Shown: positions 1 through 64,000, counted from the stretch's first letter. The stretch: 64,000 bases of DNA from a virus (IMGVR_UViG_3300050821_017216:55900-119899), one strand, 5' to 3'. Numbers and translations are program-made. The notes: generated by a model not told the origin, from the sequence alone.

Positions 1-301
1 TGCGGTCACCTCGGAAGAACCAGCTGACGCGGCAGGCCTGGATGTCCGCGAGACGCGCGCGCAGGTGCACGAGCCGGACCTGCAGCGCCGCACGGTGGGT
101 CTCGATGAGCGCGCAGGAGACCTCGTAGGGAGCCGCATCGACCCCGGGGCAGTCGCCATGGATCGCGCCGTCTCCGGGGCGTTGGTAGCCGTGGTGGACC
201 ATCCGCAGGCCCGCGTGGAGCTTCTGGTCGCTCTCGCAGATCTGGCAGTTGCCGACGTGGCGGGTGGCCGTCTCGGGGGTGGCGATGGACCGGGCGTTCA
301 T
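1..301 (-). CDS. Conserved phage-type protein with CxxC motif (3' end outside window)
   Basis: The ATG is at 301 and 100 codons are open to the window edge, so the gene is truncated by the window. Visible are a CQIC zinc-type pair near residue 19, then MVHHGYQRPGDG and IHGDCPGV, a His/Cys-rich pattern I recognise from conserved phage hypothetical proteins; their function is not known to me. The strongest alternative reading, a 102-codon frame on the same strand, is Arg/Pro-rich and has no such motifs. A TTGACA/TAGATT promoter lies immediately upstream, divergent from the helicase operon. Confidence 0.75.
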   Translation of the reverse strand, partial: MNARSIATPETATRHVGNCQICESDQKLHAGLRMVHHGYQRPGDGAIHGDCPGVDAAPYEVSCALIETHRAALQVRLVHLRARLADIQACRVSWFFRGDR

Positions 302-314
302 CGGGGGTAGACAC

Positions 315-342
315 AATCTAGCAGCTCGGTGTTCGGTGTCAA
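315..342 (-). promoter_or_regulatory. Sigma70-like promoter for the leftward gene at 301
   Basis: On the minus strand TTGACA (337-342), 16 bases, then TAGATT (315-320). The -10 box ends 13 bases before the ATG at 301, so the leader is short. It faces away from the helicase promoter. Confidence 0.6.
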
Positions 343-359
343 CTAACGAATCTTTTTTC

Positions 360-387
360 TTGACCGTGAATACCGACGGGGTACAGT
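360..387 (+). promoter_or_regulatory. Sigma70-like promoter for the helicase operon
   Basis: TTGACC (360-365), 16 bases, TACAGT (382-387). A purine-rich ribosome binding site, AAAAGGAG, lies at 415-422, 12 bases before the ATG at 435. Together they suggest a leadered mRNA for the long rightward operon. Confidence 0.6.
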
Positions 388-434
388 GAGGTCTGTCAGG
401 CCACTCAACCCGGGAAAAGGAGATCCCCACCACC

Positions 435-2903
435 ATGCGCACCTGGAGCACCTACCAACTCGCTGTCTTCAAGAACGTCGCTGAAGGCACCGGTCACACC
501 GTCGTCAACGCGGTCGCCGGCAGTGGGAAGAGCACAACCCTTGAAGAGGCCGTCAACCACATTCCGAAGGGTCTACGGACCCTGTCGGTGGCTTTCAACA
601 AGGACATCGCCACGGCTATGGCCAAGCGCCTCGCCGGCAAGCCGGTCGAGGTCTCGACGCTGCACTCCTACGGTCTCAAGTGCATCACGGCTTCGCTCGG
701 GCGGCTCACGATCGACGAGTACCGCGTGCACGGTTTCGTCGAGGACCTGTACAGCGCCGAGATCGCTCGCCTAGAGAAGGCGATCACCGAATCGAAGAGC
801 GAGGCAGAGGCGTTCGAGTTTCAGGAACAGTTGGAGGCCATCGACGACCGCTGCCGCATGCTCATCAAGACCGTGTCGCTATCAAAGAACACGCTCGCGC
901 TGACGCCGGTCGCGATCGACGAGGTCATGTACCGGTTCGGCATCGAGCTACCGACCACGGAAGAGGACGAGGAGGGCGCGTTCGGGGACGAGGCGGGCGA
1001 TGACGCCGCTGAGGCTGACCGCCAGAAGTTCGTCCAGGAGGTACTGGGACTGCTCCGCCGCTGCTACAGCACCGAGGACGGCAAGATTGACTTCGACGAC
1101 ATGGTCTGGTTGCCGGTCGTCAGGAAGCTCCGCCAGCGCAAGTTCGACCGCGTCTTCGTGGATGAATGCCTGCCGGGGCCTACTCCGGTGCTTCTCGCGG
1201 ACGGGTCGTCGCGGACGATTCAGGATCTGGTCGAGAGTCGATACTCGGGCGACGTGCTCGCCTACGACACGGCGACCGGCAAACAGCGTCCCTGCCGCGT
1301 AACGGGTTGGCAGACGATCCTGAACCAGAAACCGCTCGTGAAGATCAAGGCTCGCTGGAGCCAGCGGAAGGGAACGAACCGGCCGACGAACTTCATCATC
1401 TGCACGGAGGACCACAAGGTGTGGGCGAACGGAGCGTGGGTGCCGGCCGGAGATGTGAAGCCTGGGATGGTTCTCCAGGTAGAGACTTCTGCGGAGAAGT
1501 CCCAGGTCGGCAAGATCACGAAACGTGGACGCGCCACGCTAGCCGAAGAGATCCGGAGGAAGAACAAGGCCGGGATGATGGGCGGTGTGGCACCTACCGT
1601 GTTCAATGGTGTGCGAGGCGGCAACGGCAAGGGCCCAACGGTGCCAGAGCAGGCGCTCATGGACGCATTGGGGGAGGGTTGGGTCTGGCAGTACGCGATC
1701 CCGACGAAGAAATCGCGTGGGTATGGCTATCCGACCGCGTACAAGGTCGACATCGCGAAGCCGGGATGCAAGATCGCGATCGAAGTAGATGGGCACTCGC
1801 ACGGCCTGCGAAGGGCTCATGACGAGAAGAAGGACAGACTCCTGGAGTCGCTCGGGTGGACGGTCATACGGGTACCGAACCGGCGAGCCGTTCAGAACGC
1901 GAAGGAGGAGGCAGAACGCATCCTCGCAATGACCAACTGCCCGATCGATGCTGTCGTGGAGTCAGTGGAGCCGGTGACCATCCCGAGCTTCCACGTCTAC
2001 GATCTGACGGTCGAGGACTTGCACTGCTTCTACGCGAACGGGATTCTCGTTCACAACTGCCAAGATCTAAACGCAGCGCAGATTGAACTGACTCTGCGAT
2101 CGGTCAAGTCTGACGGCCGTATCCTTGCGTGCGGTGACCCCCGGCAGGCGATCTACCAGTTCCGTGGCGCTGACGAGCGCGCGTTCGAGAACGTCAAGGA
2201 AGGTCTCGGCGCGACCGAGCTACCGCTGTCGATCTGCTACCGCTGCTCGAAGGCGGTTATCCGTAAGGCCCAGGAGCTCGTCCCAAGCATACAGGCGTCA
2301 CCGGACGCCCCCGATGGTACCGTTCTCCCAGCATCGCGCGAGCAGATGGAGAGGGAGGCGCAGCCGGGCGACTTCATCCTGAGCCGCACGAACGCCCCGC
2401 TGATCGGGCTCTGCATGTTCTTCCTAAAGAACGGCCGACGAGCCAACATCCAGGGGCGCGACGTGGGCAAGACCCTCGCCTCGTTCGTCAAGAAGAGCAA
2501 GGCAGCGGACATCCCCGCGTTCCGTGCCCACGTCGAGGAGTGGGCGAAGAAGGAGATCGCGAGGCTCGCCGCCAAGAAGCGCGACACGCAGGCGGTCGAG
2601 GATCGTGCGGCGTGCCTCATCGCGCTCAGCGACGGCGCCGTCCGCGTCGCGGACGTCCTCGCCAGGATCGAGGAGCTGTTCTCCGACAAGAGTGACGGCG
2701 CCTGCATCATGCTCTCGACCACCCACAAGGCGAAGGGTCTGGAGCGCGATCGGGTCTGGCTGCTCATCGACACCTACCGGCCGAGTATCTCGATGGAAGA
2801 GGCCAACTGCCTATACGTCGCTCAGACACGCGCGAAGCACACGCTCGTCCTGGTCGGCGGCTTCGCGAAGAAGTCCAAGAGCGACGGCGCGGAGGGCGCG
2901 TGA
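435..2903 (+). CDS. UvrD/FBH1-like SF1 DNA helicase interrupted by an intein
   Basis: Encodes 822 residues, about 525 without the intein. Superfamily 1 motifs visible: Walker A AVAGSGKST (residues 26-34); Walker B FVDE-CQD, split by the intein after Glu244; GDPRQAIYQFRGAD (567-580); STTHKAKGLERD and YVAQTRAKHTLVLVG near the C terminus. These are the ATP-binding, coupling and DNA-contact motifs of 3'-5' helicases of the UvrD/PcrA/FBH1 group, which unwind DNA in replication and repair. The ATG is chosen for its AAAAGGAG site and upstream promoter. Activity should require protein splicing, because the Walker B Asp-Glu is otherwise interrupted. The stop overlaps the GTG of the next gene. Confidence 0.93.
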   Translation: MRTWSTYQLAVFKNVAEGTGHTVVNAVAGSGKSTTLEEAVNHIPKGLRTLSVAFNKDIATAMAKRLAGKPVEVSTLHSYGLKCITASLGRLTIDEYRVHGFVEDLYSAEIARLEKAITESKSEAEAFEFQEQLEAIDDRCRMLIKTVSLSKNTLALTPVAIDEVMYRFGIELPTTEEDEEGAFGDEAGDDAAEADRQKFVQEVLGLLRRCYSTEDGKIDFDDMVWLPVVRKLRQRKFDRVFVDECLPGPTPVLLADGSSRTIQDLVESRYSGDVLAYDTATGKQRPCRVTGWQTILNQKPLVKIKARWSQRKGTNRPTNFIICTEDHKVWANGAWVPAGDVKPGMVLQVETSAEKSQVGKITKRGRATLAEEIRRKNKAGMMGGVAPTVFNGVRGGNGKGPTVPEQALMDALGEGWVWQYAIPTKKSRGYGYPTAYKVDIAKPGCKIAIEVDGHSHGLRRAHDEKKDRLLESLGWTVIRVPNRRAVQNAKEEAERILAMTNCPIDAVVESVEPVTIPSFHVYDLTVEDLHCFYANGILVHNCQDLNAAQIELTLRSVKSDGRILACGDPRQAIYQFRGADERAFENVKEGLGATELPLSICYRCSKAVIRKAQELVPSIQASPDAPDGTVLPASREQMEREAQPGDFILSRTNAPLIGLCMFFLKNGRRANIQGRDVGKTLASFVKKSKAADIPAFRAHVEEWAKKEIARLAAKKRDTQAVEDRAACLIALSDGAVRVADVLARIEELFSDKSDGACIMLSTTHKAKGLERDRVWLLIDTYRPSISMEEANCLYVAQTRAKHTLVLVGGFAKKSKSDGAEGA
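1167..2057 (+). other. Intein with EDxHD/Vsr-type endonuclease domain, inserted in helicase Walker B
   Basis: Residues 245-541 (297 aa). The N-terminal splice block starts with Cys (CLPGPTPVLLADG). A block-B-like TEDHKV carries the conserved Thr and His. The end, FYANGILVHN, is followed by Cys542, so the catalytic set is Cys1, penultimate His, terminal Asn and Cys+1. The central part contains CKIAIEVDGHSH followed by AHDEKKDRL and ESLGWTVIRV, which fits DUF559/Vsr-like EDxHD nucleases rather than the usual LAGLIDADG domain. After excision the extein reads VFVDECQDLN, a normal helicase motif II. Mobility is inferred from the nuclease; splicing is predicted from intact residues. Confidence 0.92.
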
Positions 2904-3301
2904 GCGCCCGCTTCGTCGCCGTACCCGCTTCCGCCATCCGAGAACGGTTGGCGGCGGCGGGGTTTCACCTCATCCCCTCCCCCTCCGGGGAGGAGGTCTA
3001 CGAGCGCTCGCACGATCGCGATGCGCGGTACACCGTGAAGGTTTACTCGTCGATCCATCGCGGCGCCGCCGAGGTCCGAGAGTGTGGGTCGGACGCGATC
3101 CGGGTTGTGGCCATCTTCGCCGACAGCAAGTTCCACTGGCCGGCGCGGGTGGTCCCGATCTTCAAGGCCACGCGCGTGCACCGCGCTGGCACCGTCGACG
3201 CGGTGCTCGACCGGATGATCGAGCGGGCGCGGGAGGCGTACGCGGCCTGCAACGACCACCGGAGCGGCAAGGTGCGAGCTCCTGACGGAGCGCGGGGATG
3301 A
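2900..3301 (+). CDS. Conserved phage-type hypothetical protein
   Basis: 133 residues from a GTG that overlaps the helicase stop (GTGA), so probably translationally coupled to it. The segment YTVKVYSSI followed by CGSDAIRVVAIF resembles a conserved family seen beside phage helicases and nucleases; I know of no assigned function. No membrane helix or Cys cluster is visible. Position suggests a replication or repair accessory role, which is inference only. Confidence 0.75.
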   Translation: MSARFVAVPASAIRERLAAAGFHLIPSPSGEEVYERSHDRDARYTVKVYSSIHRGAAEVRECGSDAIRVVAIFADSKFHWPARVVPIFKATRVHRAGTVDAVLDRMIERAREAYAACNDHRSGKVRAPDGARG

Positions 3302-3435
3302 GTCACCTAGCCTGGCTACCCATCCTCGCCGTGGCCCTGCTGATCGTCCCGGCGGTGCTGGGTCTCGACGGGGGGTCGGACGAGTTCACGCAGTTCAAGA
3401 GCTTCCGCGACCGGATGCGGAAGAGGGGGAAGTGA
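3298..3435 (+). CDS. Small single-span membrane protein
   Basis: 45 residues. The ATG at 3298 overlaps the preceding stop (ATGA), and the stop at 3433-3435 overlaps the next ATG (TGATG). A hydrophobic stretch WLPILAVALLIVPAVLG (residues 6-22) is followed by a charged tail ending RMRKRGK, giving N-out or tail-anchor topology. Function unknown. The tight coupling on both sides is the main support that it is real. Confidence 0.6.
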   Translation: MSHLAWLPILAVALLIVPAVLGLDGGSDEFTQFKSFRDRMRKRGK

Positions 3436-3851
3436 TGCAGAGGGTGATGTTCAAAGGCGGCACGATCCGGGTGATTGGCACGGTCCGCGGGTGCGAGCCG
3501 GAGGTCGCGGAGGCGTGCGGCTGGCCGTACCCGCGTCCGTGGATGTTCGAGGTGCGCGACGCGGACCGGAATGTCATCGCCGTCTGCTTCGATCACGAGA
3601 CGGCGAACCAGGTGCTGTCCGACATGATGGGGGTGGCGGTGATGTCCGGCGCCAGCGAGAGGACGCTCCACGTCCGCGCGCGATACTACCCCGGCGGTAA
3701 GAAGGGTCGGTCTGCCGCTCGCCGGCTGCGGGCGATGGGGCTGACGCCGGGGTACACGCGCGACGGGTGGCGCGTGCTGCGCAGACCGGTCGTGATCGAG
3801 TCGGGTGAGCCGATCGGGATCTTGGAGAGGGAGTACGACGATGGCGGTTGA
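3435..3851 (+). CDS. Hypothetical protein
   Basis: 138 residues. The ATG at 3435 is preferred over the GTG three bases upstream because it makes a TGATG overlap with the previous gene. Mixed alpha/beta composition, no signal peptide, no recognisable catalytic motif; a basic middle segment (GGKKGRSAARRLRAMGL) could touch nucleic acid. The last codons overlap the start of the next gene (ATG 3841). Not recognised. Confidence 0.7.
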   Translation: MQRVMFKGGTIRVIGTVRGCEPEVAEACGWPYPRPWMFEVRDADRNVIAVCFDHETANQVLSDMMGVAVMSGASERTLHVRARYYPGGKKGRSAARRLRAMGLTPGYTRDGWRVLRRPVVIESGEPIGILEREYDDGG

Positions 3852-4689
3852 AGCAAAAAGAGGTTGCGGCTGGAGAAAGGTTGGCGGTTTATATTTAGTG
3901 GGCGGCGGCCTCTCCGCTCCGTGCGACCGGATGCCGTTCCACCTCGAGCGCTGCCGGACTTGCGGTGGGGGGATCAAGTTCACGCGCGGGCCGCAGTGGC
4001 TGCAGCCGGACTTCTTCCCGGTGCACGATCCGATCGGCGACACGAATCGGCTCGCATCTCTCGTGCCATTTTGGGAAAAGCAAATTCGAGAAGTAGCTAC
4101 AAGTATAGGAGAAGATCGTTCGTGTTGTGACGAGGCTCCGTGCCCGGTCTGCCGCAACCGCGACGACTTCGGCCCGCACCTGATGCTCTGGATCGGCCGC
4201 AAGCACTACACGCCGGAGGGTTACCTCAGGGAGTCGCGCGAGCTTGGTGTCAGTCGGCGCCTGTCGGCGCTGCCGAAGGGCCTAGTGCTCGGTGAGACAT
4301 GGGTGCTGCTGGCGCACCTCGACGCTGTGCCGCCGAAGGATCCGACCATCTGCACGCGGTGTGAGATGGGTTCCATCATGCACAAAGGCCACCACGACTA
4401 CGCCTTCAAGGGCAGCGGGCCTGCGTCGTTGTCCGTCAACAGCGTGGTTCGTGTGGCGTGCGACGAGTTTCAGACGCCCAAGCCGACTCCAGGCATCTTC
4501 TGCGCGTTCGTCCCGCGCGCCGTCGAGTTGATCCTCAAGCAGTCCGACGCGACGCCCGAGCGCGTCGAGAAGGAGGCGAAGCGCGGGGTGACGGTGGTCG
4601 CGGTCCCCGACGACGACAAGGACCACCAGGGGAGCGTCTGGGACAAGGACGACGACTCGCAGCCTGAACTGCCCGGGGTGGCACTGTGA
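3841..4689 (+). CDS. Conserved phage zinc-ribbon protein
   Basis: 282 residues from ATG 3841, which begins the family-typical RGCGWRKVGGLYLVGGG. Cys pairs follow: CRTCGGGIKF, CPVCRNRDDFG, CTRCEMG; later come GRKHYTPEGYLRESRELGVSRR and GETWVLLAH. This pattern matches a widespread phage hypothetical family with a treble-clef or zinc-ribbon core and unknown role. Oddity: two stretches, about 3841-3900 and 4065-4130, are clearly richer in A+T than the rest and use different codons (AAA, GAA, ATA, TTA), as if patched by recombination from a lower-GC relative. The C terminus is acidic. Confidence 0.85.
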   Translation: MAVEAKRGCGWRKVGGLYLVGGGLSAPCDRMPFHLERCRTCGGGIKFTRGPQWLQPDFFPVHDPIGDTNRLASLVPFWEKQIREVATSIGEDRSCCDEAPCPVCRNRDDFGPHLMLWIGRKHYTPEGYLRESRELGVSRRLSALPKGLVLGETWVLLAHLDAVPPKDPTICTRCEMGSIMHKGHHDYAFKGSGPASLSVNSVVRVACDEFQTPKPTPGIFCAFVPRAVELILKQSDATPERVEKEAKRGVTVVAVPDDDKDHQGSVWDKDDDSQPELPGVAL

Positions 4690-4976
4690 AGCTGAAACCT
4701 AAGTCGGAGCGCCGCGAGGCCATTCGACGCGGGGAGTGTCTCGTCGACGGGTGCGCGCGACCGATCTTCGGGTTCGGGTTCTGCCGCGAGTGCCTGTCCG
4801 ATCTGAACTCCAAAATGGAGTCGGGTGTGATCGGAGTGGCGCGCGCGCCAGAGTTGTGCTGCGCACGATGCGGGGTGGCTGAGGGCGTGCATGGTGGCCC
4901 GTTCGTCGCCGGCAATCGCCTGATCGAACCGTGCGGTGAGTTCCAGCGCCGGGAGGTGTCCCGTGGATCTGCCTAG
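4686..4976 (+). CDS. Small Cys-rich, zinc-ribbon-like protein
   Basis: 96 residues from a GTG overlapping the previous stop (GTGA). Cysteines occur as CLVDGC, CRECLSDL and CCARCGV, enough for two zinc sites. No other motif recognised. It is one of several consecutive Cys-rich mini-proteins in this operon; such genes are common in phage early regions but rarely characterised. Confidence 0.65.
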   Translation: MKLKPKSERREAIRRGECLVDGCARPIFGFGFCRECLSDLNSKMESGVIGVARAPELCCARCGVAEGVHGGPFVAGNRLIEPCGEFQRREVSRGSA

Positions 4977-5313
4977 GGTAGAGACGCGCATGAGCGTCAT
5001 GCAGATTGCTGCGCCCGCAGAGGGTGAACTCGTCGCCTACCTCAAGGCATTGAGCTACGAGGTCGATTGGGACTTCAGAGTCAGCCTCGGCCGATGGCTC
5101 GAGGTCTATGACGGCGACCGCATGGTCTTACAGATCGACGAATGGGCACCTCTCGACGATTTTCTCGAGTGCCTCCCCGGTCTCGTTGAACTAGGTCGCC
5201 ATTCGACGGAAAAAGAACGTGCAGCCTCCGACTGGGAGATGCGCTGTCCGAACTTGAAGGACGCCGAGGAGCTTCTGCGGCGCGTCCAGCGCCGGGAGAT
5301 GTCCCATGGTTGA
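4963..5313 (+). CDS. Hypothetical protein
   Basis: 116 residues if started at GTG 4963, chosen because GGGAGGT at 4951-4957 sits at good distance; ATG 4990 is the alternative. It overlaps the previous gene by 14 bases. Sequence features: LEVYDGDRMVLQIDEWAPLDDFL, a short beta-meander look, with a Glu/Arg-rich C-terminal helix. No family recognised. Confidence 0.6.
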   Translation: MDLPRVETRMSVMQIAAPAEGELVAYLKALSYEVDWDFRVSLGRWLEVYDGDRMVLQIDEWAPLDDFLECLPGLVELGRHSTEKERAASDWEMRCPNLKDAEELLRRVQRREMSHG

Positions 5314-5539
5314 ACGTCCGGACCGCGAACCAGGCGAGTACAGTGTACCGTGCCAGCGCTGCGACGGGCGCAACGCGACGCAGAAGAAGATCAACAACGA
5401 GCGCGCGTGTTGGGTGTTTGCTGCCGCGACCGGGCGCACGAGTGATGTTGTTCGACTTTGCGTGTCGTGCTTGCGGACCGTGAACAGTCTCGCGGTCGCT
5501 GTCGCTAGGGTGAAGCCAAGGAAGTCGAAGACGTGGTGA
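5306..5539 (+). CDS. Small protein with two CxxC pairs
   Basis: 77 residues. Cysteine pairs CQRCDG and CVSC, about 34 residues apart, suggest a single zinc site. The 5' region repeats the layout of the previous gene start (GGGAGATGTCCC before ATG). Not recognised; probably a minor early phage protein. Confidence 0.6.
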   Translation: MVERPDREPGEYSVPCQRCDGRNATQKKINNERACWVFAAATGRTSDVVRLCVSCLRTVNSLAVAVARVKPRKSKTW

Positions 5540-5567
5540 TTGACAACGGTATGCGACGATATACACT
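5540..5567 (+). promoter_or_regulatory. Sigma70-like promoter inside the early operon
   Basis: TTGACA (5540-5545), 16 bases, TACACT (5562-5567), placed just after the stop of the previous gene. GGAAGG before the ATG at 5580 acts as ribosome binding site. It gives the RHH-like gene an independent start of transcription inside the operon. Confidence 0.55.
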
Positions 5568-5579
5568 GGAAGGTACCTC

Positions 5580-5765
5580 ATGACGGACAAGCAAGAGCAG
5601 CAGGTTCAGACCGCGATCCGACTCGGCGAGTCGGTACTGAAGCTCGCGGACGACATCGCGGACCGGATGTCGCGACCCGGACTGCGGCTGACGCGCGCGG
5701 ACCTCCTCCGGTTGGCCATCCACGAGGGGCTGGCCAAACTCAACGCGGAGAACAAGAAGCGATGA
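5580..5765 (+). CDS. Small ribbon-helix-helix-like DNA-binding protein
   Basis: 61 residues. MTDKQEQQVQTAIRLGESVL, then a helix and RLTRADLLRLAIHEGLAKLN, fit the shape of Arc/CopG-like repressors, though the beta strand is not obvious. Its own promoter just upstream and its small size suit a regulator of the downstream operon. Function is inferred from fold resemblance only. Confidence 0.6.
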   Translation: MTDKQEQQVQTAIRLGESVLKLADDIADRMSRPGLRLTRADLLRLAIHEGLAKLNAENKKR

Positions 5766-5974
5766 GCCGCAACCCACTCACCTCCGCCGATCGTGCCGCG
5801 ATGCGGCGGTTCGTGTCCGCGGTCGAGACGCTGATGCTCGAGCTCACCCCCAAGCAGGTCGGCAGGATCGCCGACTACGTCGCCGAGCACGGTACCGACG
5901 GGGACGGTGGGGATCGCGAGGACGCGGTGGTGCTCGAGTGCCTGCGGCTCGTCGTCGACGCGGTGAACCGGTGA
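5762..5974 (+). CDS. Small hypothetical protein
   Basis: 70 residues; ATG 5762 overlaps the preceding stop (ATGA). Predicted helical with an acidic turn (HGTDGDGGDRED). No recognised motif. Its end overlaps the GTG of the large protein that follows. Confidence 0.55.
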   Translation: MSRNPLTSADRAAMRRFVSAVETLMLELTPKQVGRIADYVAEHGTDGDGGDREDAVVLECLRLVVDAVNR

Positions 5975-8313
5975 GCGCGGCCGAGCACATCGTCCCGGTC
6001 GAGCGACCACCGCCCGAGCCGCGCACCGAGGAGATCTGTGAAGAACACCCCGACACCCCGGCAGTTGGGCGCTGGTACTACGTCCGCGGCCGGGACAGTG
6101 AGACCGGCGCGCTCTCGGCTAAGCGGTGGCTCGGGTGCGTCGTCCGGCTGGGCTCGAACTACGTCAAGCTGGAGGACCCTACAAGCGGCAACACGGAGCG
6201 CGTCCACGACGAGTTCTGGGAGCGGTGCGAGTTCGTCGCGGAGCCAGAGCGGCTCCTTCGCGGCAACGCCGAGCGCTGCCGGCGCGAGCTCGACGGCCTG
6301 ATGGAGGAGGTCAAGCTCCTGACGACGAAACTCGGCGTCGCGCCCAGCCTCGCGTTCGGCAGCGGCGCCGAGGCGCACGCGACGGCGCTGGCGCTCGGGA
6401 CCGCGGCGCCGGCTGCCGAGTACAAGACCGCCCTGGTCAGGGCCAAGGAGGAGACGCTGCCGGCGCTCTTCGAGCAGATCAAGGAGAAGAGCGCGGAGTA
6501 CGCGAAGTGGCTGTCGGCCGGACTCGTGCCGATGCGGGCCGAGGCGGCGGCGCTCGAGCCCGCCATCGAGCGAGTCGAGGACCGCATCTTCTCGGTCGAG
6601 CTCTACGCGGGGCTCTGCGAGGAGGTCGAGCAGGTCAAGGACGGCGAGCCAGCTGCGCTCACCGAGCCGGTGCACCTCTTCCAGCGACGCCTCTACATGG
6701 ACGAGGAGTGCCTCGCGAACTTCGACGCGGGCGGGATGGACTTCCGGACCCTACGCAAGTTCGAGCGCTGGCTCTGCCGCAGGGACAACCTCGATCGCAT
6801 CTTCCCGTTCCCGCGCACCGTCGTGGCCTTCCAGGTCCGCCACCACGAGAAGGCGCGTGAGGTCACTGGTTTTCGCTCATTCATCTGGATGTTGGAGGAA
6901 AAGCGACTCGACAAGCTGACGTTCCTCTACATCCGAAACGGCGATCGGGTCTACAGACTGAGCACCGAGATCGACTTCGGCCCGAAGCTGTTTCCCGACA
7001 TCGACCACCCCGCGCTGTCGGCCGGAGAGGGTCGCCTCTACGCGAACCTCAAGTGGTCCGACAAGAAGATCATCACCGAGGCCGCCTACCAGGCGAAGGT
7101 CGCAGAGGAGGAGGCGAAGCGGGCGGAATACGAGCGCTGCGTCGCGGAGGAGAAGAAGAAGCCGAAGAAGGACCGCGAGTGGGTGCGTCTGGACGTCGAC
7201 AGCTTCGACAGCTCCCCGAACTACGAGCCGTTCACGCGCGAGAGCGTCCAGTACGACGACATCGCGAAGCACCTCCGCGGCGAGATGGAGCGGCACAACC
7301 GGATCGTGTTCGTGCTCCAGGGGCTACTCGACCGCTCGCCGGCCCTGCACCCGCACCCGCCGTGGCGGCTCTTTGACGCGAATGGGTTCGAGCAGGCGAT
7401 CGTGCTGCACAGCGACTCCGACCGAGTGCTCGTGGCCGGCGACAAGCCGGACTTCGAGGCGTACCGTGCGCGGCTCAACGCCAGCATCACGGTCGGTAGC
7501 GTCACCGTCGGTCAGCAGGAGGCTTGGCTGCGCTACGAGGCCCGAAAGGAGACCGACCGGCGCGACCGTGACCGGGCCTGGGTGAACGTGGACTACCGAC
7601 CGGAGAAGTGGCAACCGCCCGGCGATCCGGGTCCCGGACGGTTCGCGCGCGTCGCACGCGTCGACGGCTCCGGGCACGTGCACTACCGGTGGACCAAGGA
7701 GCGCGCGCGAACCGACGGTCCGCCGGTTGCTCGCAAGTACGGTTGCAAGGCCAGCCGGGTGCTCAACGTCGACGCCTACCAGCCCGGCGACTACAAGATC
7801 TTCTTTGCCGACCCTCGCACGCGCGAGGAGTACCTGAAGTGGGCGCCGTTCCTCCTCGCGGCCGAGAAGTTCAAGGCCGGCAAGTACGAGACGGTCCCGC
7901 CGCTCGCCGATCTGCCGAAGCCTGCGCCGAGGTCACGGTCGGTCGGTCAGTCCGACTACGCGCACCGCAAGGTGCTCCGTGGCTTCCTCGGGCAGGCTGT
8001 CCGGCTGCGATCCGCCATCACGACCAAGGGCGGTAGGGAGTACGCGAAGGGCTCGCTCTGGCGCGTCACGCACCTCGAGCGCGGCGAGTTCACCATCACC
8101 GGCATCGACGAGGCGGGCGCGATCGAGCTGCGCGAGAAGGTGGTTGACGCTGACGGGTGGCGCGGGACGCGCACCGTGGGCTGCGTCTCGCACCGAGACT
8201 TCTACATCGAGTCGGCGCTCGAGGCGGACCAGAAATACCAGTACATGGAGCCTGAGCGCAGGCGGGCGCCTGTCGTAGACGACGACGATGGAGATGGGGA
8301 GAGTGAGTCATGA
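5971..8313 (+). CDS. Large conserved phage-type protein, coiled-coil N-terminal half
   Basis: 780 residues from GTG 5971 (GTGA overlap). An N-terminal WYYVRGRDSETGALSAKRW domain with GSNYVKL, then about 100 residues of predicted coiled coil (LDGLMEEVKLLTTKLGV), a central part with RHNRIVFVLQGLLDRSP and LHPHPPW, and a C-terminal region with two basic segments. I recognise the RIVFVLQGLLDRSP...HPHPPW block from conserved phage proteins without a known role. It is by far the largest protein of this operon; the order coiled coil plus globular domains suggests a scaffold for a nucleoprotein complex, but that is inference. Confidence 0.8.
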   Translation: MSAAEHIVPVERPPPEPRTEEICEEHPDTPAVGRWYYVRGRDSETGALSAKRWLGCVVRLGSNYVKLEDPTSGNTERVHDEFWERCEFVAEPERLLRGNAERCRRELDGLMEEVKLLTTKLGVAPSLAFGSGAEAHATALALGTAAPAAEYKTALVRAKEETLPALFEQIKEKSAEYAKWLSAGLVPMRAEAAALEPAIERVEDRIFSVELYAGLCEEVEQVKDGEPAALTEPVHLFQRRLYMDEECLANFDAGGMDFRTLRKFERWLCRRDNLDRIFPFPRTVVAFQVRHHEKAREVTGFRSFIWMLEEKRLDKLTFLYIRNGDRVYRLSTEIDFGPKLFPDIDHPALSAGEGRLYANLKWSDKKIITEAAYQAKVAEEEAKRAEYERCVAEEKKKPKKDREWVRLDVDSFDSSPNYEPFTRESVQYDDIAKHLRGEMERHNRIVFVLQGLLDRSPALHPHPPWRLFDANGFEQAIVLHSDSDRVLVAGDKPDFEAYRARLNASITVGSVTVGQQEAWLRYEARKETDRRDRDRAWVNVDYRPEKWQPPGDPGPGRFARVARVDGSGHVHYRWTKERARTDGPPVARKYGCKASRVLNVDAYQPGDYKIFFADPRTREEYLKWAPFLLAAEKFKAGKYETVPPLADLPKPAPRSRSVGQSDYAHRKVLRGFLGQAVRLRSAITTKGGREYAKGSLWRVTHLERGEFTITGIDEAGAIELREKVVDADGWRGTRTVGCVSHRDFYIESALEADQKYQYMEPERRRAPVVDDDDGDGESES

Positions 8314-8480
8314 TGGATCACGGCACGTGCGCGCGGTGCGGGGCCAACATGCGCTCCGTGCGCGTCGACCACGTCAGCGCAGTCAAGGGCGCCGACGACT
8401 GTAGTGACGTGGTCGCCTGCACGAACGAGCGCTATCCGGACTACCTGCCCGGAGACGACGGGATTGGGGTGACGTCGTGA
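8310..8480 (+). CDS. Very small Cys-rich protein
   Basis: 56 residues from ATG 8310, overlapping the stop of the 780-residue protein. CARCGANMRS and two further cysteines (DDCSDVVACTNERYP) suggest a zinc knuckle. Ends in a GTGA overlap with the next gene. Not recognised. Confidence 0.6.
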   Translation: MMDHGTCARCGANMRSVRVDHVSAVKGADDCSDVVACTNERYPDYLPGDDGIGVTS

Positions 8481-8902
8481 GTCTCGAGAAGACCGCAGCC
8501 GAGATCGCGCGCACCCTGCGGCGGGAGGCTCGCCAGTCGGGGCTGGCGCAGCGGTACTGGTCCGGCTGGAAGGTCCTGCTCTCGTTCGGTCCCTACGTGG
8601 ACGCCTTCGACGAGGGGACGCTGCGCGTCGCCGAGGACGTCGTCGAGCAGCTGACTGGCAAGAGGCCGGACGCGACCGATCACGCCACCACGCGCGCGGT
8701 CGACCGGGGGCGGTGGCACCTGTCGGCGAGCTGGCGCGGCGGGAACGACGTCGGGGACGGACGCGCGCGGCTGGGCGAGCTGGTGTCCGAGATCGGGGTC
8801 CCGGAGAGTGAGCGCGCCGGCCGCCAGCCCGCGCGCGTGTTCGGGGCGACTGGCCCGAGCGCCCAGGTCACGCACTGGATCTGGTCCGAGGTGGTGTCGT
8901 GA
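8477..8902 (+). CDS. Hypothetical protein
   Basis: 141 residues from GTG 8477. No signal peptide or membrane helix. The middle (RGRWHLSASWRGGNDVGDGRARLGELVSE) is compatible with a small alpha/beta domain. Coupled to both neighbours by overlapping stop and start codons. Not recognised. Confidence 0.6.
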   Translation: MSLEKTAAEIARTLRREARQSGLAQRYWSGWKVLLSFGPYVDAFDEGTLRVAEDVVEQLTGKRPDATDHATTRAVDRGRWHLSASWRGGNDVGDGRARLGELVSEIGVPESERAGRQPARVFGATGPSAQVTHWIWSEVVS

Positions 8903-9132
8903 GGGTCGCGAGCGGCACGCGTGTGGGGCTCTGCGAGCACATCACCAAGGACGCCACCACGGTGATGATGCTCGAGGTGCGGACCGACGAGGGACAGATC
9001 CTCGTCTTCTTGTGCGCCGCCTGCAGCCCGCGGTACGCGGTCACGGGCGACCTGCAGCCGCTGGTGAAGCGGCAGATCGTGGTGGGCCAAGGAGGCTGGA
9101 GCGTGAAGGTCGAAGTGGAGGCGCCGTCGTGA
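8899..9132 (+). CDS. Small hypothetical protein with CxxC
   Basis: 77 residues from GTG 8899. LCEHITKDATTVMMLEVRTDEG and VFLCAACSPRY suggest a beta-rich zinc-binding mini-domain. Coupled by GTGA overlaps. Not recognised. Confidence 0.6.
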   Translation: MRVASGTRVGLCEHITKDATTVMMLEVRTDEGQILVFLCAACSPRYAVTGDLQPLVKRQIVVGQGGWSVKVEVEAPS

Positions 9133-9350
9133 GCGACGAGACCGTCACGCTCTACTGCGTGGAGCGCAGGCACCTGGACGACCTGCGCGCCGTGTCCAGC
9201 AGGCTCGCGAGCGGCGCGTTCATGGACGCGGTCTCCCGCAAGGAGGCCGCCATGGCCATCATGTCGGCCGTGCGGTTCGCCGAGGTGCTCGACGCGCTGC
9301 GCGGTCCCGGCGAGCTGGAGGTGCACGTCTGCCCGAAGGGGGAGCCGTGA
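9129..9350 (+). CDS. Small hypothetical protein
   Basis: 73 residues from GTG 9129 (GTGA overlap). Helical core with FAEVLDALRGPGELEVHVCPKG at the end. No recognised family. Confidence 0.55.
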   Translation: MSDETVTLYCVERRHLDDLRAVSSRLASGAFMDAVSRKEAAMAIMSAVRFAEVLDALRGPGELEVHVCPKGEP

Positions 9351-9709
9351 GAGACCGGAACACCCGCCGCCAGCTGCGCAAGAAGCTCGGGGTCCTCGCC
9401 GAGCAGGCGCGCGTCGCGCGCGGGCGCCTGTTCTCCGCCGAGGCGAGCCTGGCGGAGCTGCAGGCTGCCATCGCCGCCGAGGCGCAGGGCGACGCCGTGG
9501 CACGGTCTACCCACGAGTCGGTGCGGGCGTCGGTGGTGGATGGGATCGAGGCGTACGTCCAGGCGCTGGCGCACCTGGTCGACGCCGACGACAGGCAGGC
9601 GTCGGTCGCTTACCGGGACGACGAGCTGTTCCTGCAGCTACTCGGGAAGAGCTCCTCCAGGAGACCGCGCGCCGGAGCGTCGGCAAGACCGACTTCGCGC
9701 TGCTCCTGA
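9347..9709 (+). CDS. Hypothetical coiled-coil protein, possibly frameshifted into the next gene
   Basis: 120 residues from GTG 9347. The helical body (LRKKLGVLAEQARVARGR, then FSAEASLAELQAAIAAEA) runs to DDRQASVAYRDDELFLQLLG at about 9645; after that the frame turns Arg/Ser/Pro-rich and stops. The neighbouring frame over the same bases becomes protein-like (EELLQETARRSVGKTDFALL) and runs into the next gene. Either a programmed or accidental frameshift joins the two, or both are independent overlapping genes. Confidence 0.55.
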   Translation: MRDRNTRRQLRKKLGVLAEQARVARGRLFSAEASLAELQAAIAAEAQGDAVARSTHESVRASVVDGIEAYVQALAHLVDADDRQASVAYRDDELFLQLLGKSSSRRPRAGASARPTSRCS

Positions 9710-9747
9710 CATCCATCGACCACACGGCGATCCGGCTGTACGGGACG

Positions 9748-11223
9748 TTGCCTGGCAGCCTGCGCGACCTCCACGGCGCGGCGTTCGTCGAGGCGGCCAG
9801 CGAGGCGCTCGCGCACGACGACTTCACCGGTACGCTGCTCGGGGACCCGAAGTGGGTCGAGATGCGCGGGCGCTGGGTCCGGCTCGGCTGGCACGACACC
9901 ACCGACGCGACGTTCAACGACGCGTTCGTCCGGGCCGTCGTCGAGCGCGTGGCCACGATCCACGACGCGCGCGGCGAGGATGCCGTGCAGAGCGGCCTCA
10001 CCATCCAGGACACGGTGCTCGACGATCAGCTCGAGAGGGTCCGCCCGGAGATGCGCGAGCATATGATCCGGGCGTTCAAGGAGCGCCTGGACCGCGAGTA
10101 CGCGGCGCTGCCGGTGAACCGTGACGTCACCGTCACGCTCGACGGCGAGGACGCGCGCCAGCTACGCAGGGTCGCGGACCGCTGGGGCACGACACCAAGC
10201 GGCGCGGCGGAGCGGATCGCCCATGAAGCGTTGGTCCACGAGGCGACCCGACTCACCGCCGAGGACGCGCGACGGTCGGCCGCGCTGGACGTCGTTGGCG
10301 ATTTCCTCCAGGCCACGGACACGCCAAACCAGCCCACCGCCTACTCCGATCACGACCTCATGCGACGCGGTCGGATCGTCTGGGAGGCGTCCTACGCGGA
10401 CGGGATGACCGACGAGGGGCTGCGCGACGCGATCGGGCGGTTGAACGTGGGCTCCCCGTATCCCGACGACATCGTCCTCTTCTCCGCGAAGTGGGCGGTG
10501 CACGCCTTCCAGCGGCTGATGACGAGCCACACGTTCGCGGCCGCGCTCATGTGCTCGGACGTCCAGCGCGAGGTTCTGGCGGGCATCGAGGAGCAGTGGG
10601 ACGCGTTCCTCGTGATCGTGCCGAACGGGATGCTCATCGCGGGGGAGCTCGAGTTCTCGCGCGTCCTGGTCGCGACCTACTCGTTCGGTGCCAGGATGAT
10701 CCTGCTGACGACGGGCGGCCCCAACCTGAACCTGCGGGTGGGCCTCGCGGGGTGCGTCACCGACGAGGCCCCGACGCTGGCTGACTTGCTCGTCAGCGAC
10801 GGCACCGACCTCCACGAGGACGCCGTCACCCGGCGGTGCCTCATCATGGCCAAGCGCCTGGTGGCGGGGCTCCTGCTCAACCTGCAGGACGCCGGCACGC
10901 ACAAGATCCGCAAGGTGGAGGCGCGCTCGAAGGGTAAGGGGCGCGAGGCGGCGCCCGAGCACCGCATCGTGACCGTCGGCGCGCCGATCGAGATCGACTG
11001 CCGCGACGCGGTCAAGGAGTACATCGAGCGCGGCACGCGGAGCTCTGAGAAGACAGGGCGGCAGCACCGCGGCGCGCCGACGGTGCAGTGGATGGTCCGC
11101 GGACACTACCGCATGCAGGCCTGCGGACCGCAGCACACGCTGCGTCGAAAGACGTGGATAAGGCCGTTTTGGAAGGGGAACGAGGCCGCCCTCATCCAGA
11201 CGCGAGCGAGGATGCATACATGA
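9748..11223 (+). CDS. Large phage-type hypothetical protein with RGHYRMQ...RPFWKG C-terminus
   Basis: 491 residues from TTG 9748, but coding in this frame clearly extends upstream (RSVGKTDFALLLTSIDHTA) with no ATG, GTG or good TTG, so the true 5' end is uncertain; see the preceding gene. Visible parts: a helical N-terminal half, a middle with LIAGELEFSRVLVATYSFGARMI, and a C-terminal VQWMVRGHYRMQACGP with RRKTWIRPFWKG, a signature shared by mobile-element and phage hypothetical proteins of unknown function. Its stop overlaps the next ATG. Confidence 0.75.
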   Translation: MPGSLRDLHGAAFVEAASEALAHDDFTGTLLGDPKWVEMRGRWVRLGWHDTTDATFNDAFVRAVVERVATIHDARGEDAVQSGLTIQDTVLDDQLERVRPEMREHMIRAFKERLDREYAALPVNRDVTVTLDGEDARQLRRVADRWGTTPSGAAERIAHEALVHEATRLTAEDARRSAALDVVGDFLQATDTPNQPTAYSDHDLMRRGRIVWEASYADGMTDEGLRDAIGRLNVGSPYPDDIVLFSAKWAVHAFQRLMTSHTFAAALMCSDVQREVLAGIEEQWDAFLVIVPNGMLIAGELEFSRVLVATYSFGARMILLTTGGPNLNLRVGLAGCVTDEAPTLADLLVSDGTDLHEDAVTRRCLIMAKRLVAGLLLNLQDAGTHKIRKVEARSKGKGREAAPEHRIVTVGAPIEIDCRDAVKEYIERGTRSSEKTGRQHRGAPTVQWMVRGHYRMQACGPQHTLRRKTWIRPFWKGNEAALIQTRARMHT

Positions 11224-11504
11224 CTGACGAAGACAACACACGCGCGGCGGGCGGCCGCGCGCGCGCCGAGCCGACGATGGGACGAAACGTCGCAGAGTGC
11301 GAGCGGTTCGCCGAGCAGAATGGGTTCACCGGGGCCGTCGCCGGGCACTTCCCCGACCTGCCCTTCCCGCCGCCACCCACGTTCCTGCCGGAGCCGTCGG
11401 TGACGCTACCGCCTCGGCACACTCGGTCCGCTCCGATCCCGCGGACGATCGTCGATCGGGTGAAGCTGTTCAACCGCAACAATGGAGACAGATCCGATGA
11501 GTGA
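11220..11504 (+). CDS. Proline-rich hypothetical protein
   Basis: 94 residues; ATG 11220 overlaps the preceding stop (ATGA). Low-complexity middle (DLPFPPPPTFLPEPSVTLPP) between two short charged segments; probably extended or disordered. Not recognised. Confidence 0.5.
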   Translation: MTDEDNTRAAGGRARAEPTMGRNVAECERFAEQNGFTGAVAGHFPDLPFPPPPTFLPEPSVTLPPRHTRSAPIPRTIVDRVKLFNRNNGDRSDE

Positions 11505-11673
11505 CGAGGTGACCAAGATGGAAGACCGCGACCTTCAGCGCGTCGCGCGCATGGAGCTATGCGCGGTCGGTGTGGCGTATCTGGCGACCGAAGATAGAGA
11601 CCCAGAGATCGCCGAGCAGATCGTGCGGGCGATGATCGAGTACCTCGACGGCGAAGAGAGGGTGGGCCTCTGA
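11497..11673 (+). CDS. Small helical acidic protein
   Basis: 58 residues from ATG 11497, favoured over ATG 11482 because GGAG precedes it by about eight bases and it overlaps the previous gene end only slightly. Helical, acidic (YLATEDRDPEIAEQIVRAMI). Not recognised. Confidence 0.5.
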   Translation: MSDEVTKMEDRDLQRVARMELCAVGVAYLATEDRDPEIAEQIVRAMIEYLDGEERVGL

Positions 11674-12404
11674 TGCGGGACCGCAAGCCGATCGCGGTCG
11701 ACAAGGTGCGCTCGGGCGGCGTCGACGTCGAGGTGTTCTACGACTTCCGCGAACACACCTTCTTCTTCGAGGCGCCCGGCACGCGCAGTCGCGAGCACGC
11801 ATCAACTTTCACCGAGGTGTGTCGCCTGCTCGATCAGGTCTACGAGGAGGCAGAGCCGCTGGACTGGAGGCCGGTCATCCTCGTCACGCTCCACGAGAAG
11901 TACGACGACCACGACCACTCGATCCGAACCAAGATCGTCGAGGGCGCGTCGGTGCATCTCGAGTTCCGCCGCTGCGAGCTGTCGCCGCGACCCGACCGCG
12001 CCGAGGTGGTAGAGCGCATCGCACGCGAACGGGAGCGGGAAGGTCGGAAAGGTAGGGGCGGTAGAGATGACGGTCCGATCGAGCGCGAGGGGTACCTCGA
12101 GCGCGAGCACGCGGTCGACTTCGAGGCGGGCGAGCCCAACGACTACGACCGCGAGAGGCGGGCGAAGACGCTCGACCGACCGGAAAACTACTCGAACAGG
12201 AGCGGCGTCGTGGAGCTCCCGTACGACGAGGAGACGTGGCGCGGCCTCTGCTCGCTCAAGCGCGCGATCGACGAGCTGCACGCGAGGGTCGAGGCGCTTA
12301 TCGGGCGGGTCGACTTCCGCAACCAGCTGCGGCGCTTCGCGCTGGGCGCGAGTACCCCGTTGCTTTCCGCCCCGCACAACGCGGCGATTGGAGACGAGTC
12401 GTGA
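11673..12404 (+). CDS. Hypothetical acidic protein
   Basis: 243 residues, coupled to the previous gene (TGATG). N-terminal beta-rich part (VDVEVFYDFREHTFFFEAPG), then a strongly charged Arg/Glu-rich linker at about 120-170 (REREREGRKGRGGRDD), then a helical C-terminal segment. No enzyme motif. Function unknown. Confidence 0.65.
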   Translation: MRDRKPIAVDKVRSGGVDVEVFYDFREHTFFFEAPGTRSREHASTFTEVCRLLDQVYEEAEPLDWRPVILVTLHEKYDDHDHSIRTKIVEGASVHLEFRRCELSPRPDRAEVVERIAREREREGRKGRGGRDDGPIEREGYLEREHAVDFEAGEPNDYDRERRAKTLDRPENYSNRSGVVELPYDEETWRGLCSLKRAIDELHARVEALIGRVDFRNQLRRFALGASTPLLSAPHNAAIGDES

Positions 12405-12625
12405 CCGACATCTCCATCCAGTGGCAGGGCACGCACGTCTGCGGCGACTTCCACTGCGAGTGCGGGGCGTACGCGCACGTCTGCGGGGCCACCGGCATGT
12501 TCAGTATTCGGTGCCACAGGTGCGGGGTCGTCTGGAGCGTGCCGACCACGCTGAAGCTGGAGCGGTCGCCGAACGCGGACGGGGACGTCGACACGAGCAC
12601 GTACGAGGCCGATAGGGAACCATGA
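12401..12625 (+). CDS. Small zinc-ribbon-like protein
   Basis: 74 residues from GTG 12401 (GTGA overlap). CGDFHCECGAYAHVCG followed by CHRCGVVWSVP gives a convincing four- to six-cysteine zinc-ribbon. Typical of small phage proteins; role unknown. Confidence 0.65.
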   Translation: MTDISIQWQGTHVCGDFHCECGAYAHVCGATGMFSIRCHRCGVVWSVPTTLKLERSPNADGDVDTSTYEADREP

Positions 12626-12720
12626 ACATCTATCTGTCGGACTTCCGCGAGCGCCTGGCGCAGTACGCGGCCACGAACGTGGAGTGCGCACGATTCCAGC
12701 TCGATGGAGATATCAGATGA
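12622..12720 (+). CDS. Very small hypothetical protein
   Basis: 32 residues (ATG 12622 to TGA 12718-12720). It exactly fills the space between two coupled genes, overlapping both by four bases (ATGA at each end), which is the main reason to call it. Helical, mildly amphipathic. Confidence 0.45.
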   Translation: MNIYLSDFRERLAQYAATNVECARFQLDGDIR

Positions 12721-12953
12721 TGGATCCAAAGGTCTTCGGACCCAACCTCAACCGGCTCATGGACGGAGAGGTCGATGACGCGTTCTGGCTATCGCACGTC
12801 GGCGACCTGTCGCAGTGCCAGCTCGGCGCGTTCTACGTCGCGATGCGGCTCGGCGAGCGGGAGCGCGGCGAGAAGCGCGCGCGCAGCGCTGCGCTCGACC
12901 AGGTGCTCGCGACGCTCGGTGTGCCGCGGTCGTGGATGGCGAGGGGGCGATGA
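12717..12953 (+). CDS. Small hypothetical protein
   Basis: 78 residues from ATG 12717 (followed at once by a second ATG). A helical, Arg-rich segment (LGERERGEKRARSAALDQVL) dominates the second half. Overlaps both neighbours by four bases. Not recognised. Confidence 0.55.
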   Translation: MMDPKVFGPNLNRLMDGEVDDAFWLSHVGDLSQCQLGAFYVAMRLGERERGEKRARSAALDQVLATLGVPRSWMARGR

Positions 12954-13093
12954 GGTTCGCGGCGTGGCTGGACCAGGTGCTCGGACCGCCGTTGAGCGGG
13001 CTCGCGATGCTCGCGCTGGTGGGCGCCCTGTCGGGGTTCTCCGCGTACGTGGCCCACAAGACTCTCGGCTACATCTTCCGGGACAGGCCATGA
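12950..13093 (+). CDS. Small membrane protein
   Basis: 47 residues from ATG 12950. Hydrophobic stretch LSGLAMLALVGALSGFSAYV (residues 15-34) flanked by charged ends, consistent with one helix. Coupled on both sides. Function unknown; a lysis accessory or membrane-tether role cannot be excluded. Confidence 0.5.
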   Translation: MRFAAWLDQVLGPPLSGLAMLALVGALSGFSAYVAHKTLGYIFRDRP

Positions 13094-13323
13094 AGCGAGT
13101 GAACGACGTTGAGCTGTTCGTCGTGTACGACCACCCGAGGGACTACCCTGGCCACTTCATCGTGCGCCGGTGGGTCGTGCGCCCGTGGGGCGTCGCCGAC
13201 CCGACGGACGACTTCGCGTTCGCCGACACGCTGGAGGCGGTGCGCGAGGAGGTGCCACGAGGGCTCCACCGAGTACCGAGGCAACCCGGCGAGGACCCAG
13301 CTATCGTGGAGACGTGGCTTTGA
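13090..13323 (+). CDS. Conserved phage-type hypothetical protein (YDHPRDYP family)
   Basis: 77 residues from ATG 13090. VYDHPRDYPGHFIVRRWVV and the ending VPRGLHRVPRQPGEDPAIVE match a compact protein family common in phage and prophage genomes, unassigned in function. Good confidence in the gene, none in the role. Confidence 0.75.
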   Translation: MKRVNDVELFVVYDHPRDYPGHFIVRRWVVRPWGVADPTDDFAFADTLEAVREEVPRGLHRVPRQPGEDPAIVETWL

Positions 13324-13748
13324 CCCAGCGAGACGCCGACCTGGAGCTCCTGAACGAGCTCCTCAACAAGCACGCCGACGAGCTGACCGACGTCGAGGTC
13401 GAGAAGTTCGCGAGCATGCGGTTCGACCTCACCGCGGGCCTGCGCGGCGAGCGCTTCCAGCAGCTCACCGACGCGCAGCGCGACTGGGCGACGGCGGTCC
13501 GCGAGCGGGTCGCCCCGACCTACGCGAACCTCGTCAGCCGTGGGCTCGTCCCGAAGGGGACGCCCACGACCGAGTCGCGGGCGCTCGACGCGATGCTGTC
13601 TGGCCCGAAGCTCCGGCCGCCCCCGATCCCGAGACCGTCCAGCACCGCGCCGCCGCGGGCGAGCAAGCGGCACTGCGGGCGCGCGGACGAGGGGTGCTAC
13701 GCGTTCGTCAACGGGGACTGCTCGTGCGAGTGCTGCACGAGTGGATGA
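13314..13748 (+). CDS. Hypothetical protein with Cys-rich C-terminus
   Basis: 144 residues from GTG 13314; TTG 13320 is the alternative and would make a TTGA overlap. Long N-terminal helix (LELLNELLNKHADELTDVEV), Pro-rich linker, and a C-terminal Cys cluster (HCGRADEGCYAFVNGDCSCE) that may bind metal. Last gene of the rightward early operon. Confidence 0.6.
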   Translation: MALTQRDADLELLNELLNKHADELTDVEVEKFASMRFDLTAGLRGERFQQLTDAQRDWATAVRERVAPTYANLVSRGLVPKGTPTTESRALDAMLSGPKLRPPPIPRPSSTAPPRASKRHCGRADEGCYAFVNGDCSCECCTSG

Positions 13749-13754
13749 AGGGGC

Positions 13755-13782
13755 TTGCCGTCAAGTTTTACGCGCGTACAAT
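13755..13782 (+). promoter_or_regulatory. Leaderless-type promoter of the AbrB-Doc locus
   Basis: TTGCCG (13755-13760), 16 bases, TACAAT (13777-13782), then seven bases to the ATG at 13790. Transcription should start at or next to the A of the ATG, leaving no room for a ribosome binding site. Confidence 0.65.
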
Positions 13783-13789
13783 GTTGGCC

Positions 13790-14071
13790 ATGACCATCGA
13801 GCGGCACATCACCAAGGTCGGCAACAGCCTCGGTATCCTCATCCCTAGGGACATCGTGGAAGCGATGGGTGTAGAGAGCGGCACGCCTGTCCGGTTGTCG
13901 CTCGTGGGTCGTCAGCTCGTCATCGAACCGACTGACGCTATGATGAGCGAGCAGGTATTTCAGCGCGCCTTCGCTGCCGTGCTGCGACGCGAGGCCCCCG
14001 TGTTCCAGGGGCTTGCGGACTACGACGCGGGGCGTACGGCGAAGGAACCCACCCGAGCGCGCCGGCGATGA
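13790..14071 (+). CDS. AbrB/MazE-type antitoxin
   Basis: 93 residues. MTIERHITKVGNSLGILIPR, then VEAMGVESGTPVRLSLVG and QLVIEPTD, is a full SpoVT-AbrB swapped-hairpin DNA-binding domain in the first 50 residues; the C-terminal 40 residues should wrap the toxin. The start is fixed by a -10 box seven bases upstream. The next gene overlaps its stop by four bases. AbrB-type antitoxins are expected to neutralise the neighbouring Doc and to repress their own promoter; no operator was identified. Confidence 0.9.
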   Translation: MTIERHITKVGNSLGILIPRDIVEAMGVESGTPVRLSLVGRQLVIEPTDAMMSEQVFQRAFAAVLRREAPVFQGLADYDAGRTAKEPTRARRR

Positions 14072-14460
14072 TCTTCCTGTCCGCGGACTACGTGGTCCGC
14101 ATGCACGAGGCGCTGCTGGAGAAGTGGGGCGGCGAGGAGGGCGGCGGCCACCGCGGCCGCCAATACGAGGGCGTCGAGGCAGCCGTGCAGGCTGTCCACA
14201 ACTCGTACTACGAGTCGGTGCCGGAGTTGGCCGCCGCCTATGCCGTCTACATCGTTCAGGGGCACGTCTTCATGGACGGCAACAAACGGAGCGGGTGGGC
14301 CGCGCTTTCCACGTTCCTGGAGGCCAACGGAGGCAGTTGCGTCGCTTCGGTGGAGCATCGGCTGCGAGCGATGATCGAACTGCAGTCACGGGCAGAGAGT
14401 GGGCAGCGGACAGACACGCTTATCGCCTGGCTCGTGCAGACTCTCGACCTGCGAGGCTAG
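14068..14460 (+). CDS. doc: Doc-type Fic-domain toxin
   Basis: 130 residues. The Fic core HVFMDGNKRSGWAAL matches HxFx(D/E)GNxR; upstream HRGRQYEGVEAAVQA and later AYAVYIVQGHVF match the Doc (death-on-curing) subgroup. Doc enzymes inactivate elongation factor Tu by phosphorylation, using the Fic fold; the active-site His, Asp, Gly, Asn and Arg are all present. ATG 14068 overlaps the antitoxin stop (ATGA). The toxin-second order fits co-translation. Confidence 0.92.
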   Translation: MIFLSADYVVRMHEALLEKWGGEEGGGHRGRQYEGVEAAVQAVHNSYYESVPELAAAYAVYIVQGHVFMDGNKRSGWAALSTFLEANGGSCVASVEHRLRAMIELQSRAESGQRTDTLIAWLVQTLDLRG

Positions 14461-14462
14461 CC

Positions 14463-14672
14463 ATGGTGTACACGGTCATCTCTTGGAAGGAAGACGGGAT
14501 CTGGTCAGCGATGAGCCCATCCGTATCCGGCGTGTTCGGTCTCGGTCGAACGCAGGCGCACGCGGAGCGGGACTTCGTGGACGCCCTCCATACGTTGTTG
14601 GGTTACTTGGGTGAGATCGGCGAGCCGGCACCACGACCGAAGAACATCATTACGTCCACAGTACGTGTCTGA
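14463..14672 (+). CDS. HicB-like protein
   Basis: 69 residues, three bases after the Doc stop. MVYTVISWKEDGIWSAMSPS, SGVFGLGRTQAHAERDFVDAL and the LGEIGEPAPRPK end match the partial RNase-H fold of HicB antitoxins (no DNA-binding tail is visible). No HicA toxin is adjacent. It may be an orphan antitoxin or a third component of the Doc locus. Confidence 0.65.
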   Translation: MVYTVISWKEDGIWSAMSPSVSGVFGLGRTQAHAERDFVDALHTLLGYLGEIGEPAPRPKNIITSTVRV

Positions 14673-14785
14673 TGCCCAAGACCTGGTTGAAGCAGCAGGC
14701 CACGAAGCGCGGGTGCTTCATGGGGGGCCTCGTCGAGGAGTTCGTCATCCGTTCGCTAGCCGGACGCGCACCGTGGCGACCGTAA
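14672..14785 (+). CDS. Tiny protein ending the Doc locus
   Basis: 37 residues from ATG 14672, overlapping the HicB-like stop (TGATG). MPKTWLKQQATKRGCFMGGL is basic and helical; it lacks the HicA double-stranded RNA-binding fold and catalytic His. Stop at 14783-14785, a few bases before the end of the converging operon. Real coding status uncertain. Confidence 0.4.
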   Translation: MPKTWLKQQATKRGCFMGGLVEEFVIRSLAGRAPWRP

Positions 14786-14791
14786 GCGCGC

Positions 14792-15058
14792 TTAGCCGTG
14801 CCCGATGTTGATGATCCCCTGCACGGCCCCCTCGATGGGGATGACGAGGTTCGCGACGTCGGCGCTGGCCCTCAAGATGTTTAGGAAGACCGTCCACGCG
14901 TCGGGTCCAGGCACTACCTTGGCGTCGGACCACGACTTGACGACGACCGCGATCTCGTCGTCCGGCATCGCGCCGGACAGCATGCGCTCGAGCTGGACGA
15001 CGGGGATGCCTGGGAACGCGTCCAGCACCTGGGCGGCGACGGCGGCGCGATCCGTCAC
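14792..15058 (-). CDS. Hypothetical protein
   Basis: 88 residues from GTG 15058, overlapping the stop of the lipoprotein (GTGA); a longer frame exists but its extension lies over the lipoprotein gene and is Arg/Pro-rich. Helical (AAVAAQVLDAFPGIPVVQLE) with a C-terminal hydrophobic segment VANLVIPIEGAVQGIINIG. Last gene of the leftward operon. Not recognised. Confidence 0.6.
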   Translation of the reverse strand: MTDRAAVAAQVLDAFPGIPVVQLERMLSGAMPDDEIAVVVKSWSDAKVVPGPDAWTVFLNILRASADVANLVIPIEGAVQGIINIGHG

Positions 15059-15288
15059 TGGCACGGCGTCCCGGAGTCGAACGGCTCGAGCTTCTGGTCG
15101 CGGATGACGGCCTGCAAGGACGCCTGGGTGGCGCAGACGAGGATGGCGGCGTTGCTGTCCGCGTCGAGGTACTTGTACGCCATCGCGCTCGAGTGCGCGG
15201 CGTTCTCGATGTTGTGGACGTCCGCGTCGGGGAGGCCGCGCGAGCAGCTGACCGCCGAGAGCGCGGCGATGACGAGTAGGGCCCTCAT
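15055..15288 (-). CDS. Small lipoprotein
   Basis: 77 residues. MRALLVIAALSAVSC is a short type II signal with a lipobox (LSAVSC), so Cys15 should be lipidated; 62 residues remain. The mature part is helical (NIENAAHSSAMAYKYLDADS) with two more cysteines. Phage-encoded lipoproteins often act in superinfection exclusion or as Rz1-type spanins; there is no Rz partner in this operon, so the role stays open. Confidence 0.65.
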   Translation of the reverse strand: MRALLVIAALSAVSCSRGLPDADVHNIENAAHSSAMAYKYLDADSNAAILVCATQASLQAVIRDQKLEPFDSGTPCQ

Positions 15289-17024
15289 CGACCACCCCTC
15301 CCTCGACTCGGGATCCTCGGTCTCAAGCGCTCGCGCGCGCCGCGCGCCGCCGAGAACTTGACGACGCCGCCCGCGCGATCCGCCTTCTTCTTCGCCTCGC
15401 CGTAGTCCTTGGTCGGGGGCGACAGGGGACGTCCGCGGGTGTCGACGGGGACGTAGTCGCGGACGCGGTGGGCCTCGTGTGCGGCCGACTGGCGACCGAC
15501 TTTGAACTTGACGACGCCGCCGGCCTTGTCAGCCTGCCGCTTCGCCTTCTCGTAGTCCTTGGTCGGCGGGGAGAGCGGGCGGCCGCGGGAGTCGACGGGG
15601 ACGTAGTCGCGGACGACCGATCGGGCGCTGCGTGGCTCGGCGGCGCGCGGTCGCGGCAGCGGCAACTTCTGCCCGCGTCGACTCGCTTTCGCCATGCTGT
15701 CCAGCGCGTACGACGCGACGAGCGCGTCGCGGTCGGACCAGTACACGCTCGCTCGACTGCCGTCCGGCAGCGTCACGAAGTAGGAGCGACCGACCCGCTC
15801 GACGCTGGATCCGGGCTTGATGTCGCGCCAGAGAACGCTCTTCTCTGGTGAGTCCCCGTCGCGCACGAGCTCGCTCTTGCGCACCCCGCGCACGTCCTCA
15901 TTGATCTCGAGGATCAGGTCGGTCAGCCACTGCCGCACCGCGGGCTTCTCTAGCTCCGCGTCGAAGGCCGCGAAGAACGCGTCGGTCACGTCCTTGACGG
16001 TGATGCCGTACGTGTCGCGCACCCAGTCCTCACTGCCCAGACCAAACACGCCGGTCGCCCCGCTGAGCTCGAGGATCTCGCGCTGGTCCATCTGCCGCTT
16101 GGTGTCCCACTCGAGCTGCTGGAGCATGTTCCGGGCGGCCCGCTTCGCGCCGTCCGGCGTGTCGGACGGGAAGACGCTGTCCGGGTCGGAGGCGCGCATC
16201 CGCTCGGCCTCGGCGACCTGTTCGCTGACCCAGTCGCGGAAGTGGTCGCCCCCGACCTGCTCGTTGGCGTAGTCGGCGCCGGCCTTGTCGGCGGCCTCGA
16301 TGATCTGCTCCCCTTCCTGCTTCGGGGAGGGCTCGCGGCGGGACTTCGGGGTCTTGCGGGGCATCGGTGTCTCCTCTTTGAGAGAGTCTCTGGTACGAGC
16401 CGCGTCTTTCGCGTCTGCGGCTGTTGGGTAGCGACCAATCTTCTTGGTCTGCAGGCCTGTCTTCGGGTCGACGGACCATAGGATCCAGTCGCCGTCGGCG
16501 GACGGGTCGATCAGGAAACGACCCGCCCCGTCGACCAGACCGACGAAACTGTCTCGTTGGCGGTGCCACTCGAGTCCTGATCCTGCGCCGGGAACGTGCG
16601 GGGCCCGACGTCGCGCTTCCTGCGCTGAGTGCGTGAAGCGCGGGGGCACCGCATCGACGACCCTCGCCAGGTACGCGGCTAGATAACGTGCCACGACCTC
16701 GGGCGACCCGCTCTTCGCGCGGAACGGGACGCCTGGCGCGCCGAGCCACGGGCGGTGGAACACGCTGGCGGCCTGCTCGACCTTGACCGTCGCGGCGGGG
16801 ACGGTCGGGTCGTGCGCGAAGCCGCGGACCCAGAACGACGCGCGGTTGTTCTCGGCCTCGGCGCCGCCACCCGAGCTCCCGACGTCGGGCGGGAGGTTGA
16901 CGAAGTTCACATACACGCTGCCGCCACCGCGCTCACCGCCGAGGCTCGGCTGGAATCTGACGCTCGTCTGCCGGAAGGCGGGCGCCAGCGACGAGAGGAA
17001 CGCGACGAACTCGTTGGCGTTCAT
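15285..17024 (-). CDS. Multidomain phage-type protein with C-terminal tandem repeat
   Basis: 579 residues from ATG 17024. Residues 1-217 form one region (GSVYVNFVNLPPDVG, then SGLEWHRQRDSFVGLVDG); a new start-like MPRKTPKSRREPSPKQEG at about 218 resembles the N termini of other genes in this operon, suggesting a fusion of two ancestral genes. Residues 440-560 hold two near-identical 37-residue units beginning VRDYVPVDSRGRPLSPP, each after a basic linker. No catalytic motif found. The protein is charged and probably virion- or early-region associated; function unknown. Confidence 0.7.
   Translation of the reverse strand: MNANEFVAFLSSLAPAFRQTSVRFQPSLGGERGGGSVYVNFVNLPPDVGSSGGGAEAENNRASFWVRGFAHDPTVPAATVKVEQAASVFHRPWLGAPGVPFRAKSGSPEVVARYLAAYLARVVDAVPPRFTHSAQEARRRAPHVPGAGSGLEWHRQRDSFVGLVDGAGRFLIDPSADGDWILWSVDPKTGLQTKKIGRYPTAADAKDAARTRDSLKEETPMPRKTPKSRREPSPKQEGEQIIEAADKAGADYANEQVGGDHFRDWVSEQVAEAERMRASDPDSVFPSDTPDGAKRAARNMLQQLEWDTKRQMDQREILELSGATGVFGLGSEDWVRDTYGITVKDVTDAFFAAFDAELEKPAVRQWLTDLILEINEDVRGVRKSELVRDGDSPEKSVLWRDIKPGSSVERVGRSYFVTLPDGSRASVYWSDRDALVASYALDSMAKASRRGQKLPLPRPRAAEPRSARSVVRDYVPVDSRGRPLSPPTKDYEKAKRQADKAGGVVKFKVGRQSAAHEAHRVRDYVPVDTRGRPLSPPTKDYGEAKKKADRAGGVVKFSAARGARERLRPRIPSRGRGGR
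15354..15614 (-). repeat. Two 111-bp tandem repeat units inside the 579-residue gene
   Basis: Units at 15354-15464 and 15504-15614, 150 bases apart, coding VRDYVPVD(S/T)RGRPLSPP-TKDY and KAGGVVKF-type ends. The protein differs at few positions between units, while third-base changes are present, so the duplication is not brand new. Confidence 0.8.
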
Positions 17025-18871
17025 GTTTTTGGATGACGCCCAGATCGTCCAGGCAGAGCAGGACGCTCACGCCTCGAACGCAACCAATCCTCACCGGCAT
17101 CTCTGGCGGCACCTTCGCTTTCGAACGGACCACCGATCTCTCGGTCGTATTCCCAGTACCACCCAGCAGTAATAGCTCTGTCGCCACGGGTATAAGAGAC
17201 CTGGATCGATTTTGACGACTCGCTCACCTTACTCCCCCAGCTCGCGCCCGCCTTGCGGATCTCGAGTCGGTAGCGCCGCACGAGGTCGGCGCCCTTGTCG
17301 GTGAGCGCGTAGTAGTCGCCACCGGGTGATGTTCCTGGCGTCGCGCGCATGAGCACGACGTAGCCGCCGTCGCGGAGCTCCGCGTACGCCCGGTCGTAGA
17401 CGACCGATTTCCCCGGTCGGATCCTCGCGAGGCCGCCGACGCCTCCGATGAGCACCTCGAGCATGGTGGGCGTGATGCCGTCACGGGCGAGGTTCGGGGG
17501 GACCCAGGTCTCGCGGAGCGAGCGCGTTTCGTGTGTCTCGGTGCGGACGCGGTAGCCTCTGGCAGCCCCGGTCACACCGATGACCGTGTGCCCGTCACGC
17601 TCCGCAATCGCTTTCGCCTTAGCGACGGCCCCTTCCCTATCACCAGAGAGCGCCTGCACGCGGTACTGGATCTCGTGGCGGAGGTTCGGTCGTTCTGGAG
17701 ATGTCACCTGGAGCGAGATCTGCCACACGTACAAGTTCTGTTGGCGCGCCTCATCCACTTCGCCACCTTCACCCTCCTGCCAGCTCGCCGCGTACCCGTC
17801 GACAGTCTCCCAGACCCACCTGACGTCCTTGACCATCTCCGTGACGTCGGCGGTCTTATACGTGAAGCTCGAGATGTTCTCGTACTGGGCGGTGCTCGAC
17901 AGGTGTTCGTCGGAGAAGATCAAGATCGCTGTCGACCCGTCCGTGAACACGGAGACGACGACGACCACCTTCTGCCCGTACTCGGGGCTGTAGGTCGTGA
18001 ACTGCGCCGACTCGTTCTTGTCGGTCCAGCGGTAGCCGCCGGGGACGACCCGCGGCTCGGAGCCGCCTAGCTGCTGCGCGAGCTCGCCGGCGAGCTCGAG
18101 GGCGCTCTCCGGCGTCATCTCCGCGCGGCGGCGGCGCTTCGCCTCGACCGCTCGTTGACCCGTCTTCGTGAGGTACGCCTCGATCGGCTCGGCACCACCA
18201 GGCAGCCCGCCGGTGAGCGGGCTGCGCGCGGACGGTGCGACGGAGTGCCAGTAGCCTCCCTGGTGCCACACCTTTCCGGCCTCGTACTGCGGCTCGCCGC
18301 TCGGCCAGTACCGGCCCGTCGGATAGAAGAGCGACGCCTTCTTGCCGAGGACTACGACGTGCGTGGCCCCGTCCTGCTGCCCCGCGTGCTCGACGAGCTC
18401 GGGGAGCGTGCCGAAGTCGCGGACGACGTGGCGCGCACGACGCGCCTCGCTGGCGACGGGCTTCGGTTTGCGGTGCTCGCGGTACCACTCCGCCGGCGGT
18501 CCGTAGATGACGCCGTCGTCGACCTGCAGGTCGAACGAACCGTACGACTGGGCGGACTCCTGCAGCGGATCCTGGAACTCCTCGTCGATGCTGTCCTCGT
18601 CAAAGAATCCACTTCCGTGACCTTCGCGACTCAACCAGAAGCAATGTCCGGCACGATCGTCGTCGATCCCACTGTCGGACAGCAGGTCGGCGTAGCGCTC
18701 CTGGAAGTCGGCGCAGTCCTCGACGATGAGCTCCATCGTCTCGGGCGCGATGTCGTCGGCTGAGTAGTTCTTGTCGAGCGGCTCGCCGCCCTGCTCGTCG
18801 GCGTTGTCCGTGGAGGACCAGAGCATCGCCTCGATGTACGCGAGCGTGAACGCGTCTAGCTTGCGGGGCAT
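17021..18871 (-). CDS. Large multidomain phage-type protein
   Basis: 616 residues from ATG 18871 (MPRKLDAFTLAYIEAMLW), chosen over an upstream in-frame extension because this ATG overlaps the previous stop (TGATG). The first 130 residues carry a recognisable phage block: FTLAYIEAMLW, ELIVEDCADF, GHCFWLSREGHGSGFFDE, then a YGSFDLQVDDG end; it occurs widely in tailed-phage genomes without known function. Then FGTLPELVEHAGQQDGATH and a Trp/Tyr-rich segment, a beta-rich middle with KVVVVVSVFTDGSTAILIF, and a winged-helix-like part (TPTMLEVLIGGVGGLARIRP). Probably several fused early-gene modules. Confidence 0.75.
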   Translation of the reverse strand: MPRKLDAFTLAYIEAMLWSSTDNADEQGGEPLDKNYSADDIAPETMELIVEDCADFQERYADLLSDSGIDDDRAGHCFWLSREGHGSGFFDEDSIDEEFQDPLQESAQSYGSFDLQVDDGVIYGPPAEWYREHRKPKPVASEARRARHVVRDFGTLPELVEHAGQQDGATHVVVLGKKASLFYPTGRYWPSGEPQYEAGKVWHQGGYWHSVAPSARSPLTGGLPGGAEPIEAYLTKTGQRAVEAKRRRRAEMTPESALELAGELAQQLGGSEPRVVPGGYRWTDKNESAQFTTYSPEYGQKVVVVVSVFTDGSTAILIFSDEHLSSTAQYENISSFTYKTADVTEMVKDVRWVWETVDGYAASWQEGEGGEVDEARQQNLYVWQISLQVTSPERPNLRHEIQYRVQALSGDREGAVAKAKAIAERDGHTVIGVTGAARGYRVRTETHETRSLRETWVPPNLARDGITPTMLEVLIGGVGGLARIRPGKSVVYDRAYAELRDGGYVVLMRATPGTSPGGDYYALTDKGADLVRRYRLEIRKAGASWGSKVSESSKSIQVSYTRGDRAITAGWYWEYDREIGGPFESEGAARDAGEDWLRSRRERPALPGRSGRHPKT

Positions 18872-19431
18872 CAGCGTCCCCGCGGCGGCCGGCGCGCGGC
18901 CAGTCCATTGCGACCCGGGCGCGAGAACGGGTTCTTTGCCTCGCGGGTCGAGTGACGGGACTCCTGGAAGTGGGCGGTCACCCTGTCCGCGCTCACTTTG
19001 TTCCTGGCGACGTACTGCTCGATGGCCTGCTTGACCGTGCGCGCCCACGTCGTCGTGGCGACGTACTGACCGTCGACGTAGATGTCGATCTTCGGGTAGT
19101 CCCGCTTGTCGCCGTACGGCGGATGGTTGCGTCGGCGCGCCTCGTCGACCTCTCCCTCCTCCCCGTCAGCGAGTAGTCCCGCGACGAGGTCCTCGACGTC
19201 GCGCTTGTCCTGGATGGCGGCGAGCACGTTCCCAAGCTGTTCGGCCTCCTGCCACCCGAGCTGGAACGTCTCGTAGCCCATGTCCTCCGCCTGCTCTCCG
19301 CCGGGGAGGCTGGCGAGGATGCGCCAGAGCAGCGTGGGGTAGTCGGTCGGGCCGTGGTCGTAGTTCGGGAGCCAGGACTTGAGCTCCTCGATCATGTCGG
19401 CGATCGGTTTGCGGGGCTTGCTGGGCATCAC
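18871..19431 (-). CDS. Phage-type hypothetical protein
   Basis: 186 residues (ATG 19431 or 19428). MMPSKPRKPIADMIEELKSW followed by an acidic middle and DIYVDGQYVATTTWARTVKQ, which reads like a small beta-hairpin domain with a helix, then a basic tail. Start and stop overlap both neighbours. Not recognised beyond that. Confidence 0.65.
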   Translation of the reverse strand: MMPSKPRKPIADMIEELKSWLPNYDHGPTDYPTLLWRILASLPGGEQAEDMGYETFQLGWQEAEQLGNVLAAIQDKRDVEDLVAGLLADGEEGEVDEARRRNHPPYGDKRDYPKIDIYVDGQYVATTTWARTVKQAIEQYVARNKVSADRVTAHFQESRHSTREAKNPFSRPGRNGLAARRPPRGR

Positions 19432-21248
19432 TTCCTTCGCTTTCGTTCACGTTCGAGCGTCTGCTCGACCACTTCCATGTCCTCGGGCTCCACGTCGAAG
19501 AACGTGATCCCTCCGCCGAGCACCGACGCGCCGAAGTCGCTCACGCCCTCCCATACCGTGTCGGACAGGTCGCCGAAGCTCGCGTCCTGCATGTCGATCC
19601 GCTCTTGCCGGCCGGAGTCGGCGGCCAAGTCAACGAGGTAAGCCTGGTCGGGGTCGGTGGGGTCGAACCAGAAGGTTCCTACGAGGTCGGTGTCGTCGTG
19701 CCCTTCGTTGCGGGCGTTGACGAACTTCTTGTGCAACCACGTCAGCGCGTTGCTCTCGATCTGGCGGATGTCAGCGTTCAGTTGCTGCCACCCGGCCTGC
19801 GTGATGTCGCCGGACCGGATCTCCAGGAGGCCTTCCTTGATCGCCTTTTTCTTGAACTCGGGGTCCTCGTTGAACCGTTCGTGCGCGTTCTCCTCGACCA
19901 GGCGCTGGTCGTATACGCCGACGGCGAACCCGGCGTTCGCCTCCCGTCCAGAGCTCCGTGCCACGCGGCGCCGCTGGCGCGACTCCTCGACCCCGGCGGC
20001 CGCGCGCTTCGCCCACACCGATCCATCGCCGGACGTGGACCACGGGATCTCTTCCTGCCACCAGTCGAGCGACTTGGCGGCGGCCTCGACATCCTCCTCG
20101 GTGCGATCCAGCTCCTTGGAGACCGCGCGCACGACGTGCTCGGCGGACACCTCCGCCTCGCTCGATGGGATGCGTCCGCCGTAACGCGTCAACTCGTAGC
20201 CGTCGCGCTCCAGGTTCCCCTCGACAGTGTGGATGGTGTCGTCGGTCAGGTCGCCGTTGACGGCCACTGCGTCACCGAACTCCGCGATGCTGACGATGGT
20301 GTCAGGGTCGAATCCCTCCGCCTCCACGTCGGAGGCCATCGCGTCTCCCGGCGTGCTCCACGCCATCGCCTCGTTCTGGTCGGCCATCCGCTCGACGGTC
20401 TCCTCGATCGCCGTCCTGATGTCGCCGTAGCCGAGCACGTCGTCCCTGAACGCCTCGTCCTCGTCCGCGAGTTTTTCGGGGATGGTCGACACCCTCCCGT
20501 TCGACCACTTCACCGCGTGGTTGGGCATGTCCGTGGACCACCCGCTGGGCCCCTCGTCACCGCGACCGTAGTTGAGCAGGGCTTCCGCGATGACGAGCGC
20601 GCGCTGCTCCGGCGTCGCCTCGTCCTCGAACCAGATCCGCTGGTCGCCGTCGTCGTCGAAGCCGGCGCTCTGGAGCGCACTTCTGACGTCGTCGTTCTTC
20701 GGGTCGAGGTCGTCGAGGTCGAACCACGCCTCCTTCGTCCAGAACGGGAAGCCGACCTCGGCCGCATCCCCGTCGCCGACGTACTCGCGGACCGGCTGGA
20801 TCTTGAGCAGCTCGACGTGATCCCCGTCGGCCATCGCGATGGTGCCGCCGTGCGCACTGGGGTCCATGTCCCCACCGATCTGCTGCCACTCCATCGTCGG
20901 GATGGTGACCTCGACTGGCGTGGCGCCCGGCTCGATGCCGGGAAGGTTCTGCTGCTTGCGTCGTGAAGCCATCACCGACCTCGCTCCTGTTGAGCGCGTC
21001 TTTCGCGCGTGCACCTTGATCTCGACGGTGTCGCGTTCCTGAGCGCCGTTGACCCAGGCCGTGAACCTGTCGCCGCGATCGTGTAGCAGCTTCACGTCTG
21101 CGTTCAGCTGCCGACCGAGCCACACCTCGACAACTCGGAGCGGGACCTCACCGGCGCGCGCCTGGAAGTTCACCGAGTCGGCCAGCGGGTACGGGTCGAC
21201 GACCACGCTGGCGTCATTGGCGAGCGGCAGTGCCGGGTCGATCTTCAT
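19428..21248 (-). CDS. Large acidic phage-type protein, probable gene fusion
   Basis: 606 residues from ATG 21248, one base after the previous stop. Residues 1-90 are one module (RVVEVWLGRQLNADVKLLHD); an internal MASRRKQQNLPGIEPG at 20972 looks like the start of a second. The rest is strongly acidic with repeated Trp, for example FPFWTKEAWFDLDDLDP and KSLDWWQEEIPWSTSGDG. No enzyme motif. If only the internal ATG is used, the product is 514 residues. Confidence 0.65.
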   Translation of the reverse strand: MKIDPALPLANDASVVVDPYPLADSVNFQARAGEVPLRVVEVWLGRQLNADVKLLHDRGDRFTAWVNGAQERDTVEIKVHARKTRSTGARSVMASRRKQQNLPGIEPGATPVEVTIPTMEWQQIGGDMDPSAHGGTIAMADGDHVELLKIQPVREYVGDGDAAEVGFPFWTKEAWFDLDDLDPKNDDVRSALQSAGFDDDGDQRIWFEDEATPEQRALVIAEALLNYGRGDEGPSGWSTDMPNHAVKWSNGRVSTIPEKLADEDEAFRDDVLGYGDIRTAIEETVERMADQNEAMAWSTPGDAMASDVEAEGFDPDTIVSIAEFGDAVAVNGDLTDDTIHTVEGNLERDGYELTRYGGRIPSSEAEVSAEHVVRAVSKELDRTEEDVEAAAKSLDWWQEEIPWSTSGDGSVWAKRAAAGVEESRQRRRVARSSGREANAGFAVGVYDQRLVEENAHERFNEDPEFKKKAIKEGLLEIRSGDITQAGWQQLNADIRQIESNALTWLHKKFVNARNEGHDDTDLVGTFWFDPTDPDQAYLVDLAADSGRQERIDMQDASFGDLSDTVWEGVSDFGASVLGGGITFFDVEPEDMEVVEQTLERERKRRK

Positions 21249-21249
21249 C

Positions 21250-21960
21250 TCAACTCTGCCTCCAGTACACGAGCCCGCCCTTGGTCGTGTACGAGTTGCT
21301 GTCGTACGACGACAGGAAGTGCGCTGCGCCGTCGGTGTCTACCGCGTCCTCGGCGGCGGCGTCGATGTCGATGCCGGCGATCTCGATCGCCTTCTTGACA
21401 GCGTCTTCGCGGCCGTAGATGTCTTCGAGGTAGCTCATCGGGTCCTTGAGCTGCTCTTCGGTCTGTCGCTCGGCGAGCTCGGCGATCTGGTCCTCGTCGG
21501 GTGACGGCACGTCGCCGTCATCGTCCTCCTCGGGCGCGTCGAACCCCTCGCGCTCCCACTCGCGCCAGAACTCGCTGTCGCGCATGTCGCGCAGGGTCTC
21601 CTCGTTCTGACTCTGCAGGTCGCTCTCGAGGTCGCGCCTTAGCCGGTCCATGTCGACGTGGCGCTCGATGAAGTCCTGGTTGAAGTTCTCGGGGCTCTCT
21701 TCGAGGTCCTGCTTGACCACGGCCAGCGCGAGCTCGCGCTCCTGGTCCTCGTCGGCGACCACGTTCCACTCCTTGCCGTTCTTCGAGCCGCGGATCGTGA
21801 CCTCGTAGACGGTGCCGGCGCCGAAACCGCCGAGGTGGCTCTCCTTGATCCGGAGCTCGTCGGGCTCGATGTCGAGCTCCCGGGACATCTCGGCGAGCAC
21901 CGACTCTTCGTCGTCGAAGTCGACGGAGTCGGAGGCGCGTACGGTGCGGCGGCGAGTCAT
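21250..21960 (-). CDS. Acidic hypothetical protein
   Basis: 236 residues from ATG 21960, the start nearest the preceding stop. N-terminal KESHLGGFGAGTVYEVTIRG and GKEWNVVADEDQERELAL form a small alpha/beta part; the rest is a charged helix (RLRRDLESDLQSQNEETLRD) with an Asp/Glu-rich linker. Not recognised. Confidence 0.65.
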   Translation of the reverse strand: MTRRRTVRASDSVDFDDEESVLAEMSRELDIEPDELRIKESHLGGFGAGTVYEVTIRGSKNGKEWNVVADEDQERELALAVVKQDLEESPENFNQDFIERHVDMDRLRRDLESDLQSQNEETLRDMRDSEFWREWEREGFDAPEEDDDGDVPSPDEDQIAELAERQTEEQLKDPMSYLEDIYGREDAVKKAIEIAGIDIDAAAEDAVDTDGAAHFLSSYDSNSYTTKGGLVYWRQS

Positions 21961-22385
21961 TCTTCTGTCTCCTCTTCCTCGTTCTCGTCCTCCTCTTCCT
22001 CCTCTTCCTCTTCCTCCTCCTCTTCCTCTGCCGTGTCGACCTCGATCTCGGCCCACTGCTTCTCGGCGTCCTTCTTCTCGTCGAACCAGTCGGCCTCGAC
22101 GATGCCGTCGGACCGCTCGAAGAAGATGACGGCAGCGCTCTCGTCGAGGAGATCCTGCTCCTCCTCGGTGAGCGGCTCCTCCTCCTTCTCGGCGATCTCG
22201 CCGACCTGCTCGCGCGCGCTCTTGTCGAGCCACACGAGCCCGTACCAGCCGCTACCCTCGCCGTAGCTGGCCTCCTCGTCGACGCCGCCGTCGAGCGCCA
22301 GCTCGTAGGCGAAGCTGTCGAGCAGTGTGTAGAACTTCCCCGGCCCGTACGATCGGATCCCCTTCGCGCTCGCTCCAGCCATCAT
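21957..22385 (-). CDS. Conserved phage-type protein with poly-Glu tail
   Basis: 142 residues from ATG 22385 (ATGA overlap); an extended frame from GTG 22403 is less likely. KFYTLLDSFAYELALDGGVD and GWYGLVWL are typical of a common phage hypothetical family. The last 28 residues are almost all Glu and Asp, encoded by a near-pure GAG/GAA run at 21957-22045, a low-complexity stretch prone to length change. Confidence 0.75.
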   Translation of the reverse strand: MMAGASAKGIRSYGPGKFYTLLDSFAYELALDGGVDEEASYGEGSGWYGLVWLDKSAREQVGEIAEKEEEPLTEEEQDLLDESAAVIFFERSDGIVEADWFDEKKDAEKQWAEIEVDTAEEEEEEEEEEEEEDENEEEETEE

Positions 22386-22789
22386 ACCCTCCACTCGACC
22401 CACTTCGGGTCGGACTCTGTCGGCAGTTGAGACGTCGGCACTCCGATCGACGTCAGGATCTTGCGGAGGTCTGCGTACTCCTCGGCCGCCACCCCGTCGA
22501 TGTACTCGTCGCCCGAGTCGCTCTCAACGCCCCAGAGCCCCCCGCTCTTGAGCGTCTGGGTGACGCCCTCGATCACGACCTCCGCCTCCGCGCGCACGCC
22601 CACGAGCGTGAAGTCGCCGCGCTCGTACTGCTCGCGGCGAGCCTCGTCCTGGTCCCTGTAGTCCGGGTCGCCGCTGTCGAAGTACGACGTGTCAGGGTCG
22701 TCGTCGGGCAGCACGAGCACGCGGATGGACCGCACCTCCGGCGTGGATCGTTTGCGCGCGACCTCGACGACGCGTTTACGCGTAGCCAT
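22382..22789 (-). CDS. Conserved phage-type protein (DPDTSY...GLWGVESDS)
   Basis: 135 residues from ATG 22789, preceded by GGGAG. VLVLPDDDPDTSYFDSGDPD, the YERGDFTLVGVRAEAEVVI strand and SGGLWGVESDSGDEYIDG match a small protein family found in many phages; function unassigned. First gene after the short gap downstream of the coiled-coil membrane protein. Confidence 0.8.
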   Translation of the reverse strand: MATRKRVVEVARKRSTPEVRSIRVLVLPDDDPDTSYFDSGDPDYRDQDEARREQYERGDFTLVGVRAEAEVVIEGVTQTLKSGGLWGVESDSGDEYIDGVAAEEYADLRKILTSIGVPTSQLPTESDPKWVEWRV

Positions 22790-22835
22790 CCAGTAGCTCC
22801 CTTCTTGTCGAAGCCATCCTCTCACGGCCGCCGAC

Positions 22836-22859
22836 ACGGCGCAAGTCGGCGCCGTTTTT
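22836..22859 (+). terminator. Possible hairpin terminator reading rightward
   Basis: ACGGCGC (22836-22842) and GCGCCGT (22849-22855) form a 7-bp stem with a 6-base loop, followed by TTTT. The U-tract is on the plus strand, but both flanking genes run leftward, so its role is doubtful; it may block antisense transcription. Confidence 0.3.
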
Positions 22860-23614
22860 CAACCGGCCGGGGGGACTTGCTTCGTGAGCGCCCAGATGAG
22901 CAGCGCGGCGAGCACGGTGACGACGCCGCCGGCGATCATGAACGCGACGCGCAGCCAGCGCGTGTTGGCCTCGGCCAGCTCCGCGCGCTGGTCCTGGACC
23001 CGCCGGAGTTCCCCCGCGCTCGCCACCTCTATCGCCCTTTTCTCGAGCTCGAGGCGCATGATCCGCTGCTCGGCCTCGAAGTGGGCCTCGATCGCCGCGC
23101 GCTCTTGGGCGAGCATCCCGCGCACGCGGTCGCTCGGGATCGGATCCGCACCCTTCAGCCGACCCAGGTCGCGGAACCGCTCGTCGAGCTGGTCCTCGAT
23201 GCGCTCGCTCACCTCGGCGAGTCCCTCCTCCAGGTCGTGGCTGGAAGCGACGCGCTCGCGGCCAGGCTCGACGTCGCCGAGCTTGACCTGCGCGTGCTCG
23301 CCGGACGGCGAGAGGTCGATGCGGATGCCGACGGCCCGCAGCGACTCGACCAGCGTCAGCCTGAAGTTCCTGAAGTCGCGCCCGAGCTCCGCCCGCATCT
23401 GCTGCAGCTCGGCTGTGATGGTGTTCTTGATGGTCTTCTCGTGCGCGACGAGGTGGTTGATGATCGACGCGTGGTACCCGGCCGCCGCGTTGCTGGCGCT
23501 CCACGCGACCCGCCAAGCGGCGCGCGAGACCTCTGTCGGGGTACCGTTCGGCGGCTCGGGGATGGCGGTCTCGTTTTCCATCACGTCCTCGTCATCGGAT
23601 CGGTTCTTCGGCAT
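22859..23614 (-). CDS. Tail-anchored coiled-coil membrane protein
   Basis: 251 residues from ATG 23614. Mostly helical, with long coiled-coil segments (NTITAELQQMRAELGRDFRN and RIMRLELEKRAIEVA), and a C-terminal membrane helix VAFMIAGGVVTVLAALLIWAL ending in a short polar tail. Topology: cytoplasmic coiled coil attached to the membrane. First gene of the leftward operon; no TANNNT box is found directly before its ATG. Function unknown; phage membrane-tethered coiled coils can organise replication or block superinfection. Confidence 0.65.
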   Translation of the reverse strand: MPKNRSDDEDVMENETAIPEPPNGTPTEVSRAAWRVAWSASNAAAGYHASIINHLVAHEKTIKNTITAELQQMRAELGRDFRNFRLTLVESLRAVGIRIDLSPSGEHAQVKLGDVEPGRERVASSHDLEEGLAEVSERIEDQLDERFRDLGRLKGADPIPSDRVRGMLAQERAAIEAHFEAEQRIMRLELEKRAIEVASAGELRRVQDQRAELAEANTRWLRVAFMIAGGVVTVLAALLIWALTKQVPPAG

Positions 23615-23702
23615 GGGCGCATGGTCGCGAGACCCTCTCGTCAGACTGCAGCGGCGCGGTCGCGCGCGCTCGTGCCGTCACCTCATCTTGTCGAGATCAA
23701 GG

Positions 23703-23731
23703 TTGCCCGAGCTCGAGAGCGAAAGCAAGAT
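23703..23731 (+). promoter_or_regulatory. Probable promoter of the 124-residue gene
   Basis: TTGCCC (23703-23708), 17 bases, CAAGAT (23726-23731), eight bases before GTG 23740. The -10 box is weak, but the geometry repeats the leaderless pattern of other accessory genes here. Confidence 0.4.
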
Positions 23732-23739
23732 CTCTCCGC

Positions 23740-24114
23740 GTGGACCTCACCTACCGCGTCGTGCGCCACGTCGGCGAGCTTGAGCTGGGCGAGTGCACGG
23801 TGCGCGGCGCGCACGACGATCGCGCGCGCGTGTGGTGGATGCTCTGGGCGTGGGTCCGCAGGCAGGACGGCGGCGAGCCGTTCTACGTGGCGGTTCCGGT
23901 CAACCCGCACGGCCCGTACCTGGAGGTCGGGCCGAGCGGCCGGCGCACGTGGGGGCTCGCGCGCGTCGACGCGACCACCTGGCAGGTCGCGCCGTCGATC
24001 GACGTCGTGGGCGACAAGCGACCCGATGGGTCGCGCGAGCCGAGCCTTTGGCACCACACGCCGCGCGTCGTCGGGGTGCCGGCGGGCGAGCCGTGGACCA
24101 CCGAGACGCCGTGA
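23740..24114 (+). CDS. Hypothetical protein
   Basis: 124 residues from GTG 23740. Trp-rich alpha/beta look (RVWWMLWAWVRRQDGGEPFY then VAVPVNPHGPYLEVGP). No motif recognised. It stands alone between the leftward operon and the BrnT/BrnA pair, suggesting an independently acquired accessory gene. Confidence 0.6.
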   Translation: MDLTYRVVRHVGELELGECTVRGAHDDRARVWWMLWAWVRRQDGGEPFYVAVPVNPHGPYLEVGPSGRRTWGLARVDATTWQVAPSIDVVGDKRPDGSREPSLWHHTPRVVGVPAGEPWTTETP

Positions 24115-24120
24115 AGGGGG

Positions 24121-24148
24121 TTGCGATCGAGTGTGTTTTGACTATGAT
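24121..24148 (+). promoter_or_regulatory. Leaderless-type promoter of brnT
   Basis: TTGCGA (24121-24126), 16 bases, TATGAT (24143-24148), seven bases to ATG 24156. The in-frame ATG at 24144 lies inside the -10 box, so 24156 is the only start that can be translated from this promoter. Confidence 0.65.
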
Positions 24149-24155
24149 TGAAAAC

Positions 24156-24614
24156 ATGCCTCGGCTCCGGCTCGTCGACTGGGCGTTCACGTGGGATCCC
24201 GACAAGGCGTCGGAGAACTTCAAGAAGCACGGCGTCACCTTCCTCGAAGCGGCGACGTCTTTCCTCGACCCGAACGGTCTGGATGGTGTGGACCGGCTCG
24301 ATCCGTCGCGCGAAGAGCTCATTGCCTACTCCGAGCAGCAGCGCCTCCTCCTGACGGTCTACGTCGAGGTCGACGGGGAGATCATCCGAATCATCAGCGC
24401 CCGGCGTGCGACCCGCGCCGAACGCCGCGCGTACGAAGAGAACCTGCGCGGCGGCAAACGCGCCACAGAGGCGACTACACTCGCCACCTATCGGTGGCGC
24501 CGCAACCCGTACGCGCTCGCGCTTCGGCGAACCGGCGTCCGGATCCTGTCGCCGGCGATGCCGCACGCCGCGCGCAGTCTCGACAGCTGGAGACGGCGGA
24601 GGGGGAGTAACTGA
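24156..24614 (+). CDS. brnT: BrnT-type ribonuclease toxin
   Basis: 152 residues. FTWDPDKASENFKKHGVTFLE, ATSFLDPNG, LLTVYVEVDGEIIRIISARRA and ERRAYEENL are the full BrnT (DUF497) core, a RelE-like mRNA interferase fold. A 50-residue basic C-terminal extension (RWRRNPYALALRRTG and onward) is unusual; BrnT is normally about 90-100 residues. The start at 24156 is fixed by the -10 box. Stop and next ATG overlap (TGATG). Expected to be inhibited by the following BrnA-like protein. Confidence 0.88.
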   Translation: MPRLRLVDWAFTWDPDKASENFKKHGVTFLEAATSFLDPNGLDGVDRLDPSREELIAYSEQQRLLLTVYVEVDGEIIRIISARRATRAERRAYEENLRGGKRATEATTLATYRWRRNPYALALRRTGVRILSPAMPHAARSLDSWRRRRGSN

Positions 24615-24796
24615 TGGCGCGCCCGCGAAAACCTCGTGCGACCAAGCAGTCGGTCGTCGTCGCACTGCACCTGACGCCGGCCGAGAAGAAGCTGCTCGAC
24701 GCGGCAGCCCTGCGAGAGGGCTTGCCGGTGGCGACCATCGCGCGCCTCTACGCGCTGCGTGTCGCCGGGACGACGGTGGCGGGTGGCGCTCGGTGA
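24614..24796 (+). CDS. brnA: BrnA-like antitoxin
   Basis: 60 residues, translationally coupled to brnT. VVALHLTPAEKKLLDAAALR then GLPVATIARLYALR forms a ribbon-helix-helix-like DNA-binding unit; the N terminus is basic. BrnA binds BrnT and represses the shared promoter. Shorter than typical BrnA (about 90 residues), so the toxin-binding part may be reduced; identity rests on position as well as sequence. Confidence 0.65.
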   Translation: MARPRKPRATKQSVVVALHLTPAEKKLLDAAALREGLPVATIARLYALRVAGTTVAGGAR

Positions 24797-24813
24797 GGTA
24801 GGCTTCGGAAACC

Positions 24814-25158
24814 ATGAGCGGCAAGGTCAGCTTCGCGTGGATGTCGAACCCGCAGTATTTGGCCCAAGTGGGCCACTTCCTGGGCGGCGTCGCGCTCATC
24901 GTCGTCGCCGCGCTCTTCTCGATCGCCCGGTGCGCGGGCTGGACGCCGACGCTCGTCACGCTCGGCGTCGGGGTCGCCGCCGCGACCTTCAAGGAGTTCG
25001 TCTTCGACGTCGCTCCGTGGGGCGAGGGCGACTCGTGGTCCGACTCGCTGATGGACTGGAGCTTTTATGTGCTCGGCGGCGCCGTCGGGACGGGGCTCGC
25101 CGGCTACGCCTACCACCTGGCCCAGAACGGCGCGTGCGCCGCGGGGCTCACCCAATGA
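24814..25158 (+). CDS. Integral membrane protein
   Basis: 114 residues, three likely helices: QVGHFLGGVALIVVAALFSI, then TPTLVTLGVGVAAATFKEFV, and SFYVLGGAVGTGLAGYAYHL. The FKEFVFDVAPW-DSWSDSLMDW loop resembles small phage membrane proteins of the VanZ-like shape. A TAGGCT box nine bases before the ATG may serve as promoter. Function unknown. Confidence 0.6.
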   Translation: MSGKVSFAWMSNPQYLAQVGHFLGGVALIVVAALFSIARCAGWTPTLVTLGVGVAAATFKEFVFDVAPWGEGDSWSDSLMDWSFYVLGGAVGTGLAGYAYHLAQNGACAAGLTQ

Positions 25159-25334
25159 AGACGCGAACCATCTGCAAGCGCTGCCACCGCCTGCGCGAGG
25201 TCCTCGGCCAATACTGCGCGGCTTGTCAGGCCGACCTCCGCGCGATTGAGCAGCCCAAGCGCGCGCCTACTGGCGACCCGCCCCAAGCCTCGGGGGAGGA
25301 GACCGTGGACGACGATCTGCCGGTCGCGGGCTAG
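25155..25334 (+). CDS. Small zinc-ribbon protein
   Basis: 59 residues from ATG 25155 (ATGA overlap with the membrane protein). CKRCHRLREVLGQYCAACQA is a four-cysteine zinc-ribbon; the rest is acidic and Pro-rich. Convergent end with the spike gene that follows. Not recognised. Confidence 0.65.
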   Translation: MKTRTICKRCHRLREVLGQYCAACQADLRAIEQPKRAPTGDPPQASGEETVDDDLPVAG

Positions 25335-26842
25335 GCCGCGACGACCGTGATCTTCGAGTCGGTCGGGAACCAGTAGGCGTTCCCGCCGAACCCGGTGCCC
25401 GCGCCGACGGCGGCGTCGAGGTGCGCGAGCGTGATCGCGGTGGGGCCCACGAAGAGCCCGGTCGCTGGGTTGAACGCGAAGGCGTTGTCCTGGTTGGCGA
25501 TCTGGAAGAACGCCGCTGTCCCACCGTCGAAGACGAAGGTGGACGACGCGGTCCCGACGATGTGGATGTTCCCGCCCGCCCCCGAGCCTGCTCCCAAGCC
25601 TGCCAGCTTGAAGAGCGCGCCGCCGCTCGTCGTGCCGTAGCAGACACCTTCCCCGTCGAAGTACGCCCCGAAGTTCGTGGCGTCGGCGCCGAAGGCGAAC
25701 CCGATTGGTGTAGACGCCCCGCCGTCGAGGAAGCGTCCGAAGTTTCCGATGAAGCTCGATCCCGACGGGAGCGCGAAGTCCTCCCCGACGTCGACGGTGA
25801 ACGCGCCCAAGACCTGGAAGTCCTGATCGAGGAACGCCCCTCCGCCGCCGAGAAAGACCCCGCGGCGCGCGTACCCGCAGATCGCCCCAGACGCCGAGCC
25901 GACGTCGCCGCTGAACTTGTCGGCGGCGGGCGTTCCCGAGAAGGCGGGCGCTGCGCAGTTCGCGAAGATGACGCCGCCGTTGGTCTGACGCGCCTGGTCC
26001 GTGATGCACTCGACGAACATGACGAGCGCGCCCGCCGTGTCGTCGAGGTAACCGAGCGATCCGTTGACGGTGAGCGTGTCGGCGGATCCCTGCGAGACGC
26101 CGTGGCCCCTGCGCACGAGCACCGTCGCGACGCCGGAGCCGTTGCTCGTGCCCCGCCCGAGCGCGAACGTCCCGTTCGCTCCGAAGTAGACCTCGGGCAA
26201 GGTCAGGATCTCGTACGCGTCGCTCGCCCCCACCGCGGCGGCACCGAGGCCGTCCTCCGCCGTCGTGATCGCGAACGCGGGCGCGGTCGTCGACACCGCC
26301 CTCGACGCCGCGATCGTCCCCGGCGATCCACCGGTGACGACCCAGCTCGCCGCGCCGCTCGTCGTGTCGACGAGCAGCTGGTCGACGTCGGGCGTCCACG
26401 AGACGACGCCCGCGTCGGTGACGGTCTGCTGGCCGGTGGGCGTCCGCGCGAACGCGTTGGGGACTGTCGCGATGGTGCCCGATCGCTTGACGGTCGTCGT
26501 GCAGTCGATGACGAGCGAGCACCCCGGCTGCGCGTCGAGGTCCCAGAGCGCCGAGAGGGGGTCGGTGAAGTCCGGCGCGTCGCCCGCCACCGTGACCGTG
26601 ATGTCGATCGCTGGCAGCGTCGGCCGGACGCCGAGGAGCCCGCCGTCCCAGCGCCTGCGGACCTCACCAACCTGGGCGACGGCCGTCTCCGGGGTCTTGC
26701 CGTCGTTCGCGTTGTTCCCGGTGTCGTAGTTCACAAACCACGCGGTCTGATTCAGGAACGGCGTCGGGTTGAAGCTGCCGGTCTGGGGTGTGGACGGGTA
26801 GACCTCCGTCGCGTACCTACCCCGACCGATGACGCGACTCAT
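25331..26842 (-). CDS. Spike/adhesin with common N-terminal anchor and beta-helix
   Basis: 503 residues. The anchor SRVIGRGRYATEVYPSTP is shared with four other genes here. WFVNYDTGNNANDGKTPETA and an EVRRRW segment mark the entrance of a right-handed beta-helix typical of tail-spike-like polysaccharide-binding or -degrading proteins; no clear catalytic triad was found. The C terminus (ATGLFVGPTAITLAHLDAAV, then GFGGNAYW) resembles the fragment at 32105-32230. The mRNA is predicted leaderless (TAGAAT six bases before the ATG). Very G/A/T-rich repeats of beta turns suit an exposed trimeric spike. Confidence 0.8.
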   Translation of the reverse strand: MSRVIGRGRYATEVYPSTPQTGSFNPTPFLNQTAWFVNYDTGNNANDGKTPETAVAQVGEVRRRWDGGLLGVRPTLPAIDITVTVAGDAPDFTDPLSALWDLDAQPGCSLVIDCTTTVKRSGTIATVPNAFARTPTGQQTVTDAGVVSWTPDVDQLLVDTTSGAASWVVTGGSPGTIAASRAVSTTAPAFAITTAEDGLGAAAVGASDAYEILTLPEVYFGANGTFALGRGTSNGSGVATVLVRRGHGVSQGSADTLTVNGSLGYLDDTAGALVMFVECITDQARQTNGGVIFANCAAPAFSGTPAADKFSGDVGSASGAICGYARRGVFLGGGGAFLDQDFQVLGAFTVDVGEDFALPSGSSFIGNFGRFLDGGASTPIGFAFGADATNFGAYFDGEGVCYGTTSGGALFKLAGLGAGSGAGGNIHIVGTASSTFVFDGGTAAFFQIANQDNAFAFNPATGLFVGPTAITLAHLDAAVGAGTGFGGNAYWFPTDSKITVVAA

Positions 26843-26848
26843 GGGTGG

Positions 26849-26877
26849 ATTCTATTGCAATGGTCGCGCATCCGCAA
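26849..26877 (-). promoter_or_regulatory. Leaderless-type promoter of spike gene 26842
   Basis: Minus strand TTGCGG (26872-26877), 17 bases, TAGAAT (26849-26854), six bases to the ATG. Canonical spacing; no ribosome binding site. Confidence 0.65.
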
Positions 26878-26898
26878 AGTGGTCACGTTGAACGTCTC

Positions 26899-27978
26899 TT
26901 ACTGCTCGATGGCCACGATGTTGGCCCCGTTCGTACCCACGGTGAAGGTCGCACCACCGTCGACGCTCGCCGTGATCGTGTAGGTGTGCGGCCCGTTGTC
27001 GGGCAGTATGTCGACGGCCATGATCGGGATGGCGACACGCAGGGCGCCTGCAGCGAGAGCCTGCGGCGGTTGCGCGATGATGACTCCCGCGTCACGCGAG
27101 ATGGTCACGGTCAGGTTGCAGGGAGCGCTCGCGACGCCCAGCACGTTGGCCTGGATGCTGACGATGCCGCTCTTCTGCCTCTGGATGCTCGTAGTGCTAG
27201 CGGTGACCGTCCCCGTCCCGGTGCCGGTGTTCGCATGACCCTGGACGATGCTGACGATCGGGTCCCAGGTCCAGGTCAACGCTCCGGTGAATCCAGGCTG
27301 CGTCGCACTGAAGACCGCTGCAGGGGAGTAGCTCGTGACCGCCACGGGTCCGGCACCGGACAGGGTTGACGCCTGGACCGACGCACGGTCGAACATGAGA
27401 ATGTCGACGTCGGCCCCGACGTCGGACTGGATGAACGGCGCTCCCGTCACGATGGTGTTGGCCTCGAACATGTGCAGGCCAAACTGGCCGCCGCTCTCGA
27501 CGTGGACGAAAGGTGCGGCGCCGACCTGGGCCTGGGCCTGCCCGTTGTACATGCGCAGCGCCGAGAGCTGCCCCGAAGCGACGACGATGGGTGACGACGT
27601 CGCCACCGACGAGAAGAAGATGCCGTCGTGGAGCTCGAGCTCGCGGAATGTGATGATGGCGCCCGGTTCGGCGAGGATCGTCTCGTTCGCGTTCGACGGG
27701 ATGCTGTTGTAGAACTTGAACTGGTCGAGATCCCACGGACCCCCGCTCGGGATGCTGCAGGGCGCCGCGGTCGAGTCGATCGCGACCCACTTGATCGCCG
27801 CGGGATCGAGCGTACTGGTGGCCGCGTAGAGGTCGGGGAAGTCCCCGAACACGTTTCGGCTCGCCTTTGCGTTCTGTCGCCACACGAAGGACGACGCCAC
27901 GTTGAACGGCGAGACGCCGAGCGGTTGCGTCGGGTACGTCTCCCGCGCGTGTCGACCGCGACCGATGAGGTGGCCCAC
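26899..27978 (-). CDS. Spike/adhesin with common N-terminal anchor
   Basis: 359 residues from GTG 27978. Anchor GHLIGRGRHARETYPTQP, then a beta-rich body (FFSSVATSSPIVVASGQLSA and LTWTWDPIVSIVQGHANTG) without similarity to the other spikes. A TACGCT box seven bases before the GTG supports this start. C-terminal half looks like two Ig-like or knob domains (SGIVSIQANVLGVAS, HTYTITASVDGG). Receptor binding is inferred from the shared anchor and fold class. Confidence 0.75.
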   Translation of the reverse strand: MGHLIGRGRHARETYPTQPLGVSPFNVASSFVWRQNAKASRNVFGDFPDLYAATSTLDPAAIKWVAIDSTAAPCSIPSGGPWDLDQFKFYNSIPSNANETILAEPGAIITFRELELHDGIFFSSVATSSPIVVASGQLSALRMYNGQAQAQVGAAPFVHVESGGQFGLHMFEANTIVTGAPFIQSDVGADVDILMFDRASVQASTLSGAGPVAVTSYSPAAVFSATQPGFTGALTWTWDPIVSIVQGHANTGTGTGTVTASTTSIQRQKSGIVSIQANVLGVASAPCNLTVTISRDAGVIIAQPPQALAAGALRVAIPIMAVDILPDNGPHTYTITASVDGGATFTVGTNGANIVAIEQ

Positions 27979-27985
27979 GCAGGAG

Positions 27986-27991
27986 AGCGTA
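27986..27991 (-). promoter_or_regulatory. -10 box of spike gene 27978
   Basis: TACGCT seven bases before the GTG. No convincing -35 element at 16-18 bases; reported because the spacing matches the other leaderless promoters. Confidence 0.4.
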
Positions 27992-28017
27992 CCACGGAGC
28001 CGCGATCAGGCGGCTAA

Positions 28018-28677
28018 CTACTCGATTCCGGTCACCTCGTGGGCGTCGCTCCCGGACACGAAGGCGCTCGGGTCCTTCAGCGCGATCCGCCGGAGCGCGG
28101 CCCGGCGCCTGGCTAGCTGCCTGCCGTACTTGCACGACCCGCTCGCGACCTCAGCGAGCTGCTCGTCCTCGGGCAGCTTCGCGCAGTCCCGGCGCGCTTG
28201 CGCGGCGGCCGCGAGCCAGATGGGAGCGGCCTTCTCCGGGATCCGGGCGACCTCCGGCGTCGCGTACCGCGCCGAGAGCTGCCACGGGCCGTGACTCTTC
28301 CCACTATCTCCCACCGCGGAGAGGCGGAGGTTGCTCTCGAAGACGCTGTAGACGACGAGGTCGCCCGCCTCGTCGCGGGTCGTCGCGGTCCGCGCGATGG
28401 CCGAGGCTATGCGGTTGGCCTGCCCGACCCGGTCCCAGCGGTAGTGGTCTTTGCCGAGCTCGCGGCTCGGGAGCCGCCGCATCATCGCGAGCACGTCGTC
28501 GGTCGTGAGCGAGGTGGGGAGGTCCGTCGGGATCGTGGAGTCGTCCGGCTTTGACGCATCGTGGCGGTCCGGCGACGCCAGCGCGGCTTCGACGCCGGCA
28601 GGTTGGGTCTGCGCGCTCGAGTCGCGCAGCGCGAGCAGCGCCGTCACCAGGACCAGGAAGCTGAGGGCTGTTTTCAT
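28018..28677 (-). CDS. Secreted lytic-transglycosylase-like protein
   Basis: 219 residues from ATG 28677. Signal peptide MKTALSFLVLVTALLALRDS with a likely cut after SSAQ. The domain at about 90-190 shows VVYSVFESNLRLSAVGDSGK, SHGPWQLS, a Cys pair and a basic C-terminal helix, the shape of a goose-lysozyme/SLT-like muramidase, with Glu of FESNL as candidate catalytic acid. It would act on peptidoglycan in the periplasm during entry or lysis. Predicted leaderless mRNA. Confidence 0.7.
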   Translation of the reverse strand: MKTALSFLVLVTALLALRDSSAQTQPAGVEAALASPDRHDASKPDDSTIPTDLPTSLTTDDVLAMMRRLPSRELGKDHYRWDRVGQANRIASAIARTATTRDEAGDLVVYSVFESNLRLSAVGDSGKSHGPWQLSARYATPEVARIPEKAAPIWLAAAAQARRDCAKLPEDEQLAEVASGSCKYGRQLARRRAALRRIALKDPSAFVSGSDAHEVTGIE

Positions 28678-28683
28678 GCCCAC

Positions 28684-28713
28684 GTTCTACTCGCGGATTA
28701 CCCGGACGCTCAA
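28684..28713 (-). promoter_or_regulatory. Leaderless-type promoter of the transglycosylase-like gene
   Basis: TTGAGC (28708-28713), 18 bases, TAGAAC (28684-28689), six bases to ATG 28677 on the minus strand. Confidence 0.55.
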
Positions 28714-28832
28714 GACCCCATTCGCTCTGGTGCAGAACGGTCTTGACTTCTACCCGACGTCGGTGCGTCACCGTGGCCGGACACGTGGTGGCGGCGGGCG
28801 CGAGCGGGTAGAGTCTGCCACGGGAGGCCACC

Positions 28833-29123
28833 GTGTCGGACGTACCCCTCGCTGACACGTGCGTGTGCGGGGTCCCCTACTGGCACCGGTTCATGGGCCC
28901 GGCGGACGCGCCGACCACCGCCGCCGGTTCCGGGACGACGGGCGCGGCGACGCGTTTCCTCTGGTGCAGGAAGTGCGGCTCGGTCCGCGTCATCTTTGAG
29001 GCGCGCTGGCAGATCCCGCTCGACCGCGCCGGGGAGATCGCGCGAAGCGTGCCGCTCGACGGCGACGACGAGGAGAAGCCCACCAACCCGGGCACGCCGC
29101 GGGCGAAGAAGGGTGACGACTGA
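28833..29123 (+). CDS. Hypothetical protein with two CxC/CxxC sites
   Basis: 96 residues from GTG 28833; GGGAGG eight bases upstream is a clear ribosome binding site. CVCGVPYWHRFMGP and LWCRKCGSVRVIFE form a zinc-ribbon; the C terminus is charged. Not recognised. Convergent with the nucleotidyltransferase gene. Confidence 0.6.
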   Translation: MSDVPLADTCVCGVPYWHRFMGPADAPTTAAGSGTTGAATRFLWCRKCGSVRVIFEARWQIPLDRAGEIARSVPLDGDDEEKPTNPGTPRAKKGDD

Positions 29124-29130
29124 CGGCGCC

Positions 29131-29757
29131 TCAGTAGTCGTCGGTCGGTCGCTGCGCGTACTGCCAGAGCTCCGAGAACTTCGGCCGGACCCACTGGTTC
29201 AGGTTGATCGAGAAGTCCTCCGCGAGCCCGTTGACCCGCACGAGTTGGATGACGTCGTCGAAGTCGCGCGGCCGGTCGGGCGCCGTCATGCCGCTCGCCA
29301 ACTTCAGCTCGATGAGGTGGGTCAGGTCTACGGTCTGCAGGTCGCCGATCGCGATCGACGCGTCCTCGGGGTCAGGAAACCGCACCGGCTTCGGCAAGCC
29401 GTCACCCGGGTAGGCGCCGGTGAGCAGGACGTCGATCTTCACGCCGTTGCGCACGTCGCGCATGTTCTTGGAACCAGGGTAGCGCTCCACCCAGCCGCGA
29501 CCGAGCCAGCGCTCCTTGAACCGCTTGAGGCCGTCCTCGGTCAGGAGGACGTCGACGTCCGAGGTCGTCCGCTGGTGCCCGTGCAGCAGCACCGCCATCG
29601 CGCCGGCGATGGCGTACGGGATCCCGGCTTCGTCGAGCGCCGCCGCGAGGTCGACGGCCGCTCGCTGGACCCTGGACTCGCCCATGAAGAAACGCTCCGC
29701 CTCTGCGAGGCTCGCGAGACCGCGGGATCGCGGAGTCCGGGTCTCGTCGAGCCGCAT
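29131..29757 (-). CDS. Nucleotidyltransferase-fold protein (AbiEii/MNT-like)
   Basis: 208 residues from ATG 29757. IPYAIAGAMAVLLHGHQRTTSDVDVLL carries the GSx10DxD-type nucleotide-binding motif of the DNA polymerase beta superfamily; later GVKIDVLLTGAYPGDG gives the third acidic position, and LIELKLASG is family-typical. Such proteins act as toxins or antitoxins (AbiEii, MNT) by nucleotide transfer to RNA or protein. No HEPN partner is adjacent. The gene diverges from the Phd-like antitoxin with abutting promoters. Confidence 0.8.
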   Translation of the reverse strand: MRLDETRTPRSRGLASLAEAERFFMGESRVQRAAVDLAAALDEAGIPYAIAGAMAVLLHGHQRTTSDVDVLLTEDGLKRFKERWLGRGWVERYPGSKNMRDVRNGVKIDVLLTGAYPGDGLPKPVRFPDPEDASIAIGDLQTVDLTHLIELKLASGMTAPDRPRDFDDVIQLVRVNGLAEDFSINLNQWVRPKFSELWQYAQRPTDDY

Positions 29758-29764
29758 GGCCGCT

Positions 29765-29793
29765 ATCCTAGCCCCGCAGTGGGTGGAGGTCCA
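29765..29793 (-). promoter_or_regulatory. Leaderless-type promoter of the nucleotidyltransferase
   Basis: TGGACC (29788-29793), 17 bases, TAGGAT (29765-29770), seven bases to ATG 29757. Its -35 element nearly touches that of the divergent promoter. Confidence 0.6.
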
Positions 29794-29794
29794 C

Positions 29795-29823
29795 TTGCGG
29801 ATCGCACGATCGCGCGGTACGTT
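29795..29823 (+). promoter_or_regulatory. Leaderless-type promoter of the Phd-like antitoxin
   Basis: TTGCGG (29795-29800), 17 bases, TACGTT (29818-29823), seven bases to ATG 29831. Back-to-back with the nucleotidyltransferase promoter, one base apart, so one bound regulator could control both genes. Confidence 0.6.
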
Positions 29824-29830
29824 GCGCCAG

Positions 29831-30001
29831 ATGTCACGTTCCAGACAAAGCGTCAAACCGCTGACGCTCACGCTCTTCCGGTCACAGCCGGGCGAGTACC
29901 TGCGCGCGGTGGCGCGCGAGGGGAAGCGCTTCGTGCTGACGAAGTCGGGCAAGCCCGTCGCGCTCCTCGTCCCGGTCGACACGCCAAACGGGGTCGACTG
30001 A
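29831..30001 (+). CDS. Phd/YefM-type antitoxin
   Basis: 56 residues. RSQPGEYLRAVAREGKRFVL then TKSGKPVALLVPVD is the Phd/YefM N-terminal DNA-binding fold; the C-terminal toxin-wrapping arm is very short. Start set by the -10 box seven bases upstream. Coupled (TGATG) to the following unrecognised gene, which would be its candidate partner. Confidence 0.75.
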   Translation: MSRSRQSVKPLTLTLFRSQPGEYLRAVAREGKRFVLTKSGKPVALLVPVDTPNGVD

Positions 30002-30267
30002 TGCCCGAGCGCGTCGCTAAGGGTCCGGTGAAGCGGCACCGTCACCACCCCATCATCTGGATGGTCGAGTGGCTGCGCGGCAACGAGGTGCGCTTCTTCT
30101 TCTCCACCGGGCGCATCGTCGAACTGGAACTCCCGGTCGCGTCCGCCAAGAAGGCGAAGGTCGTCGACAAGGGTCTAGGGCTCGACCCGGGTGACGGGAT
30201 GGACCTGTGCGCCGTCGAGCTGCACAAGCGGCGCGGCAAGGTCTGGGCCCGCGGGCACTGGACCTGA
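30001..30267 (+). CDS. Unrecognised partner gene of the Phd-like antitoxin
   Basis: 88 residues, ATG overlapping the antitoxin stop. Basic N terminus, then VRFFFSTGRIVELELPVASA, a hairpin like DUF2442-type small proteins, and a basic C-terminal tail. It is neither YoeB- nor Doc-like. Toxin role is inferred from position only. Confidence 0.5.
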   Translation: MPERVAKGPVKRHRHHPIIWMVEWLRGNEVRFFFSTGRIVELELPVASAKKAKVVDKGLGLDPGDGMDLCAVELHKRRGKVWARGHWT

Positions 30268-30273
30268 TCGCGC

Positions 30274-30483
30274 TCAGAGGATCGCGTCGTCGGCCGCGTC
30301 GTCGTACGCGCGCACGCGCCGACCGGACTCGGTTACCCACCACACCTCCTCGCCCGTCTCGTCGGGCGCCCAGTAGCCGTACCCGTGGGCCAGCGCCCAG
30401 GTGAACGCCTCGTGCGAGCACGGCTCGCCCGGTTCGCCGATCTCCTGGAGGACGGCGCGCTGGTCCGGTGTCAGTCGTTGCAT
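30274..30483 (-). CDS. Small hypothetical protein
   Basis: 69 residues. Winged-helix-like: LTPDQRAVLQEIGEPGEPCS then a recognition-type helix HEAFTWALAHGYGYW and a hairpin EEVWWVTESGRRVRAY. Could be a small DNA-binding regulator. Not recognised as a family. Confidence 0.55.
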   Translation of the reverse strand: MQRLTPDQRAVLQEIGEPGEPCSHEAFTWALAHGYGYWAPDETGEEVWWVTESGRRVRAYDDAADDAIL

Positions 30484-30489
30484 GCTCTC

Positions 30490-31110
30490 TTACAGACCAA
30501 CTATCGTTTCAGCCGGAATGACGCTGTTAGATGGTACTTCTATACGCTCTACGCGAAATCCGTGCAGCGCAGCGATACCATTCTTCTTTTCATCGCGAAG
30601 AATTTGTTCTTTTTTGCGATGGTACGGGCCGTCAAACTCGACCAGTATGCGACTGTCTAATAGTGCCAAGTCAAACACGACACCGTCCAGCTCGTACTCG
30701 AACTCGTGTGGCCTTTCGCCAATCACCATCACCACTTCCACATACTTACGGGCCTCCCTACGCTTCAAGGCTTCAGCAGGCACTATCAGGTTGGGGATCA
30801 TCATCACGCCGATGCGGTGTAGTTTCTCCTTCGTTTCCGGAGATAACCTCGCGTACTTGCGAGCACATCCTCGCGAGCAGTGGTCTGATGACCGTTTTCT
30901 TCCGGATGACCAAAAGAATTTACCGCATGGGCACACCTTGGGTACTTCTGGCCCTCTCCGCGCCAACGCGTTGCATCTGAGGTTACAGTAGATCGGTCGC
31001 CCAAGCTTGACAGACCGGCGAAACTCTCGCGCGTCCCTGATGACTGTCTGTCCGCAGTGGTTACACGGAACGTGGATTTGGCTCACTATGACTCGAATCA
31101 ATGGGTCCAA
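30490..31110 (-). CDS. Free-standing EDxHD/Vsr-type homing endonuclease with zinc fingers
   Basis: 206 residues if started at TTG 31110; GTG 31086 is an alternative giving 198. N terminus has zinc pairs CNHCGQTVI, CNLRCN, CPCGKFF and CSRGCARKY; C terminus has VFDLALLDSRILVEFDGPYH then RDEKKNGIAALHGFRVERIEV, the EDxHD/DUF559 nuclease core also found in the intein at 1167-2057. G+C is visibly lower than in the neighbours, a sign of recent arrival. Expected to cut unoccupied target sites and spread itself. Confidence 0.8.
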   Translation of the reverse strand: MDPLIRVIVSQIHVPCNHCGQTVIRDAREFRRSVKLGRPIYCNLRCNALARRGPEVPKVCPCGKFFWSSGRKRSSDHCSRGCARKYARLSPETKEKLHRIGVMMIPNLIVPAEALKRREARKYVEVVMVIGERPHEFEYELDGVVFDLALLDSRILVEFDGPYHRKKEQILRDEKKNGIAALHGFRVERIEVPSNSVIPAETIVGL

Positions 31111-31128
31111 TATCGGACCATCCTAGTT

Positions 31129-31431
31129 TTACCCGAAAAACTGCTCGCGTGTCATCCCGTGGAACCGCTCGTAGTGCGCGGCCCACTCCTCCTCCTCCGC
31201 GCGGGTCATCGATCCGCAGCCGCGACACCCGTTCCAGACGCGCGCCGGGCAGCACTCGAAGGTGTGCTCCCAGCAGCAACAGCCGCAGTGGGCCACCTCG
31301 TCGAGCGTGTCGACGTCACCTTCCCATAGCGCGCGCTCGAGAATGCGGACGAACTCGTCGAGTGGGTGGCCGGCGTGCAAGGCCCACTCGCGGACCAGGT
31401 CGTCGTCGTACTCGGTCAGGAGATCCAGCAC
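31129..31431 (-). CDS. Cys-rich phage-type protein
   Basis: 100 residues from GTG 31431. CGCCCWEHTFECCPARVWNG then CRGCG is a dense Cys cluster resembling conserved phage zinc proteins; N- and C-terminal parts are helical and acidic. Function unknown. Confidence 0.7.
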   Translation of the reverse strand: MLDLLTEYDDDLVREWALHAGHPLDEFVRILERALWEGDVDTLDEVAHCGCCCWEHTFECCPARVWNGCRGCGSMTRAEEEEWAAHYERFHGMTREQFFG

Positions 31432-31432
31432 C

Positions 31433-31501
31433 TCAGACCTCGCACGTGCAGACGTACCCGCACGACCAGCACTCGAGCCACCACCAGACCTCGGCGGCCA
31501 T
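31433..31501 (-). CDS. Possible 22-residue protein
   Basis: ATG 31501 to TGA at 31433-31435: MAAEVWWWLECWSCGYVCT followed by CEV. Trp/Cys-rich like other mini-proteins here and just before the next gene's start. A competing 63-residue frame (31416-31607), coupled by GTGA to the gene at 31604, is Arg-rich and less protein-like. Either or neither may be real. Confidence 0.3.
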   Translation of the reverse strand: MAAEVWWWLECWSCGYVCTCEV

Positions 31502-31603
31502 CCGAGACGTCCTCGCCGCGCGCGTGCGCGAGCGACGCGAAGGACACCGGCGCCGGTCGCGCGCAGCAGGCGCGTACGCGGCAGACCCGCCAGGCGCGCC
31601 GGA

Positions 31604-31852
31604 TCACCAGCCTAGCTCCCGCGCGTACGCCCGCAGCGACGGCTCGAACCGTCCGACCAGCGTCCGCGCCGGTGTCGTGGTCTGCCGCCCGCACCACGGG
31701 CAGCTCCCGTCCCGGGCGAGCAGGGACGCTCGCTCGCGGGTCAGCAGGTTGTCCCAGCCGCGCGCGGTCCGGTTGCCGCACGGTCCGATCACGGTCTCGG
31801 CCTTCTTGCGGCAGCACGGGCAGCGACCGCCGCCCCACTCGTACTCGCTCAT
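31604..31852 (-). CDS. Zinc-finger-like protein
   Basis: 82 residues. CPCCRKKAETVIGPCG and CPWCGRQTTTPARTL form two treble-clef-like sites. Helical, basic. Typical small phage zinc protein, unassigned. Between its start and 31977 lies a 124-base gap with an imperfect stem (GAAGTTTCT at 31943-31951 with AGAAACGTTC at 31961-31970). Confidence 0.65.
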   Translation of the reverse strand: MSEYEWGGGRCPCCRKKAETVIGPCGNRTARGWDNLLTRERASLLARDGSCPWCGRQTTTPARTLVGRFEPSLRAYARELGW

Positions 31853-31976
31853 GCCCGAGGCACCATCGCAAGAGCGCGGCCAACCGCACGCTCTAGCGAA
31901 TCCGAGCAGTTACTACCGGCTACCACCGGTCGCCGAGGGAAGGAAGTTTCTCCTTTCGGAAGAAACGTTCTGGAGC

Positions 31977-32105
31977 TCAGGGGATGAGGTGGGTGAGGTA
32001 CGTCAGCGCGCACCGCCAGAGCGGCTTGCCTCGCCCGCGCGCACCGCGCCAGTAGACGAGCGCGTAGCGGTGTCGCGCGTGCCAGGAACCGCCGCCGAAG
32101 TCCAT
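31977..32105 (-). CDS. Small basic protein next to the spike remnant
   Basis: 42 residues from ATG 32105; the ATG overlaps the stop of the spike remnant (TGATG), the usual coupling in this genome. WHARHRYALVYWRGARGRGK then CALTYLTHLIP. Basic, no recognised family. Confidence 0.5.
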   Translation of the reverse strand: MDFGGGSWHARHRYALVYWRGARGRGKPLWRCALTYLTHLIP

Positions 32106-32230
32106 CAGAACGTCGCCACTCCTGCGCCGCTCCAGTTGTACGCAGACCCGCCGAAGCCTGCGGCGCCGCAGGCCGCGTCGAGGTGGGCGGGCGTCGTCGT
32201 GATGCCGGTGTGGGGTTCCACTAAGGCGCC
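32105..32230 (-). pseudogene. Remnant of a spike C-terminus
   Basis: In this frame the bases encode ALVEPHTGITTTPAHLDAAC then GAAGFGGSAYNW, similar to the last 45 residues of the spike at 25331-26842 (PTAITLAHLDAAVGAG, GFGGNAYW). It has no start codon and lies directly behind the stop of the lipoprotein spike at 32221. Probably the leftover of an earlier spike gene replaced by recombination, or a frameshifted extension. Confidence 0.5.
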
Positions 32231-33909
32231 ACCGCTCCAGAGTTGCAATACGCACCACCACCGCCCGGGTTGAATATGCAACCGTTTGGAATGGTCGTGC
32301 CGAGCACTGTATCTAGGTTCGATGCAGTTACAGCGCTGTTGCAAGCCGTGATGCCGCCTGCCGCCGCCGGGTTGCCTATACACCCAACGGTGAGGTTGTT
32401 CTCTTTGATGGTCACGCCACCCGCGCCAAAGGCAGCCGCAGCAGCTCCGGCTCCTGTCGGATAGATCGTCTTGCCTACGGTGTTGTAAGTCCCGGTCCCC
32501 CACAACCTGACCGAGCCTGGGATTCTAGGTAAGGTGAGATTTGCTTTCCAGTCTGCGTTCACCGTTACGTTTGAGTCGATGAAGACCGCACCCATGCTCG
32601 GGCTGTAAAGTGCGTATTGGAACGCCGTACCGCCCATGTTCCCGAAGATCACATCACCGTCAAAAAATGTGTAGTCGGCGATGACATTGAAGCCACCAGA
32701 TCCGACACCGACGATACCACCGATGATCCCGATCGGCTCCGTGTCAAGAGTGATCCCAGACCCTGGAGTAAGCGCGTAGTTCGTCATCGCTCCGGAGAAG
32801 TCGTTGTTCAACCAGACCTGGAACGTCCTAGTCCAGTACCGTTCAACAGTAACGAGTCGAGACGACTGGACGTTTGTATAAACGAGCCCTTGCCCTGTTC
32901 CGCCAACGGTACTAGCGTCACGATTCAATGTCCCACCGCTGATTCGTAGGTTGGACACGGACGATACTGCGGTTGAGATAGATCCGAGCATCGTTGGTGA
33001 GAAGGCTACCAAGTTGATGGAGACTGGACTGTAAACGGTCACGGCGTCTGCGCCGATTGTGACCTCAGTCCCGAAACCGAGAGCGGTGCCAAGCGTATAG
33101 CTAGCGGCGGACGACAGCGGCGTGGACGTGAAGTAGGCCGGCGCTGCGCCATTCACCTCGTACGTCCAGAACCCAGACGGGTTCGTGCTGTCGACGACCA
33201 GATCGTTGACGGCCGCCGCGCAGGGGAGGGTTACCTTGGTGAGTGTGTTCGTGCCAACGACGAAGTTGGTCACCGCGGACAAGTTTCCGGTACACACCTG
33301 CTGCGCGGCTCCAAGAGATCCTGTAACCGCTATCCATGCGTTGGACTCCAACGCCGGGTACAACGCCACCGGGTCGGTGCTACCAGGTTGGCTGCTGGTA
33401 AACGTGATCGTGGTGTTCTGCTGGAGACGCGGGCACAAGACCGGGTTTCCGAGGCAACCCCAGCGGTGAACGTTGATCTCTTGCCAAGTCAGGCAAGCGG
33501 TCGACGTCGTGACGCAATCGTTTGAATCGCTCGCGGTACCTGATGCGTTCGCCGGATCGACTATCCATTTCGGTACCGTCCAGCTCGCGGGGATGATCGG
33601 CGTCGACGCGCCCGAAGCCATGAACGTCGCCGGCTTCTTGCCGCTGCACCGCCACTCGCCCGACGGCGATGTGCAGGCCGCCACGACGATCTGGGCCTGC
33701 GTCCGCGTGTCCTTCGGCGCAGGCATGACGATGCTGGACCGCGGCACGCGGAGGAGCACTCGCGACGTCGCGGGCGGCGGATCCAGCTCGGCGATGGGTG
33801 CGGACGCGACTTCAGTGGGTGCCGGTGAGGCCTCGGGCTGCGCCGGAGCGTCACGGCACCCGGCGAGCACAAGGAGGGTGAGGGCGGCGGCGCGTAAGGT
33901 CATGTTCAT
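32221..33909 (-). CDS. Beta-helix lipoprotein, spike-like
   Basis: 562 residues from ATG 33909 (33903 possible). Lipoprotein signal MTLRAAALTLLVLAGCRD; Cys near 19 should be lipidated, followed by a Pro/Ala linker. IPASWTVPKWIVDPANASG, ASDSNDCVTT, CLTWQEINVHRWG is the entry block of a parallel beta-helix, shared with the 33924 gene; the body is a long beta-solenoid (NTLTKVTLPCAAAVNDLVVD). Lower G+C and more mixed codons than neighbours. It may be displayed on the infected cell's outer membrane or on a lipid-containing virion; both are inference. Confidence 0.75.
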   Translation of the reverse strand: MNMTLRAAALTLLVLAGCRDAPAQPEASPAPTEVASAPIAELDPPPATSRVLLRVPRSSIVMPAPKDTRTQAQIVVAACTSPSGEWRCSGKKPATFMASGASTPIIPASWTVPKWIVDPANASGTASDSNDCVTTSTACLTWQEINVHRWGCLGNPVLCPRLQQNTTITFTSSQPGSTDPVALYPALESNAWIAVTGSLGAAQQVCTGNLSAVTNFVVGTNTLTKVTLPCAAAVNDLVVDSTNPSGFWTYEVNGAAPAYFTSTPLSSAASYTLGTALGFGTEVTIGADAVTVYSPVSINLVAFSPTMLGSISTAVSSVSNLRISGGTLNRDASTVGGTGQGLVYTNVQSSRLVTVERYWTRTFQVWLNNDFSGAMTNYALTPGSGITLDTEPIGIIGGIVGVGSGGFNVIADYTFFDGDVIFGNMGGTAFQYALYSPSMGAVFIDSNVTVNADWKANLTLPRIPGSVRLWGTGTYNTVGKTIYPTGAGAAAAAFGAGGVTIKENNLTVGCIGNPAAAGGITACNSAVTASNLDTVLGTTIPNGCIFNPGGGGAYCNSGAVAP

Positions 33910-33923
33910 GGGTCAACCAACCT

Positions 33924-35558
33924 TCAATTGGCGTTGCAGAAACGAGCACCCGTAGCTGGATCCTGAAGGCCGTTGTCGGTGTCGAGGTTCGCAGCTGACA
34001 GCGTGATACCGTCCGTCCACACCCCGGCGCTGTACTTGCTGCCCGTAGTAGCTGCACCGAGCTTCAACGTGCCCGAGGTGAGTAAAGTGGCAGCGAAGCT
34101 CGCTCCGGTGTTTCTAACGAAGGCAGACCCTGGGGCGACGGTAACGGGTATGGATCCCCATAGAGCCGCGGTCGCGCCAGTGCTGGTTGTAATCTGATAG
34201 ACGGCGCCGGTCTGGATGAGCAAGTTGCTCCCGTCGCTGAAGACGGCGGACCATTGATGTTGGGCCGCCTCCATGGTGATACCACCGTGCACAACGACAT
34301 CTCCGTCGACTGTCGTCGTCCCGTAGAGCGTCATCGTTCCGCGCAGGATGCCTCCGTAGACGGTGGCGGTCCCCGACAAGACCGCAAACGAGCCTGACAC
34401 GTCGCACCCGATAGCTGTCGCTGCGTTTCCTCGGCCGTTGACGGAAGCCATCTGAAGTCGTGGTGCGACAGCGCACGCTGACAGTACGCTGGTGGCGGAG
34501 TCGGACACCGACGCAAACTCCGATGCGGCCGAACCGGACGAGTCCGCGATCTGAAGGAACTGCATCCACCCTGCGGACGGAGCGCCGCTTCCTACATCAC
34601 CACCCTTGGGTCTCCAGACCTTCAGGTTCGAGATCGGCAAGCTCCACACCGTGAACGCGTCGCCCGTCGACATGACCCCCTCTGCCAATGAAGGGATACC
34701 TACGGTTGTGATGAGGGAGTTGGGGAGAGGTTGACTGATCGTCGCCGTGCCGGTCGTGATGGAGTCGATGAACGCCCACGTGTTCGCGGTCGTGTCTTGG
34801 AGCAGCATCTTGGCCGCCGCCCCCACGCACATGTTGGAGACAGCCCAGCGCGTACCCGGACCGCCGCGGACCTGGGCCGTGACCGTCGCCGTGCTCACCG
34901 GGATCGTACAGACGCTCGTGAGGCTGCCGAGGAGGACCGCCTGCGCCCCGTTCGGCAGGTACGGCTCGAAGAAGATGTAGTCCGTGTTGAGCATCTGCGC
35001 GGACAGCTGGTGGAACGTCGTCGACTGCTGGAGCTGGGGGTTACTCTGCCCGAGCCGGTGGGCCTCGATCTCGCCCCACGTCGCGACGGGCCCGACGCCG
35101 CCCGTGCATACGCTCCCCGAGCACCCGCCCGTGCAGGTGGCCGCCGTGCCGCTGTTCGTGTCGGAGGCGCAGCCGATGGAGTTTGCGGGGTCGAAGTACC
35201 AGTTGGGGACCGTCCACGAGCTCGGGATGACCGGCGCTGACGCTGCGGACGCCTTGGGCTGCGGGATCGCGCAGCGCCACTTCTTGTCCGCGCCGAGGCA
35301 CGCGGCGGCGGCCAGCGCAGCGGGCGACCGCGCGTCCTTGCTCGCGACCGTCGGGCGCGCCGTCGACGCCGCCCACTCCGCGGGCGTGAAGTCGCCGTGC
35401 ACGAGCCCCGTCTCGGGGACGGTCTGGGCGGGTGCGGGCGGCGGGACCGTCGTCGGCGCGGCGTCGACGCGTCCCGCGTCCGGGGTGGACGAGGAGCCGT
35501 CGCACCCGAAGAGCGCGAGGAGACAGAGCCCGACTACCGCTACGTGTCGCTGCAGCAT
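33924..35558 (-). CDS. Beta-helix lipoprotein, paralogue of the 32221 gene
   Basis: 544 residues from ATG 35558 (TGATG overlap; GTG 35561 also possible). Signal MLQRHVAVVGLCLLALFGCD with lipobox; then SSSTPDAGRVDAAPTTV, a linker of the kind seen in myxobacterial lipoproteins. VIPSSWTVPNWYFDPANSIG, Cys-rich loop, WGEIEAHRLGQSNP matches its paralogue; the two then diverge and converge again at the end (NLDTDNGLQDPATGARFCN). Likely a host-interacting surface protein. Confidence 0.75.
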   Translation of the reverse strand: MLQRHVAVVGLCLLALFGCDGSSSTPDAGRVDAAPTTVPPPAPAQTVPETGLVHGDFTPAEWAASTARPTVASKDARSPAALAAAACLGADKKWRCAIPQPKASAASAPVIPSSWTVPNWYFDPANSIGCASDTNSGTAATCTGGCSGSVCTGGVGPVATWGEIEAHRLGQSNPQLQQSTTFHQLSAQMLNTDYIFFEPYLPNGAQAVLLGSLTSVCTIPVSTATVTAQVRGGPGTRWAVSNMCVGAAAKMLLQDTTANTWAFIDSITTGTATISQPLPNSLITTVGIPSLAEGVMSTGDAFTVWSLPISNLKVWRPKGGDVGSGAPSAGWMQFLQIADSSGSAASEFASVSDSATSVLSACAVAPRLQMASVNGRGNAATAIGCDVSGSFAVLSGTATVYGGILRGTMTLYGTTTVDGDVVVHGGITMEAAQHQWSAVFSDGSNLLIQTGAVYQITTSTGATAALWGSIPVTVAPGSAFVRNTGASFAATLLTSGTLKLGAATTGSKYSAGVWTDGITLSAANLDTDNGLQDPATGARFCNAN

Positions 35559-35980
35559 CACACGATCTCCTTCCAGGTCGGGTTCCCGCCGATCGACCCG
35601 ACGTACATCCAGGTCGCGTTCTGGCCCTGGCCGGCCAGGCTCGTCGTCCCGCTAGGCGCGGTGAAGTTGCCGGGGTTGCCCGGCTCCTCCACCACGAACC
35701 CGCCCGTCGCGGTGACGAGCACGGGGTTCGTGACCGACGCGCCGAGCAGGCTCACGGTCACCTGGTCGCCGACCATGACCCCGCCGCCGGACGGGAGGTC
35801 GACGGTCGCCTGCGCGCCCGGCGTGGCCACCGTGACGACGTTCCAGCGCGCGGCGGCGAGCACCGTCGTGCTGCCGGCGGCGGCGTTGGTCACTATCACC
35901 CCTATCGCGCCGGGCGCGACCAGCGCGCGCTCCGGGTACGACTCGCGGGTGTATCGCCCTTTACCCATCAGGTAGCTCAT
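35558..35980 (-). CDS. Short spike/fibre protein with common N-terminal anchor
   Basis: 140 residues from ATG 35980, with GAGAGGA upstream. Anchor SYLMGKGRYTRESYPERA, then a single beta domain (VVTVATPGAQATVDLPSGGG, then VGDQVTVSLLGAS) and a QNATWMYVGS end, typical of the last beta domain of phage fibres. Much shorter than the other anchored proteins, so possibly a base or adaptor for other spikes. Confidence 0.75.
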   Translation of the reverse strand: MSYLMGKGRYTRESYPERALVAPGAIGVIVTNAAAGSTTVLAAARWNVVTVATPGAQATVDLPSGGGVMVGDQVTVSLLGASVTNPVLVTATGGFVVEEPGNPGNFTAPSGTTSLAGQGQNATWMYVGSIGGNPTWKEIV

Positions 35981-35993
35981 GGTGGTTTTCCTC

Positions 35994-36638
35994 TCAGGTC
36001 GCGTTGCGCATCCAGAACGGTCGGCCGCCGAGTCGGTCGGCGGTCGCGAAGTTGACGTCCACGAGAGTGCCCGCGATGAGCACGTCCTCGGCGATCTGCC
36101 GCATCGCGTACCCGCGCGTCTGGACGTCGGGCACGTCCGACAGGCTGCGCCAGTAGCAGGGGGCGATGAGGCTCGTGAAGAGCTGCCCACCCGTGAGCGG
36201 CACGTCGTCGCCGATGTACTCGCCCGGCGGTCGTTGCGCCGCTTTGAGCCGGGCCGCCTTCGCGTTCGCGTACGCGATGGTCGCCACGTCACTCCCGCCG
36301 ATCCCCTCGAGATCATCCCACGCGCTCGCGCCGACGAGGTAGCCGGCGGCGCTCGCCTTGGCGACGAAGACCGCAGCGTCGGCGGTCCCGAGCGCGGCCG
36401 ACGGGATCCACCCAGGGTCGCGCACGCGCTGGTAGACCATCAGACCGAGGCCGGCCGCCATGAAGTCGGCGACCTCTCGCGCGGTGAGGTCGCTCGGGTC
36501 CGGCGCGCCGTCGCAGGTGACGGTGCGGATGCCGCCCTGGAACCCCACGACGCGGAGCGCGAGGAGCGTCGCGAGCGTGCACGGCGCGTCCGTGTCGAAG
36601 AGGAGCGCGTCGGGGACGGGTTCGACGATCGGGTTCAC
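35994..36638 (-). CDS. DUF1906-like glycoside-hydrolase-fold protein
   Basis: 214 residues from GTG 36638. ALLFDTDAPCTLATLLAL, then LTAREVADFMAAGLGLMVYQ and a Ser/Ala-rich strand pattern, fit the TIM-barrel-like DUF1906 (glycoside hydrolase-like) family often found in phage lysis or spike regions. FDTD would supply an acidic residue at the barrel top. It may act on cell-wall or surface polysaccharide; family call is moderate. Confidence 0.55.
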   Translation of the reverse strand: MNPIVEPVPDALLFDTDAPCTLATLLALRVVGFQGGIRTVTCDGAPDPSDLTAREVADFMAAGLGLMVYQRVRDPGWIPSAALGTADAAVFVAKASAAGYLVGASAWDDLEGIGGSDVATIAYANAKAARLKAAQRPPGEYIGDDVPLTGGQLFTSLIAPCYWRSLSDVPDVQTRGYAMRQIAEDVLIAGTLVDVNFATADRLGGRPFWMRNAT

Positions 36639-36645
36639 TGGTGCC

Positions 36646-37374
36646 TCATGGCTGCGTTAGCGTCGCGCTCCAGCAGAGGAGCGTCACGTCGGCGGTCGTG
36701 TTCGGCCAGACACCGAAGCCTACGTTTGATGGCAGGTTGGCGAAGATGCCGCCGATCGGGGTGGGAGGCTCGCTGAAGAGCCACGAGACGCCGTCGACGG
36801 AGTACGACACTGAGAAGTTCGTCCCGTCGTACTCCGCGCGCAGGAGCGTCGGCGCGCCCGGCGTGATGTAGGCGAAGAGAGCGTCCGCGATGGGTGTCGT
36901 CGGACTGCTGAGGATGGTCTCCGCGCCACCCGCGAAGAACCCGTTCGCGGTCTTCGACGCGGTGGCCCCCGTCGTGAAGATGTGCCCGCTCACTGGGTCG
37001 CGCACCTCGATCCCGGTGAAAGGACCGCCGGTGTTCGTCGCGCCGAACGAGAACCCAGCCGTGAGCCCCAGCGTGAACGTCCACGGGTCGGCCGGCGTCT
37101 CGATCGAGATCTCCTGCGCCTGCCAGGCCGTGACGCCGGCCGGCGCCAGGATCAGCACGCCGCCGTCGCCTGACGGTCCGACGTCCGTGAAAGTGGGGGC
37201 GGTCGCCTGGCTGCCCTGTCGGGTGAAGTTGAGCGGCGTCCAGTCGGCGGCGACCGGCGGCGGGGTCCGCGTGAAGAACGGCCCGAACGGCCAGCCCGCG
37301 CCGCCGCCCGAATTGCTGGGCGCGCTCGGGTACGTCTCGCTCGCATAGCGCCCTCGGCCGATGACGCGGCTCAC
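36646..37374 (-). CDS. Spike with common N-terminal anchor and lectin-like domain
   Basis: 242 residues from GTG 37374, overlapping the preceding stop (GTGA). Anchor SRVIGRGRYASETYPSAP, Pro-rich hinge, then a beta-sandwich (WTFTLGLTAGFSFGATNTGG, LLRAEYDGTNFSVSYSVDG) resembling a laminin-G/concanavalin-like lectin domain. Receptor or glycan binding is inferred from fold class. Confidence 0.75.
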   Translation of the reverse strand: MSRVIGRGRYASETYPSAPSNSGGGAGWPFGPFFTRTPPPVAADWTPLNFTRQGSQATAPTFTDVGPSGDGGVLILAPAGVTAWQAQEISIETPADPWTFTLGLTAGFSFGATNTGGPFTGIEVRDPVSGHIFTTGATASKTANGFFAGGAETILSSPTTPIADALFAYITPGAPTLLRAEYDGTNFSVSYSVDGVSWLFSEPPTPIGGIFANLPSNVGFGVWPNTTADVTLLCWSATLTQP

Positions 37375-37586
37375 GACGGTTTCTCGGTATCGGACCGGTT
37401 CTTCGCGATGGCGCTCGCGACGCCCTGCCCGATCCCGAGCGCGGCGGCGCCTCCTAGAAAGACGCCGGTGATGTTCTGGATGACGCCGGCCGCCGTCGGT
37501 CCGTCGACCTTGCCGCTCAGGGCGAGGACCATGACGCAGGTGAGGCCGATCGCGCCGGCCACGCACTTCACGACGAGTGTGTTCAT
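37371..37586 (-). CDS. Holin-like small membrane protein
   Basis: 71 residues. Two hydrophobic helices, VKCVAGAIGLTCVMVLALSG and GVIQNITGVFLGGAAALGIG, separated by a short loop, with a charged C-terminal tail; size and topology match class II holins. GAGGGA lies before the ATG. Co-transcribed with a spike and near peptidoglycan-active genes, so a lysis role is plausible but not shown. Confidence 0.55.
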   Translation of the reverse strand: MNTLVVKCVAGAIGLTCVMVLALSGKVDGPTAAGVIQNITGVFLGGAAALGIGQGVASAIAKNRSDTEKPS

Positions 37587-37689
37587 GTCAAATCCCTCGC
37601 GCCAAGGTCCATGTTACGCGTGCGCCACGTAGTGGAATCTATCTTGCTTTCACCCTCGGCTCATTCGATTTCAATCGGTAGCCGTAGTC

Positions 37690-37718
37690 GGCATACTCCG
37701 GTATTCCCTGAGTAATAC
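37690..37718 (-). repeat. 29-bp palindromic element, copy C
   Basis: Read on the minus strand: GTATTACTCAGG, then GA, then ATACCGGAGTATGCC. It matches copy B (52658) at 26 of 29 positions. The 3' half can fold as ATAC-CGGA-GTAT. Confidence 0.7.
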
Positions 37719-37829
37719 CCAGTATCGACCCATTCGCTGCGGACACGATCGGGGTCGAAGATGGCGAGGCACGCGGAGGTGTCGTTCACGCCGAAACTCG
37801 CAACGATCCTGCAGCCATCCACTGAGTGA

Positions 37830-37857
37830 TTGACAACGGGTGACGGTGAGCTACCAT
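37830..37857 (+). promoter_or_regulatory. Leaderless-type promoter of the Cys-rich lipoprotein
   Basis: TTGACA (37830-37835), 16 bases, TACCAT (37852-37857), seven bases to ATG 37865. Confidence 0.65.
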
Positions 37858-37864
37858 CTGAGTC

Positions 37865-38461
37865 ATGGAGAAGATCGCGTCGCTCGTCCTCGTCCTGTCG
37901 GTGGGGTGCGGCGGAGCCCCATTCACCGAAGCCGACCCCGCGCAGGGCGACGACGCGGGGCTGCGCGTCTCGGTGGACTCTCCGTCCGCTGACCCGGACG
38001 CGGGAGCCGTGGTCGGCGACGACGGAGACGCCGCGCGCGCGGTCGCGACACCGCCCGACGCGGGTGCGGGTGACGTAGACGCGAGCGGCACCGACGACGC
38101 GGCCGTCGTCGCCTCTGGCGACGCGAGCGACGTCGACTCTGCCCCCGCGTGCACTGGCGGGCAGGTGCGCTGCGCGAACAGCTCGCAGACACAGGTGTGC
38201 GGCCCGGACGGAGCGTGGCAGACCCCCGTCGACTGCGTCGACCAGACGTGCGCGTCAGGCGCCTGCGTCGGCATGTGCCAAGCCGGGCCGACCGCGTGCA
38301 AGACGGTGTCGGGCGTCGCTCAGACGCAGGTGTGCGACTCCACGGGGACATTGCAGGTCACCGAGTGCCCGGCGTGCGAGTACGGGTACGCGCCGTGCTG
38401 CGTCGAGAACAGCACCGACTGCGGGTGCCCTACCGCCGGCAACGCATCGTTCTGCTTGTGA
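37865..38461 (+). CDS. Cys-rich lipoprotein of myxobacterial type
   Basis: 198 residues. MEKIASLVLVLSVGCGGAPF is a lipoprotein signal with Cys15. Residues 25-95 are Asp/Ala/Gly/Val low complexity (DPDAGAVVGDDGD, PDAGAGDVDASG). Residues 97-198 hold two Cys-rich repeats (CTGGQVRCANSSQTQVCG, ACKTVSGVAQTQVCDSTG). Both features are frequent in secreted proteins of Myxococcota. Such a gene in a virus was probably taken from the host; it could decorate infected cells or block attachment. Confidence 0.75.
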   Translation: MEKIASLVLVLSVGCGGAPFTEADPAQGDDAGLRVSVDSPSADPDAGAVVGDDGDAARAVATPPDAGAGDVDASGTDDAAVVASGDASDVDSAPACTGGQVRCANSSQTQVCGPDGAWQTPVDCVDQTCASGACVGMCQAGPTACKTVSGVAQTQVCDSTGTLQVTECPACEYGYAPCCVENSTDCGCPTAGNASFCL

Positions 38462-38473
38462 ACGTGGAGGCGC

Positions 38474-38719
38474 TCAGTCCCCGATCGGGGTGATGTTGCG
38501 CAGGGAGATGGCGTGGATGCGCGAGCGAGAGCCGTTCGACCACCCGCTGTACTGCGGGTCGTAGTGCGGCGACAGGCTACTGTTGTTGACGTGCACGTTG
38601 TGGTTGTTGTGGTGCTCGCGGTAGACAGCGAGGTCGACGAGCGTCCGAGGGTGTCCAGACCCGTTGCCGTTCTGTTCACCCCCCGATTTCGCTTTCAGTG
38701 TCGTCAAACGGCGGCGCAT
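38474..38719 (-). CDS. Small His/Asn-rich protein
   Basis: 81 residues from ATG 38719, with AAAGGA upstream. Basic N terminus (MRRRLTTLKAKSG), then the polar VYREHHNNHNVHVNNSSLSP and a Ser/Arg-rich end. Not recognised; the His/Asn run could bind metal. Confidence 0.55.
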   Translation of the reverse strand: MRRRLTTLKAKSGGEQNGNGSGHPRTLVDLAVYREHHNNHNVHVNNSSLSPHYDPQYSGWSNGSRSRIHAISLRNITPIGD

Positions 38720-38762
38720 GGTCTTGGTCCTTTCAGGTCGACAACTCGAGCGTACCAGATCT

Positions 38763-39038
38763 CTACTCGAGCGGCTCGCCGAGTAGCTGGATGAAGACCG
38801 CGTCGGCCAGCTGCGCGAGGAAGCTCGTCGCGCAGCCGACGACGAGGGCGTCGACGATCGGGCCGCGCCCGAAGGGCGCAAGCCCAAGCCCGCCCGCGGC
38901 GATCCCCACCCAGAAGCCAGTGCACTGACTGCAGTGCAGGAGCGCGGGCCAGAGCTTGCGGACCGGCCGGAAGATCGTCCCGCGCACGACGATGAGGGTC
39001 GCGCCGACGAGTGCTGCGAGTAAGAGGAAGGGCGTCAC
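38763..39038 (-). CDS. DUF1360-like membrane protein
   Basis: 91 residues from GTG 39038. N-terminal helix FLLLAALVGATLIVVRGTIF, the LLHCSQCTGFWVG motif conserved in this phage and bacterial family, then a second helix region (ALVVGCATSFLAQLADAVFI). Common in phages, possibly acting on the host envelope; function unassigned. Confidence 0.65.
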   Translation of the reverse strand: MTPFLLLAALVGATLIVVRGTIFRPVRKLWPALLHCSQCTGFWVGIAAGGLGLAPFGRGPIVDALVVGCATSFLAQLADAVFIQLLGEPLE

Positions 39039-39039
39039 C

Positions 39040-40269
39040 TCAGGTCAGTCCGCCGCCGCCGCCGGTCATGACCCAGTGGGTGCCGTTGTAGCGCACCTCG
39101 AAGTAGCCGCGGTTCGCCGAGGCGAGTGTACCGATCGTCGCTCCCGTGTCGTCCTCGAACGTCAGGTGGAAGCCGTTCGCGTCGGTCACGGTGCGCACGA
39201 CTCGCATCGTGTCGCCCACCTTCTCGCCACCGCCCAGCAGGAATTGGATGACGTGGTTCCCCGTGATGGCGGTGTTCTGGAAGTAGACGTTGCCACCGCC
39301 CGCCCACGCACCTGCTCCCGTCCCGTTCTCCGATAGCGTCGCGGCGACGTCCCCGATATTCGCGCCCTGGACAGGGCCGCCGTCGTACCCGCCCACGACC
39401 GTGACGATGAGACCCACCACGGTCCCGCCGGCACTGAGGAAGTTGCGCCAGGAGACGCCGTCGAACTGCGCGAAGGCGCCGGCCGGTCCGGTCAAGACCG
39501 GAGAATTGGCGAAGGCACACGAGGAGAACGCCGCCGAGGAACTGCCGGCCGTCCCGCCGACCGTGATGTTGTTGCCGAAGGTCGAAAAGACCCCGATGAT
39601 GGACTTTGCGTGGATCGCCCCCCCAACCCCTCCGACGGAGAGGGCCAGCTGGGCCGACGTCGTCCCGGTGCCGAGGTTGACCGCGCCGCTCCAGACGAGA
39701 CCACTGATCTCGAACGCCGCGAGCGCGGTGGCGCCCGTCGCGGTGATGGTCCCCGTGCCGACGACGCTCAGCAGGAACTCGTCGGCGGTGAGCGCGAACG
39801 TGCTCGGGACCGAGCCGTCGTCGGTGATCGTGATGTTGCCGACCAGGTTGATGTTGTGCAGGGTCGCCGTCGCGAGTGGCGACGGTGGGTGTGTGCCAGC
39901 ACCCGCCTCGTTGACCCAGGTGACGTTGCCGGTGATCGTCTGCGGCTGACCGTCCGACCGGAGCTCGGTGTTGCGGTACGGCGGGATCGCGAGCGGCTCC
40001 GCGTACCCAGCCTGCGAGGGGGTGACCTTGCCGACGACGAGCGCGTTGGCGTCGGCGACGCTCGACGAGGTCGCGAAGGCCGCGAGGAACTGGCTGGCCG
40101 TCTTGTACGGCTCCGCGACCGACCCGTCGAGCCCACCCTGCACCGTCCCCCCGTCGATGAACCGGTACCGGGTGAGCGGCACGATGCTGGCGCCCGACCC
40201 ACCTCCGGCACCCGGCGACTGCGGGTAGGTCTCGCGCGCAGTCCTGTTTCGGCCGATGAGATATCCCAT
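39040..40269 (-). CDS. Long spike/fibre with common N-terminal anchor
   Basis: 409 residues from ATG 40269 (GGAG seven bases upstream). Anchor GYLIGRNRTARETYPQSP, then YRFIDGGTVQGGLDGSVAEP, the entry of a beta-helix, a long solenoid with repeated ITITDDG and GTGTITATG turns, and the end GYFEVRYNGTHWVMTGG, a typical fibre C-terminal strand. Good candidate receptor-binding protein. Confidence 0.78.
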   Translation of the reverse strand: MGYLIGRNRTARETYPQSPGAGGGSGASIVPLTRYRFIDGGTVQGGLDGSVAEPYKTASQFLAAFATSSSVADANALVVGKVTPSQAGYAEPLAIPPYRNTELRSDGQPQTITGNVTWVNEAGAGTHPPSPLATATLHNINLVGNITITDDGSVPSTFALTADEFLLSVVGTGTITATGATALAAFEISGLVWSGAVNLGTGTTSAQLALSVGGVGGAIHAKSIIGVFSTFGNNITVGGTAGSSSAAFSSCAFANSPVLTGPAGAFAQFDGVSWRNFLSAGGTVVGLIVTVVGGYDGGPVQGANIGDVAATLSENGTGAGAWAGGGNVYFQNTAITGNHVIQFLLGGGEKVGDTMRVVRTVTDANGFHLTFEDDTGATIGTLASANRGYFEVRYNGTHWVMTGGGGGLT

Positions 40270-40366
40270 TGTCGTTCTCCGTCCGCTCGAGTCATCGAGT
40301 CATCGAGCCACTTCGCCCGCACCGCACCCCGCCACCATCGACGGGGACGCTCGTCGCTCAACGCGG

Positions 40367-40930
40367 CTACGGAGCCGCTACCGCCCCCTCGTCCACGACG
40401 ATCGTCCCGTCCACGCTGTAGGTGGTCGTGTTGCTTCCCGAGCCAAGGACGAACGCGATCAGCACGGGCTCGCCGACGACCGCCTGCACCGGGACCGCCG
40501 CGACGGTCACCTCGAAGGCGGTGCCCGCCCCGAGCTCCGGCTCGAAGATGTTGGTCCCGCTCGTCGCCAGCGGCGTGGTCGACGTCGGCGTGACGGTGAT
40601 CCCGTTGAGCGGCGTGCCGACGATGGTGTCGCCACCGCTCACCCCCGTGACGGGCTGCACGAAGTAGCCCGCGATGCTCGGGGTGTCCGACGTGCTCGGG
40701 ACCATCTCGAAGTTGGCGCTCACCCGGAGGTTACCGCTCACCCTCGGTGTGATGACCACCGCGACGAGCACCTTGCCGGCCTCGGTCGGTGTGAAACCCG
40801 AGGCGATGGTCTGCCACCCGTTGGGTGTCTGCTGGTGCTGCGTGCTGTTGACGGCGCCCGCGTGCGCCGCCCGCAGGGCCGCCTCGTCGATGAGCGGGCG
40901 GAGCGCCTGGTTCACCTTCCGACCGTTCAC
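40367..40930 (-). CDS. Fibre-like beta-rich protein
   Basis: 187 residues from GTG 40930 (GTGA overlap). N terminus GRKVNQALRPLIDEAALRAA is helical; the rest is a beta-sandwich with GNLRVSANFEMVPSTSDTPS and TYSVDGTIVVDEG. It lacks the GRGRxARETYP anchor. Probably a minor fibre or accessory of the neighbouring spike. Confidence 0.6.
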   Translation of the reverse strand: MNGRKVNQALRPLIDEAALRAAHAGAVNSTQHQQTPNGWQTIASGFTPTEAGKVLVAVVITPRVSGNLRVSANFEMVPSTSDTPSIAGYFVQPVTGVSGGDTIVGTPLNGITVTPTSTTPLATSGTNIFEPELGAGTAFEVTVAAVPVQAVVGEPVLIAFVLGSGSNTTTYSVDGTIVVDEGAVAAP

Positions 40931-41127
40931 GGCTTCACCTCGCCGGCGAGGAGCGCCGCCAAGCGCTTCGCGACCTCGGGCCGCAGCTTGATGGTGCCGA
41001 CCGAGCCACCCTCGGTGTCGTCGTCGGTCAGCTCCGCGGAGCCGTCCGCGAAGACGCGGACGGTGGGGCAGCACTTTTTGTAGGAACACATCAGGACTTC
41101 CTCGTGGACCTTACGCAGCTGCGTCAT
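40927..41127 (-). CDS. Conserved small phage-type protein (CSYKKCCPTV family)
   Basis: 66 residues from ATG 41127. CSYKKCCPTVRVFADGSAEL, DDDTEGGSVGTIKLRPEVAK: a short conserved phage protein with a Cys triad and an acidic hairpin. Function unassigned; in many phages it lies next to fibre genes. Confidence 0.75.
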   Translation of the reverse strand: MTQLRKVHEEVLMCSYKKCCPTVRVFADGSAELTDDDTEGGSVGTIKLRPEVAKRLAALLAGEVKP

Positions 41128-41206
41128 GGTAACCTCCAGACGTTGAACAGCCCCGCGCCGTCTCACCGGCCGGGGCCTGGCTCGCACTCGTAGGAGGAGG
41201 CGAACG

Positions 41207-41878
41207 GTGGAAACGTATCACGCTTGTCTCACGTGCGGAGCTTCGCTCCGAGGGAAATACGGATTTCGAGGACCGCGAAAGTTCTGCGACAAGAGTTGCG
41301 CGCAGAGCTACAGGAACCGGCTCCGCGTTGTACGTATCGCACCGTTGCCTCCGGCCGAGCCGGGTGTGCGTTTCGTTCCGCTCACGCAGAGCGCATTCGC
41401 GAAAGTGGACGAGGGAGACTTCGCGGACCTGTCGCGCTGGAACTGGTACCTTTTCAAGAGTAGCGGCAGCCTGAAATATGCCGTACGAGGTCGAACGCTT
41501 GAAGAGCGGGCTGACGTCGGCCTGACCGGGTCCGTATCTATGCACCGATACCTGATGGGAGAACCTCAAGGGGAGGTCGACCACTGCAACGGTGACGGTC
41601 TTGACAACCGCAGAGAGAACCTCCGCCAAGCGACCCACGCTCAGAACATGATGAACGCACCAAGTCAAACCGGATCGTCTCGGTTCAAGGGTGTGTCGTG
41701 GAGCCGCAAGTATTGGCGCGCATCGATCCGTGACAACTACAAGACCGTTCACATCGGACGGTTCGACACCGAGGAGGAGGCCGCACGCGCCTACGACGAC
41801 GCCGCGCGTCGTCTGCATGGCGCATTCTCTCGCGTCAACTTCCCTAGGGAAGGTGAAAGATCCGCCCTGCGTGACTGA
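41207..41878 (+). CDS. HNH homing endonuclease with AP2 DNA-binding domain
   Basis: 223 residues from GTG 41207, preceded by AGGAGGAGG. Zinc finger (CLTCGASLRG, CDKSCAQ), HNH core GEVDHCNGDGLDNRRENLR at about 124-142, and an AP2 domain (RFKGVSWSRKYWRASIRDN, then IGRFDTEEEAARAYDDAA). Such AP2-HNH nucleases cut specific sites and spread into them. Independent, rightward, lower in G+C than neighbours, so probably a recent insertion next to the fibre module. Confidence 0.92.
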   Translation: METYHACLTCGASLRGKYGFRGPRKFCDKSCAQSYRNRLRVVRIAPLPPAEPGVRFVPLTQSAFAKVDEGDFADLSRWNWYLFKSSGSLKYAVRGRTLEERADVGLTGSVSMHRYLMGEPQGEVDHCNGDGLDNRRENLRQATHAQNMMNAPSQTGSSRFKGVSWSRKYWRASIRDNYKTVHIGRFDTEEEAARAYDDAARRLHGAFSRVNFPREGERSALRD

Positions 41879-41947
41879 CTCCACAACCATCTCTCGTACG
41901 GCCTAGGTTATCACCTCGGTCCGTTGTGATGCAATCGTCAGGCCAAT

Positions 41948-41976
41948 GTAATACCCAGGACATACTGGAGTATGTC
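41948..41976 (+). repeat. 29-bp palindromic element, copy A
   Basis: GTAATACCCAGG, AC, then ATACTGGAGTATGTC. 26 of 29 bases match copy B. Its GACATAC/GTATGTC arms (41960-41976) make a perfect 7-bp palindrome around the -35 region of the gene starting at 42003, suggesting an operator. Confidence 0.75.
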
Positions 41977-42002
41977 GTCAATTCCGTGGTAGCGTCCCCA
42001 CC

Positions 42003-42422
42003 ATGTTCGGAACAGGACTCGAGTTCGCGCCCGGAACGACGGAAGACTGCGAGCGCCTCGTCGTGCGGCTCTTTCAGGATCCCAAGGTGGTGCTCGGCGC
42101 GTACCGCGCAGCGCGCCAGCAGTTCCGGACCGGCGACATCGTCCTCGTGACCGCGGAGGACGATCCGTCCGGGTTCAAGGCGTCGCCGCGCGCGGACTAC
42201 GTCGCCACGCTCCGCCGCGGGCTCGGGTCGGGCGGCGCGAAGCTCCTCGAAGTCCTCGGGGTCGCGAACCAGTCGGCCCACCAGATCGTGAGCCTGCCGC
42301 GCGAGTCGGACGCCTTCTGGCTCATCGTCAACCGCAAGCAGGCGATCCCGATCATGGTCGTGCTCTTCGCCGCTCCCTACGCGGCGGGCGACGACGCGCA
42401 CGAGCCGACGATCCTGAGCTGA
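42003..42422 (+). CDS. Hypothetical accessory protein
   Basis: 139 residues from ATG 42003; TAGCGT (41990-41995) lies seven bases upstream, the leaderless geometry. Contains EDCERLVVRLFQDPKVVLGA and FWLIVNRKQAIPIMVVLFAA. No family recognised. Copy A of the palindromic element overlaps its promoter, so this may be a regulated gene. Confidence 0.55.
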   Translation: MFGTGLEFAPGTTEDCERLVVRLFQDPKVVLGAYRAARQQFRTGDIVLVTAEDDPSGFKASPRADYVATLRRGLGSGGAKLLEVLGVANQSAHQIVSLPRESDAFWLIVNRKQAIPIMVVLFAAPYAAGDDAHEPTILS

Positions 42423-42427
42423 TACTT

Positions 42428-42456
42428 TTGACGTTATATACGTCGCGTGTTATAAG
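42428..42456 (+). promoter_or_regulatory. Strong leaderless-type promoter of the nucleotidyltransferase/XRE pair
   Basis: TTGACG (42428-42433), 17 bases, TATAAG (42451-42456), six bases to ATG 42463. One of the best sigma70 matches in the window; AT-rich spacer. Confidence 0.7.
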
Positions 42457-42462
42457 GTAGCG

Positions 42463-43080
42463 ATGGCTGGCTCAGCGAGGCGCGCCGCCTACTTCACTGA
42501 AGTCATGGACGATCGGACCGAAGATCTGCGAGCGATGCTCGATATCCTGCGGGGTGTCGGGGCTACCTCCGTTCTCATCGGGGGACTAGCGGTAGGGTTC
42601 CACGGATACCAGCGAGCCACCGTCGACGTGGACATGCTGGTGCCCGTGCGATTCCTAAAGCGGATCGCTGCCGCTGCGCGCGAGCGCGGTTACGTAGTGC
42701 GGACGTTTCCAGGTATGGTACGCGTCTACCCGTACGAGGGCGACGAGTCGATCGCTGACTTCGTGTCAGCCGAAGCGAGTCCCGTCATGCGCGCCGCCTT
42801 TCGAGAGACCGAGGACGCGACCGTCTTGGGTCAATCGGTGGTCGTCGTGCAGCGCGGGCCGCTCTGCGCGTTGAAGTTCTCCGCGATCGTCTCGCCGGAC
42901 CGACCGATCGAGGACAAGTACCAGGACATCGCGGACGTGGGGCACCTCATCCGAGGCGGCCTATCCCCCGACGAGGAGGCGAGCGCTCGCCGCGTTGCGG
43001 CGCTGGCGTATCCCGGTGCGGGTGATGACTTCACCTCGCTGCTCGGTGACTTGCGGGCAGGGAGAGCGGTTAGGATCTGA
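42463..43080 (+). CDS. Nucleotidyltransferase-fold protein (AbiEii/MNT-like)
   Basis: 205 residues. TSVLIGGLAVGFHGYQRATVDVDMLVP is the G-G-A-x-DxD nucleotidyltransferase motif; FVSAEASPVMRAAF then LCALKFSAI follow. Resembles the 29131 gene in architecture but not closely. Coupled (TGATG) to an XRE-type regulator, the arrangement of nucleotidyltransferase toxin-antitoxin pairs and some AbiE-like loci. Role as toxin or as modifying antitoxin is open. Confidence 0.78.
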   Translation: MAGSARRAAYFTEVMDDRTEDLRAMLDILRGVGATSVLIGGLAVGFHGYQRATVDVDMLVPVRFLKRIAAAARERGYVVRTFPGMVRVYPYEGDESIADFVSAEASPVMRAAFRETEDATVLGQSVVVVQRGPLCALKFSAIVSPDRPIEDKYQDIADVGHLIRGGLSPDEEASARRVAALAYPGAGDDFTSLLGDLRAGRAVRI

Positions 43081-43364
43081 TGGGCAAGCGTAAGCGCTTC
43101 GCTCTGCGAGCTCTCCGTGCGGAACTAGGCAAAACGCAAACGGAGATCGCCTGCGCGGCGGCGATGGCTCAGGGTGAGGTCTCGAGACTCGAGTCGCGAC
43201 GCGACGTCAAGCTGTCGACCCTCGGTCGCTACGCTTCTGCGCTCGGTGGTGTGGTGGAGGTTGCCGTCGTCGTGGGGAAGCGTCGTTATCAGCTCGACCT
43301 AGACGTTACCCAGCCAAATACCGAGACGATCGCGGCCATGCGCGAAGCTGAAGGCTCTACCTAG
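43080..43364 (+). CDS. XRE-family helix-turn-helix protein
   Basis: 94 residues. LRAELGKTQTEIACAAAMAQ then GEVSRLESRRDVKLSTLGRY is an intact helix-turn-helix; the rest (GVVEVAVVVGKRRYQLDL) is a beta-rich dimer part seen in XRE antitoxins. Likely the antitoxin or repressor of the pair. Its end overlaps the convergent gene at 43361 by four bases. Confidence 0.8.
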   Translation: MGKRKRFALRALRAELGKTQTEIACAAAMAQGEVSRLESRRDVKLSTLGRYASALGGVVEVAVVVGKRRYQLDLDVTQPNTETIAAMREAEGST

Positions 43365-43651
43365 GCGACGACGGTCCCGACGACGCCGCCGACGACCGCG
43401 GTGGCGACGAGCGGGCGCCAGTTGCGCCGCAGGCGCTGACCGGCGCCGACGAGGACGCCGGACCCCTCCCCGAAGAGGGCCGTCGCGGCGACGGCCGCGA
43501 CCGCGCTCATGGCCGCGCCGCCGAGGAAGGCGCCCACCTTGCCGGTCGGGAAGAGGCTCCCGCCCATGGCGGGCTTGACGAAGGTGCTCTGCGGCGCGAT
43601 CCCGACGCCGAACCCAACGGCCGGTCGGCCGCCCAGTCGTAGGTGCTCCAT
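43361..43651 (-). CDS. GRP-tag membrane protein
   Basis: 96 residues. Tag LGGRPAVGFGVG at 6-17, then two hydrophobic stretches, GAFLGGAAMSAVAAVAATAL and PLVATAVVGGVVGTVVA, separated by RLRRNWR. Start supported by TACGCT seven bases upstream. No enzyme motif. I infer a virion membrane or assembly protein from the shared tag. Confidence 0.65.
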   Translation of the reverse strand: MEHLRLGGRPAVGFGVGIAPQSTFVKPAMGGSLFPTGKVGAFLGGAAMSAVAAVAATALFGEGSGVLVGAGQRLRRNWRPLVATAVVGGVVGTVVA

Positions 43652-43658
43652 GCCGGTC

Positions 43659-43687
43659 AGCGTACGACGCTTCAGTCCTGCCGTCTA
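43659..43687 (-). promoter_or_regulatory. Leaderless-type promoter of the 96-residue GRP protein
   Basis: TAGACG (43682-43687), 17 bases, TACGCT (43659-43664), seven bases to ATG 43651. The block up to the start (TGACCGGC-ATG) repeats that of the gene at 44254. Confidence 0.6.
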
Positions 43688-44254
43688 CGCGGCTCGACTG
43701 CGAGCGACTGCCACCGCGACACCACCGACGACGACAACGACCGCGCCGCCGATGGCGAGCAGCGTAGGCCACGGCGACGGGACAGGCACGGTCGAGTCTA
43801 CCGGCGGCGCCGTCGCCGGCACCTGCGAAGGGCGACCACCACCCGACACGGGGATCGACGAAGCAGACGTCGGCAGCGACGCCGCGAGTTTGGATGCTTG
43901 CTGGTAGAAGGTGATCATCTGACCGATGATCGCCTTCGCGGCGTCCACGTCCGCCTGGGTGGCAGACCCCGAACTGTTGACGGCCGCGAGCTTGCCGTTC
44001 TGCTGCCACGCCCACTGCGTCATCTTCATGATGTCTGGACTGCCGCCGGACATGGCGTCGATGGCGGGACCCACGGCACCGACGGCGGCGTTGCCCGCGG
44101 CCTGCAGACCGGCGACCGCCCCGCTCGGGTTGGTGATCCCGGGACCGCCGTACTGCGCGACCGCGGCCTGAAGAGCCGCGATCCCAGGACCGATGGCGTC
44201 GGGAGCTCCCAACCCGAACCAGGGAACCGGTCGGCCACCGAACTGGAGGTTCAT
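43685..44254 (-). CDS. GRP-tag protein with C-terminal membrane helix
   Basis: 189 residues from ATG 44254. Tag FGGRPVPWFGLG at 5-16 (an earlier in-frame ATG at 44263 lies inside the -10 box). Helical, Ala/Gly-rich ectodomain (PGIAALQAAVAQYGGPGITN, SSIPVSGGGRPSQVP), C-terminal helix LLAIGGAVVVVVGGVAVAVA and basic tail. Function unknown; probable virion membrane protein. Confidence 0.68.
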   Translation of the reverse strand: MNLQFGGRPVPWFGLGAPDAIGPGIAALQAAVAQYGGPGITNPSGAVAGLQAAGNAAVGAVGPAIDAMSGGSPDIMKMTQWAWQQNGKLAAVNSSGSATQADVDAAKAIIGQMITFYQQASKLAASLPTSASSIPVSGGGRPSQVPATAPPVDSTVPVPSPWPTLLAIGGAVVVVVGGVAVAVARSRAA

Positions 44255-44261
44255 GCCGGTC

Positions 44262-44290
44262 ATCGTACGGCGCTTCGGCTCTACCGTCTA
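44262..44290 (-). promoter_or_regulatory. Leaderless-type promoter of the 189-residue GRP protein
   Basis: TAGACG (44285-44290), 17 bases, TACGAT (44262-44267), seven bases to ATG 44254. Same layout and similar sequence to the promoter at 43659-43687, a likely duplicate. Confidence 0.65.
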
Positions 44291-44904
44291 TGCGGTAGCG
44301 CCGCCGAGATCATCCGGGCGTACGGCGAGAGTACCGCGAGCACGACGACGCCGCCGACGGCGACACCGCCTACGATGAGCGCGGTCTTGTGCGCCTCGAT
44401 CCACTTGAGCAAGTCGAACGGGTTAGGGAGGTTTGACGGGTCCGTGGTCTTGTAGAAGGTCGAGTCCGCGTCGGACTGCAGCTGGTAAGGGAGGACGTAC
44501 GTAGGTTTCCAGCCCCCCGCGATGAGTCGGTTGCCGATGTCTTGTTTGCTCCCTCGGGTGACCTGATCGGCGACCGGCTGCAGCGCCGTGATGATGCCCT
44601 TGAAGGCCGCGTCCGTGCCCCCCGATACGGAGGTCGCCACCAGGCTGTCTGGCAGGAAAGAACTCCTACTGTCAGCGATGGCCTTGAGACCTGCGGCGCG
44701 CGCGGCCTGGTATGCCTTGTTGAGCGTTGCCCAGTCTTGTTGGATGCTCGGGTCGGTTGACTTCGCCACCTCGGTGGCCATCGCAGCCATCTCGACGTCC
44801 TTGTTCTTGATCAGCTGGTCGAGGTCCTCGACCGAGTAGACCCCGAGCACCGTACCGAGCGCGAACCCCTGGACCGGTCGACCGCCCCTGCAGATCGTAT
44901 CCAT
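44281..44904 (-). CDS. GRP-tag protein with C-terminal membrane helix
   Basis: 207 residues from ATG 44904 (TGATG overlap). Tag RGGRPVQGFALG at 6-17, a long helical ectodomain (VLGVYSVEDLDQLIKNKDVE, KAYQAARAAGLKAIADSR), then ALIVGGVAVGGVVVLAVLSP and a basic tail. Probable virion membrane protein; function unknown. Confidence 0.68.
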   Translation of the reverse strand: MDTICRGGRPVQGFALGTVLGVYSVEDLDQLIKNKDVEMAAMATEVAKSTDPSIQQDWATLNKAYQAARAAGLKAIADSRSSFLPDSLVATSVSGGTDAAFKGIITALQPVADQVTRGSKQDIGNRLIAGGWKPTYVLPYQLQSDADSTFYKTTDPSNLPNPFDLLKWIEAHKTALIVGGVAVGGVVVLAVLSPYARMISAALPHRR

Positions 44905-45542
44905 CACCGCCGCCCCTTCCGCTTCTTGATCGCCCGCCAGATCTCGTCGAGCACCCAGCCGGTCACCGCGCCCGCGACGCTCATGACGACGGCCTCCTTC
45001 CATGGCGAGTGGCGCTCGTGCTCCTTAGGCGGATCCTTCGGAGCTTCCGCGCCGAGGCCCGCAGCCGCCTGCCCGCGCAGGAGCGCCGCCATCGCGCGCG
45101 CGGTGCGCTGCGTCGGCACGATCCCGCCGCCAGGCTCCGCGCAGCCGCCGCCCTCGACGAGCTCGTCCCCGCGCCCGGCGGCGATGAGCTGGTCCATCGC
45201 GGCGAGCTTCGCGCGGGCGTCCACCCAGGTCGGCGACCAGTGCGCGCCCACGCCGAGACTACCCTGCGTCTCGACGTCGCCGACCGCCTCGTATCGGACG
45301 GGCACCCCGTTGACCCGGTCGCCCACGATCATCCTGGCTATCGGGACGTGCTCGAGGCGCTGCACCTTGATGAGGATCGCGTCACCACCGCCCGGCGCGG
45401 ACGTGATCCCGACCCCTCGACCCCACGGCGGTCTGTCCAGGCGCACCCGTATTGAGTGCAGCGCCGCCTCGGCCTCGGACGGAGCGCCGAGCGCGAAGCC
45501 GACGACCGGTCGGCCGTTGCGGTGGACGGCGAAGCCCTGCAC
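44904..45542 (-). CDS. GRP-tag protein with C-terminal membrane segment
   Basis: 212 residues from GTG 45542; TAGGCT seven bases upstream fixes the start. Tag RNGRPVVGFALG at 8-19. Middle beta-rich (DAILIKVQRLEHVPIARMIV, then GVPVRYEAVGDVE), helical region, TM-like AVVMSVAGAVTGWVLDEIW, tail KKRKGRR. A beta domain with a possible protease-like or capsid-binding role; no catalytic motif found. Confidence 0.65.
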   Translation of the reverse strand: MQGFAVHRNGRPVVGFALGAPSEAEAALHSIRVRLDRPPWGRGVGITSAPGGGDAILIKVQRLEHVPIARMIVGDRVNGVPVRYEAVGDVETQGSLGVGAHWSPTWVDARAKLAAMDQLIAAGRGDELVEGGGCAEPGGGIVPTQRTARAMAALLRGQAAAGLGAEAPKDPPKEHERHSPWKEAVVMSVAGAVTGWVLDEIWRAIKKRKGRR

Positions 45543-45549
45543 GCGGCTC

Positions 45550-45555
45550 AGCCTA
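45550..45555 (-). promoter_or_regulatory. -10 box of the 212-residue GRP protein
   Basis: TAGGCT seven bases before GTG 45542 on the minus strand; no clear -35 element was found at 16-18 bases. Confidence 0.35.
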
Positions 45556-45565
45556 CCACGGGTCG

Positions 45566-45757
45566 CTACGGGTCGGCGCCCGCACCCTTGGTGATCAGCG
45601 CCGCCTTGGCCTGGTACGCGTCCACCGCCCGGCGCGCGCGCTCGCCCGCCATCCCCCGGACGCTCCCCGGTTCGCGTAGCTCGCGGAGGATCGAGCGGGG
45701 GTCGACGTCGTGCGCGGCGGAGAGGCGGCGGAGGGTCGCGGAGGGGATCGCTGGCAT
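45566..45757 (-). CDS. Small DNA-binding-like protein
   Basis: 63 residues from ATG 45757 (a longer frame to 45802 exists). MPAIPSATLRRLSAAHDVDP then RELREPGSVRGMAGERARRA suggests a helix-turn-helix-like start followed by a charged helix. Could be a small repressor. Not recognised as a family. Confidence 0.5.
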   Translation of the reverse strand: MPAIPSATLRRLSAAHDVDPRSILRELREPGSVRGMAGERARRAVDAYQAKAALITKGAGADP

Positions 45758-45888
45758 GCTCTTCACCGTTATGTTCACACGGCGCAATCGCGATGTCCAC
45801 ATGGTGCATAGAATCGTGCACGGGCACCCGTCGATCGGTTGACTGGGTAGTTCGTAATACCGCAGTCTTCCCGGCGTAGGTCATAGGG

Positions 45889-46098
45889 ATGCCGTCGCGA
45901 GCCATCATCTATACGGAGATCGCGACCATCAAGCTGACGCCCGAGCAGCGCCGGCTCATCAGCCAGCGCGCGAAGAACTGCAACGTGCGGGTCAGCGTGT
46001 GGATGCGGTCGATCCTCCTGCAGGCCGCGCAGTCGGCTGCGAGGGGGTCGGGTGACGGTTACTTGCGGATCCGCGAACCAGACGGAGTGACGACCTAA
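45889..46098 (+). CDS. Ribbon-helix-helix-like protein
   Basis: 69 residues. IATIKLTPEQRRLISQRAKN and VRVSVWMRSILLQAAQSAAR match a MobC/Arc-like RHH unit with a beta strand in front. GTAATACC at 45854 upstream faintly recalls the palindromic element. May regulate the structural operon that follows. Confidence 0.65.
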   Translation: MPSRAIIYTEIATIKLTPEQRRLISQRAKNCNVRVSVWMRSILLQAAQSAARGSGDGYLRIREPDGVTT

Positions 46099-46551
46099 AT
46101 GGATCAAGCGCAACGTCACATGGCGGGGCTCGACCCCGAGCCGCGCACCATGGTGGACAACCGGGTGTGGTTCGGCAGCCGGCTCGCGCTCTGGCGCAGC
46201 AAGGTCGGCTGGGAGATCGCCGCCAAGCAGGCGGCCGAGATCGTCTCTCGCTGCTCTCACAAAGAGGGCTGCCCGGGCGAGTCGGTCGAGACCGAGCCGT
46301 GCCTACCCGGTTGCCCGGACCGCGAGATCCGGATGTCCGCGCTCGTTATCCTCAACGCCGCGCGCGACTTCACGCCGCCGAGCGCGAGCAAGCTCGCGCA
46401 GCAGCCGTACTCGGCGCCGAGCCGGGAGTATTTCTCGGCCGTCGTCGCGGAGCTCGCGGCCTGCCAGGCCGAGCTCCTCGTCCTGCGCGGGACCGTGGTC
46501 ACGATGCCACCCACCACCAACGAACCTCAACTCAAGGAGAAGTCCAAGTGA
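46099..46551 (+). CDS. Hypothetical protein
   Basis: 150 residues from ATG 46099, directly after the preceding stop. Helical, with a Cys-rich loop (CSHKEGCPGESVETEPCLPG) that may bind metal, and a C-terminal coiled-coil-like stretch. Not recognised. Start of the rightward structural operon. Confidence 0.6.
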   Translation: MDQAQRHMAGLDPEPRTMVDNRVWFGSRLALWRSKVGWEIAAKQAAEIVSRCSHKEGCPGESVETEPCLPGCPDREIRMSALVILNAARDFTPPSASKLAQQPYSAPSREYFSAVVAELAACQAELLVLRGTVVTMPPTTNEPQLKEKSK

Positions 46552-46943
46552 GCGTGAACTACGAACCCAGGCGCGGCCAGGCCGTCGGCCGCGTCGTCAT
46601 CAAGTCCACCCCCTCGACCATCGTGCGGCCGGACGAGACGAAGGGGACGACGAAGCTCGTCCTGCTCGACGCGGTCGGTCCTGACTTCGCGGAGAAGGGG
46701 CTGAAGGTCGGCGACGTGGTGCTGCCGTCGAAGGTCAGCAGCGTCGTGATGGAGGGCGGGGCCTCGTTTCGACCTGTCGTCAACGAGGCGGACGTCATCC
46801 TCGTCGTCCGCAACTGGACCAGCCTGAGCGAGTTCCGCGTGCAGACCGAGAGCGGCGCGGAGTACGTGGCGTTCGACGATCCGCGCGCCGCGCCGTCGCT
46901 CGGGTTCGTCAGCGAGTCACAACCCACGTCGGCGGCGGCGTGA
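46548..46943 (+). CDS. GroES-like co-chaperonin-fold protein
   Basis: 131 residues from GTG 46548 (GTGA overlap). GRVVIKSTPSTIVRPDETKG, LLDAVGPDFAEKGLKVGDVV and NEADVILVVRNW follow the GroES pattern of beta strands, the mobile-loop region and the vGpG-like turn, in a protein somewhat longer than the usual 95 residues. A phage co-chaperonin could help fold the coat protein. Family call moderate. Confidence 0.5.
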   Translation: MSVNYEPRRGQAVGRVVIKSTPSTIVRPDETKGTTKLVLLDAVGPDFAEKGLKVGDVVLPSKVSSVVMEGGASFRPVVNEADVILVVRNWTSLSEFRVQTESGAEYVAFDDPRAAPSLGFVSESQPTSAAA

Positions 46944-47626
46944 TGGGCAGGAGCGCGTACGACCCTGCCGCCTTCGCCCGCCTGCGCGGGTGCGGGTGCC
47001 ACGCGCCGGCGCAGGCGCGGGTCGTCGCTGAGCGGACGGCGCGCGCCGGTCGACGTGGCCGGCGCCTACTGCGCGACGACACGCACGAGTCGGCGCTCGC
47101 GGGCGCCGGTGCGGACCCGATCGTCCTCGGCGCCGGCAACGGGTCGAAGTGCCGGCCGTTCCTGACCGTGCAGAAGGACCAGGAGCGGTTCAGCGCGTGC
47201 AACGCGCTCGCCGACAAGATCGGCCCGCTCGACTCGTCGGAGCGGGCGTTCGAGCTGATCAGCGAGGCCATCGGCGACGAGGTCAACGAGGTCTTCGGGA
47301 TCGTCACGCTCGACCTGCACCTGCGCATGAAGTCGGTCGCGGAGACCGGTCGCGGCGAGCCGTCCGCCGTCATGGCGCCCATGGTCCCGACGCTGCAGGC
47401 GGCGCTCATCGATGGCGCGCACGCTGTAATTCTCTGGCACTGTCACCCCTCCGGGGTCGAGGCCGAGCCGAGCGACGCGGACAAGGAGACGACCGAGGCG
47501 TTCGCGGATGCGTTCGAGATCGTCGGTGTCGGTCTACTTGATCACATCATTTTGGGAGGGTCCAAAGAGAAGCCGTCGTACTTCAGCTTCCTCGACGCGG
47601 GACTGCTTCCGGAACTCGAGGACTAG
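46943..47626 (+). CDS. RadC-like JAMM-domain protein
   Basis: 227 residues from ATG 46943 (TGATG overlap). The C-terminal 130 residues are a full RadC/JAMM domain: VFGIVTLDLHLRMKSV, VILWHCHPSG, SDADKETTEAF, IVGVGLLDHIILG. The metal site HxHPSG-x(6)-SxxD is intact. RadC-like proteins occur widely in mobile elements, with suggested but unproven roles in repair or anti-restriction. The N-terminal 95 residues are basic and unmatched. Confidence 0.85.
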   Translation: MGRSAYDPAAFARLRGCGCHAPAQARVVAERTARAGRRGRRLLRDDTHESALAGAGADPIVLGAGNGSKCRPFLTVQKDQERFSACNALADKIGPLDSSERAFELISEAIGDEVNEVFGIVTLDLHLRMKSVAETGRGEPSAVMAPMVPTLQAALIDGAHAVILWHCHPSGVEAEPSDADKETTEAFADAFEIVGVGLLDHIILGGSKEKPSYFSFLDAGLLPELED

Positions 47627-47682
47627 TCGGCGTCGCTTTCCAGCATCTCGCCCATCACCAACCATTCCCAACGGATCCCCTG

Positions 47683-48168
47683 ATGCCCAACAACCTCCCC
47701 CCGACCGTCGACCGCTCTATCCTCCCGGTGGAGCGGCAGCTACCCCAACCGAGCCCCGACGCGACCGTGCTGGTCCGGCTGGTCACCGACCAACTCAACC
47801 CCGAGGAGGTCAAGGTAGCGACGGACGCAAAGTCGCAGGTCCCGGTCTTCAACCAGACCGTGTGGATCCTGAACCAACCGCACCCGCTCGCGAGCGAGGC
47901 GAAGATCGTGCGGATGTACTCGCGCGACGACGGTGGGGTCGAGGTGTACTCGAGCGACGGCAAGATGTTCGTGAGGACGGTCCTGCCGGAGCGCGTGATC
48001 CGCTTCTTCGACGAGGCGATGTCCGACGAGACCTTCGTCGCGTTCATCGAGGAGGCCGAGAGCGAAGAGGAGGAGGAAGAGCCCGAGCCCGATCCGGAGC
48101 CCGGGCAGGAGCCCAACGCGGAGACAGACGCCGCGCCCGCCGCGAACGGCCCGAGCGCGGCCTCGTAA
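47683..48168 (+). CDS. Hypothetical acidic structural-operon protein
   Basis: 161 residues. LVRLVTDQLNPEEVKVATDA, YSRDDGGVEVYSSDGKMFVR and RVIRFFDEAMSDETFVAFIE give a small alpha/beta domain with a Glu/Pro/Ala-rich tail. Sits just before the repeat protein; may be a chaperone or scaffold. Not recognised. Confidence 0.6.
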   Translation: MPNNLPPTVDRSILPVERQLPQPSPDATVLVRLVTDQLNPEEVKVATDAKSQVPVFNQTVWILNQPHPLASEAKIVRMYSRDDGGVEVYSSDGKMFVRTVLPERVIRFFDEAMSDETFVAFIEEAESEEEEEEPEPDPEPGQEPNAETDAAPAANGPSAAS

Positions 48169-48182
48169 GGGGACTCGAGACG

Positions 48183-50051
48183 ATGCCGGGCGACGAGGAA
48201 GACGAGGACGGTGTCGACCGCGACGAGGACGTCGTCGAAGACGACGGGGGTGACGACGATGGGGGTAACGACGACGGCGACGAGGGGAGCGACGCGGACA
48301 GGCACCCCACGACCGGTCAGCGACTCATCCCGCTCCCGCGTCGCCCACCACCCCAACCCACGAACGGTCCACCCGCGCGGGCTACGCGCCCAGCGCGGCC
48401 CGCAGTCGACGCAGCGCGCCGCCCTAGGCCGCGCCGCCCCAAGGCGCCCGAGAACGCAACGCCCGAACCCGCCGCGACCCAACCCGTGAACCAACCCCCT
48501 CCCCTCCCCCAAACGGCGCCGCCCGCGCCGACTGTCCCGACGGCTCCCGCCCGGACCGCGCACGACGGCAACGTGCTCCTCTCCTTCGAGGAGACGCTCA
48601 AGGTGTACCCGTCCGCCAACGCGACCATCTCCGTCGAGCGCCGGACCGGCGTGCCGGCGCAGTGGATGGTCACCACGCGACCGCGCACGGCCAACGAGCT
48701 CTACGAGGCGCTCAAGGCCCTGCACGGACGGAGCGGGGAGGCCACCTACGAGGTCGCCTTCCGCGACGGCGCCGGCCACGGGAGCGGCGGCTCGGTCTCG
48801 CTACCGAGCACACTCGACGCGCCTCCGGCGCCCGGGCAGCCCGTCGTGAGGCAGGAGTATCCCTACCCGTCGCAGGTAGCTTACGCGCAGCCGCAACCGG
48901 CCTCTCACTACGCGCCCCCTGCGCCTGCCCCGCAGGTCGCTCCGTCCGGCACGCCGTTCGAGGTGATGCTCGCGATGCAGAAGCAGGTGTTCGACATGGT
49001 GCAGTCGATGGCGCCGAAGCCCGTCGCCGCTCCGCCCGCGGCGCCCGCACCACCGGCGCAACCTCCGCCGCCCGCCGCGCCGGACATCAACGCGCTCCTC
49101 GCGATGCAGAAGCAGATGTTCGACATGGTGCAGTCGATGCAGCCGGGGCACGCGCAGCCGCCACCGCCGCCCCAACCGCAGCCAGCGCCCGCGTCGCCGC
49201 AGTCCGCCGGTCCGGTCGACCAGACCGCGGCGCTGCTCGCGATGCAGAAGCAGATGTTCGACATGATGCAGGCGATGCAGGCGACGGCCGCCGGGCACAC
49301 TCCGCCCACGTCGCCGCAGCCCACACCCGCAGCGCCGGCCACGGACCCGACCGGCGTGATGCTCGCGATGCAGAAGCAGACGTTCGACATGATGCTCCAG
49401 ATGATGCAGGCGACCCAGCGAGGGAGCGCGCCGCCGCCCGGCGGCGGGCCGTACACTGGGCCGTACCGACCGCGCGACCCGCGCGACGGTGGCGCGTCTG
49501 GCGCGCCGGCAACGCCGTACGCCTCACCGCACTACCAATCGCCTCAGCGCCCGCAGACGCCGTCCGAGCAGCTGCGCGACGCGGCCAACGTCTTCCGGTC
49601 GACCATGGAGGTCGCGCGCGAGTTCGGGTTCGCCGGGCAGACCGCCGAACCAGCGGCGACCTCGGTCGAGGAGGACGACACCCCCGTCCGCGTCATCGAC
49701 ATGGGGCTCGCCAAGGGCGTCATCAACCGGGACGACGGGAGGCTGCGCGGCGTCGAGACGTTCATGGCCAACCTGCCCGACATCCTCAAGTGGGTCGGCG
49801 ACCAGCGCGCGGAGATCAGGAAGGAGCGCGAGGCGAGCCGGCAGCGCGACCTGCAGCAGCAGTTGCCGCCCGGTTACGTCGTGGCGACGCCGGACTACCA
49901 GCCGCCCCCCGGGTTCGTCGCGGTCCCGGTCGACCAGATCCCGCAAGCCGCGCAGGAGACGCTGCCCGAGGCGCCGGAGGAGATGCCTCCCCCGCTCGCC
50001 GCCGAGAAGCCTCGGTCGACCTGGGGGATGCCGCCGACGAGGAGCGGCTGA
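48183..50051 (+). CDS. Pro/Ala-rich structural protein with four LAMQKQ-FDM helical repeats
   Basis: 622 residues from ATG 48183. Acidic start (GDEEDEDGVDRDEDVVEDDG), Pro-rich linker, a small domain at about 120-200 (LLSFEETLKVYPSANATISV), then four copies of LAMQKQxFDMxQSM, 45-45-46 residues apart and separated by Pro/Ala linkers, and a C-terminal domain (MGLAKGVINRDDGRLRGVET). The spaced amphipathic helices are suited to binding another protein repeatedly, as in a scaffold or tether. No known family. Confidence 0.7.
   Translation: MPGDEEDEDGVDRDEDVVEDDGGDDDGGNDDGDEGSDADRHPTTGQRLIPLPRRPPPQPTNGPPARATRPARPAVDAARRPRPRRPKAPENATPEPAATQPVNQPPPLPQTAPPAPTVPTAPARTAHDGNVLLSFEETLKVYPSANATISVERRTGVPAQWMVTTRPRTANELYEALKALHGRSGEATYEVAFRDGAGHGSGGSVSLPSTLDAPPAPGQPVVRQEYPYPSQVAYAQPQPASHYAPPAPAPQVAPSGTPFEVMLAMQKQVFDMVQSMAPKPVAAPPAAPAPPAQPPPPAAPDINALLAMQKQMFDMVQSMQPGHAQPPPPPQPQPAPASPQSAGPVDQTAALLAMQKQMFDMMQAMQATAAGHTPPTSPQPTPAAPATDPTGVMLAMQKQTFDMMLQMMQATQRGSAPPPGGGPYTGPYRPRDPRDGGASGAPATPYASPHYQSPQRPQTPSEQLRDAANVFRSTMEVAREFGFAGQTAEPAATSVEEDDTPVRVIDMGLAKGVINRDDGRLRGVETFMANLPDILKWVGDQRAEIRKEREASRQRDLQQQLPPGYVVATPDYQPPPGFVAVPVDQIPQAAQETLPEAPEEMPPPLAAEKPRSTWGMPPTRSG
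48960..49420 (+). repeat. Four spaced repeats coding LAMQKQ-FDM helices
   Basis: Core bases CTCGCGATGCAGAAGCAG recur near 48967, 49099, 49237 and 49369, at about 132-138-132 base spacing, separated by Pro/Ala-coding linkers. The cores are almost identical at the DNA level. Confidence 0.8.
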
Positions 50052-50059
50052 CCAAAACC

Positions 50060-50236
50060 ATGCGGTTCAAGATCTTCATGCAGGTCTCAGTCGACGCGCG
50101 CGATCCGCAGCAGGCGGTCGACTGGGCCAAGAAGTTCGAGAAGCTCCTCAAGAACCCGATGGCCACGATGGCGATCGAGGCCGAGGGGATCAAGGTGGTC
50201 GGCGAGCCGATCGCGCTGCAGCCGAAGCCGGAGTAG
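50060..50236 (+). CDS. Small protein
   Basis: 58 residues from ATG 50060. MRFKIFMQVSVDARDPQQAV then AEGIKVVGEPIALQPKPE: a beta-alpha-beta mini-domain. Not recognised; between the repeat protein and the FGGESR protein. Confidence 0.55.
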   Translation: MRFKIFMQVSVDARDPQQAVDWAKKFEKLLKNPMATMAIEAEGIKVVGEPIALQPKPE

Positions 50237-50240
50237 CGGC

Positions 50241-50663
50241 GTGAACAAGAGAGATCCGGAAACTCTCGCGGAGATCGCGGAGGAGCGCGCCAGAGCCCGC
50301 GCGCGGCGGATCATGCGTGCGGTCATGCGGAAGAGCGTGTACTTCGGCGGCGAGAGCCGCGACAAGGTGCAGCGCGTACCGTTCCCAGGTGGCCTCGACG
50401 ACCCGCGTGCGTACCTCGTGGATCTGCTCGCGATAGCAGTTGGCGACACCCACGCGAGTGCTGTCGTGGACGCGCTCGACGTGTACCTGGAGACCGCTTC
50501 GGAGAACCGCACCCCGGCGTTTCAGTGGTCGCCACCCAACCGCGAGGTCGACCTAGTCCGCCAACGCGACGAGGCCCTCTCCCGTGCTGAGAGGGCCGAA
50601 CAGGCGCTGAAGGCCAAAACGAAGAAGAGGAAGCGGGCGACGACGCCGCAGCAAACTGCTTAG
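50241..50663 (+). CDS. Protein sharing the coat protein's FGGESR-KVQRVPF tag
   Basis: 140 residues from GTG 50241. Basic N terminus (EERARARARRIMRAVMRKS), tag VYFGGESRDKVQRVPF at about 33-48, then a globular part (DDPRAYLVDLLAIAVGDTHA) and a Lys/Arg C terminus. The 42 bases of the tag (50343-50384) match those of the coat gene (56737-56778) with only two mismatches. Probably a minor structural or assembly partner that carries the same signal. Confidence 0.68.
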   Translation: MNKRDPETLAEIAEERARARARRIMRAVMRKSVYFGGESRDKVQRVPFPGGLDDPRAYLVDLLAIAVGDTHASAVVDALDVYLETASENRTPAFQWSPPNREVDLVRQRDEALSRAERAEQALKAKTKKRKRATTPQQTA

Positions 50664-50708
50664 CGCGCGGGCTGGACGCGATCGGGGGTTCGCGCGTAGG
50701 CTTCAGTC

Positions 50709-51821
50709 GTGCGCACCTACGTCGTCAAGCCGAACGATTCGCCCGGGAGCATCGCGGCGCAGGATTCGATGGCTTCGTGCCCGAAATGTTCGATCGAACT
50801 GCCGCGCGTAAACGCGCACAAGCCTACGGTTAGGCATCCAAACGGCTACGTCACCTTCAAGGATCTGCGCGTCGGGGAGGTCCTGAATCTGCCCGACGAG
50901 TGGTTCGACCCGGCTCGCGAGGACCTGCCCGCGACGTACTACCGGATCCTCCCGTACGTAGACGGCGTCACGCCCGGATCGCTCGGCGACGCGCTCGGCG
51001 ACTTCCCCGAGCTCGACGCCGCCGTCGCCGCCGTCGCCCAGCTCGCGGCGCTCGACGACACCGCGTTCACGCGGGCCGTCGGCGACGCCGGCACGAAGGT
51101 CGACGCCTCCGTGGCGGAGGTGTACGGCTCCACGCAGTCGCCCGACGCCGCCGCCAAGGCGCGAGCCGTCAAGGACGCCACGCACTGGGCCTGGCTACGC
51201 AACCACGATCTCGCGGCCGCCGTCACGTCCGGCGACCGAGCCACCGTCACGCGCGCGCGGCTCGACATCCAGAACTCGCTCGCTACCGCGCTCGGCAACG
51301 CGCGCCTCGCGATCCTCGCGCACTACCCGTCAGCGGCCCCGGCGGCGGCCTCGAGTGACCTGCAAGCCGCCGCGCAGGCGGCCGTCGACGCGCTCTCGGC
51401 TGACCCGAACTACTGCACCTCGGTCACCCACCCGGGCACACCCGTCAACGCCGCGGTGCACCGGTTCAAGCTCGCGTGGAACGCATCGCAGACCCCGAAG
51501 GTCCCGATCGGCACGGGCACCTACGAGGTGGCGACCACGGTCGCGCTCGCGCAGGTCCACGGCAGCGCGCCGTCCGCGTGTGGCGCGAACCAGCGTCCGG
51601 TGCCCGCCCCGAAGCCTCCGCCGCCCCTGCCCGCAGGAAAGCAGGAGGAGACCATCACGCCGCCGAGTAAGAAGAGCGGGGCCGGTTGGTCGCTCGGCAC
51701 GGTCATCGCTGGCGTGGCGCTCGCGGGCGCGGCGGCCGGTGGAGTCGCCTACCTGGCGACGCGACCGAGCAAGCCCGCGCGCGGCCAGCCGGTCACGCGC
51801 CGAGAGGGGTTCGCGACGTGA
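50709..51821 (+). CDS. LysM-like protein with C-terminal membrane helix
   Basis: 370 residues from GTG 50709. TYVVKPNDSPGSIAAQDSMA then FKDLRVGEVLNLPDEWF at the N terminus has the LysM shape (YxVkxGDtl..., ...GxxLxiP), with a loop containing CPKCSIELPRVNAH inserted. A long helical part follows (SDLQAAAQAAVDALSADPNY), a Pro-rich hinge, then TVIAGVALAGAAAGGVAYLA and a basic tail. Would anchor in a membrane and bind peptidoglycan. TAGGCT lies six bases before the GTG. Confidence 0.65.
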   Translation: MRTYVVKPNDSPGSIAAQDSMASCPKCSIELPRVNAHKPTVRHPNGYVTFKDLRVGEVLNLPDEWFDPAREDLPATYYRILPYVDGVTPGSLGDALGDFPELDAAVAAVAQLAALDDTAFTRAVGDAGTKVDASVAEVYGSTQSPDAAAKARAVKDATHWAWLRNHDLAAAVTSGDRATVTRARLDIQNSLATALGNARLAILAHYPSAAPAAASSDLQAAAQAAVDALSADPNYCTSVTHPGTPVNAAVHRFKLAWNASQTPKVPIGTGTYEVATTVALAQVHGSAPSACGANQRPVPAPKPPPPLPAGKQEETITPPSKKSGAGWSLGTVIAGVALAGAAAGGVAYLATRPSKPARGQPVTRREGFAT

Positions 51822-52489
51822 AAGTGATCGACAGGCCCGTAGAGGGCGTGACGACGGACGCGCGTCCGCACCCGGCCGGGCGAGAGGGGTCGCTCATCTC
51901 GCTCAACGAGGTGGCCGAGCGATCGTGGAAGTCCCGGATGTCGCCGCGCCTGCGCGCGTGGACGACGCAGCGCCTCGCCGAGGCCGGCGTCTCGACGGGG
52001 ACGCGCCGGCAGAAGGCGCAGGCGATCCTCGACGCGTTCCGCGCGAAGGTGCCGTACATCGCCGACCCGGTGATGGGCGAGTTCATGGAGACGCCAGAGC
52101 AGACGCTCTGCTTGGACGAGGGCGGCCTCTGCTTCATCGGCACCGACTGCGACGGTGCGGCGATCACGCTCATCGCGTGCATGCTCTGCATCGGGATCCC
52201 CGCGATGGTCATCGGCTCGTCGCACAAGGCGCCCCTCGACGTGCCGACGCACGTCTTCATGGCGTTCCAGGACGAGCAGAGCGAGTGGGTCCGTATGGAC
52301 GGCACGACGAAGCACCCGGTCGGTCGCGTCTCGCCTCACCAGCGCGAGTGGTGGGTCGAGCCTGGCGCGGAAGCGAAGAGCCGGGGCGAGGGCGACTTCG
52401 TGGGCATGGCCGGTGGCGCCGCGGTCGGCGTCGGCGGGTCGGTCGCGCGCGCGAGCGCGCTCGATCTCCTCTACCCGTCGATCAAGTAA
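51818..52489 (+). CDS. Transglutaminase-like cysteine enzyme
   Basis: 223 residues from GTG 51818 (GTGA overlap with the LysM gene). GTDCDGAAITLIACMLCIGI, VPTHVFMAF and VRMDGTTKHPVG supply Cys, His and Asp of a transglutaminase-like (papain-fold) site. Such enzymes cut or cross-link proteins or peptidoglycan peptides. The LysM neighbour argues for a cell-wall or virion-maturation role. N terminus is not a signal peptide. Confidence 0.75.
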   Translation: MKVIDRPVEGVTTDARPHPAGREGSLISLNEVAERSWKSRMSPRLRAWTTQRLAEAGVSTGTRRQKAQAILDAFRAKVPYIADPVMGEFMETPEQTLCLDEGGLCFIGTDCDGAAITLIACMLCIGIPAMVIGSSHKAPLDVPTHVFMAFQDEQSEWVRMDGTTKHPVGRVSPHQREWWVEPGAEAKSRGEGDFVGMAGGAAVGVGGSVARASALDLLYPSIK

Positions 52490-52538
52490 GCACCCCCACG
52501 CCCGCGCGCAGAGAGCGCGTTTCGAGCGCCGCGCGACC

Positions 52539-52622
52539 GTTGCATCGCGCGCCGACGCTCCTGTTGCACGCCGGATGCAACAGGAGCAGTTCGGTTGCAT
52601 CCCGGTTGCATCGGGTTGCATC
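52539..52622 (+). repeat. GTTGCATC iteron-like array
   Basis: Direct copies at 52539-52546, 52594-52601, 52605-52612 and 52615-52622 (the last three 10-11 bases apart, one helical turn), a variant at 52563-52569, and an inverted copy at 52574-52581. CTGTTGCA (52561) and TGCAACAG (52576) are perfect arms. Helical phasing on one DNA face is typical of initiator or repressor binding sites. Confidence 0.65.
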
Positions 52623-52657
52623 GGTCGCGTCGCTCGCGAACGATCGTGTCCATATAG

Positions 52658-52686
52658 GTAATACTCAGGACATACCGGAGTATGCC
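52658..52686 (+). repeat. 29-bp palindromic element, copy B
   Basis: GTAATACTCAGG, AC, then ATACCGGAGTATGCC. Matches copies A (41948) and C (37690) at 26 of 29 positions each. Lies 36 bases after the iteron array. Confidence 0.75.
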
Positions 52687-52967
52687 GATCACGACTCACG
52701 AGTCGCGCGCGATCTAGAAATCGGATGAGCCGAATTGCCCTGAATTCCAGGGTCGATCCACTGGCTCACCTTCAACGCGCAACATGATCGGTAAGTGTCC
52801 AGTTTCATGTAGTAATCGTCTCGCATCGACCCGCTCGACCAGACCCAACTATCGCGGTCGATCGGTGGCGCCACTCCGAGCCCGATCGCGCGTTCTAAAA
52901 ACTCAATCTCTTGACGCGATAAGAGCGCATTGGGAGCCTTGCTTTCGACAGTTGAATCCCGGATGAC

Positions 52968-55900
52968 ATGGGCGCGTACAAACACCGTCTCGCCGAACTC
53001 TCCGCCGCGCGCGAGCGCGTCGGGCGGCGCACTGCCGGTCACCGCGCGTCGGCCAGTCGACGCCCCGTCCTCGCGCCGCGCCGCGCGGGCGCTCCCGCTC
53101 GCCGCGAGGTCCGCATCGGCACGGTCATCCCGAGCCGGTACGTCCCGCCGCCGCCTCCCCCTCCTCCGCCTGACTACGACCCACCTCCCCCTTCCCTGGA
53201 CGTCGAGGACAGGCGCAAGCGGTCTGCCATGCAGACCCAGTCGCTGCTCTTCAGTCGCGCTGAGGGTTGGACCGTCGAGAAGGCGAAGGTGTGGGCCAAG
53301 AAGCACGGCCACAAGTCGAACAAGGTGGACGTCACCGACCAGTACGTCCGACTCAGACAACTCGACCCGAAAGGGTTTCAGGTCAAACGGACAGTTCCGT
53401 TTGGCAAGGGCATCCGCGCAGTAGTCGCTCGTGAGGAAACCATGGCAGCCAAAAAGAAGACGACCCGTCGCCCCGCAGCCAAGCGCACCGCCGCCCGGCG
53501 CAAGCCCGCTGCCAAGCCCAAGGCGCCCCCGAAGCGCCGCACCGCGCCGAAGAAGTCCAAGCCGGCGACGACGCGTGTCGTCTCCGCTCGCCGCCCCGCG
53601 CGCAAGGTGCGCGCGTCCGGCCGGCGCGCCACCGAGGCGCGCCGCCCGAAGAAGCGCGCCGTCCGCGCGCAGACCAAGCGCACCTACGCTCGCGCGAAGT
53701 CCAAGGTCGCCGAGTCGCGCCGCCCGAAGAAGCGCGCGGTCAGCCGCAAGCCGTCCGGCCAGGTGATGGCGAAGCGCAAGGTCCGCAGCACGCGCAGCAA
53801 GGGTCGCCGGACCGTGCAAGCGTGGCACGGCGACAGCGCCGGCCATAGCAAGGCGGCGAAGAAGGGCTGGAAGACCCGCAAGGCTGGCAAGCCCAGCAAG
53901 CCCAGCAAGGCCTCCCGCACGACCAAGACGGCCGCCGAGTCGCGCCGTCCGAAGCGCCGCACCACCCGCGAGACGCCGCGCGTCGCCGCGACGCGCCGCC
54001 CGACCAAGCGCACCTACGCTCGCGCGAAGTCCAAGGTCGCCGAGTCGCGCCGCCCGGCCAAGAAGCGCGGCAGCAGCCGCCGGGTCCGCGAGGCGACCCG
54101 CGTCGCTTCGCCCCGCTCGTACCGCAAGAGCCGCGTCGTCCGCGCGCCCAGCCTCGGCAGCATCGCCCGCACGGCGGGCCAGATGGGCGCCGAGATCGGG
54201 ACCGCGGTCGCCGGCTACCTCATCGCGGACGGGATCGACCGGTTCCTCGCGACCTACGACCCGTCGGGCACGGCCAAGCCGGCGAACAAGTTCACCTCGG
54301 ACGGCGCCGGCACGCTCGCCAACGCCCTCAACGTCGCGTCGCCGCCCGACATGTGGCGCTACGGCGCCCTCGCCGCGATGACGCTCGTGCCGCTCGGCGG
54401 ATCGCTCCTCGCCAAGAACCCCATGGTCCGAGCCGGAGTCGAGGGGATCGGGCTCGGCGCCGGCGTCAAGCTCTTCACGACGCTCTGGTCGCACGTGCTC
54501 ATGCCGATGCTCGTCGGCAAGGACACGAGCGTGCCCGCGCTCCGGAAGAGCTGGATCGCTCGCCTCTACCCCGCGGAGGTCTCCGCCTCGCTCAACATCA
54601 AGAGCGGCAAGGCCGACGTCTCGAGCGGCGGCGCCACCAGCACGGCCGGCACGCTCTCGGGCGGGTCCGACCGCGACGCCGGGCCCTTCGCGCTCGGCGA
54701 CCGCTTCGCTCGCGGGCGCGGCGACCGACACGACTGGGTCGCCCCGTCCCCGTGGCCGACGGCGGCGGTCCCCGCTGCCCCAGCATACGACCCCTCGATC
54801 GTCGACACGTCGATCCCGGCTCCCCCCGTGCAGCCGGCGTGGCCGGCGCGCTGGGGTGAGCACCACCGCTGGGGCCTGCGCGGCGTCGGCGACGCGGTGC
54901 AGGACATGACCGCGACCATCGCGGCCCAGACCGGCGTGCACCCCGCGCACGCGGTCAACGCGGCGATGCACGCGGCCGCCGAGCCGGCCGACCTCACCCA
55001 GGCGCTGCAGCGCGCGCTGCCGCACGTCAACCGCGACGTCCTGCGCGAGACCGCGCGGCACCTGCACCCGCACGTGGTCCGGATGCACCTGCACTCGCGC
55101 TACCCGCGCGAGCACGGTGAGTGGGAGTCCGAGCGGGCGGGCGAGGGCTTCCCCGCTCCCGACCACGACGCTCCGGAGCAGGAGTGGCGCGAGTGGCACG
55201 GCAAGCGTGCGGCCGCGGGTCTGCCTCAGGCCCCCCCTCCGCCCGAGCCGCCGCCGCTCACCCCCGCGACGCCCGTGCACCTGCGCACGCGCTTCGAGTG
55301 GCAGCCGAAGAGCGGTCGCGAGATCACCTCCGACCGCTACCCGACGACCCAGCAGGTCCTCGGGATCGGGGCACCCTACGCGAGCGGCAACCCTGGCCAA
55401 CCTGGCCTCGGCGAGGCGTTCTCCGACGCGGTGCAGACCGTGGCGGCCACCGTCCCGGACATGCCGCTCGAGAACGCCGTCAACGCGACCGCGTTCGCGG
55501 CGGCCGAGCCCTGCAACCTCGTGCGAGCGTTCGAGCGCGCGATGCCGCAGATCCGCCGCGAGCTCGCGCGCCAGTGCGCGGTGCGCGTCGACCCGTACAT
55601 CCGCACCATCCACGACCAGACGGGGGTCCCCCTGCCGGCCGCTCCGGGCGCGCCCGCTGCGCCGGCTCCGGGACTCCCCGCGGCGCCGCCGGCCGTCCCC
55701 GGCGCCCCGCTGTCGCTCGCGCCGCTCTTCAAGCCGTCCCCCCCGCCCCCGAGCTGGACCCGCAGCGAGGCGGAGTGGCACGTCCAGGAGAAGAGCGACT
55801 GGGATCGCTCTCACGCGAGCCCCGTCGTCGTCGCAGCGGCGACCCAGGCGGCTCAGGCCGCAGCCGCCCCGCACCCCGACGCCGACCACCCTGCGGTGCA

Positions 55901-56585
55901 GGCCGCGGTGCAGGCAGTCGCTGACCACGCCGCGCAGGTGGCGACCTCCGCACCGCCCGGAACGCCCCCGGCCGACGTCCACGCAGCCGCCACGCAGGCC
56001 GCGCAGTCGGTCGCCGCAGACGACCACCCCGCGGTCGCCAACCACCCCGCGGTGCAGGCAGCCATCCAGGCTGCAGCGACCGCAGCGACGGCGGCGGCTC
56101 CCGCCGCCAACGCCGCAGCCCCGGCACCTGCCGTGACCGCAGCCGCCACGCAGGCCGCGCAGTCGGCGGCCGCGCCCCACGCGGACGCCAACAAGCCCGC
56201 CGTCGCGGCTGCCGTCCAGGCAGCGGCGAACGGCGCCGCGCAGGCGGCGGCCGCCGCTCCCCCGGGGACGCCCACCGCGGTCGTCCAGCAAGCCGCCAAG
56301 GACGGTGCGCAGGCGGCAGCCGCCGCGCACGGTGCTGCCGCGGATCACCCCGCTGTCCAAGCCGCCGTCAAAGCTGCGGCGCCGGCAGCGGCGAACGCCG
56401 CCGCACCCGCGGCGGGGACCTCCGGTGTGGGTTTCCCGCCCCGGAACCTCCAGATCGGACCGACCAAGCTGCCGAAGCCTCAGGGCCCCCAGCCGCCGGA
56501 GTCCGACTGCGGCTGCCTGAACGACAGCCCGTACCTCGGCTTCGTCGGTGAGGAGGAGGAGACCGACCTCCTCTACACGAACTGA
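52968..56585 (+). CDS. Giant structural protein: histone-H1-like, membrane and Ala-repeat domains
   Basis: 1205 residues from ATG 52968. In order: basic start; Pro run (about 57-75); a phage domain (TQSLLFSRAEGWTVEKAKVW, LRQLDPKGF) at about 87-155; Lys/Arg/Ala/Pro H1-like repeats (160-395) with a repeated KRTYARAKSKVAESRRP; hydrophobic segments (AGQMGAEIGTAVAGYLIADG, GALAAMTLVPLGGSLLAKNP); two paralogous helical domains sharing AVNAxxxAAAEP; Ala-rich repeats (about 945-1145); an acidic C terminus. A second ATG at 53442 with GAGGAAA upstream could give a shorter 1047-residue product. Suggests a DNA-condensing, membrane-linked core protein; inference. Confidence 0.72.
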   Translation: MGAYKHRLAELSAARERVGRRTAGHRASASRRPVLAPRRAGAPARREVRIGTVIPSRYVPPPPPPPPPDYDPPPPSLDVEDRRKRSAMQTQSLLFSRAEGWTVEKAKVWAKKHGHKSNKVDVTDQYVRLRQLDPKGFQVKRTVPFGKGIRAVVAREETMAAKKKTTRRPAAKRTAARRKPAAKPKAPPKRRTAPKKSKPATTRVVSARRPARKVRASGRRATEARRPKKRAVRAQTKRTYARAKSKVAESRRPKKRAVSRKPSGQVMAKRKVRSTRSKGRRTVQAWHGDSAGHSKAAKKGWKTRKAGKPSKPSKASRTTKTAAESRRPKRRTTRETPRVAATRRPTKRTYARAKSKVAESRRPAKKRGSSRRVREATRVASPRSYRKSRVVRAPSLGSIARTAGQMGAEIGTAVAGYLIADGIDRFLATYDPSGTAKPANKFTSDGAGTLANALNVASPPDMWRYGALAAMTLVPLGGSLLAKNPMVRAGVEGIGLGAGVKLFTTLWSHVLMPMLVGKDTSVPALRKSWIARLYPAEVSASLNIKSGKADVSSGGATSTAGTLSGGSDRDAGPFALGDRFARGRGDRHDWVAPSPWPTAAVPAAPAYDPSIVDTSIPAPPVQPAWPARWGEHHRWGLRGVGDAVQDMTATIAAQTGVHPAHAVNAAMHAAAEPADLTQALQRALPHVNRDVLRETARHLHPHVVRMHLHSRYPREHGEWESERAGEGFPAPDHDAPEQEWREWHGKRAAAGLPQAPPPPEPPPLTPATPVHLRTRFEWQPKSGREITSDRYPTTQQVLGIGAPYASGNPGQPGLGEAFSDAVQTVAATVPDMPLENAVNATAFAAAEPCNLVRAFERAMPQIRRELARQCAVRVDPYIRTIHDQTGVPLPAAPGAPAAPAPGLPAAPPAVPGAPLSLAPLFKPSPPPPSWTRSEAEWHVQEKSDWDRSHASPVVVAAATQAAQAAAAPHPDADHPAVQAAVQAVADHAAQVATSAPPGTPPADVHAAATQAAQSVAADDHPAVANHPAVQAAIQAAATAATAAAPAANAAAPAPAVTAAATQAAQSAAAPHADANKPAVAAAVQAAANGAAQAAAAAPPGTPTAVVQQAAKDGAQAAAAAHGAAADHPAVQAAVKAAAPAAANAAAPAAGTSGVGFPPRNLQIGPTKLPKPQGPQPPESDCGCLNDSPYLGFVGEEEETDLLYTN
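53672..54056 (+). repeat. Exact 55-bp direct repeat in the H1-like region
   Basis: Bases 53672-53726 and 54002-54056 are identical and code TKRTYARAKSKVAESRRP. 330 bases apart, in frame. Identity at third positions implies recent duplication or gene conversion. Confidence 0.8.
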
Positions 56586-56700
56586 CCGGCGCGGCGGCAC
56601 CCGCGAGCGAACGAACCCCTAGAGACCCACTTCCAAAAAAGCAACACCACCACCCCCGCAGCGGACCAAGAACCGGCGGGGCACGAAAGAGAGAAAGACC

Positions 56701-58020
56701 ATGGCTCGGAACCTTTTGACCAAGAAGTCGATCAAGTTCGGCGGCGAGAGCCGCGAGAAGGTGCAGCGCGTCCCGTTCGGCCTGGGCGCCCCGCCCGGCG
56801 ACGAGGCGGCCGCGCAGAAGTGCCTCCGGTGCGGGTTCGGCAACGTGCCCGTCGTCGAGGAGGTGGTCTGGACGATCCCGCTCCCGCTGACGCCCGAAGA
56901 GGCGCAGACGACGTTCGGCGACACCGTCAACCCGCTCTCGGGTTCCTCGGCAGTCCCCGGCGTCGCGAGCATCGACTCGACGTTCCTCATCAACGGCATC
57001 CTGCAGACGGACATCCTTGCCCAGGGCATCGGCGTCCACGTCTTCTGCGAGCCGATGACGTTCTCCACGATCGGCAACGCGTTCGTCGCGCCGGACGTTC
57101 AGGGATCGACCACCGCGAGCCCCGACGTGGTCACCTTTGCCGACGTGAACAACGGAGCACTCGGCGGGGACATGACGTTCGAGGCTCCCGCCGTCTTCGA
57201 GTGGGGCGCTGCGACCTGGCGCGCGGGCTGGAACTTCATCAACGCCTACCAGTTCCAGTGGAAGACATCCCAGCGCGAGCTCGTGCTCAACGAGCTGGCG
57301 GCCGACATCTCGTACTTCGGGTCCTTCGCGGACGCCGAGGCGAGCGGCACGAGCGAGCTGCCGATCGCCGAGTTCGTCGCGCTCGTCAACGCGACGTACC
57401 GCGCGAAAGACTCCGCCACGATCTTCGTCGGGGTCACCCACCGCAGGGTGGGTAGCGTCACCACCGCCGGCGGTGGTGGTGGTGGGCTCCCGCCCGCAAC
57501 CGGCAACGTCGGCATCTTCCACCCGACGCGCGACTTCGACCTCGCGCCCGTCACCTGGGGCGGTCTCCGGTGGCAGGGGTACGGATGCCGCGGGCAGATG
57601 TACCGGCCCGTCGAGAGCCCGTGCTTCCTCGAGCGCGGTATCCCGATCGGGATGATCTTCATCGCGCAGGACGCCGTGCACCAGGCGCAGATGATCGAGT
57701 CGCTCACGATCGACAACGAGCCGTTCGGCATCAACGTGCTGCCGGACATCAACATGAGCCAGTTGAGCTCGGTGGGGACTCCCGGAGTCATCGCGGCGGG
57801 TGCCGTCGGCAGCAGCGCCGCCAACCTCGTCATGCTCGAGCAGACGCTCGACTCGACGCCGGCGTACGCCACGACGGTCGTCAACACCAACCGCCAGGTC
57901 TTCAAGGGCGGCATCCTCAAGCTCGGGATCAAGATCAAGGGCTGGGAGATGCCGGGCGGCTGGAAGGCGTACTGCTCGGAGAAGGGCATCCGCGGCTTGC
58001 CCAAGCACAACGAGGGCTGA
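56701..58020 (+). CDS. Putative major coat protein
   Basis: 439 residues from ATG 56701; a purine-rich AAAGAGAGAAAG lies upstream. N-terminal basic tag KKSIKFGGESREKVQRVPF then GLGAPPGDE, a CLRCG pair, then an all-beta body (VVEEVVWTIPLPLTPEEAQT, FEWGAATWRAGWNFINAYQF, GGILKLGIKIKGWEMPGGW). It is followed by a strong hairpin terminator, typical of a highly expressed coat gene. Size and beta pattern would fit a double jelly-roll protein, but an HK97 fold is not excluded from sequence alone. No family hit is claimed. Confidence 0.62.
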   Translation: MARNLLTKKSIKFGGESREKVQRVPFGLGAPPGDEAAAQKCLRCGFGNVPVVEEVVWTIPLPLTPEEAQTTFGDTVNPLSGSSAVPGVASIDSTFLINGILQTDILAQGIGVHVFCEPMTFSTIGNAFVAPDVQGSTTASPDVVTFADVNNGALGGDMTFEAPAVFEWGAATWRAGWNFINAYQFQWKTSQRELVLNELAADISYFGSFADAEASGTSELPIAEFVALVNATYRAKDSATIFVGVTHRRVGSVTTAGGGGGGLPPATGNVGIFHPTRDFDLAPVTWGGLRWQGYGCRGQMYRPVESPCFLERGIPIGMIFIAQDAVHQAQMIESLTIDNEPFGINVLPDINMSQLSSVGTPGVIAAGAVGSSAANLVMLEQTLDSTPAYATTVVNTNRQVFKGGILKLGIKIKGWEMPGGWKAYCSEKGIRGLPKHNEG

Positions 58021-58052
58021 TCGCGAGTCACCACTGAGTAGTGGTTGATTGG

Positions 58053-58095
58053 ACGGGCGGCGGTCGCGAGAGCGAGCCGCCGCCCGTTCTTTTTT
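58053..58095 (+). terminator. Strong Rho-independent terminator after the coat gene
   Basis: ACGGGCGGCGG (58053-58063), 13-base loop, CCGCCGCCCGT (58077-58087): an 11-bp perfect G/C stem, then TCTTTTTTG. Probably partial, letting some transcription continue to the downstream structural genes. A smaller hairpin ACCACT-GAGT-AGTGGT lies just upstream at 58030-58045. Confidence 0.9.
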
Positions 58096-58115
58096 GAGGT
58101 ACTCTGGAGGACGTC

Positions 58116-58715
58116 ATGCAGCCGAAAAGCGAGAACGTAAGCGACCTGGCCATCTGGGCCCCGAAGATCGCCTACGCGATGGTGGTGGGCGTCCCGCGCG
58201 TCCCGTTCGTCGTCGACATCCCGATCCAGTTCACCTCGAGCGCCGTCGACGCGCCCGCGATCGTCGCGAGCTTCGACAACAACCTCACGCAGGACACGAT
58301 CATCGAGAAGATCGCGTTCACGCTCTTCCAGCAGAACACGTTCCCCGGCAGCCCGTTCCAGAGCCTGTACTTCAGCCAGCTGAAGAACCAGACCGGCGTC
58401 GGCGTCAAGGTCGACGTCTACGGAGCTCCCAGGTACAGCGTGCAGGATACACACATCGACCTCGCGAACTTCGCCGACGTCATGGCGGTCACGTGGCCGA
58501 ACGGGTGGCTTTTGCCAAAACAAAGTAACGTGAAATTGTCGGCGATCCTGTTCCAGACGCCGGTGAGCGTCCCGTTCAACGTCAACGTCACATTTTTGGG
58601 GTGGAGCTCGCTAGATCCCGACATTGACGGACTCTCCGATGATGACGCGCGCTGCCGGCTCCGCAAACTCGGCTTCGACGTCCCGGACCTGTCGATCCTA
58701 CTGGCCAGGCCGTGA
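58116..58715 (+). CDS. Beta-rich structural protein, coat-module candidate
   Basis: 199 residues from ATG 58116, with GGAGG eight bases upstream. VRNVLAxx-type motifs are absent; visible are PFVVDIPIQFTSSAVDAPAI, FPGSPFQSLYFSQLKNQTGV and PVSVPFNVNVTFLGW, a jelly-roll-like strand pattern. Follows the coat gene and its terminator. Could be a second coat, penton or cement protein. Confidence 0.6.
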   Translation: MQPKSENVSDLAIWAPKIAYAMVVGVPRVPFVVDIPIQFTSSAVDAPAIVASFDNNLTQDTIIEKIAFTLFQQNTFPGSPFQSLYFSQLKNQTGVGVKVDVYGAPRYSVQDTHIDLANFADVMAVTWPNGWLLPKQSNVKLSAILFQTPVSVPFNVNVTFLGWSSLDPDIDGLSDDDARCRLRKLGFDVPDLSILLARP

Positions 58716-58774
58716 CCACTCGGTTCACCGCCTTCAACGTCACCACCAGCGAAGTCGCGCGGGCGGTGGCGTGA
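58712..58774 (+). CDS. 20-residue minigene linking two structural genes
   Basis: GTG 58712 overlaps the previous stop (GTGA); TGA 58772-58774 overlaps the next ATG. VTTRFTAFNVTTSEVARAVA. Its exact placement between two coupled genes suggests at least a re-initiation relay for ribosomes; a functional peptide is uncertain. Confidence 0.35.
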   Translation: MTTRFTAFNVTTSEVARAVA

Positions 58775-59679
58775 TGCGCTGGAACAACGAGGCGAAGCTC
58801 ATCAGGCTGGCCAGCTACCCCGGCGGCGTCGCCGAGGGCGTCCGCACGCGCTTCTACCCAGGTCGCCACGAGATCGTCCCCGCCACGATCGACCCTTCCG
58901 TCGCGCTCATCGGCAGCGACCCCTTCCTCGGCACGTCGGTCGGTACGGGCCTGCTCGTCCCATCGACACCGACCGCGGCGCTCGTCCCCGCCGGAGCGTC
59001 CCCGTCCGAGTACCGCTACCTCTGCCTGCTCGCCCGCGAGCAGTTCGCCTCGGGCGAGACCGGCGTGCGGCTCACCGGCATCCGGCAGTACGCGGAGCTC
59101 GTCGCGACCGTCTCTGGCGTGGGGACGTTCCGCAAGGAGATCGTGAGCCCGCTCTGGCACCCGCCGGACGGGAACATCAGCTGGCACGTCGTCATCATCG
59201 CGAAAAACTTCATCCTGACCCGAAACGTCCAGAACGCGGACACCCTCATGTTCCGCGACAGCAAGGGACCGGCGCTGCTCTACGAGACCTTCGCAGGTCC
59301 GCAGTTCGCGCCGACCGCGTACGTGCCGCCGAACGGCGGCCGCCCGTGGGGCAAGCCCCTCGGCAGCAGCCTCGGCAACATGCACGACATGCGCTACCGC
59401 TGGCGCACCGGCTACCTCGAGCAGATGCTCGACATCCCGGTGCCGGTGCCGTGTGACGTCGCCATCGTCGCGAGCGTCCGGCAGAACGATCCGGCGACCA
59501 ACCCGGCCGCGAGCGGCCTGTCGGCCAACCAGTTCGCGGCGCTCGGCCCTGAAGACCAGTTCCTGACGGCGTACCCGGGCGCCGCCGGCGTGGGCGCGCA
59601 GTACGGTCGGATTGCCGCGTCGCTCGTCTTCAGCGAGACTTCCAGGGATCCCGTGCTGGTCGAGGAGGATGCATCATGA
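58774..59679 (+). CDS. Beta-rich structural protein
   Basis: 301 residues from ATG 58774. WNNEAKLIRLASYPGGVAEG, RTRFYPGRHEIVPATIDPSV, then IRQYAELVATVSGVGTFRKE and NISWHVVIIAKNFILTRNVQ give a regular beta pattern with few helices; YRYLCLLAREQFASGETGVR is helical. No recognised family. Third beta-rich protein of the coat module; a penton or minor capsid role is a guess. Confidence 0.6.
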   Translation: MRWNNEAKLIRLASYPGGVAEGVRTRFYPGRHEIVPATIDPSVALIGSDPFLGTSVGTGLLVPSTPTAALVPAGASPSEYRYLCLLAREQFASGETGVRLTGIRQYAELVATVSGVGTFRKEIVSPLWHPPDGNISWHVVIIAKNFILTRNVQNADTLMFRDSKGPALLYETFAGPQFAPTAYVPPNGGRPWGKPLGSSLGNMHDMRYRWRTGYLEQMLDIPVPVPCDVAIVASVRQNDPATNPAASGLSANQFAALGPEDQFLTAYPGAAGVGAQYGRIAASLVFSETSRDPVLVEEDAS

Positions 59680-60536
59680 CAACCGGAGTCGGAGGGTGCG
59701 GTGGAGGGTGCGGGAACGCCGCGTGGGCGGTGGTCCCCGCTCGGCGCGTCCTCGATCGGTTGTCGCCGACCCCGGCGCAGGCCGCCGACATCGCGCACCG
59801 CGACGGGACCTACCAAGACTGGGTCACCGACGTACCGGTCCAGGGCCCCACGGACCCCGGGATCCGCGCGGCTGGTTGCTGGTGGAAGGAGAACGTCCTC
59901 GACAAGGTCACCGACCGGCAGGGCGCTGTCGTGCCGCGGTGGACTCAGTCCTCCACGCTCTGCATGGGGGGTCGACCCGTGAGGACCGGCGTCGCCGGTC
60001 TCGGCGAGACGATCCAGATGCACCTCGGCCCGAACCCGACGCTGACGCCGAAACCTGCGGCAGGATCGCCGCCCAACGGCGCCGCGAGCGCGCCACCTGG
60101 CGTCTGGTCCAAGCTCGCCGCCGCCGAGTCGAGCTGGGTGATGACCACCCTCACGCAGTTGAACGCGCTCATCCTCAAGGCCGGCAACAAGCCCTGCGCG
60201 ACCTGGCCGGCGGACCCGACCAAGGCTGTCCCAGCGGCGGTCGCGTGCTTCCAGGGATGGTTCAACGCAAACGGCAAGCCGGCCGAGCCGCTGCGCACCG
60301 ACGGCTCGCTCGACGAGGCGAGCCTCTGCGCGCTCGTGGCGGTCACCAAGCAGCACGCGGGCGACTTCACGGTCCCGTACCCCGGATCGCCGAACTGCGG
60401 CGGGGGTCTCTCCACCCTCGCGAAGGTCGGCATCGGTGTCGGCGCCCTGGTGGTGGTCGGTGGGACGATCGCGGCTGTCGCCGCGCACGGCAAGAAGAAG
60501 ACGCGGACGCCGCCTGCGGCGAGCCCTCAGGGCTGA
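59676..60536 (+). CDS. GRP-tag protein with peptidoglycan-binding-like domain and membrane helix
   Basis: 286 residues from ATG 59676 (ATGA overlap). Cys-rich start (VGGCGGGCGNAAW), a GRP motif LCMGGRPVRTGVAGLG at about 95-110, then TLTQLNALILKAGNKPCATW and ACFQGWFNANGKPAEPLRTD, which resemble a PG_binding_1 fold, and LSTLAKVGIGVGALVVVGGT with a basic tail. Probably a virion membrane protein acting at entry. Confidence 0.6.
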   Translation: MTTGVGGCGGGCGNAAWAVVPARRVLDRLSPTPAQAADIAHRDGTYQDWVTDVPVQGPTDPGIRAAGCWWKENVLDKVTDRQGAVVPRWTQSSTLCMGGRPVRTGVAGLGETIQMHLGPNPTLTPKPAAGSPPNGAASAPPGVWSKLAAAESSWVMTTLTQLNALILKAGNKPCATWPADPTKAVPAAVACFQGWFNANGKPAEPLRTDGSLDEASLCALVAVTKQHAGDFTVPYPGSPNCGGGLSTLAKVGIGVGALVVVGGTIAAVAAHGKKKTRTPPAASPQG

Positions 60537-60549
60537 GGGTGGAGTTGCG

Positions 60550-61485
60550 ATGTACGTCAGATCCTGGGAGGATGTCGCCCCGCCGGGCGTAGGCGCCGCC
60601 GACAACAGCGCGCCCGCACCCGTCAAGATCTCGACGGTCATCGCGGCCATCCGTCAGGCGGCCAAGGAGAAAGGGTTCGACCTGTCCGACCAGCTGCTCT
60701 CGCTGATGATCGGGCAGATCCGCGGCGCGGAGGGGGCCTACCCTGGCTCCGGGAGCACGTTCGCGGGCACCAACAACATCGGTGCTGCCCAGGTCACCAA
60801 GGGGCTCGTGAGCGCGAAGAAGGGTCGCCCCGGTTGGGGCGCGTTCGCGCACAAGGACACGACCCCGACCGCCAGTGGACCAAGCCCGTACATCGGGTGG
60901 TACTGGATCGCCCCGAGCCCACTCGAGGCCGCGCGCCACTGGTTTCAGGATAACTGGTGGGGGCCGGCGCTCGCGAAAGCCAACCCGCAGACCGCGACGG
61001 ACTACGCGGGCGTCGTCTACAAGGGACACTACTTCGACGGCAACCACCCGGACCCGGATCACGATCCCACGAGCGACAACGGGAAGCTGAACGTCGCCGA
61101 GTACGCGGCCGGGATCCAGCGCGGTGTGGCGTCGGCCGCGGAGTTGGCCGCGCCAGTCGATGACCCCGCGAAGGTGACCGTCGACCCAGCCAAGTTCAAG
61201 CCACCGGCGGCCCGGCAGATCACCGAGGACCTGTTCACCAAAGCCAAGAGCGGTGGTGCCGGATCCGCGTGGTCCTACATCTTGCCGAGCTCGTGGAGCG
61301 ATCTCCTCGCCTCGAACGGTGTCGTGTGGTTCGACGGGTCCATACCTGGATCGAGTCTCGCGCGTCTTGTCCGGAGACCGATCGTGGTCGCGGCGGTCGC
61401 GGCAGTAGTCGTCGTGATCGGTGGCGGTGTCTACTTGGTTACGAAACCAGTGCGGCGGCATGCGCCGGCCCCGGCCCGAGCATGA
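60550..61485 (+). CDS. Muramidase/glucosaminidase-like membrane protein
   Basis: 311 residues from ATG 60550. DQLLSLMIGQIRGAEGAYPG, FAGTNNIGAAQ and IGWYWIAPSPLEAARHW resemble lysozyme-like or glucosaminidase domains in which the NN-G-Q turn follows the catalytic Glu (GAEGAYPG offers one). C-terminal helix PIVVAAVAAVVVVIGGGVYL and basic tail, so membrane-anchored. In internal-membrane phages such enzymes cut peptidoglycan at entry. Confidence 0.6.
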   Translation: MYVRSWEDVAPPGVGAADNSAPAPVKISTVIAAIRQAAKEKGFDLSDQLLSLMIGQIRGAEGAYPGSGSTFAGTNNIGAAQVTKGLVSAKKGRPGWGAFAHKDTTPTASGPSPYIGWYWIAPSPLEAARHWFQDNWWGPALAKANPQTATDYAGVVYKGHYFDGNHPDPDHDPTSDNGKLNVAEYAAGIQRGVASAAELAAPVDDPAKVTVDPAKFKPPAARQITEDLFTKAKSGGAGSAWSYILPSSWSDLLASNGVVWFDGSIPGSSLARLVRRPIVVAAVAAVVVVIGGGVYLVTKPVRRHAPAPARA

Positions 61486-61817
61486 GACTCCGAGCGGAGT
61501 CCATCTCGCTCGCCGGTCGCCCGACGGCTGGTTTCGGGCTGGGCCAGCCGGGTGCGTGCCCGGTGTGCCCCGCGGCGCTCCCGTCCGGATCCAGCGCGGC
61601 TGATCTCCTAGACGGCGACTGGAGCGCGCTGCCCGCTGTCGCGGGCTACACCCTCGCGCGCGCCGCGCTCGTCGGGTCGGGCCTCCTCGTCGCGGGCGAG
61701 CGCACGCACGTGGTCAGGAACGCGGTCGCCGGCGCGCTCGCGATCGAGGTCTTCGTGCTCGCGTGGGCCGCGTGGAAGAAAAGGATCCGTGACAGAGTAG
61801 GAGCGACACAGCCATGA
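61482..61817 (+). CDS. GRP-tag membrane protein
   Basis: 111 residues from ATG 61482 (ATGA overlap). Tag LAGRPTAGFGLG at 10-21, CPVC pair, then one or two helices (ALPAVAGYTLARAALVGSGL, GALAIEVFVLAWAAW) and KKRIRDR. Function unknown. Confidence 0.62.
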   Translation: MRLRAESISLAGRPTAGFGLGQPGACPVCPAALPSGSSAADLLDGDWSALPAVAGYTLARAALVGSGLLVAGERTHVVRNAVAGALAIEVFVLAWAAWKKRIRDRVGATQP

Positions 61818-62500
61818 ACACCGTATCCAGGGGCGGCCGCCCGGTCGCGTTCGGCGTGGGTGACCTGTTCCCGATCCCAATCGACAGGCGTCCCGCGCCG
61901 CCGCCCGCCCAGGTCAGGCGCCCCGCGCCGCCGCCTCCCCAGGTCGGCAGGCGCCCTGCGCCCCCGCCGCCCCAGGTGAGGCGCCCCACGCCACCGTCGC
62001 CCCGCGCGGTGGCCCACGAGGCAGCCGCCGCGCGTGCGTGGCGGCCTGAGTGGGGTGGACGCCCCGCGGGCTTCGGCGCCACCCACTGGCGCCCCGAGTG
62101 GGGCAGCCAACCCGCTTGGTTCGGCGCTCGCCAGTGGAGGCGTGAGTGGGGCGCGCAACCTCCGTGGTGGGAGGCGAGCGTCGCCGTGCAGCAGACCGCG
62201 CCGCCCGACGATCCGCCGGACGACTCCCAGCCGCCCGCGCCCTCGGACGGCGCGACCCAGGCTCCGCCGCCAGCGAGCGGCGCACCGGCTACGCCGACGG
62301 ACTCCACGGCAGCGGCAGCGGCAGCGGCATCGGCGACGACGCCGACGCCGACCACGGGCCCGGCGAGCGCGGGGGCGCCCGCGGCCGGCGGTAGCAAGTC
62401 CCTCTCTACCCTCGCGAAGGTCGGCATCGGCGCCGGCGTCGTGGTGGTCGTCGGTGGCACCGTCGCGGTCATCCTCCAGGCGGCGAGCAGCAAGAAGTAG
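61814..62500 (+). CDS. GRP-tag protein, Pro/Trp-rich, with C-terminal membrane helix
   Basis: 228 residues from ATG 61814. Tag RGGRPVAFGVGDLF at 6-19, then four RRPAPPPPQV-type Pro repeats, two WRPEWG repeats (one with GGRPAGFG), a Pro/Ala linker, and C-terminal LSTLAKVGIGAGVVVVVGGT, nearly the same helix as in the 59676 gene. Probably virion membrane protein. Confidence 0.65.
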   Translation: MNTVSRGGRPVAFGVGDLFPIPIDRRPAPPPAQVRRPAPPPPQVGRRPAPPPPQVRRPTPPSPRAVAHEAAAARAWRPEWGGRPAGFGATHWRPEWGSQPAWFGARQWRREWGAQPPWWEASVAVQQTAPPDDPPDDSQPPAPSDGATQAPPPASGAPATPTDSTAAAAAAASATTPTPTTGPASAGAPAAGGSKSLSTLAKVGIGAGVVVVVGGTVAVILQAASSKK

Positions 62501-62513
62501 GAGCACCACCCCC

Positions 62514-64000
62514 ATGAGCAAGATCTTCAGGAACGGGCGCCCCGCCACGTTCGGTGTGGGCGAGAACTTCTGCCCGACCCTCCCGTACAACTGCCCGCCG
62601 CGCCCGTGGGAGCCGGATCCCGGTCCCGAGACCTCGATCCGCGACCGCCTCGGCACCGGCCGACCGCAGTCGAGCGGCGTGGGTGTGTCTGGGCTCGCGT
62701 GCTGGCCGCGCGAGTGGAAGCCGGACGAGGGGCAGACGCTCGGCATCGGCGGGCGCCCGCGGCGTGGCTCGCAGTTCGGCGTCGGCGGATCGCCGTACGC
62801 GGACTCGCTCGCCGCCGTCGGCCTGACGCCGGACAACCCGGACCCGATGTACGCGCAGCTCATGGACTTCATCCAGAACCCAGAAAAGTTCAAGAACGCG
62901 GACCCGTGCTGGCCTGGCGCGAAGGACGACAAGACGTGGTGGGAGGACCCGAAGGGCACGATCGCGCTTCAGTGGCCGTTCGGCGGCGGCAAGTGGCTCG
63001 ACAACGCGCCGAAGACCGACGCGCAGATGCGCGCCGTGTTCAAGATCCCGGACGGCACTGCGACCAAGGACTTCCTCTACCAGCTCTACGGGGTCACGAG
63101 CCCTCTCACGACGTTCCGCATCGACGCCAAGGGTCACAAGTGCAAGAGCGGCGGGTTCGACCTCGGTAGCGCGCTCGGGAAAGCCTGGGACGCCGTGAAG
63201 ACGGGGATCGGTGACGTGCGCGCGGTCGCCGACGCTCTCCACATCCCAGGCGCAAACCTGACCGCAGCGCTCCTGACCGGTGGCGACCTCGGCGAGGCGC
63301 TCAAGCAGGACGTCAACGGCTTCGTCGCCGCCGGCCAGCTCGCGGGGGCCATCGTCAGTGGCAACCCGTCCGGGATCGCTGCCGCCGCCACGTCGAGTAT
63401 CACCCAGGCCGCGCAGAAGTTCGGGATCAGTATCCCCTCCGGCGCGGTGCAGGCGGCCGCGCAGGTGGCGCAGACGGTGAGCGCGGCCGGCGGCGACCCG
63501 TCGCAGATCCTGACCCAGGCCGCGCAGCAGGCTGGCTCCACGACCCCGGCGGCCGCGATCCAGTCCGCCGTCAGCGCGATCAAGTCCGACGCCAGCCCGG
63601 ACCAGATCCTGAGCCAGCTCCCCGGAATGCCGGCGAGCGCGGTCCAGGCCGCGATCGTGGCGGCGCGCGCCGGCGGTGACCCGAGCAAGCTCGCGAACCT
63701 CGTCGCGACGACGGCGCTCGGCGACAGCTACAAGGACGCCTGGAACGTCGCGACCAACTTCGGCAAGATCAAGACGGACATGCCGGCGCCGGTGGGTCTG
63801 TCGTACGCGCCCGGGGCCAAGCCGGCCAGCTCCGCCAACCCGCACCCGATCCAGGTGCACCTAGGCGGCAAGTCGCTGACCGTGAAGGGTGGCGGCGCGT
63901 ACGGCCCCTACCCCGACAGCGGCAAGGTGTCGGCGGCACCAGCCGCCGCCGGGACGACCGCGGGCGTCGGCAACCTCGATCGCGGTGGCGGTGGGGGTCA
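62514..64000 (+). CDS. GRP-tag large Ala-rich protein (3' end outside window)
   Basis: At least 495 residues from ATG 62514, open to the window edge. Tag FRNGRPATFGVG at 5-16, Pro/Cys segment, two more GRP copies (LGTGRPQSSGVG, GIGGRPRRGSQFGVG), a beta/alpha part (TIALQWPFGGGKWLDNAPKT), and an Ala-rich helical repeat region (SSITQAAQKFGISIPSGAVQ) like the tail of the 1205-residue protein. Ends in a Gly/Ser-rich stretch. Structural role inferred from tag and place. Confidence 0.7.
   Translation, partial: MSKIFRNGRPATFGVGENFCPTLPYNCPPRPWEPDPGPETSIRDRLGTGRPQSSGVGVSGLACWPREWKPDEGQTLGIGGRPRRGSQFGVGGSPYADSLAAVGLTPDNPDPMYAQLMDFIQNPEKFKNADPCWPGAKDDKTWWEDPKGTIALQWPFGGGKWLDNAPKTDAQMRAVFKIPDGTATKDFLYQLYGVTSPLTTFRIDAKGHKCKSGGFDLGSALGKAWDAVKTGIGDVRAVADALHIPGANLTAALLTGGDLGEALKQDVNGFVAAGQLAGAIVSGNPSGIAAAATSSITQAAQKFGISIPSGAVQAAAQVAQTVSAAGGDPSQILTQAAQQAGSTTPAAAIQSAVSAIKSDASPDQILSQLPGMPASAVQAAIVAARAGGDPSKLANLVATTALGDSYKDAWNVATNFGKIKTDMPAPVGLSYAPGAKPASSANPHPIQVHLGGKSLTVKGGGAYGPYPDSGKVSAAPAAAGTTAGVGNLDRGGGGG

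Follow-up and report, generated by a model that had tools for sequence, protein, structure and literature searches.

A peptide tag on different proteins of a virus and on its probable capsid protein: a candidate signal for particle targeting and maturation

We report that a short peptide tag is shared by different proteins encoded in one gene module (43361-64000) of a virus represented by a 119,899-base IMG/VR record; bases 55900-119899 of this record constitute the window, i.e. the whole stretch of 64,000 nucleotides that was analysed. The existence of the shared tag was confirmed. Our preferred explanation, to which we give somewhat less than even confidence, is that the tag may act as a capsid-targeting and maturation signal with a T4-like logic, processed by a cysteine enzyme encoded at 51818-52489. 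The virus family was previously undescribed, and the logic proposed for it resembles the precedent in T4, with different parts.

Gene models were obtained with a codon-model caller, which supported the tagged genes. The copies of the tag in the window were as follows:

43601-43633, minus strand: tag GGRPAVGFGVG, in the 96-aa product of 43361-43651 at residues 7-17
44207-44239, minus strand: tag GGRPVPWFGLG, in the 192-aa product of 43685-44263 at residues 9-19; C-terminal membrane helix
44854-44886, minus strand: tag GGRPVQGFALG, in the 207-aa product of 44281-44904 at residues 7-17; C-terminal membrane helix
45486-45518, minus strand: tag NGRPVVGFALG, in the 212-aa product of 44904-45542 at residues 9-19
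59967-60005, plus strand: internal copy GGRPVRTGVAGLG, residues 98-110 of the 59676-60536 protein
61512-61544, plus strand: tag AGRPTAGFGLG, in the 111-aa product of 61482-61817 at residues 11-21; membrane helix
61832-61861, plus strand: tag GGRPVAFGVG, residues 7-16 of the 61814-62500 protein
62532-62561, plus strand: tag NGRPATFGVG, at residues 7-16 of a protein that begins at 62514 and continues past the record end
62748-62786, plus strand: second internal copy GGRPRRGSQFGVG, at residue 79 of the 62514 protein

All eight copies listed in an earlier sequence-only reading of this DNA, seven N-terminal and one internal, were recovered with the same coordinates and strands; the second internal copy was absent from that list. 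The 44904-45542 gene starts with GTG at 45542, the coding score being against a longer ATG ORF. There is an overlap between the 61814 gene and the stop of the neighbouring gene, and the caller trimmed the former to 62186; the open frame and tag of the 61814 gene are intact, and its protein has additional tag-like WGxRPAxFGA repeats internally. Tagged orthologues were found for the 44281-44904 protein (in L070 and L025), for the 61482-61817 protein (L005-L008) and for the 62514 protein (L005 and L008), and the tag is spelled MEHLRFGGRPAPGFGVG and MEHVVRNGRSVAGFGVG in the L070 orthologues of the 43361-43651 and 44904-45542 proteins, correspondingly, and VSNAVFRNGRSISFGVG in the L005 orthologue of the 61814 protein. 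In the 59676 family, internal copies (for example, SFGGRGALGFALNAAGDPEVW in one orthologue) lie between two conserved domains. The suggestion that most tagged bodies end in a membrane helix held for the majority, with a C-terminal helix in 6 of 9 tagged proteins (counting the 61814 protein with its C-terminus as called, 62186-62500) vs 6 of about 138 untagged ones; it did not hold for the capsid candidate described below and the in-window part of the 62514 protein, the 44904 protein being borderline.

The pattern F[GA]-hydrophobic-G occurred 9 times in the 43361-64000 module vs 0.9 expected from within-protein shuffles that kept the composition; in the remainder of the record it was found 7 times vs 3.8 expected. 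Furthermore, an ungapped tag profile of 15 columns was derived from 17 relative sequences, with no window sequence included, and run over the called proteins of the record. It placed exactly five window proteins on top (34.8, 29.5, 26.7, 25.7 and 21.5 bits), all matching at residues 4-8; the next protein scored 7.6 bits and the maximum over 30 shuffled proteomes was 15.6 bits. Two window tags with a spacer one residue shorter were missed by this ungapped profile. A loose regular expression gave 34 N-terminal matches vs 33-40 in two controls and therefore failed to separate N-termini from controls, so that the strict motif and the profile were used exclusively. Random occurrence of the motif was ruled out by the profile and shuffle tests: the excess over chance and the conservation in relatives were both found as the sequence-only reading had anticipated. 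Codons of identical tag residues agreed in 50% of cases vs 45% expected from codon usage; agreement so near to expectation points to selection on the peptide and conservation at the protein level. Recent duplication and a DNA-level element were ruled out by the codon divergence between copies.

The core of the tag is also present in a further protein of the module:

56701-58020, plus strand: probable major capsid protein, 439 aa
56758-56787, plus strand: KVQRVPFGLG, tag core in the capsid candidate, residues 20-29

The 56701-58020 product is probably the major capsid protein, as judged from its position, conservation and predicted beta content. Its tag core, RVPFGLG-APP, had been overlooked in the sequence-only reading, which placed the tag at the N-termini of membrane or structural proteins; this restriction was too narrow, with the core found on the probable capsid protein and in internal linkers of module proteins. 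Among 25 aligned capsid candidates, R23, F26, G27 and G29 were conserved in at least 90%, and the flanks varied in length and sequence. The motif was present in 29 of 30 capsid homologues, in 28 of them with Pro two or three residues after it, and was kept across 30-87% identity; distant capsid candidates keep the core alone, as in MRVNPARMIGLG-AGP (L032) and GRLIGLG-QSP (L036). Against the tag profile the capsid candidate scored 6.0 bits at residue 16, which is not significant alone, and its case therefore rests on its own conservation. The AlphaFold2 model of the 56701 protein was poor (pLDDT 53), with Foldseek matches that were not significant, and PDB sequence searches with the capsid and enzyme profiles returned nothing significant.

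Homologues of the 56701 protein were identified in 30 IMG/VR records, with three more in the next search round and one in L090 at 30% identity; the family records range from 5 to 127 kb. Where contigs reach, the kept neighbours are the transglutaminase-fold enzyme, the 1205-aa protein and the 56701, 58116 and 58774 proteins. Besides the tagged genes and the capsid candidate, the parts of interest in the window were as follows:

46943-47626, plus strand: protein with a RadC/JAB domain containing HxHPSG...D; the weaker of two protease candidates
51818-52489, plus strand: cysteine enzyme of the transglutaminase fold with the triad C111, H145, D161; candidate for the maturation protease
52968-56585, plus strand: 1205-aa protein, basic repeats followed by a membrane segment; possible scaffold or hub
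54675-54698, plus strand: DAGPFALG, tag-like internal stretch of the 1205-aa protein
58116-58715, plus strand: 199-aa predicted beta-sandwich, probable minor capsid protein
58774-59679, plus strand: 301-aa core protein, conserved together with the capsid candidate
60586-60594, plus strand: GVG (PPGVG-A), possible further site, residues 13-15 of the 60550-61485 protein, which has a C-terminal membrane helix

The model of the 58116 protein was good (pLDDT 79) but its best Foldseek E was 0.0035; viral jelly-roll proteins and phage cement proteins were frequent among its weak structural matches, which is suggestive at most. Orthologues of the 60550-61485 protein have PPGVG-A in L005 and PPGLG-N in L008. 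One scan of GTDB genomes, aimed at a host genome or prophage, gave no relative of the capsid candidate, and 50,697 phage records had no protein matching the capsid candidate, the enzyme or the 1205-aa protein, the last of these searched with its first third.

Comparison of sequences across the family indicates that the GRP half, treated in the sequence-only reading as part of the full motif GRPxxxFGxG, is a local dialect of close relatives, and that the deep core is G-hydrophobic-G-x-x-P. In the far clade (L034, L036, L037 and L038), G-hydrophobic-G-Q was found 25 times vs 2.6 expected, with capsid proteins and small membrane proteins both carrying it, and in the near clade once vs 4.5 expected. 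Far-clade capsid leaders end in IGLG-Q in three of four cases and in VGLG-A in the remaining one, and Pro is preferred at positions -2 and +3 of the far-clade sites. L090 spells the motif AGLG-S or AGLG-D, in its capsid candidate as in two small membrane proteins. Since the spelling shifts jointly on unrelated proteins of one genome, a common recogniser acting in trans is needed.

The transglutaminase-fold enzyme would be this recogniser. Its gene is located two genes upstream of the capsid candidate and is present in 31 family records. The window enzyme matched Pfam Transglut_core with 23.4 bits, just above the curated cut-off of 23, and 14 of 17 enzyme relatives matched this model at E 0.01 or better; C111, H145 and D161 were invariant in the 17 enzyme sequences. 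Transglut_core was the sole match, no LapG model or chain being matched in Pfam, NCBIfam and PDB sequence searches. In L013 and L024 an intein, with Hint and LAGLIDADG matches, is inserted directly before the catalytic Cys; inteins favour active sites of essential proteins. The L023 and L030 enzymes are equal in length to these intein-bearing ones. In 6 of 6 mid and far genomes the catalytic domain ends in GD[FY][IV]G[VI]G-x-x-P, which matches the tag consensus, and the L090 enzyme has GLG at this place; near-clade enzymes have GDFVGMSG, an imperfect site. A motif at the enzyme's own domain end is compatible with self-trimming, as known for T4 gp21 and SPN3US gp245.

On these grounds we propose that the tag may be read in trans and would bring very different proteins (the probable capsid protein, tail-anchored membrane proteins and others) into the particle, the module being presumably structural. 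The upstream part, SIS-GGRP in the window genome, would target the protein, and the core (F-G-L-G or the clade spelling, followed by x-x-Pro) would be cut by the 51818-52489 enzyme, which would trim itself at the same motif. The window enzyme is linked to the tag through its neighbourhood and the shared motif. The sequence-only reading had suggested that the tag on virion candidates serves sorting, packaging or cleavage, and this remains the best class of explanation for a non-random, conserved motif, with a scope drawn too narrowly.

It had also held that such a signal is undescribed in a known family. No family match was indeed found; the T4 capsid targeting sequences are, however, a precedent in kind (PMC9026906). 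In T4 the N-terminal propeptides of IPI, IPII and IPIII target these proteins and are then removed by gp21, which trims itself (PMC9026906). The likeness consists in one short N-terminal peptide on several different proteins, which in our case are presumed particle proteins. The T4 site, in contrast, is L/I-x-E and is cut by a serine protease, and the present family has, instead, a core of the GxG type, internal copies and a cysteine enzyme; no sequence relation was observed, nor were a motif ending in Glu and the HK97-type capsid, portal and tested terminase. In giant phages (SPN3US gp245, phiKZ gp175) many head proteins, including the capsid protein, share one processing motif, the protease trims itself, and propeptides may be as short as 20-24 residues (PMC10052503). 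Their motif, though, ends in Glu, and these phages are tailed with HK97-type heads, whereas no portal, HK97-capsid or tested terminase match was obtained here. In adenovirus, African swine fever virus and vaccinia (I7L), numerous virion proteins are cleaved by cysteine proteases after small-residue motifs, Gly-Gly-x or Ala-Gly-x (PMC1198262). These proteases are SUMO-protease-type enzymes of eukaryotic viruses with (M/L/I)xGx-G, GG-x or AG-x sites, unlike the Transglut_core enzyme considered here, and the sites of the window family, with a hydrophobic residue between the glycines, are neither GG-x nor AG-x. LapG is a transglutaminase-fold protease with a C-H-D triad that cuts LapA between small residues, A|AGP (PMC3032545). 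It resembles the system proposed here in fold, triad, small residues at the LapA cut and Pro three residues past it, and differs in that it processes a periplasmic adhesin under c-di-GMP control. In the literature searched we found no transglutaminase-fold enzyme described as a particle-maturation (capsid) protease.

Several observations count against cleavage and keep as a close rival, plausible although we lean against it, an uncut docking peptide that would bind a fixed groove, located on a scaffold, a different capsid protein or a membrane hub (e.g. the 1205-aa protein), and hold its carriers in the particle. The near-clade motif spans about 15 residues, which is long for a protease site alone, and conservation flanks the GxG core on both sides (GGRP upstream, Pro downstream). 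Far-clade genomes have about 30 sites each, some of them only 7 residues apart with this spacing preferred, which is beyond the need of a simple propeptide and would suit docking through tandem and repeated copies. Some leaders are very short (MSGLG-Q, MAQFGVG-P), and the last Gly is not strict, some copies having D, E or N in its place (GFALD, GFGLE). The imperfect GDFVGMSG of near-clade enzymes and the marginal Pfam match also count against cleavage. Docking, however, would leave the capsid candidate's own tag unexplained unless the receptor were a third protein, and would not explain the motif at the domain end of a cysteine enzyme that is universal in the family.

We consider it improbable that the motif has no recognition function and is a remnant of domain shuffling among paralogues or a mere Pro/Gly-rich linker. 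Modules do recombine in this virus family, as illustrated by an L070 protein that has the tag and the C-terminal membrane tail in common with the window 44281 protein and a swapped middle, and many sites are located in Pro-rich linkers. Nevertheless, codons have diverged to near expectation with the residues retained, most tagged bodies are unrelated to one another, the enrichment of permuted Gly/hydrophobic patterns in the far clade is just 1.1-1.3-fold, and the motif persists on capsid candidates as divergent as those above. Slimmer still is the chance that a true transglutaminase cross-links glutamines beside the motif with lysines, stapling the particle together: the fold family of the enzyme and the frequent GxG-Q of far-clade sites would agree with this, but the post-motif glutamine is not conserved in the near clade, the window included, and the conserved element is Gly-hydrophobic-Gly. 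Cutting by the RadC/JAB-domain protein instead of the transglutaminase-fold enzyme is very unlikely, for although its HxHPSG...D is intact, its gene is located just upstream of the module and some JAMM peptidases cut after glycine, it was not found in the sequence of the motif-richest L034, L036, L037 and L038, where upstream coverage is limited, and RadC-type proteins are usually tied to DNA metabolism.

If the targeting and maturation reading is right, a shared code would let the virus recruit new particle proteins via a short added tag. It would also allow likely particle proteins to be listed directly in a virus family without a cultured member, and would point to the transglutaminase fold as a candidate class of particle-maturation enzymes. 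Test peptides are at hand together with the candidate enzyme, which makes the central question addressable at the bench without the virus.

As to the kind of virus, PF05065, PF04860 and PF03354 (HK97 capsid, portal and TerL_ATPase) had no match in 16 records and PF03237 (Terminase_6N) had none in 15, positive controls having worked in both cases; the absence of tailed-phage genes refers to these four models. One may reasonably guess that the particle has a membrane and no tail. It is possible, if doubtful, that these viruses form a lineage not recognised before, with large genomes (records of up to 127 kb) and probably with a membrane and without a tail, whose particles would be matured by a transglutaminase-fold cysteine protease and a G-hydrophobic-G-x-x-P code on many structural proteins, including the capsid, co-evolving with the enzyme and independent of the tailed-phage serine prohead proteases as well as of the cysteine proteases used by adenovirus, ASFV and poxviruses. 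A HerA/FtsK-like ATPase was rejected as a universal packaging gene, being found in just 6 of 20 records. The HerA-like ATPase of the window matches a PHROG labelled terminase large subunit.

A second N-terminal tag, M(S/G)xxIGRGRxAxETYPxxP, distinct from the GGRP...FGLG-type peptide, was common to five fibre-like proteins of the window:

25331-26842 (-), fibre-like protein with IGRGR-type tag
26899-27978 (-), fibre-like protein with IGRGR-type tag
35558-35980 (-), fibre-like protein with IGRGR-type tag
36646-37374 (-), fibre-like protein with IGRGR-type tag
39040-40269 (-), fibre-like protein with IGRGR-type tag

This tag was also present in stretches L015 (15029, 15823), L025 (12594, 18183) and L031 (15286), and the similar SIIGRK stretch was found at the start of many capsid candidates. 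Two different proteins with the main tag, 59676-60536 and 61814-62500 (+) of the window, had in common the C-terminal membrane module LSTLAKVGIGxGxxVVVGGT.

The transglutaminase-fold enzyme carried, in some stretches, an intein placed exactly and immediately N-terminal to the catalytic Cys:

L013 6316-7947, intein-bearing enzyme
L024 6271-7914, intein-bearing enzyme
L023 6205-7857, probable intein-bearing enzyme, of equal length
L030 6222-7865, probable intein-bearing enzyme, of equal length

A Pfam Intein_splicing match was also revealed in the UvrD-like helicase gene of the window, 435-2903 (+). Four related genomes had a second Transglut_core match elsewhere (G002:97403, G003:55239, G013:81877, G017:15243). 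In the relative L008, a transposase-like gene, judged by eye, was inserted adjoining the enzyme gene (4198-5397, +); the window's record encoded a TnpB/Cas12f-like protein matching Pfam Cas12f1-like_TNB (L004 7940-10012, -). The capsid-candidate gene and the enzyme were located near opposite ends of the 124,600-base record (L007, L070), a placement that would fit a circular or permuted genome.
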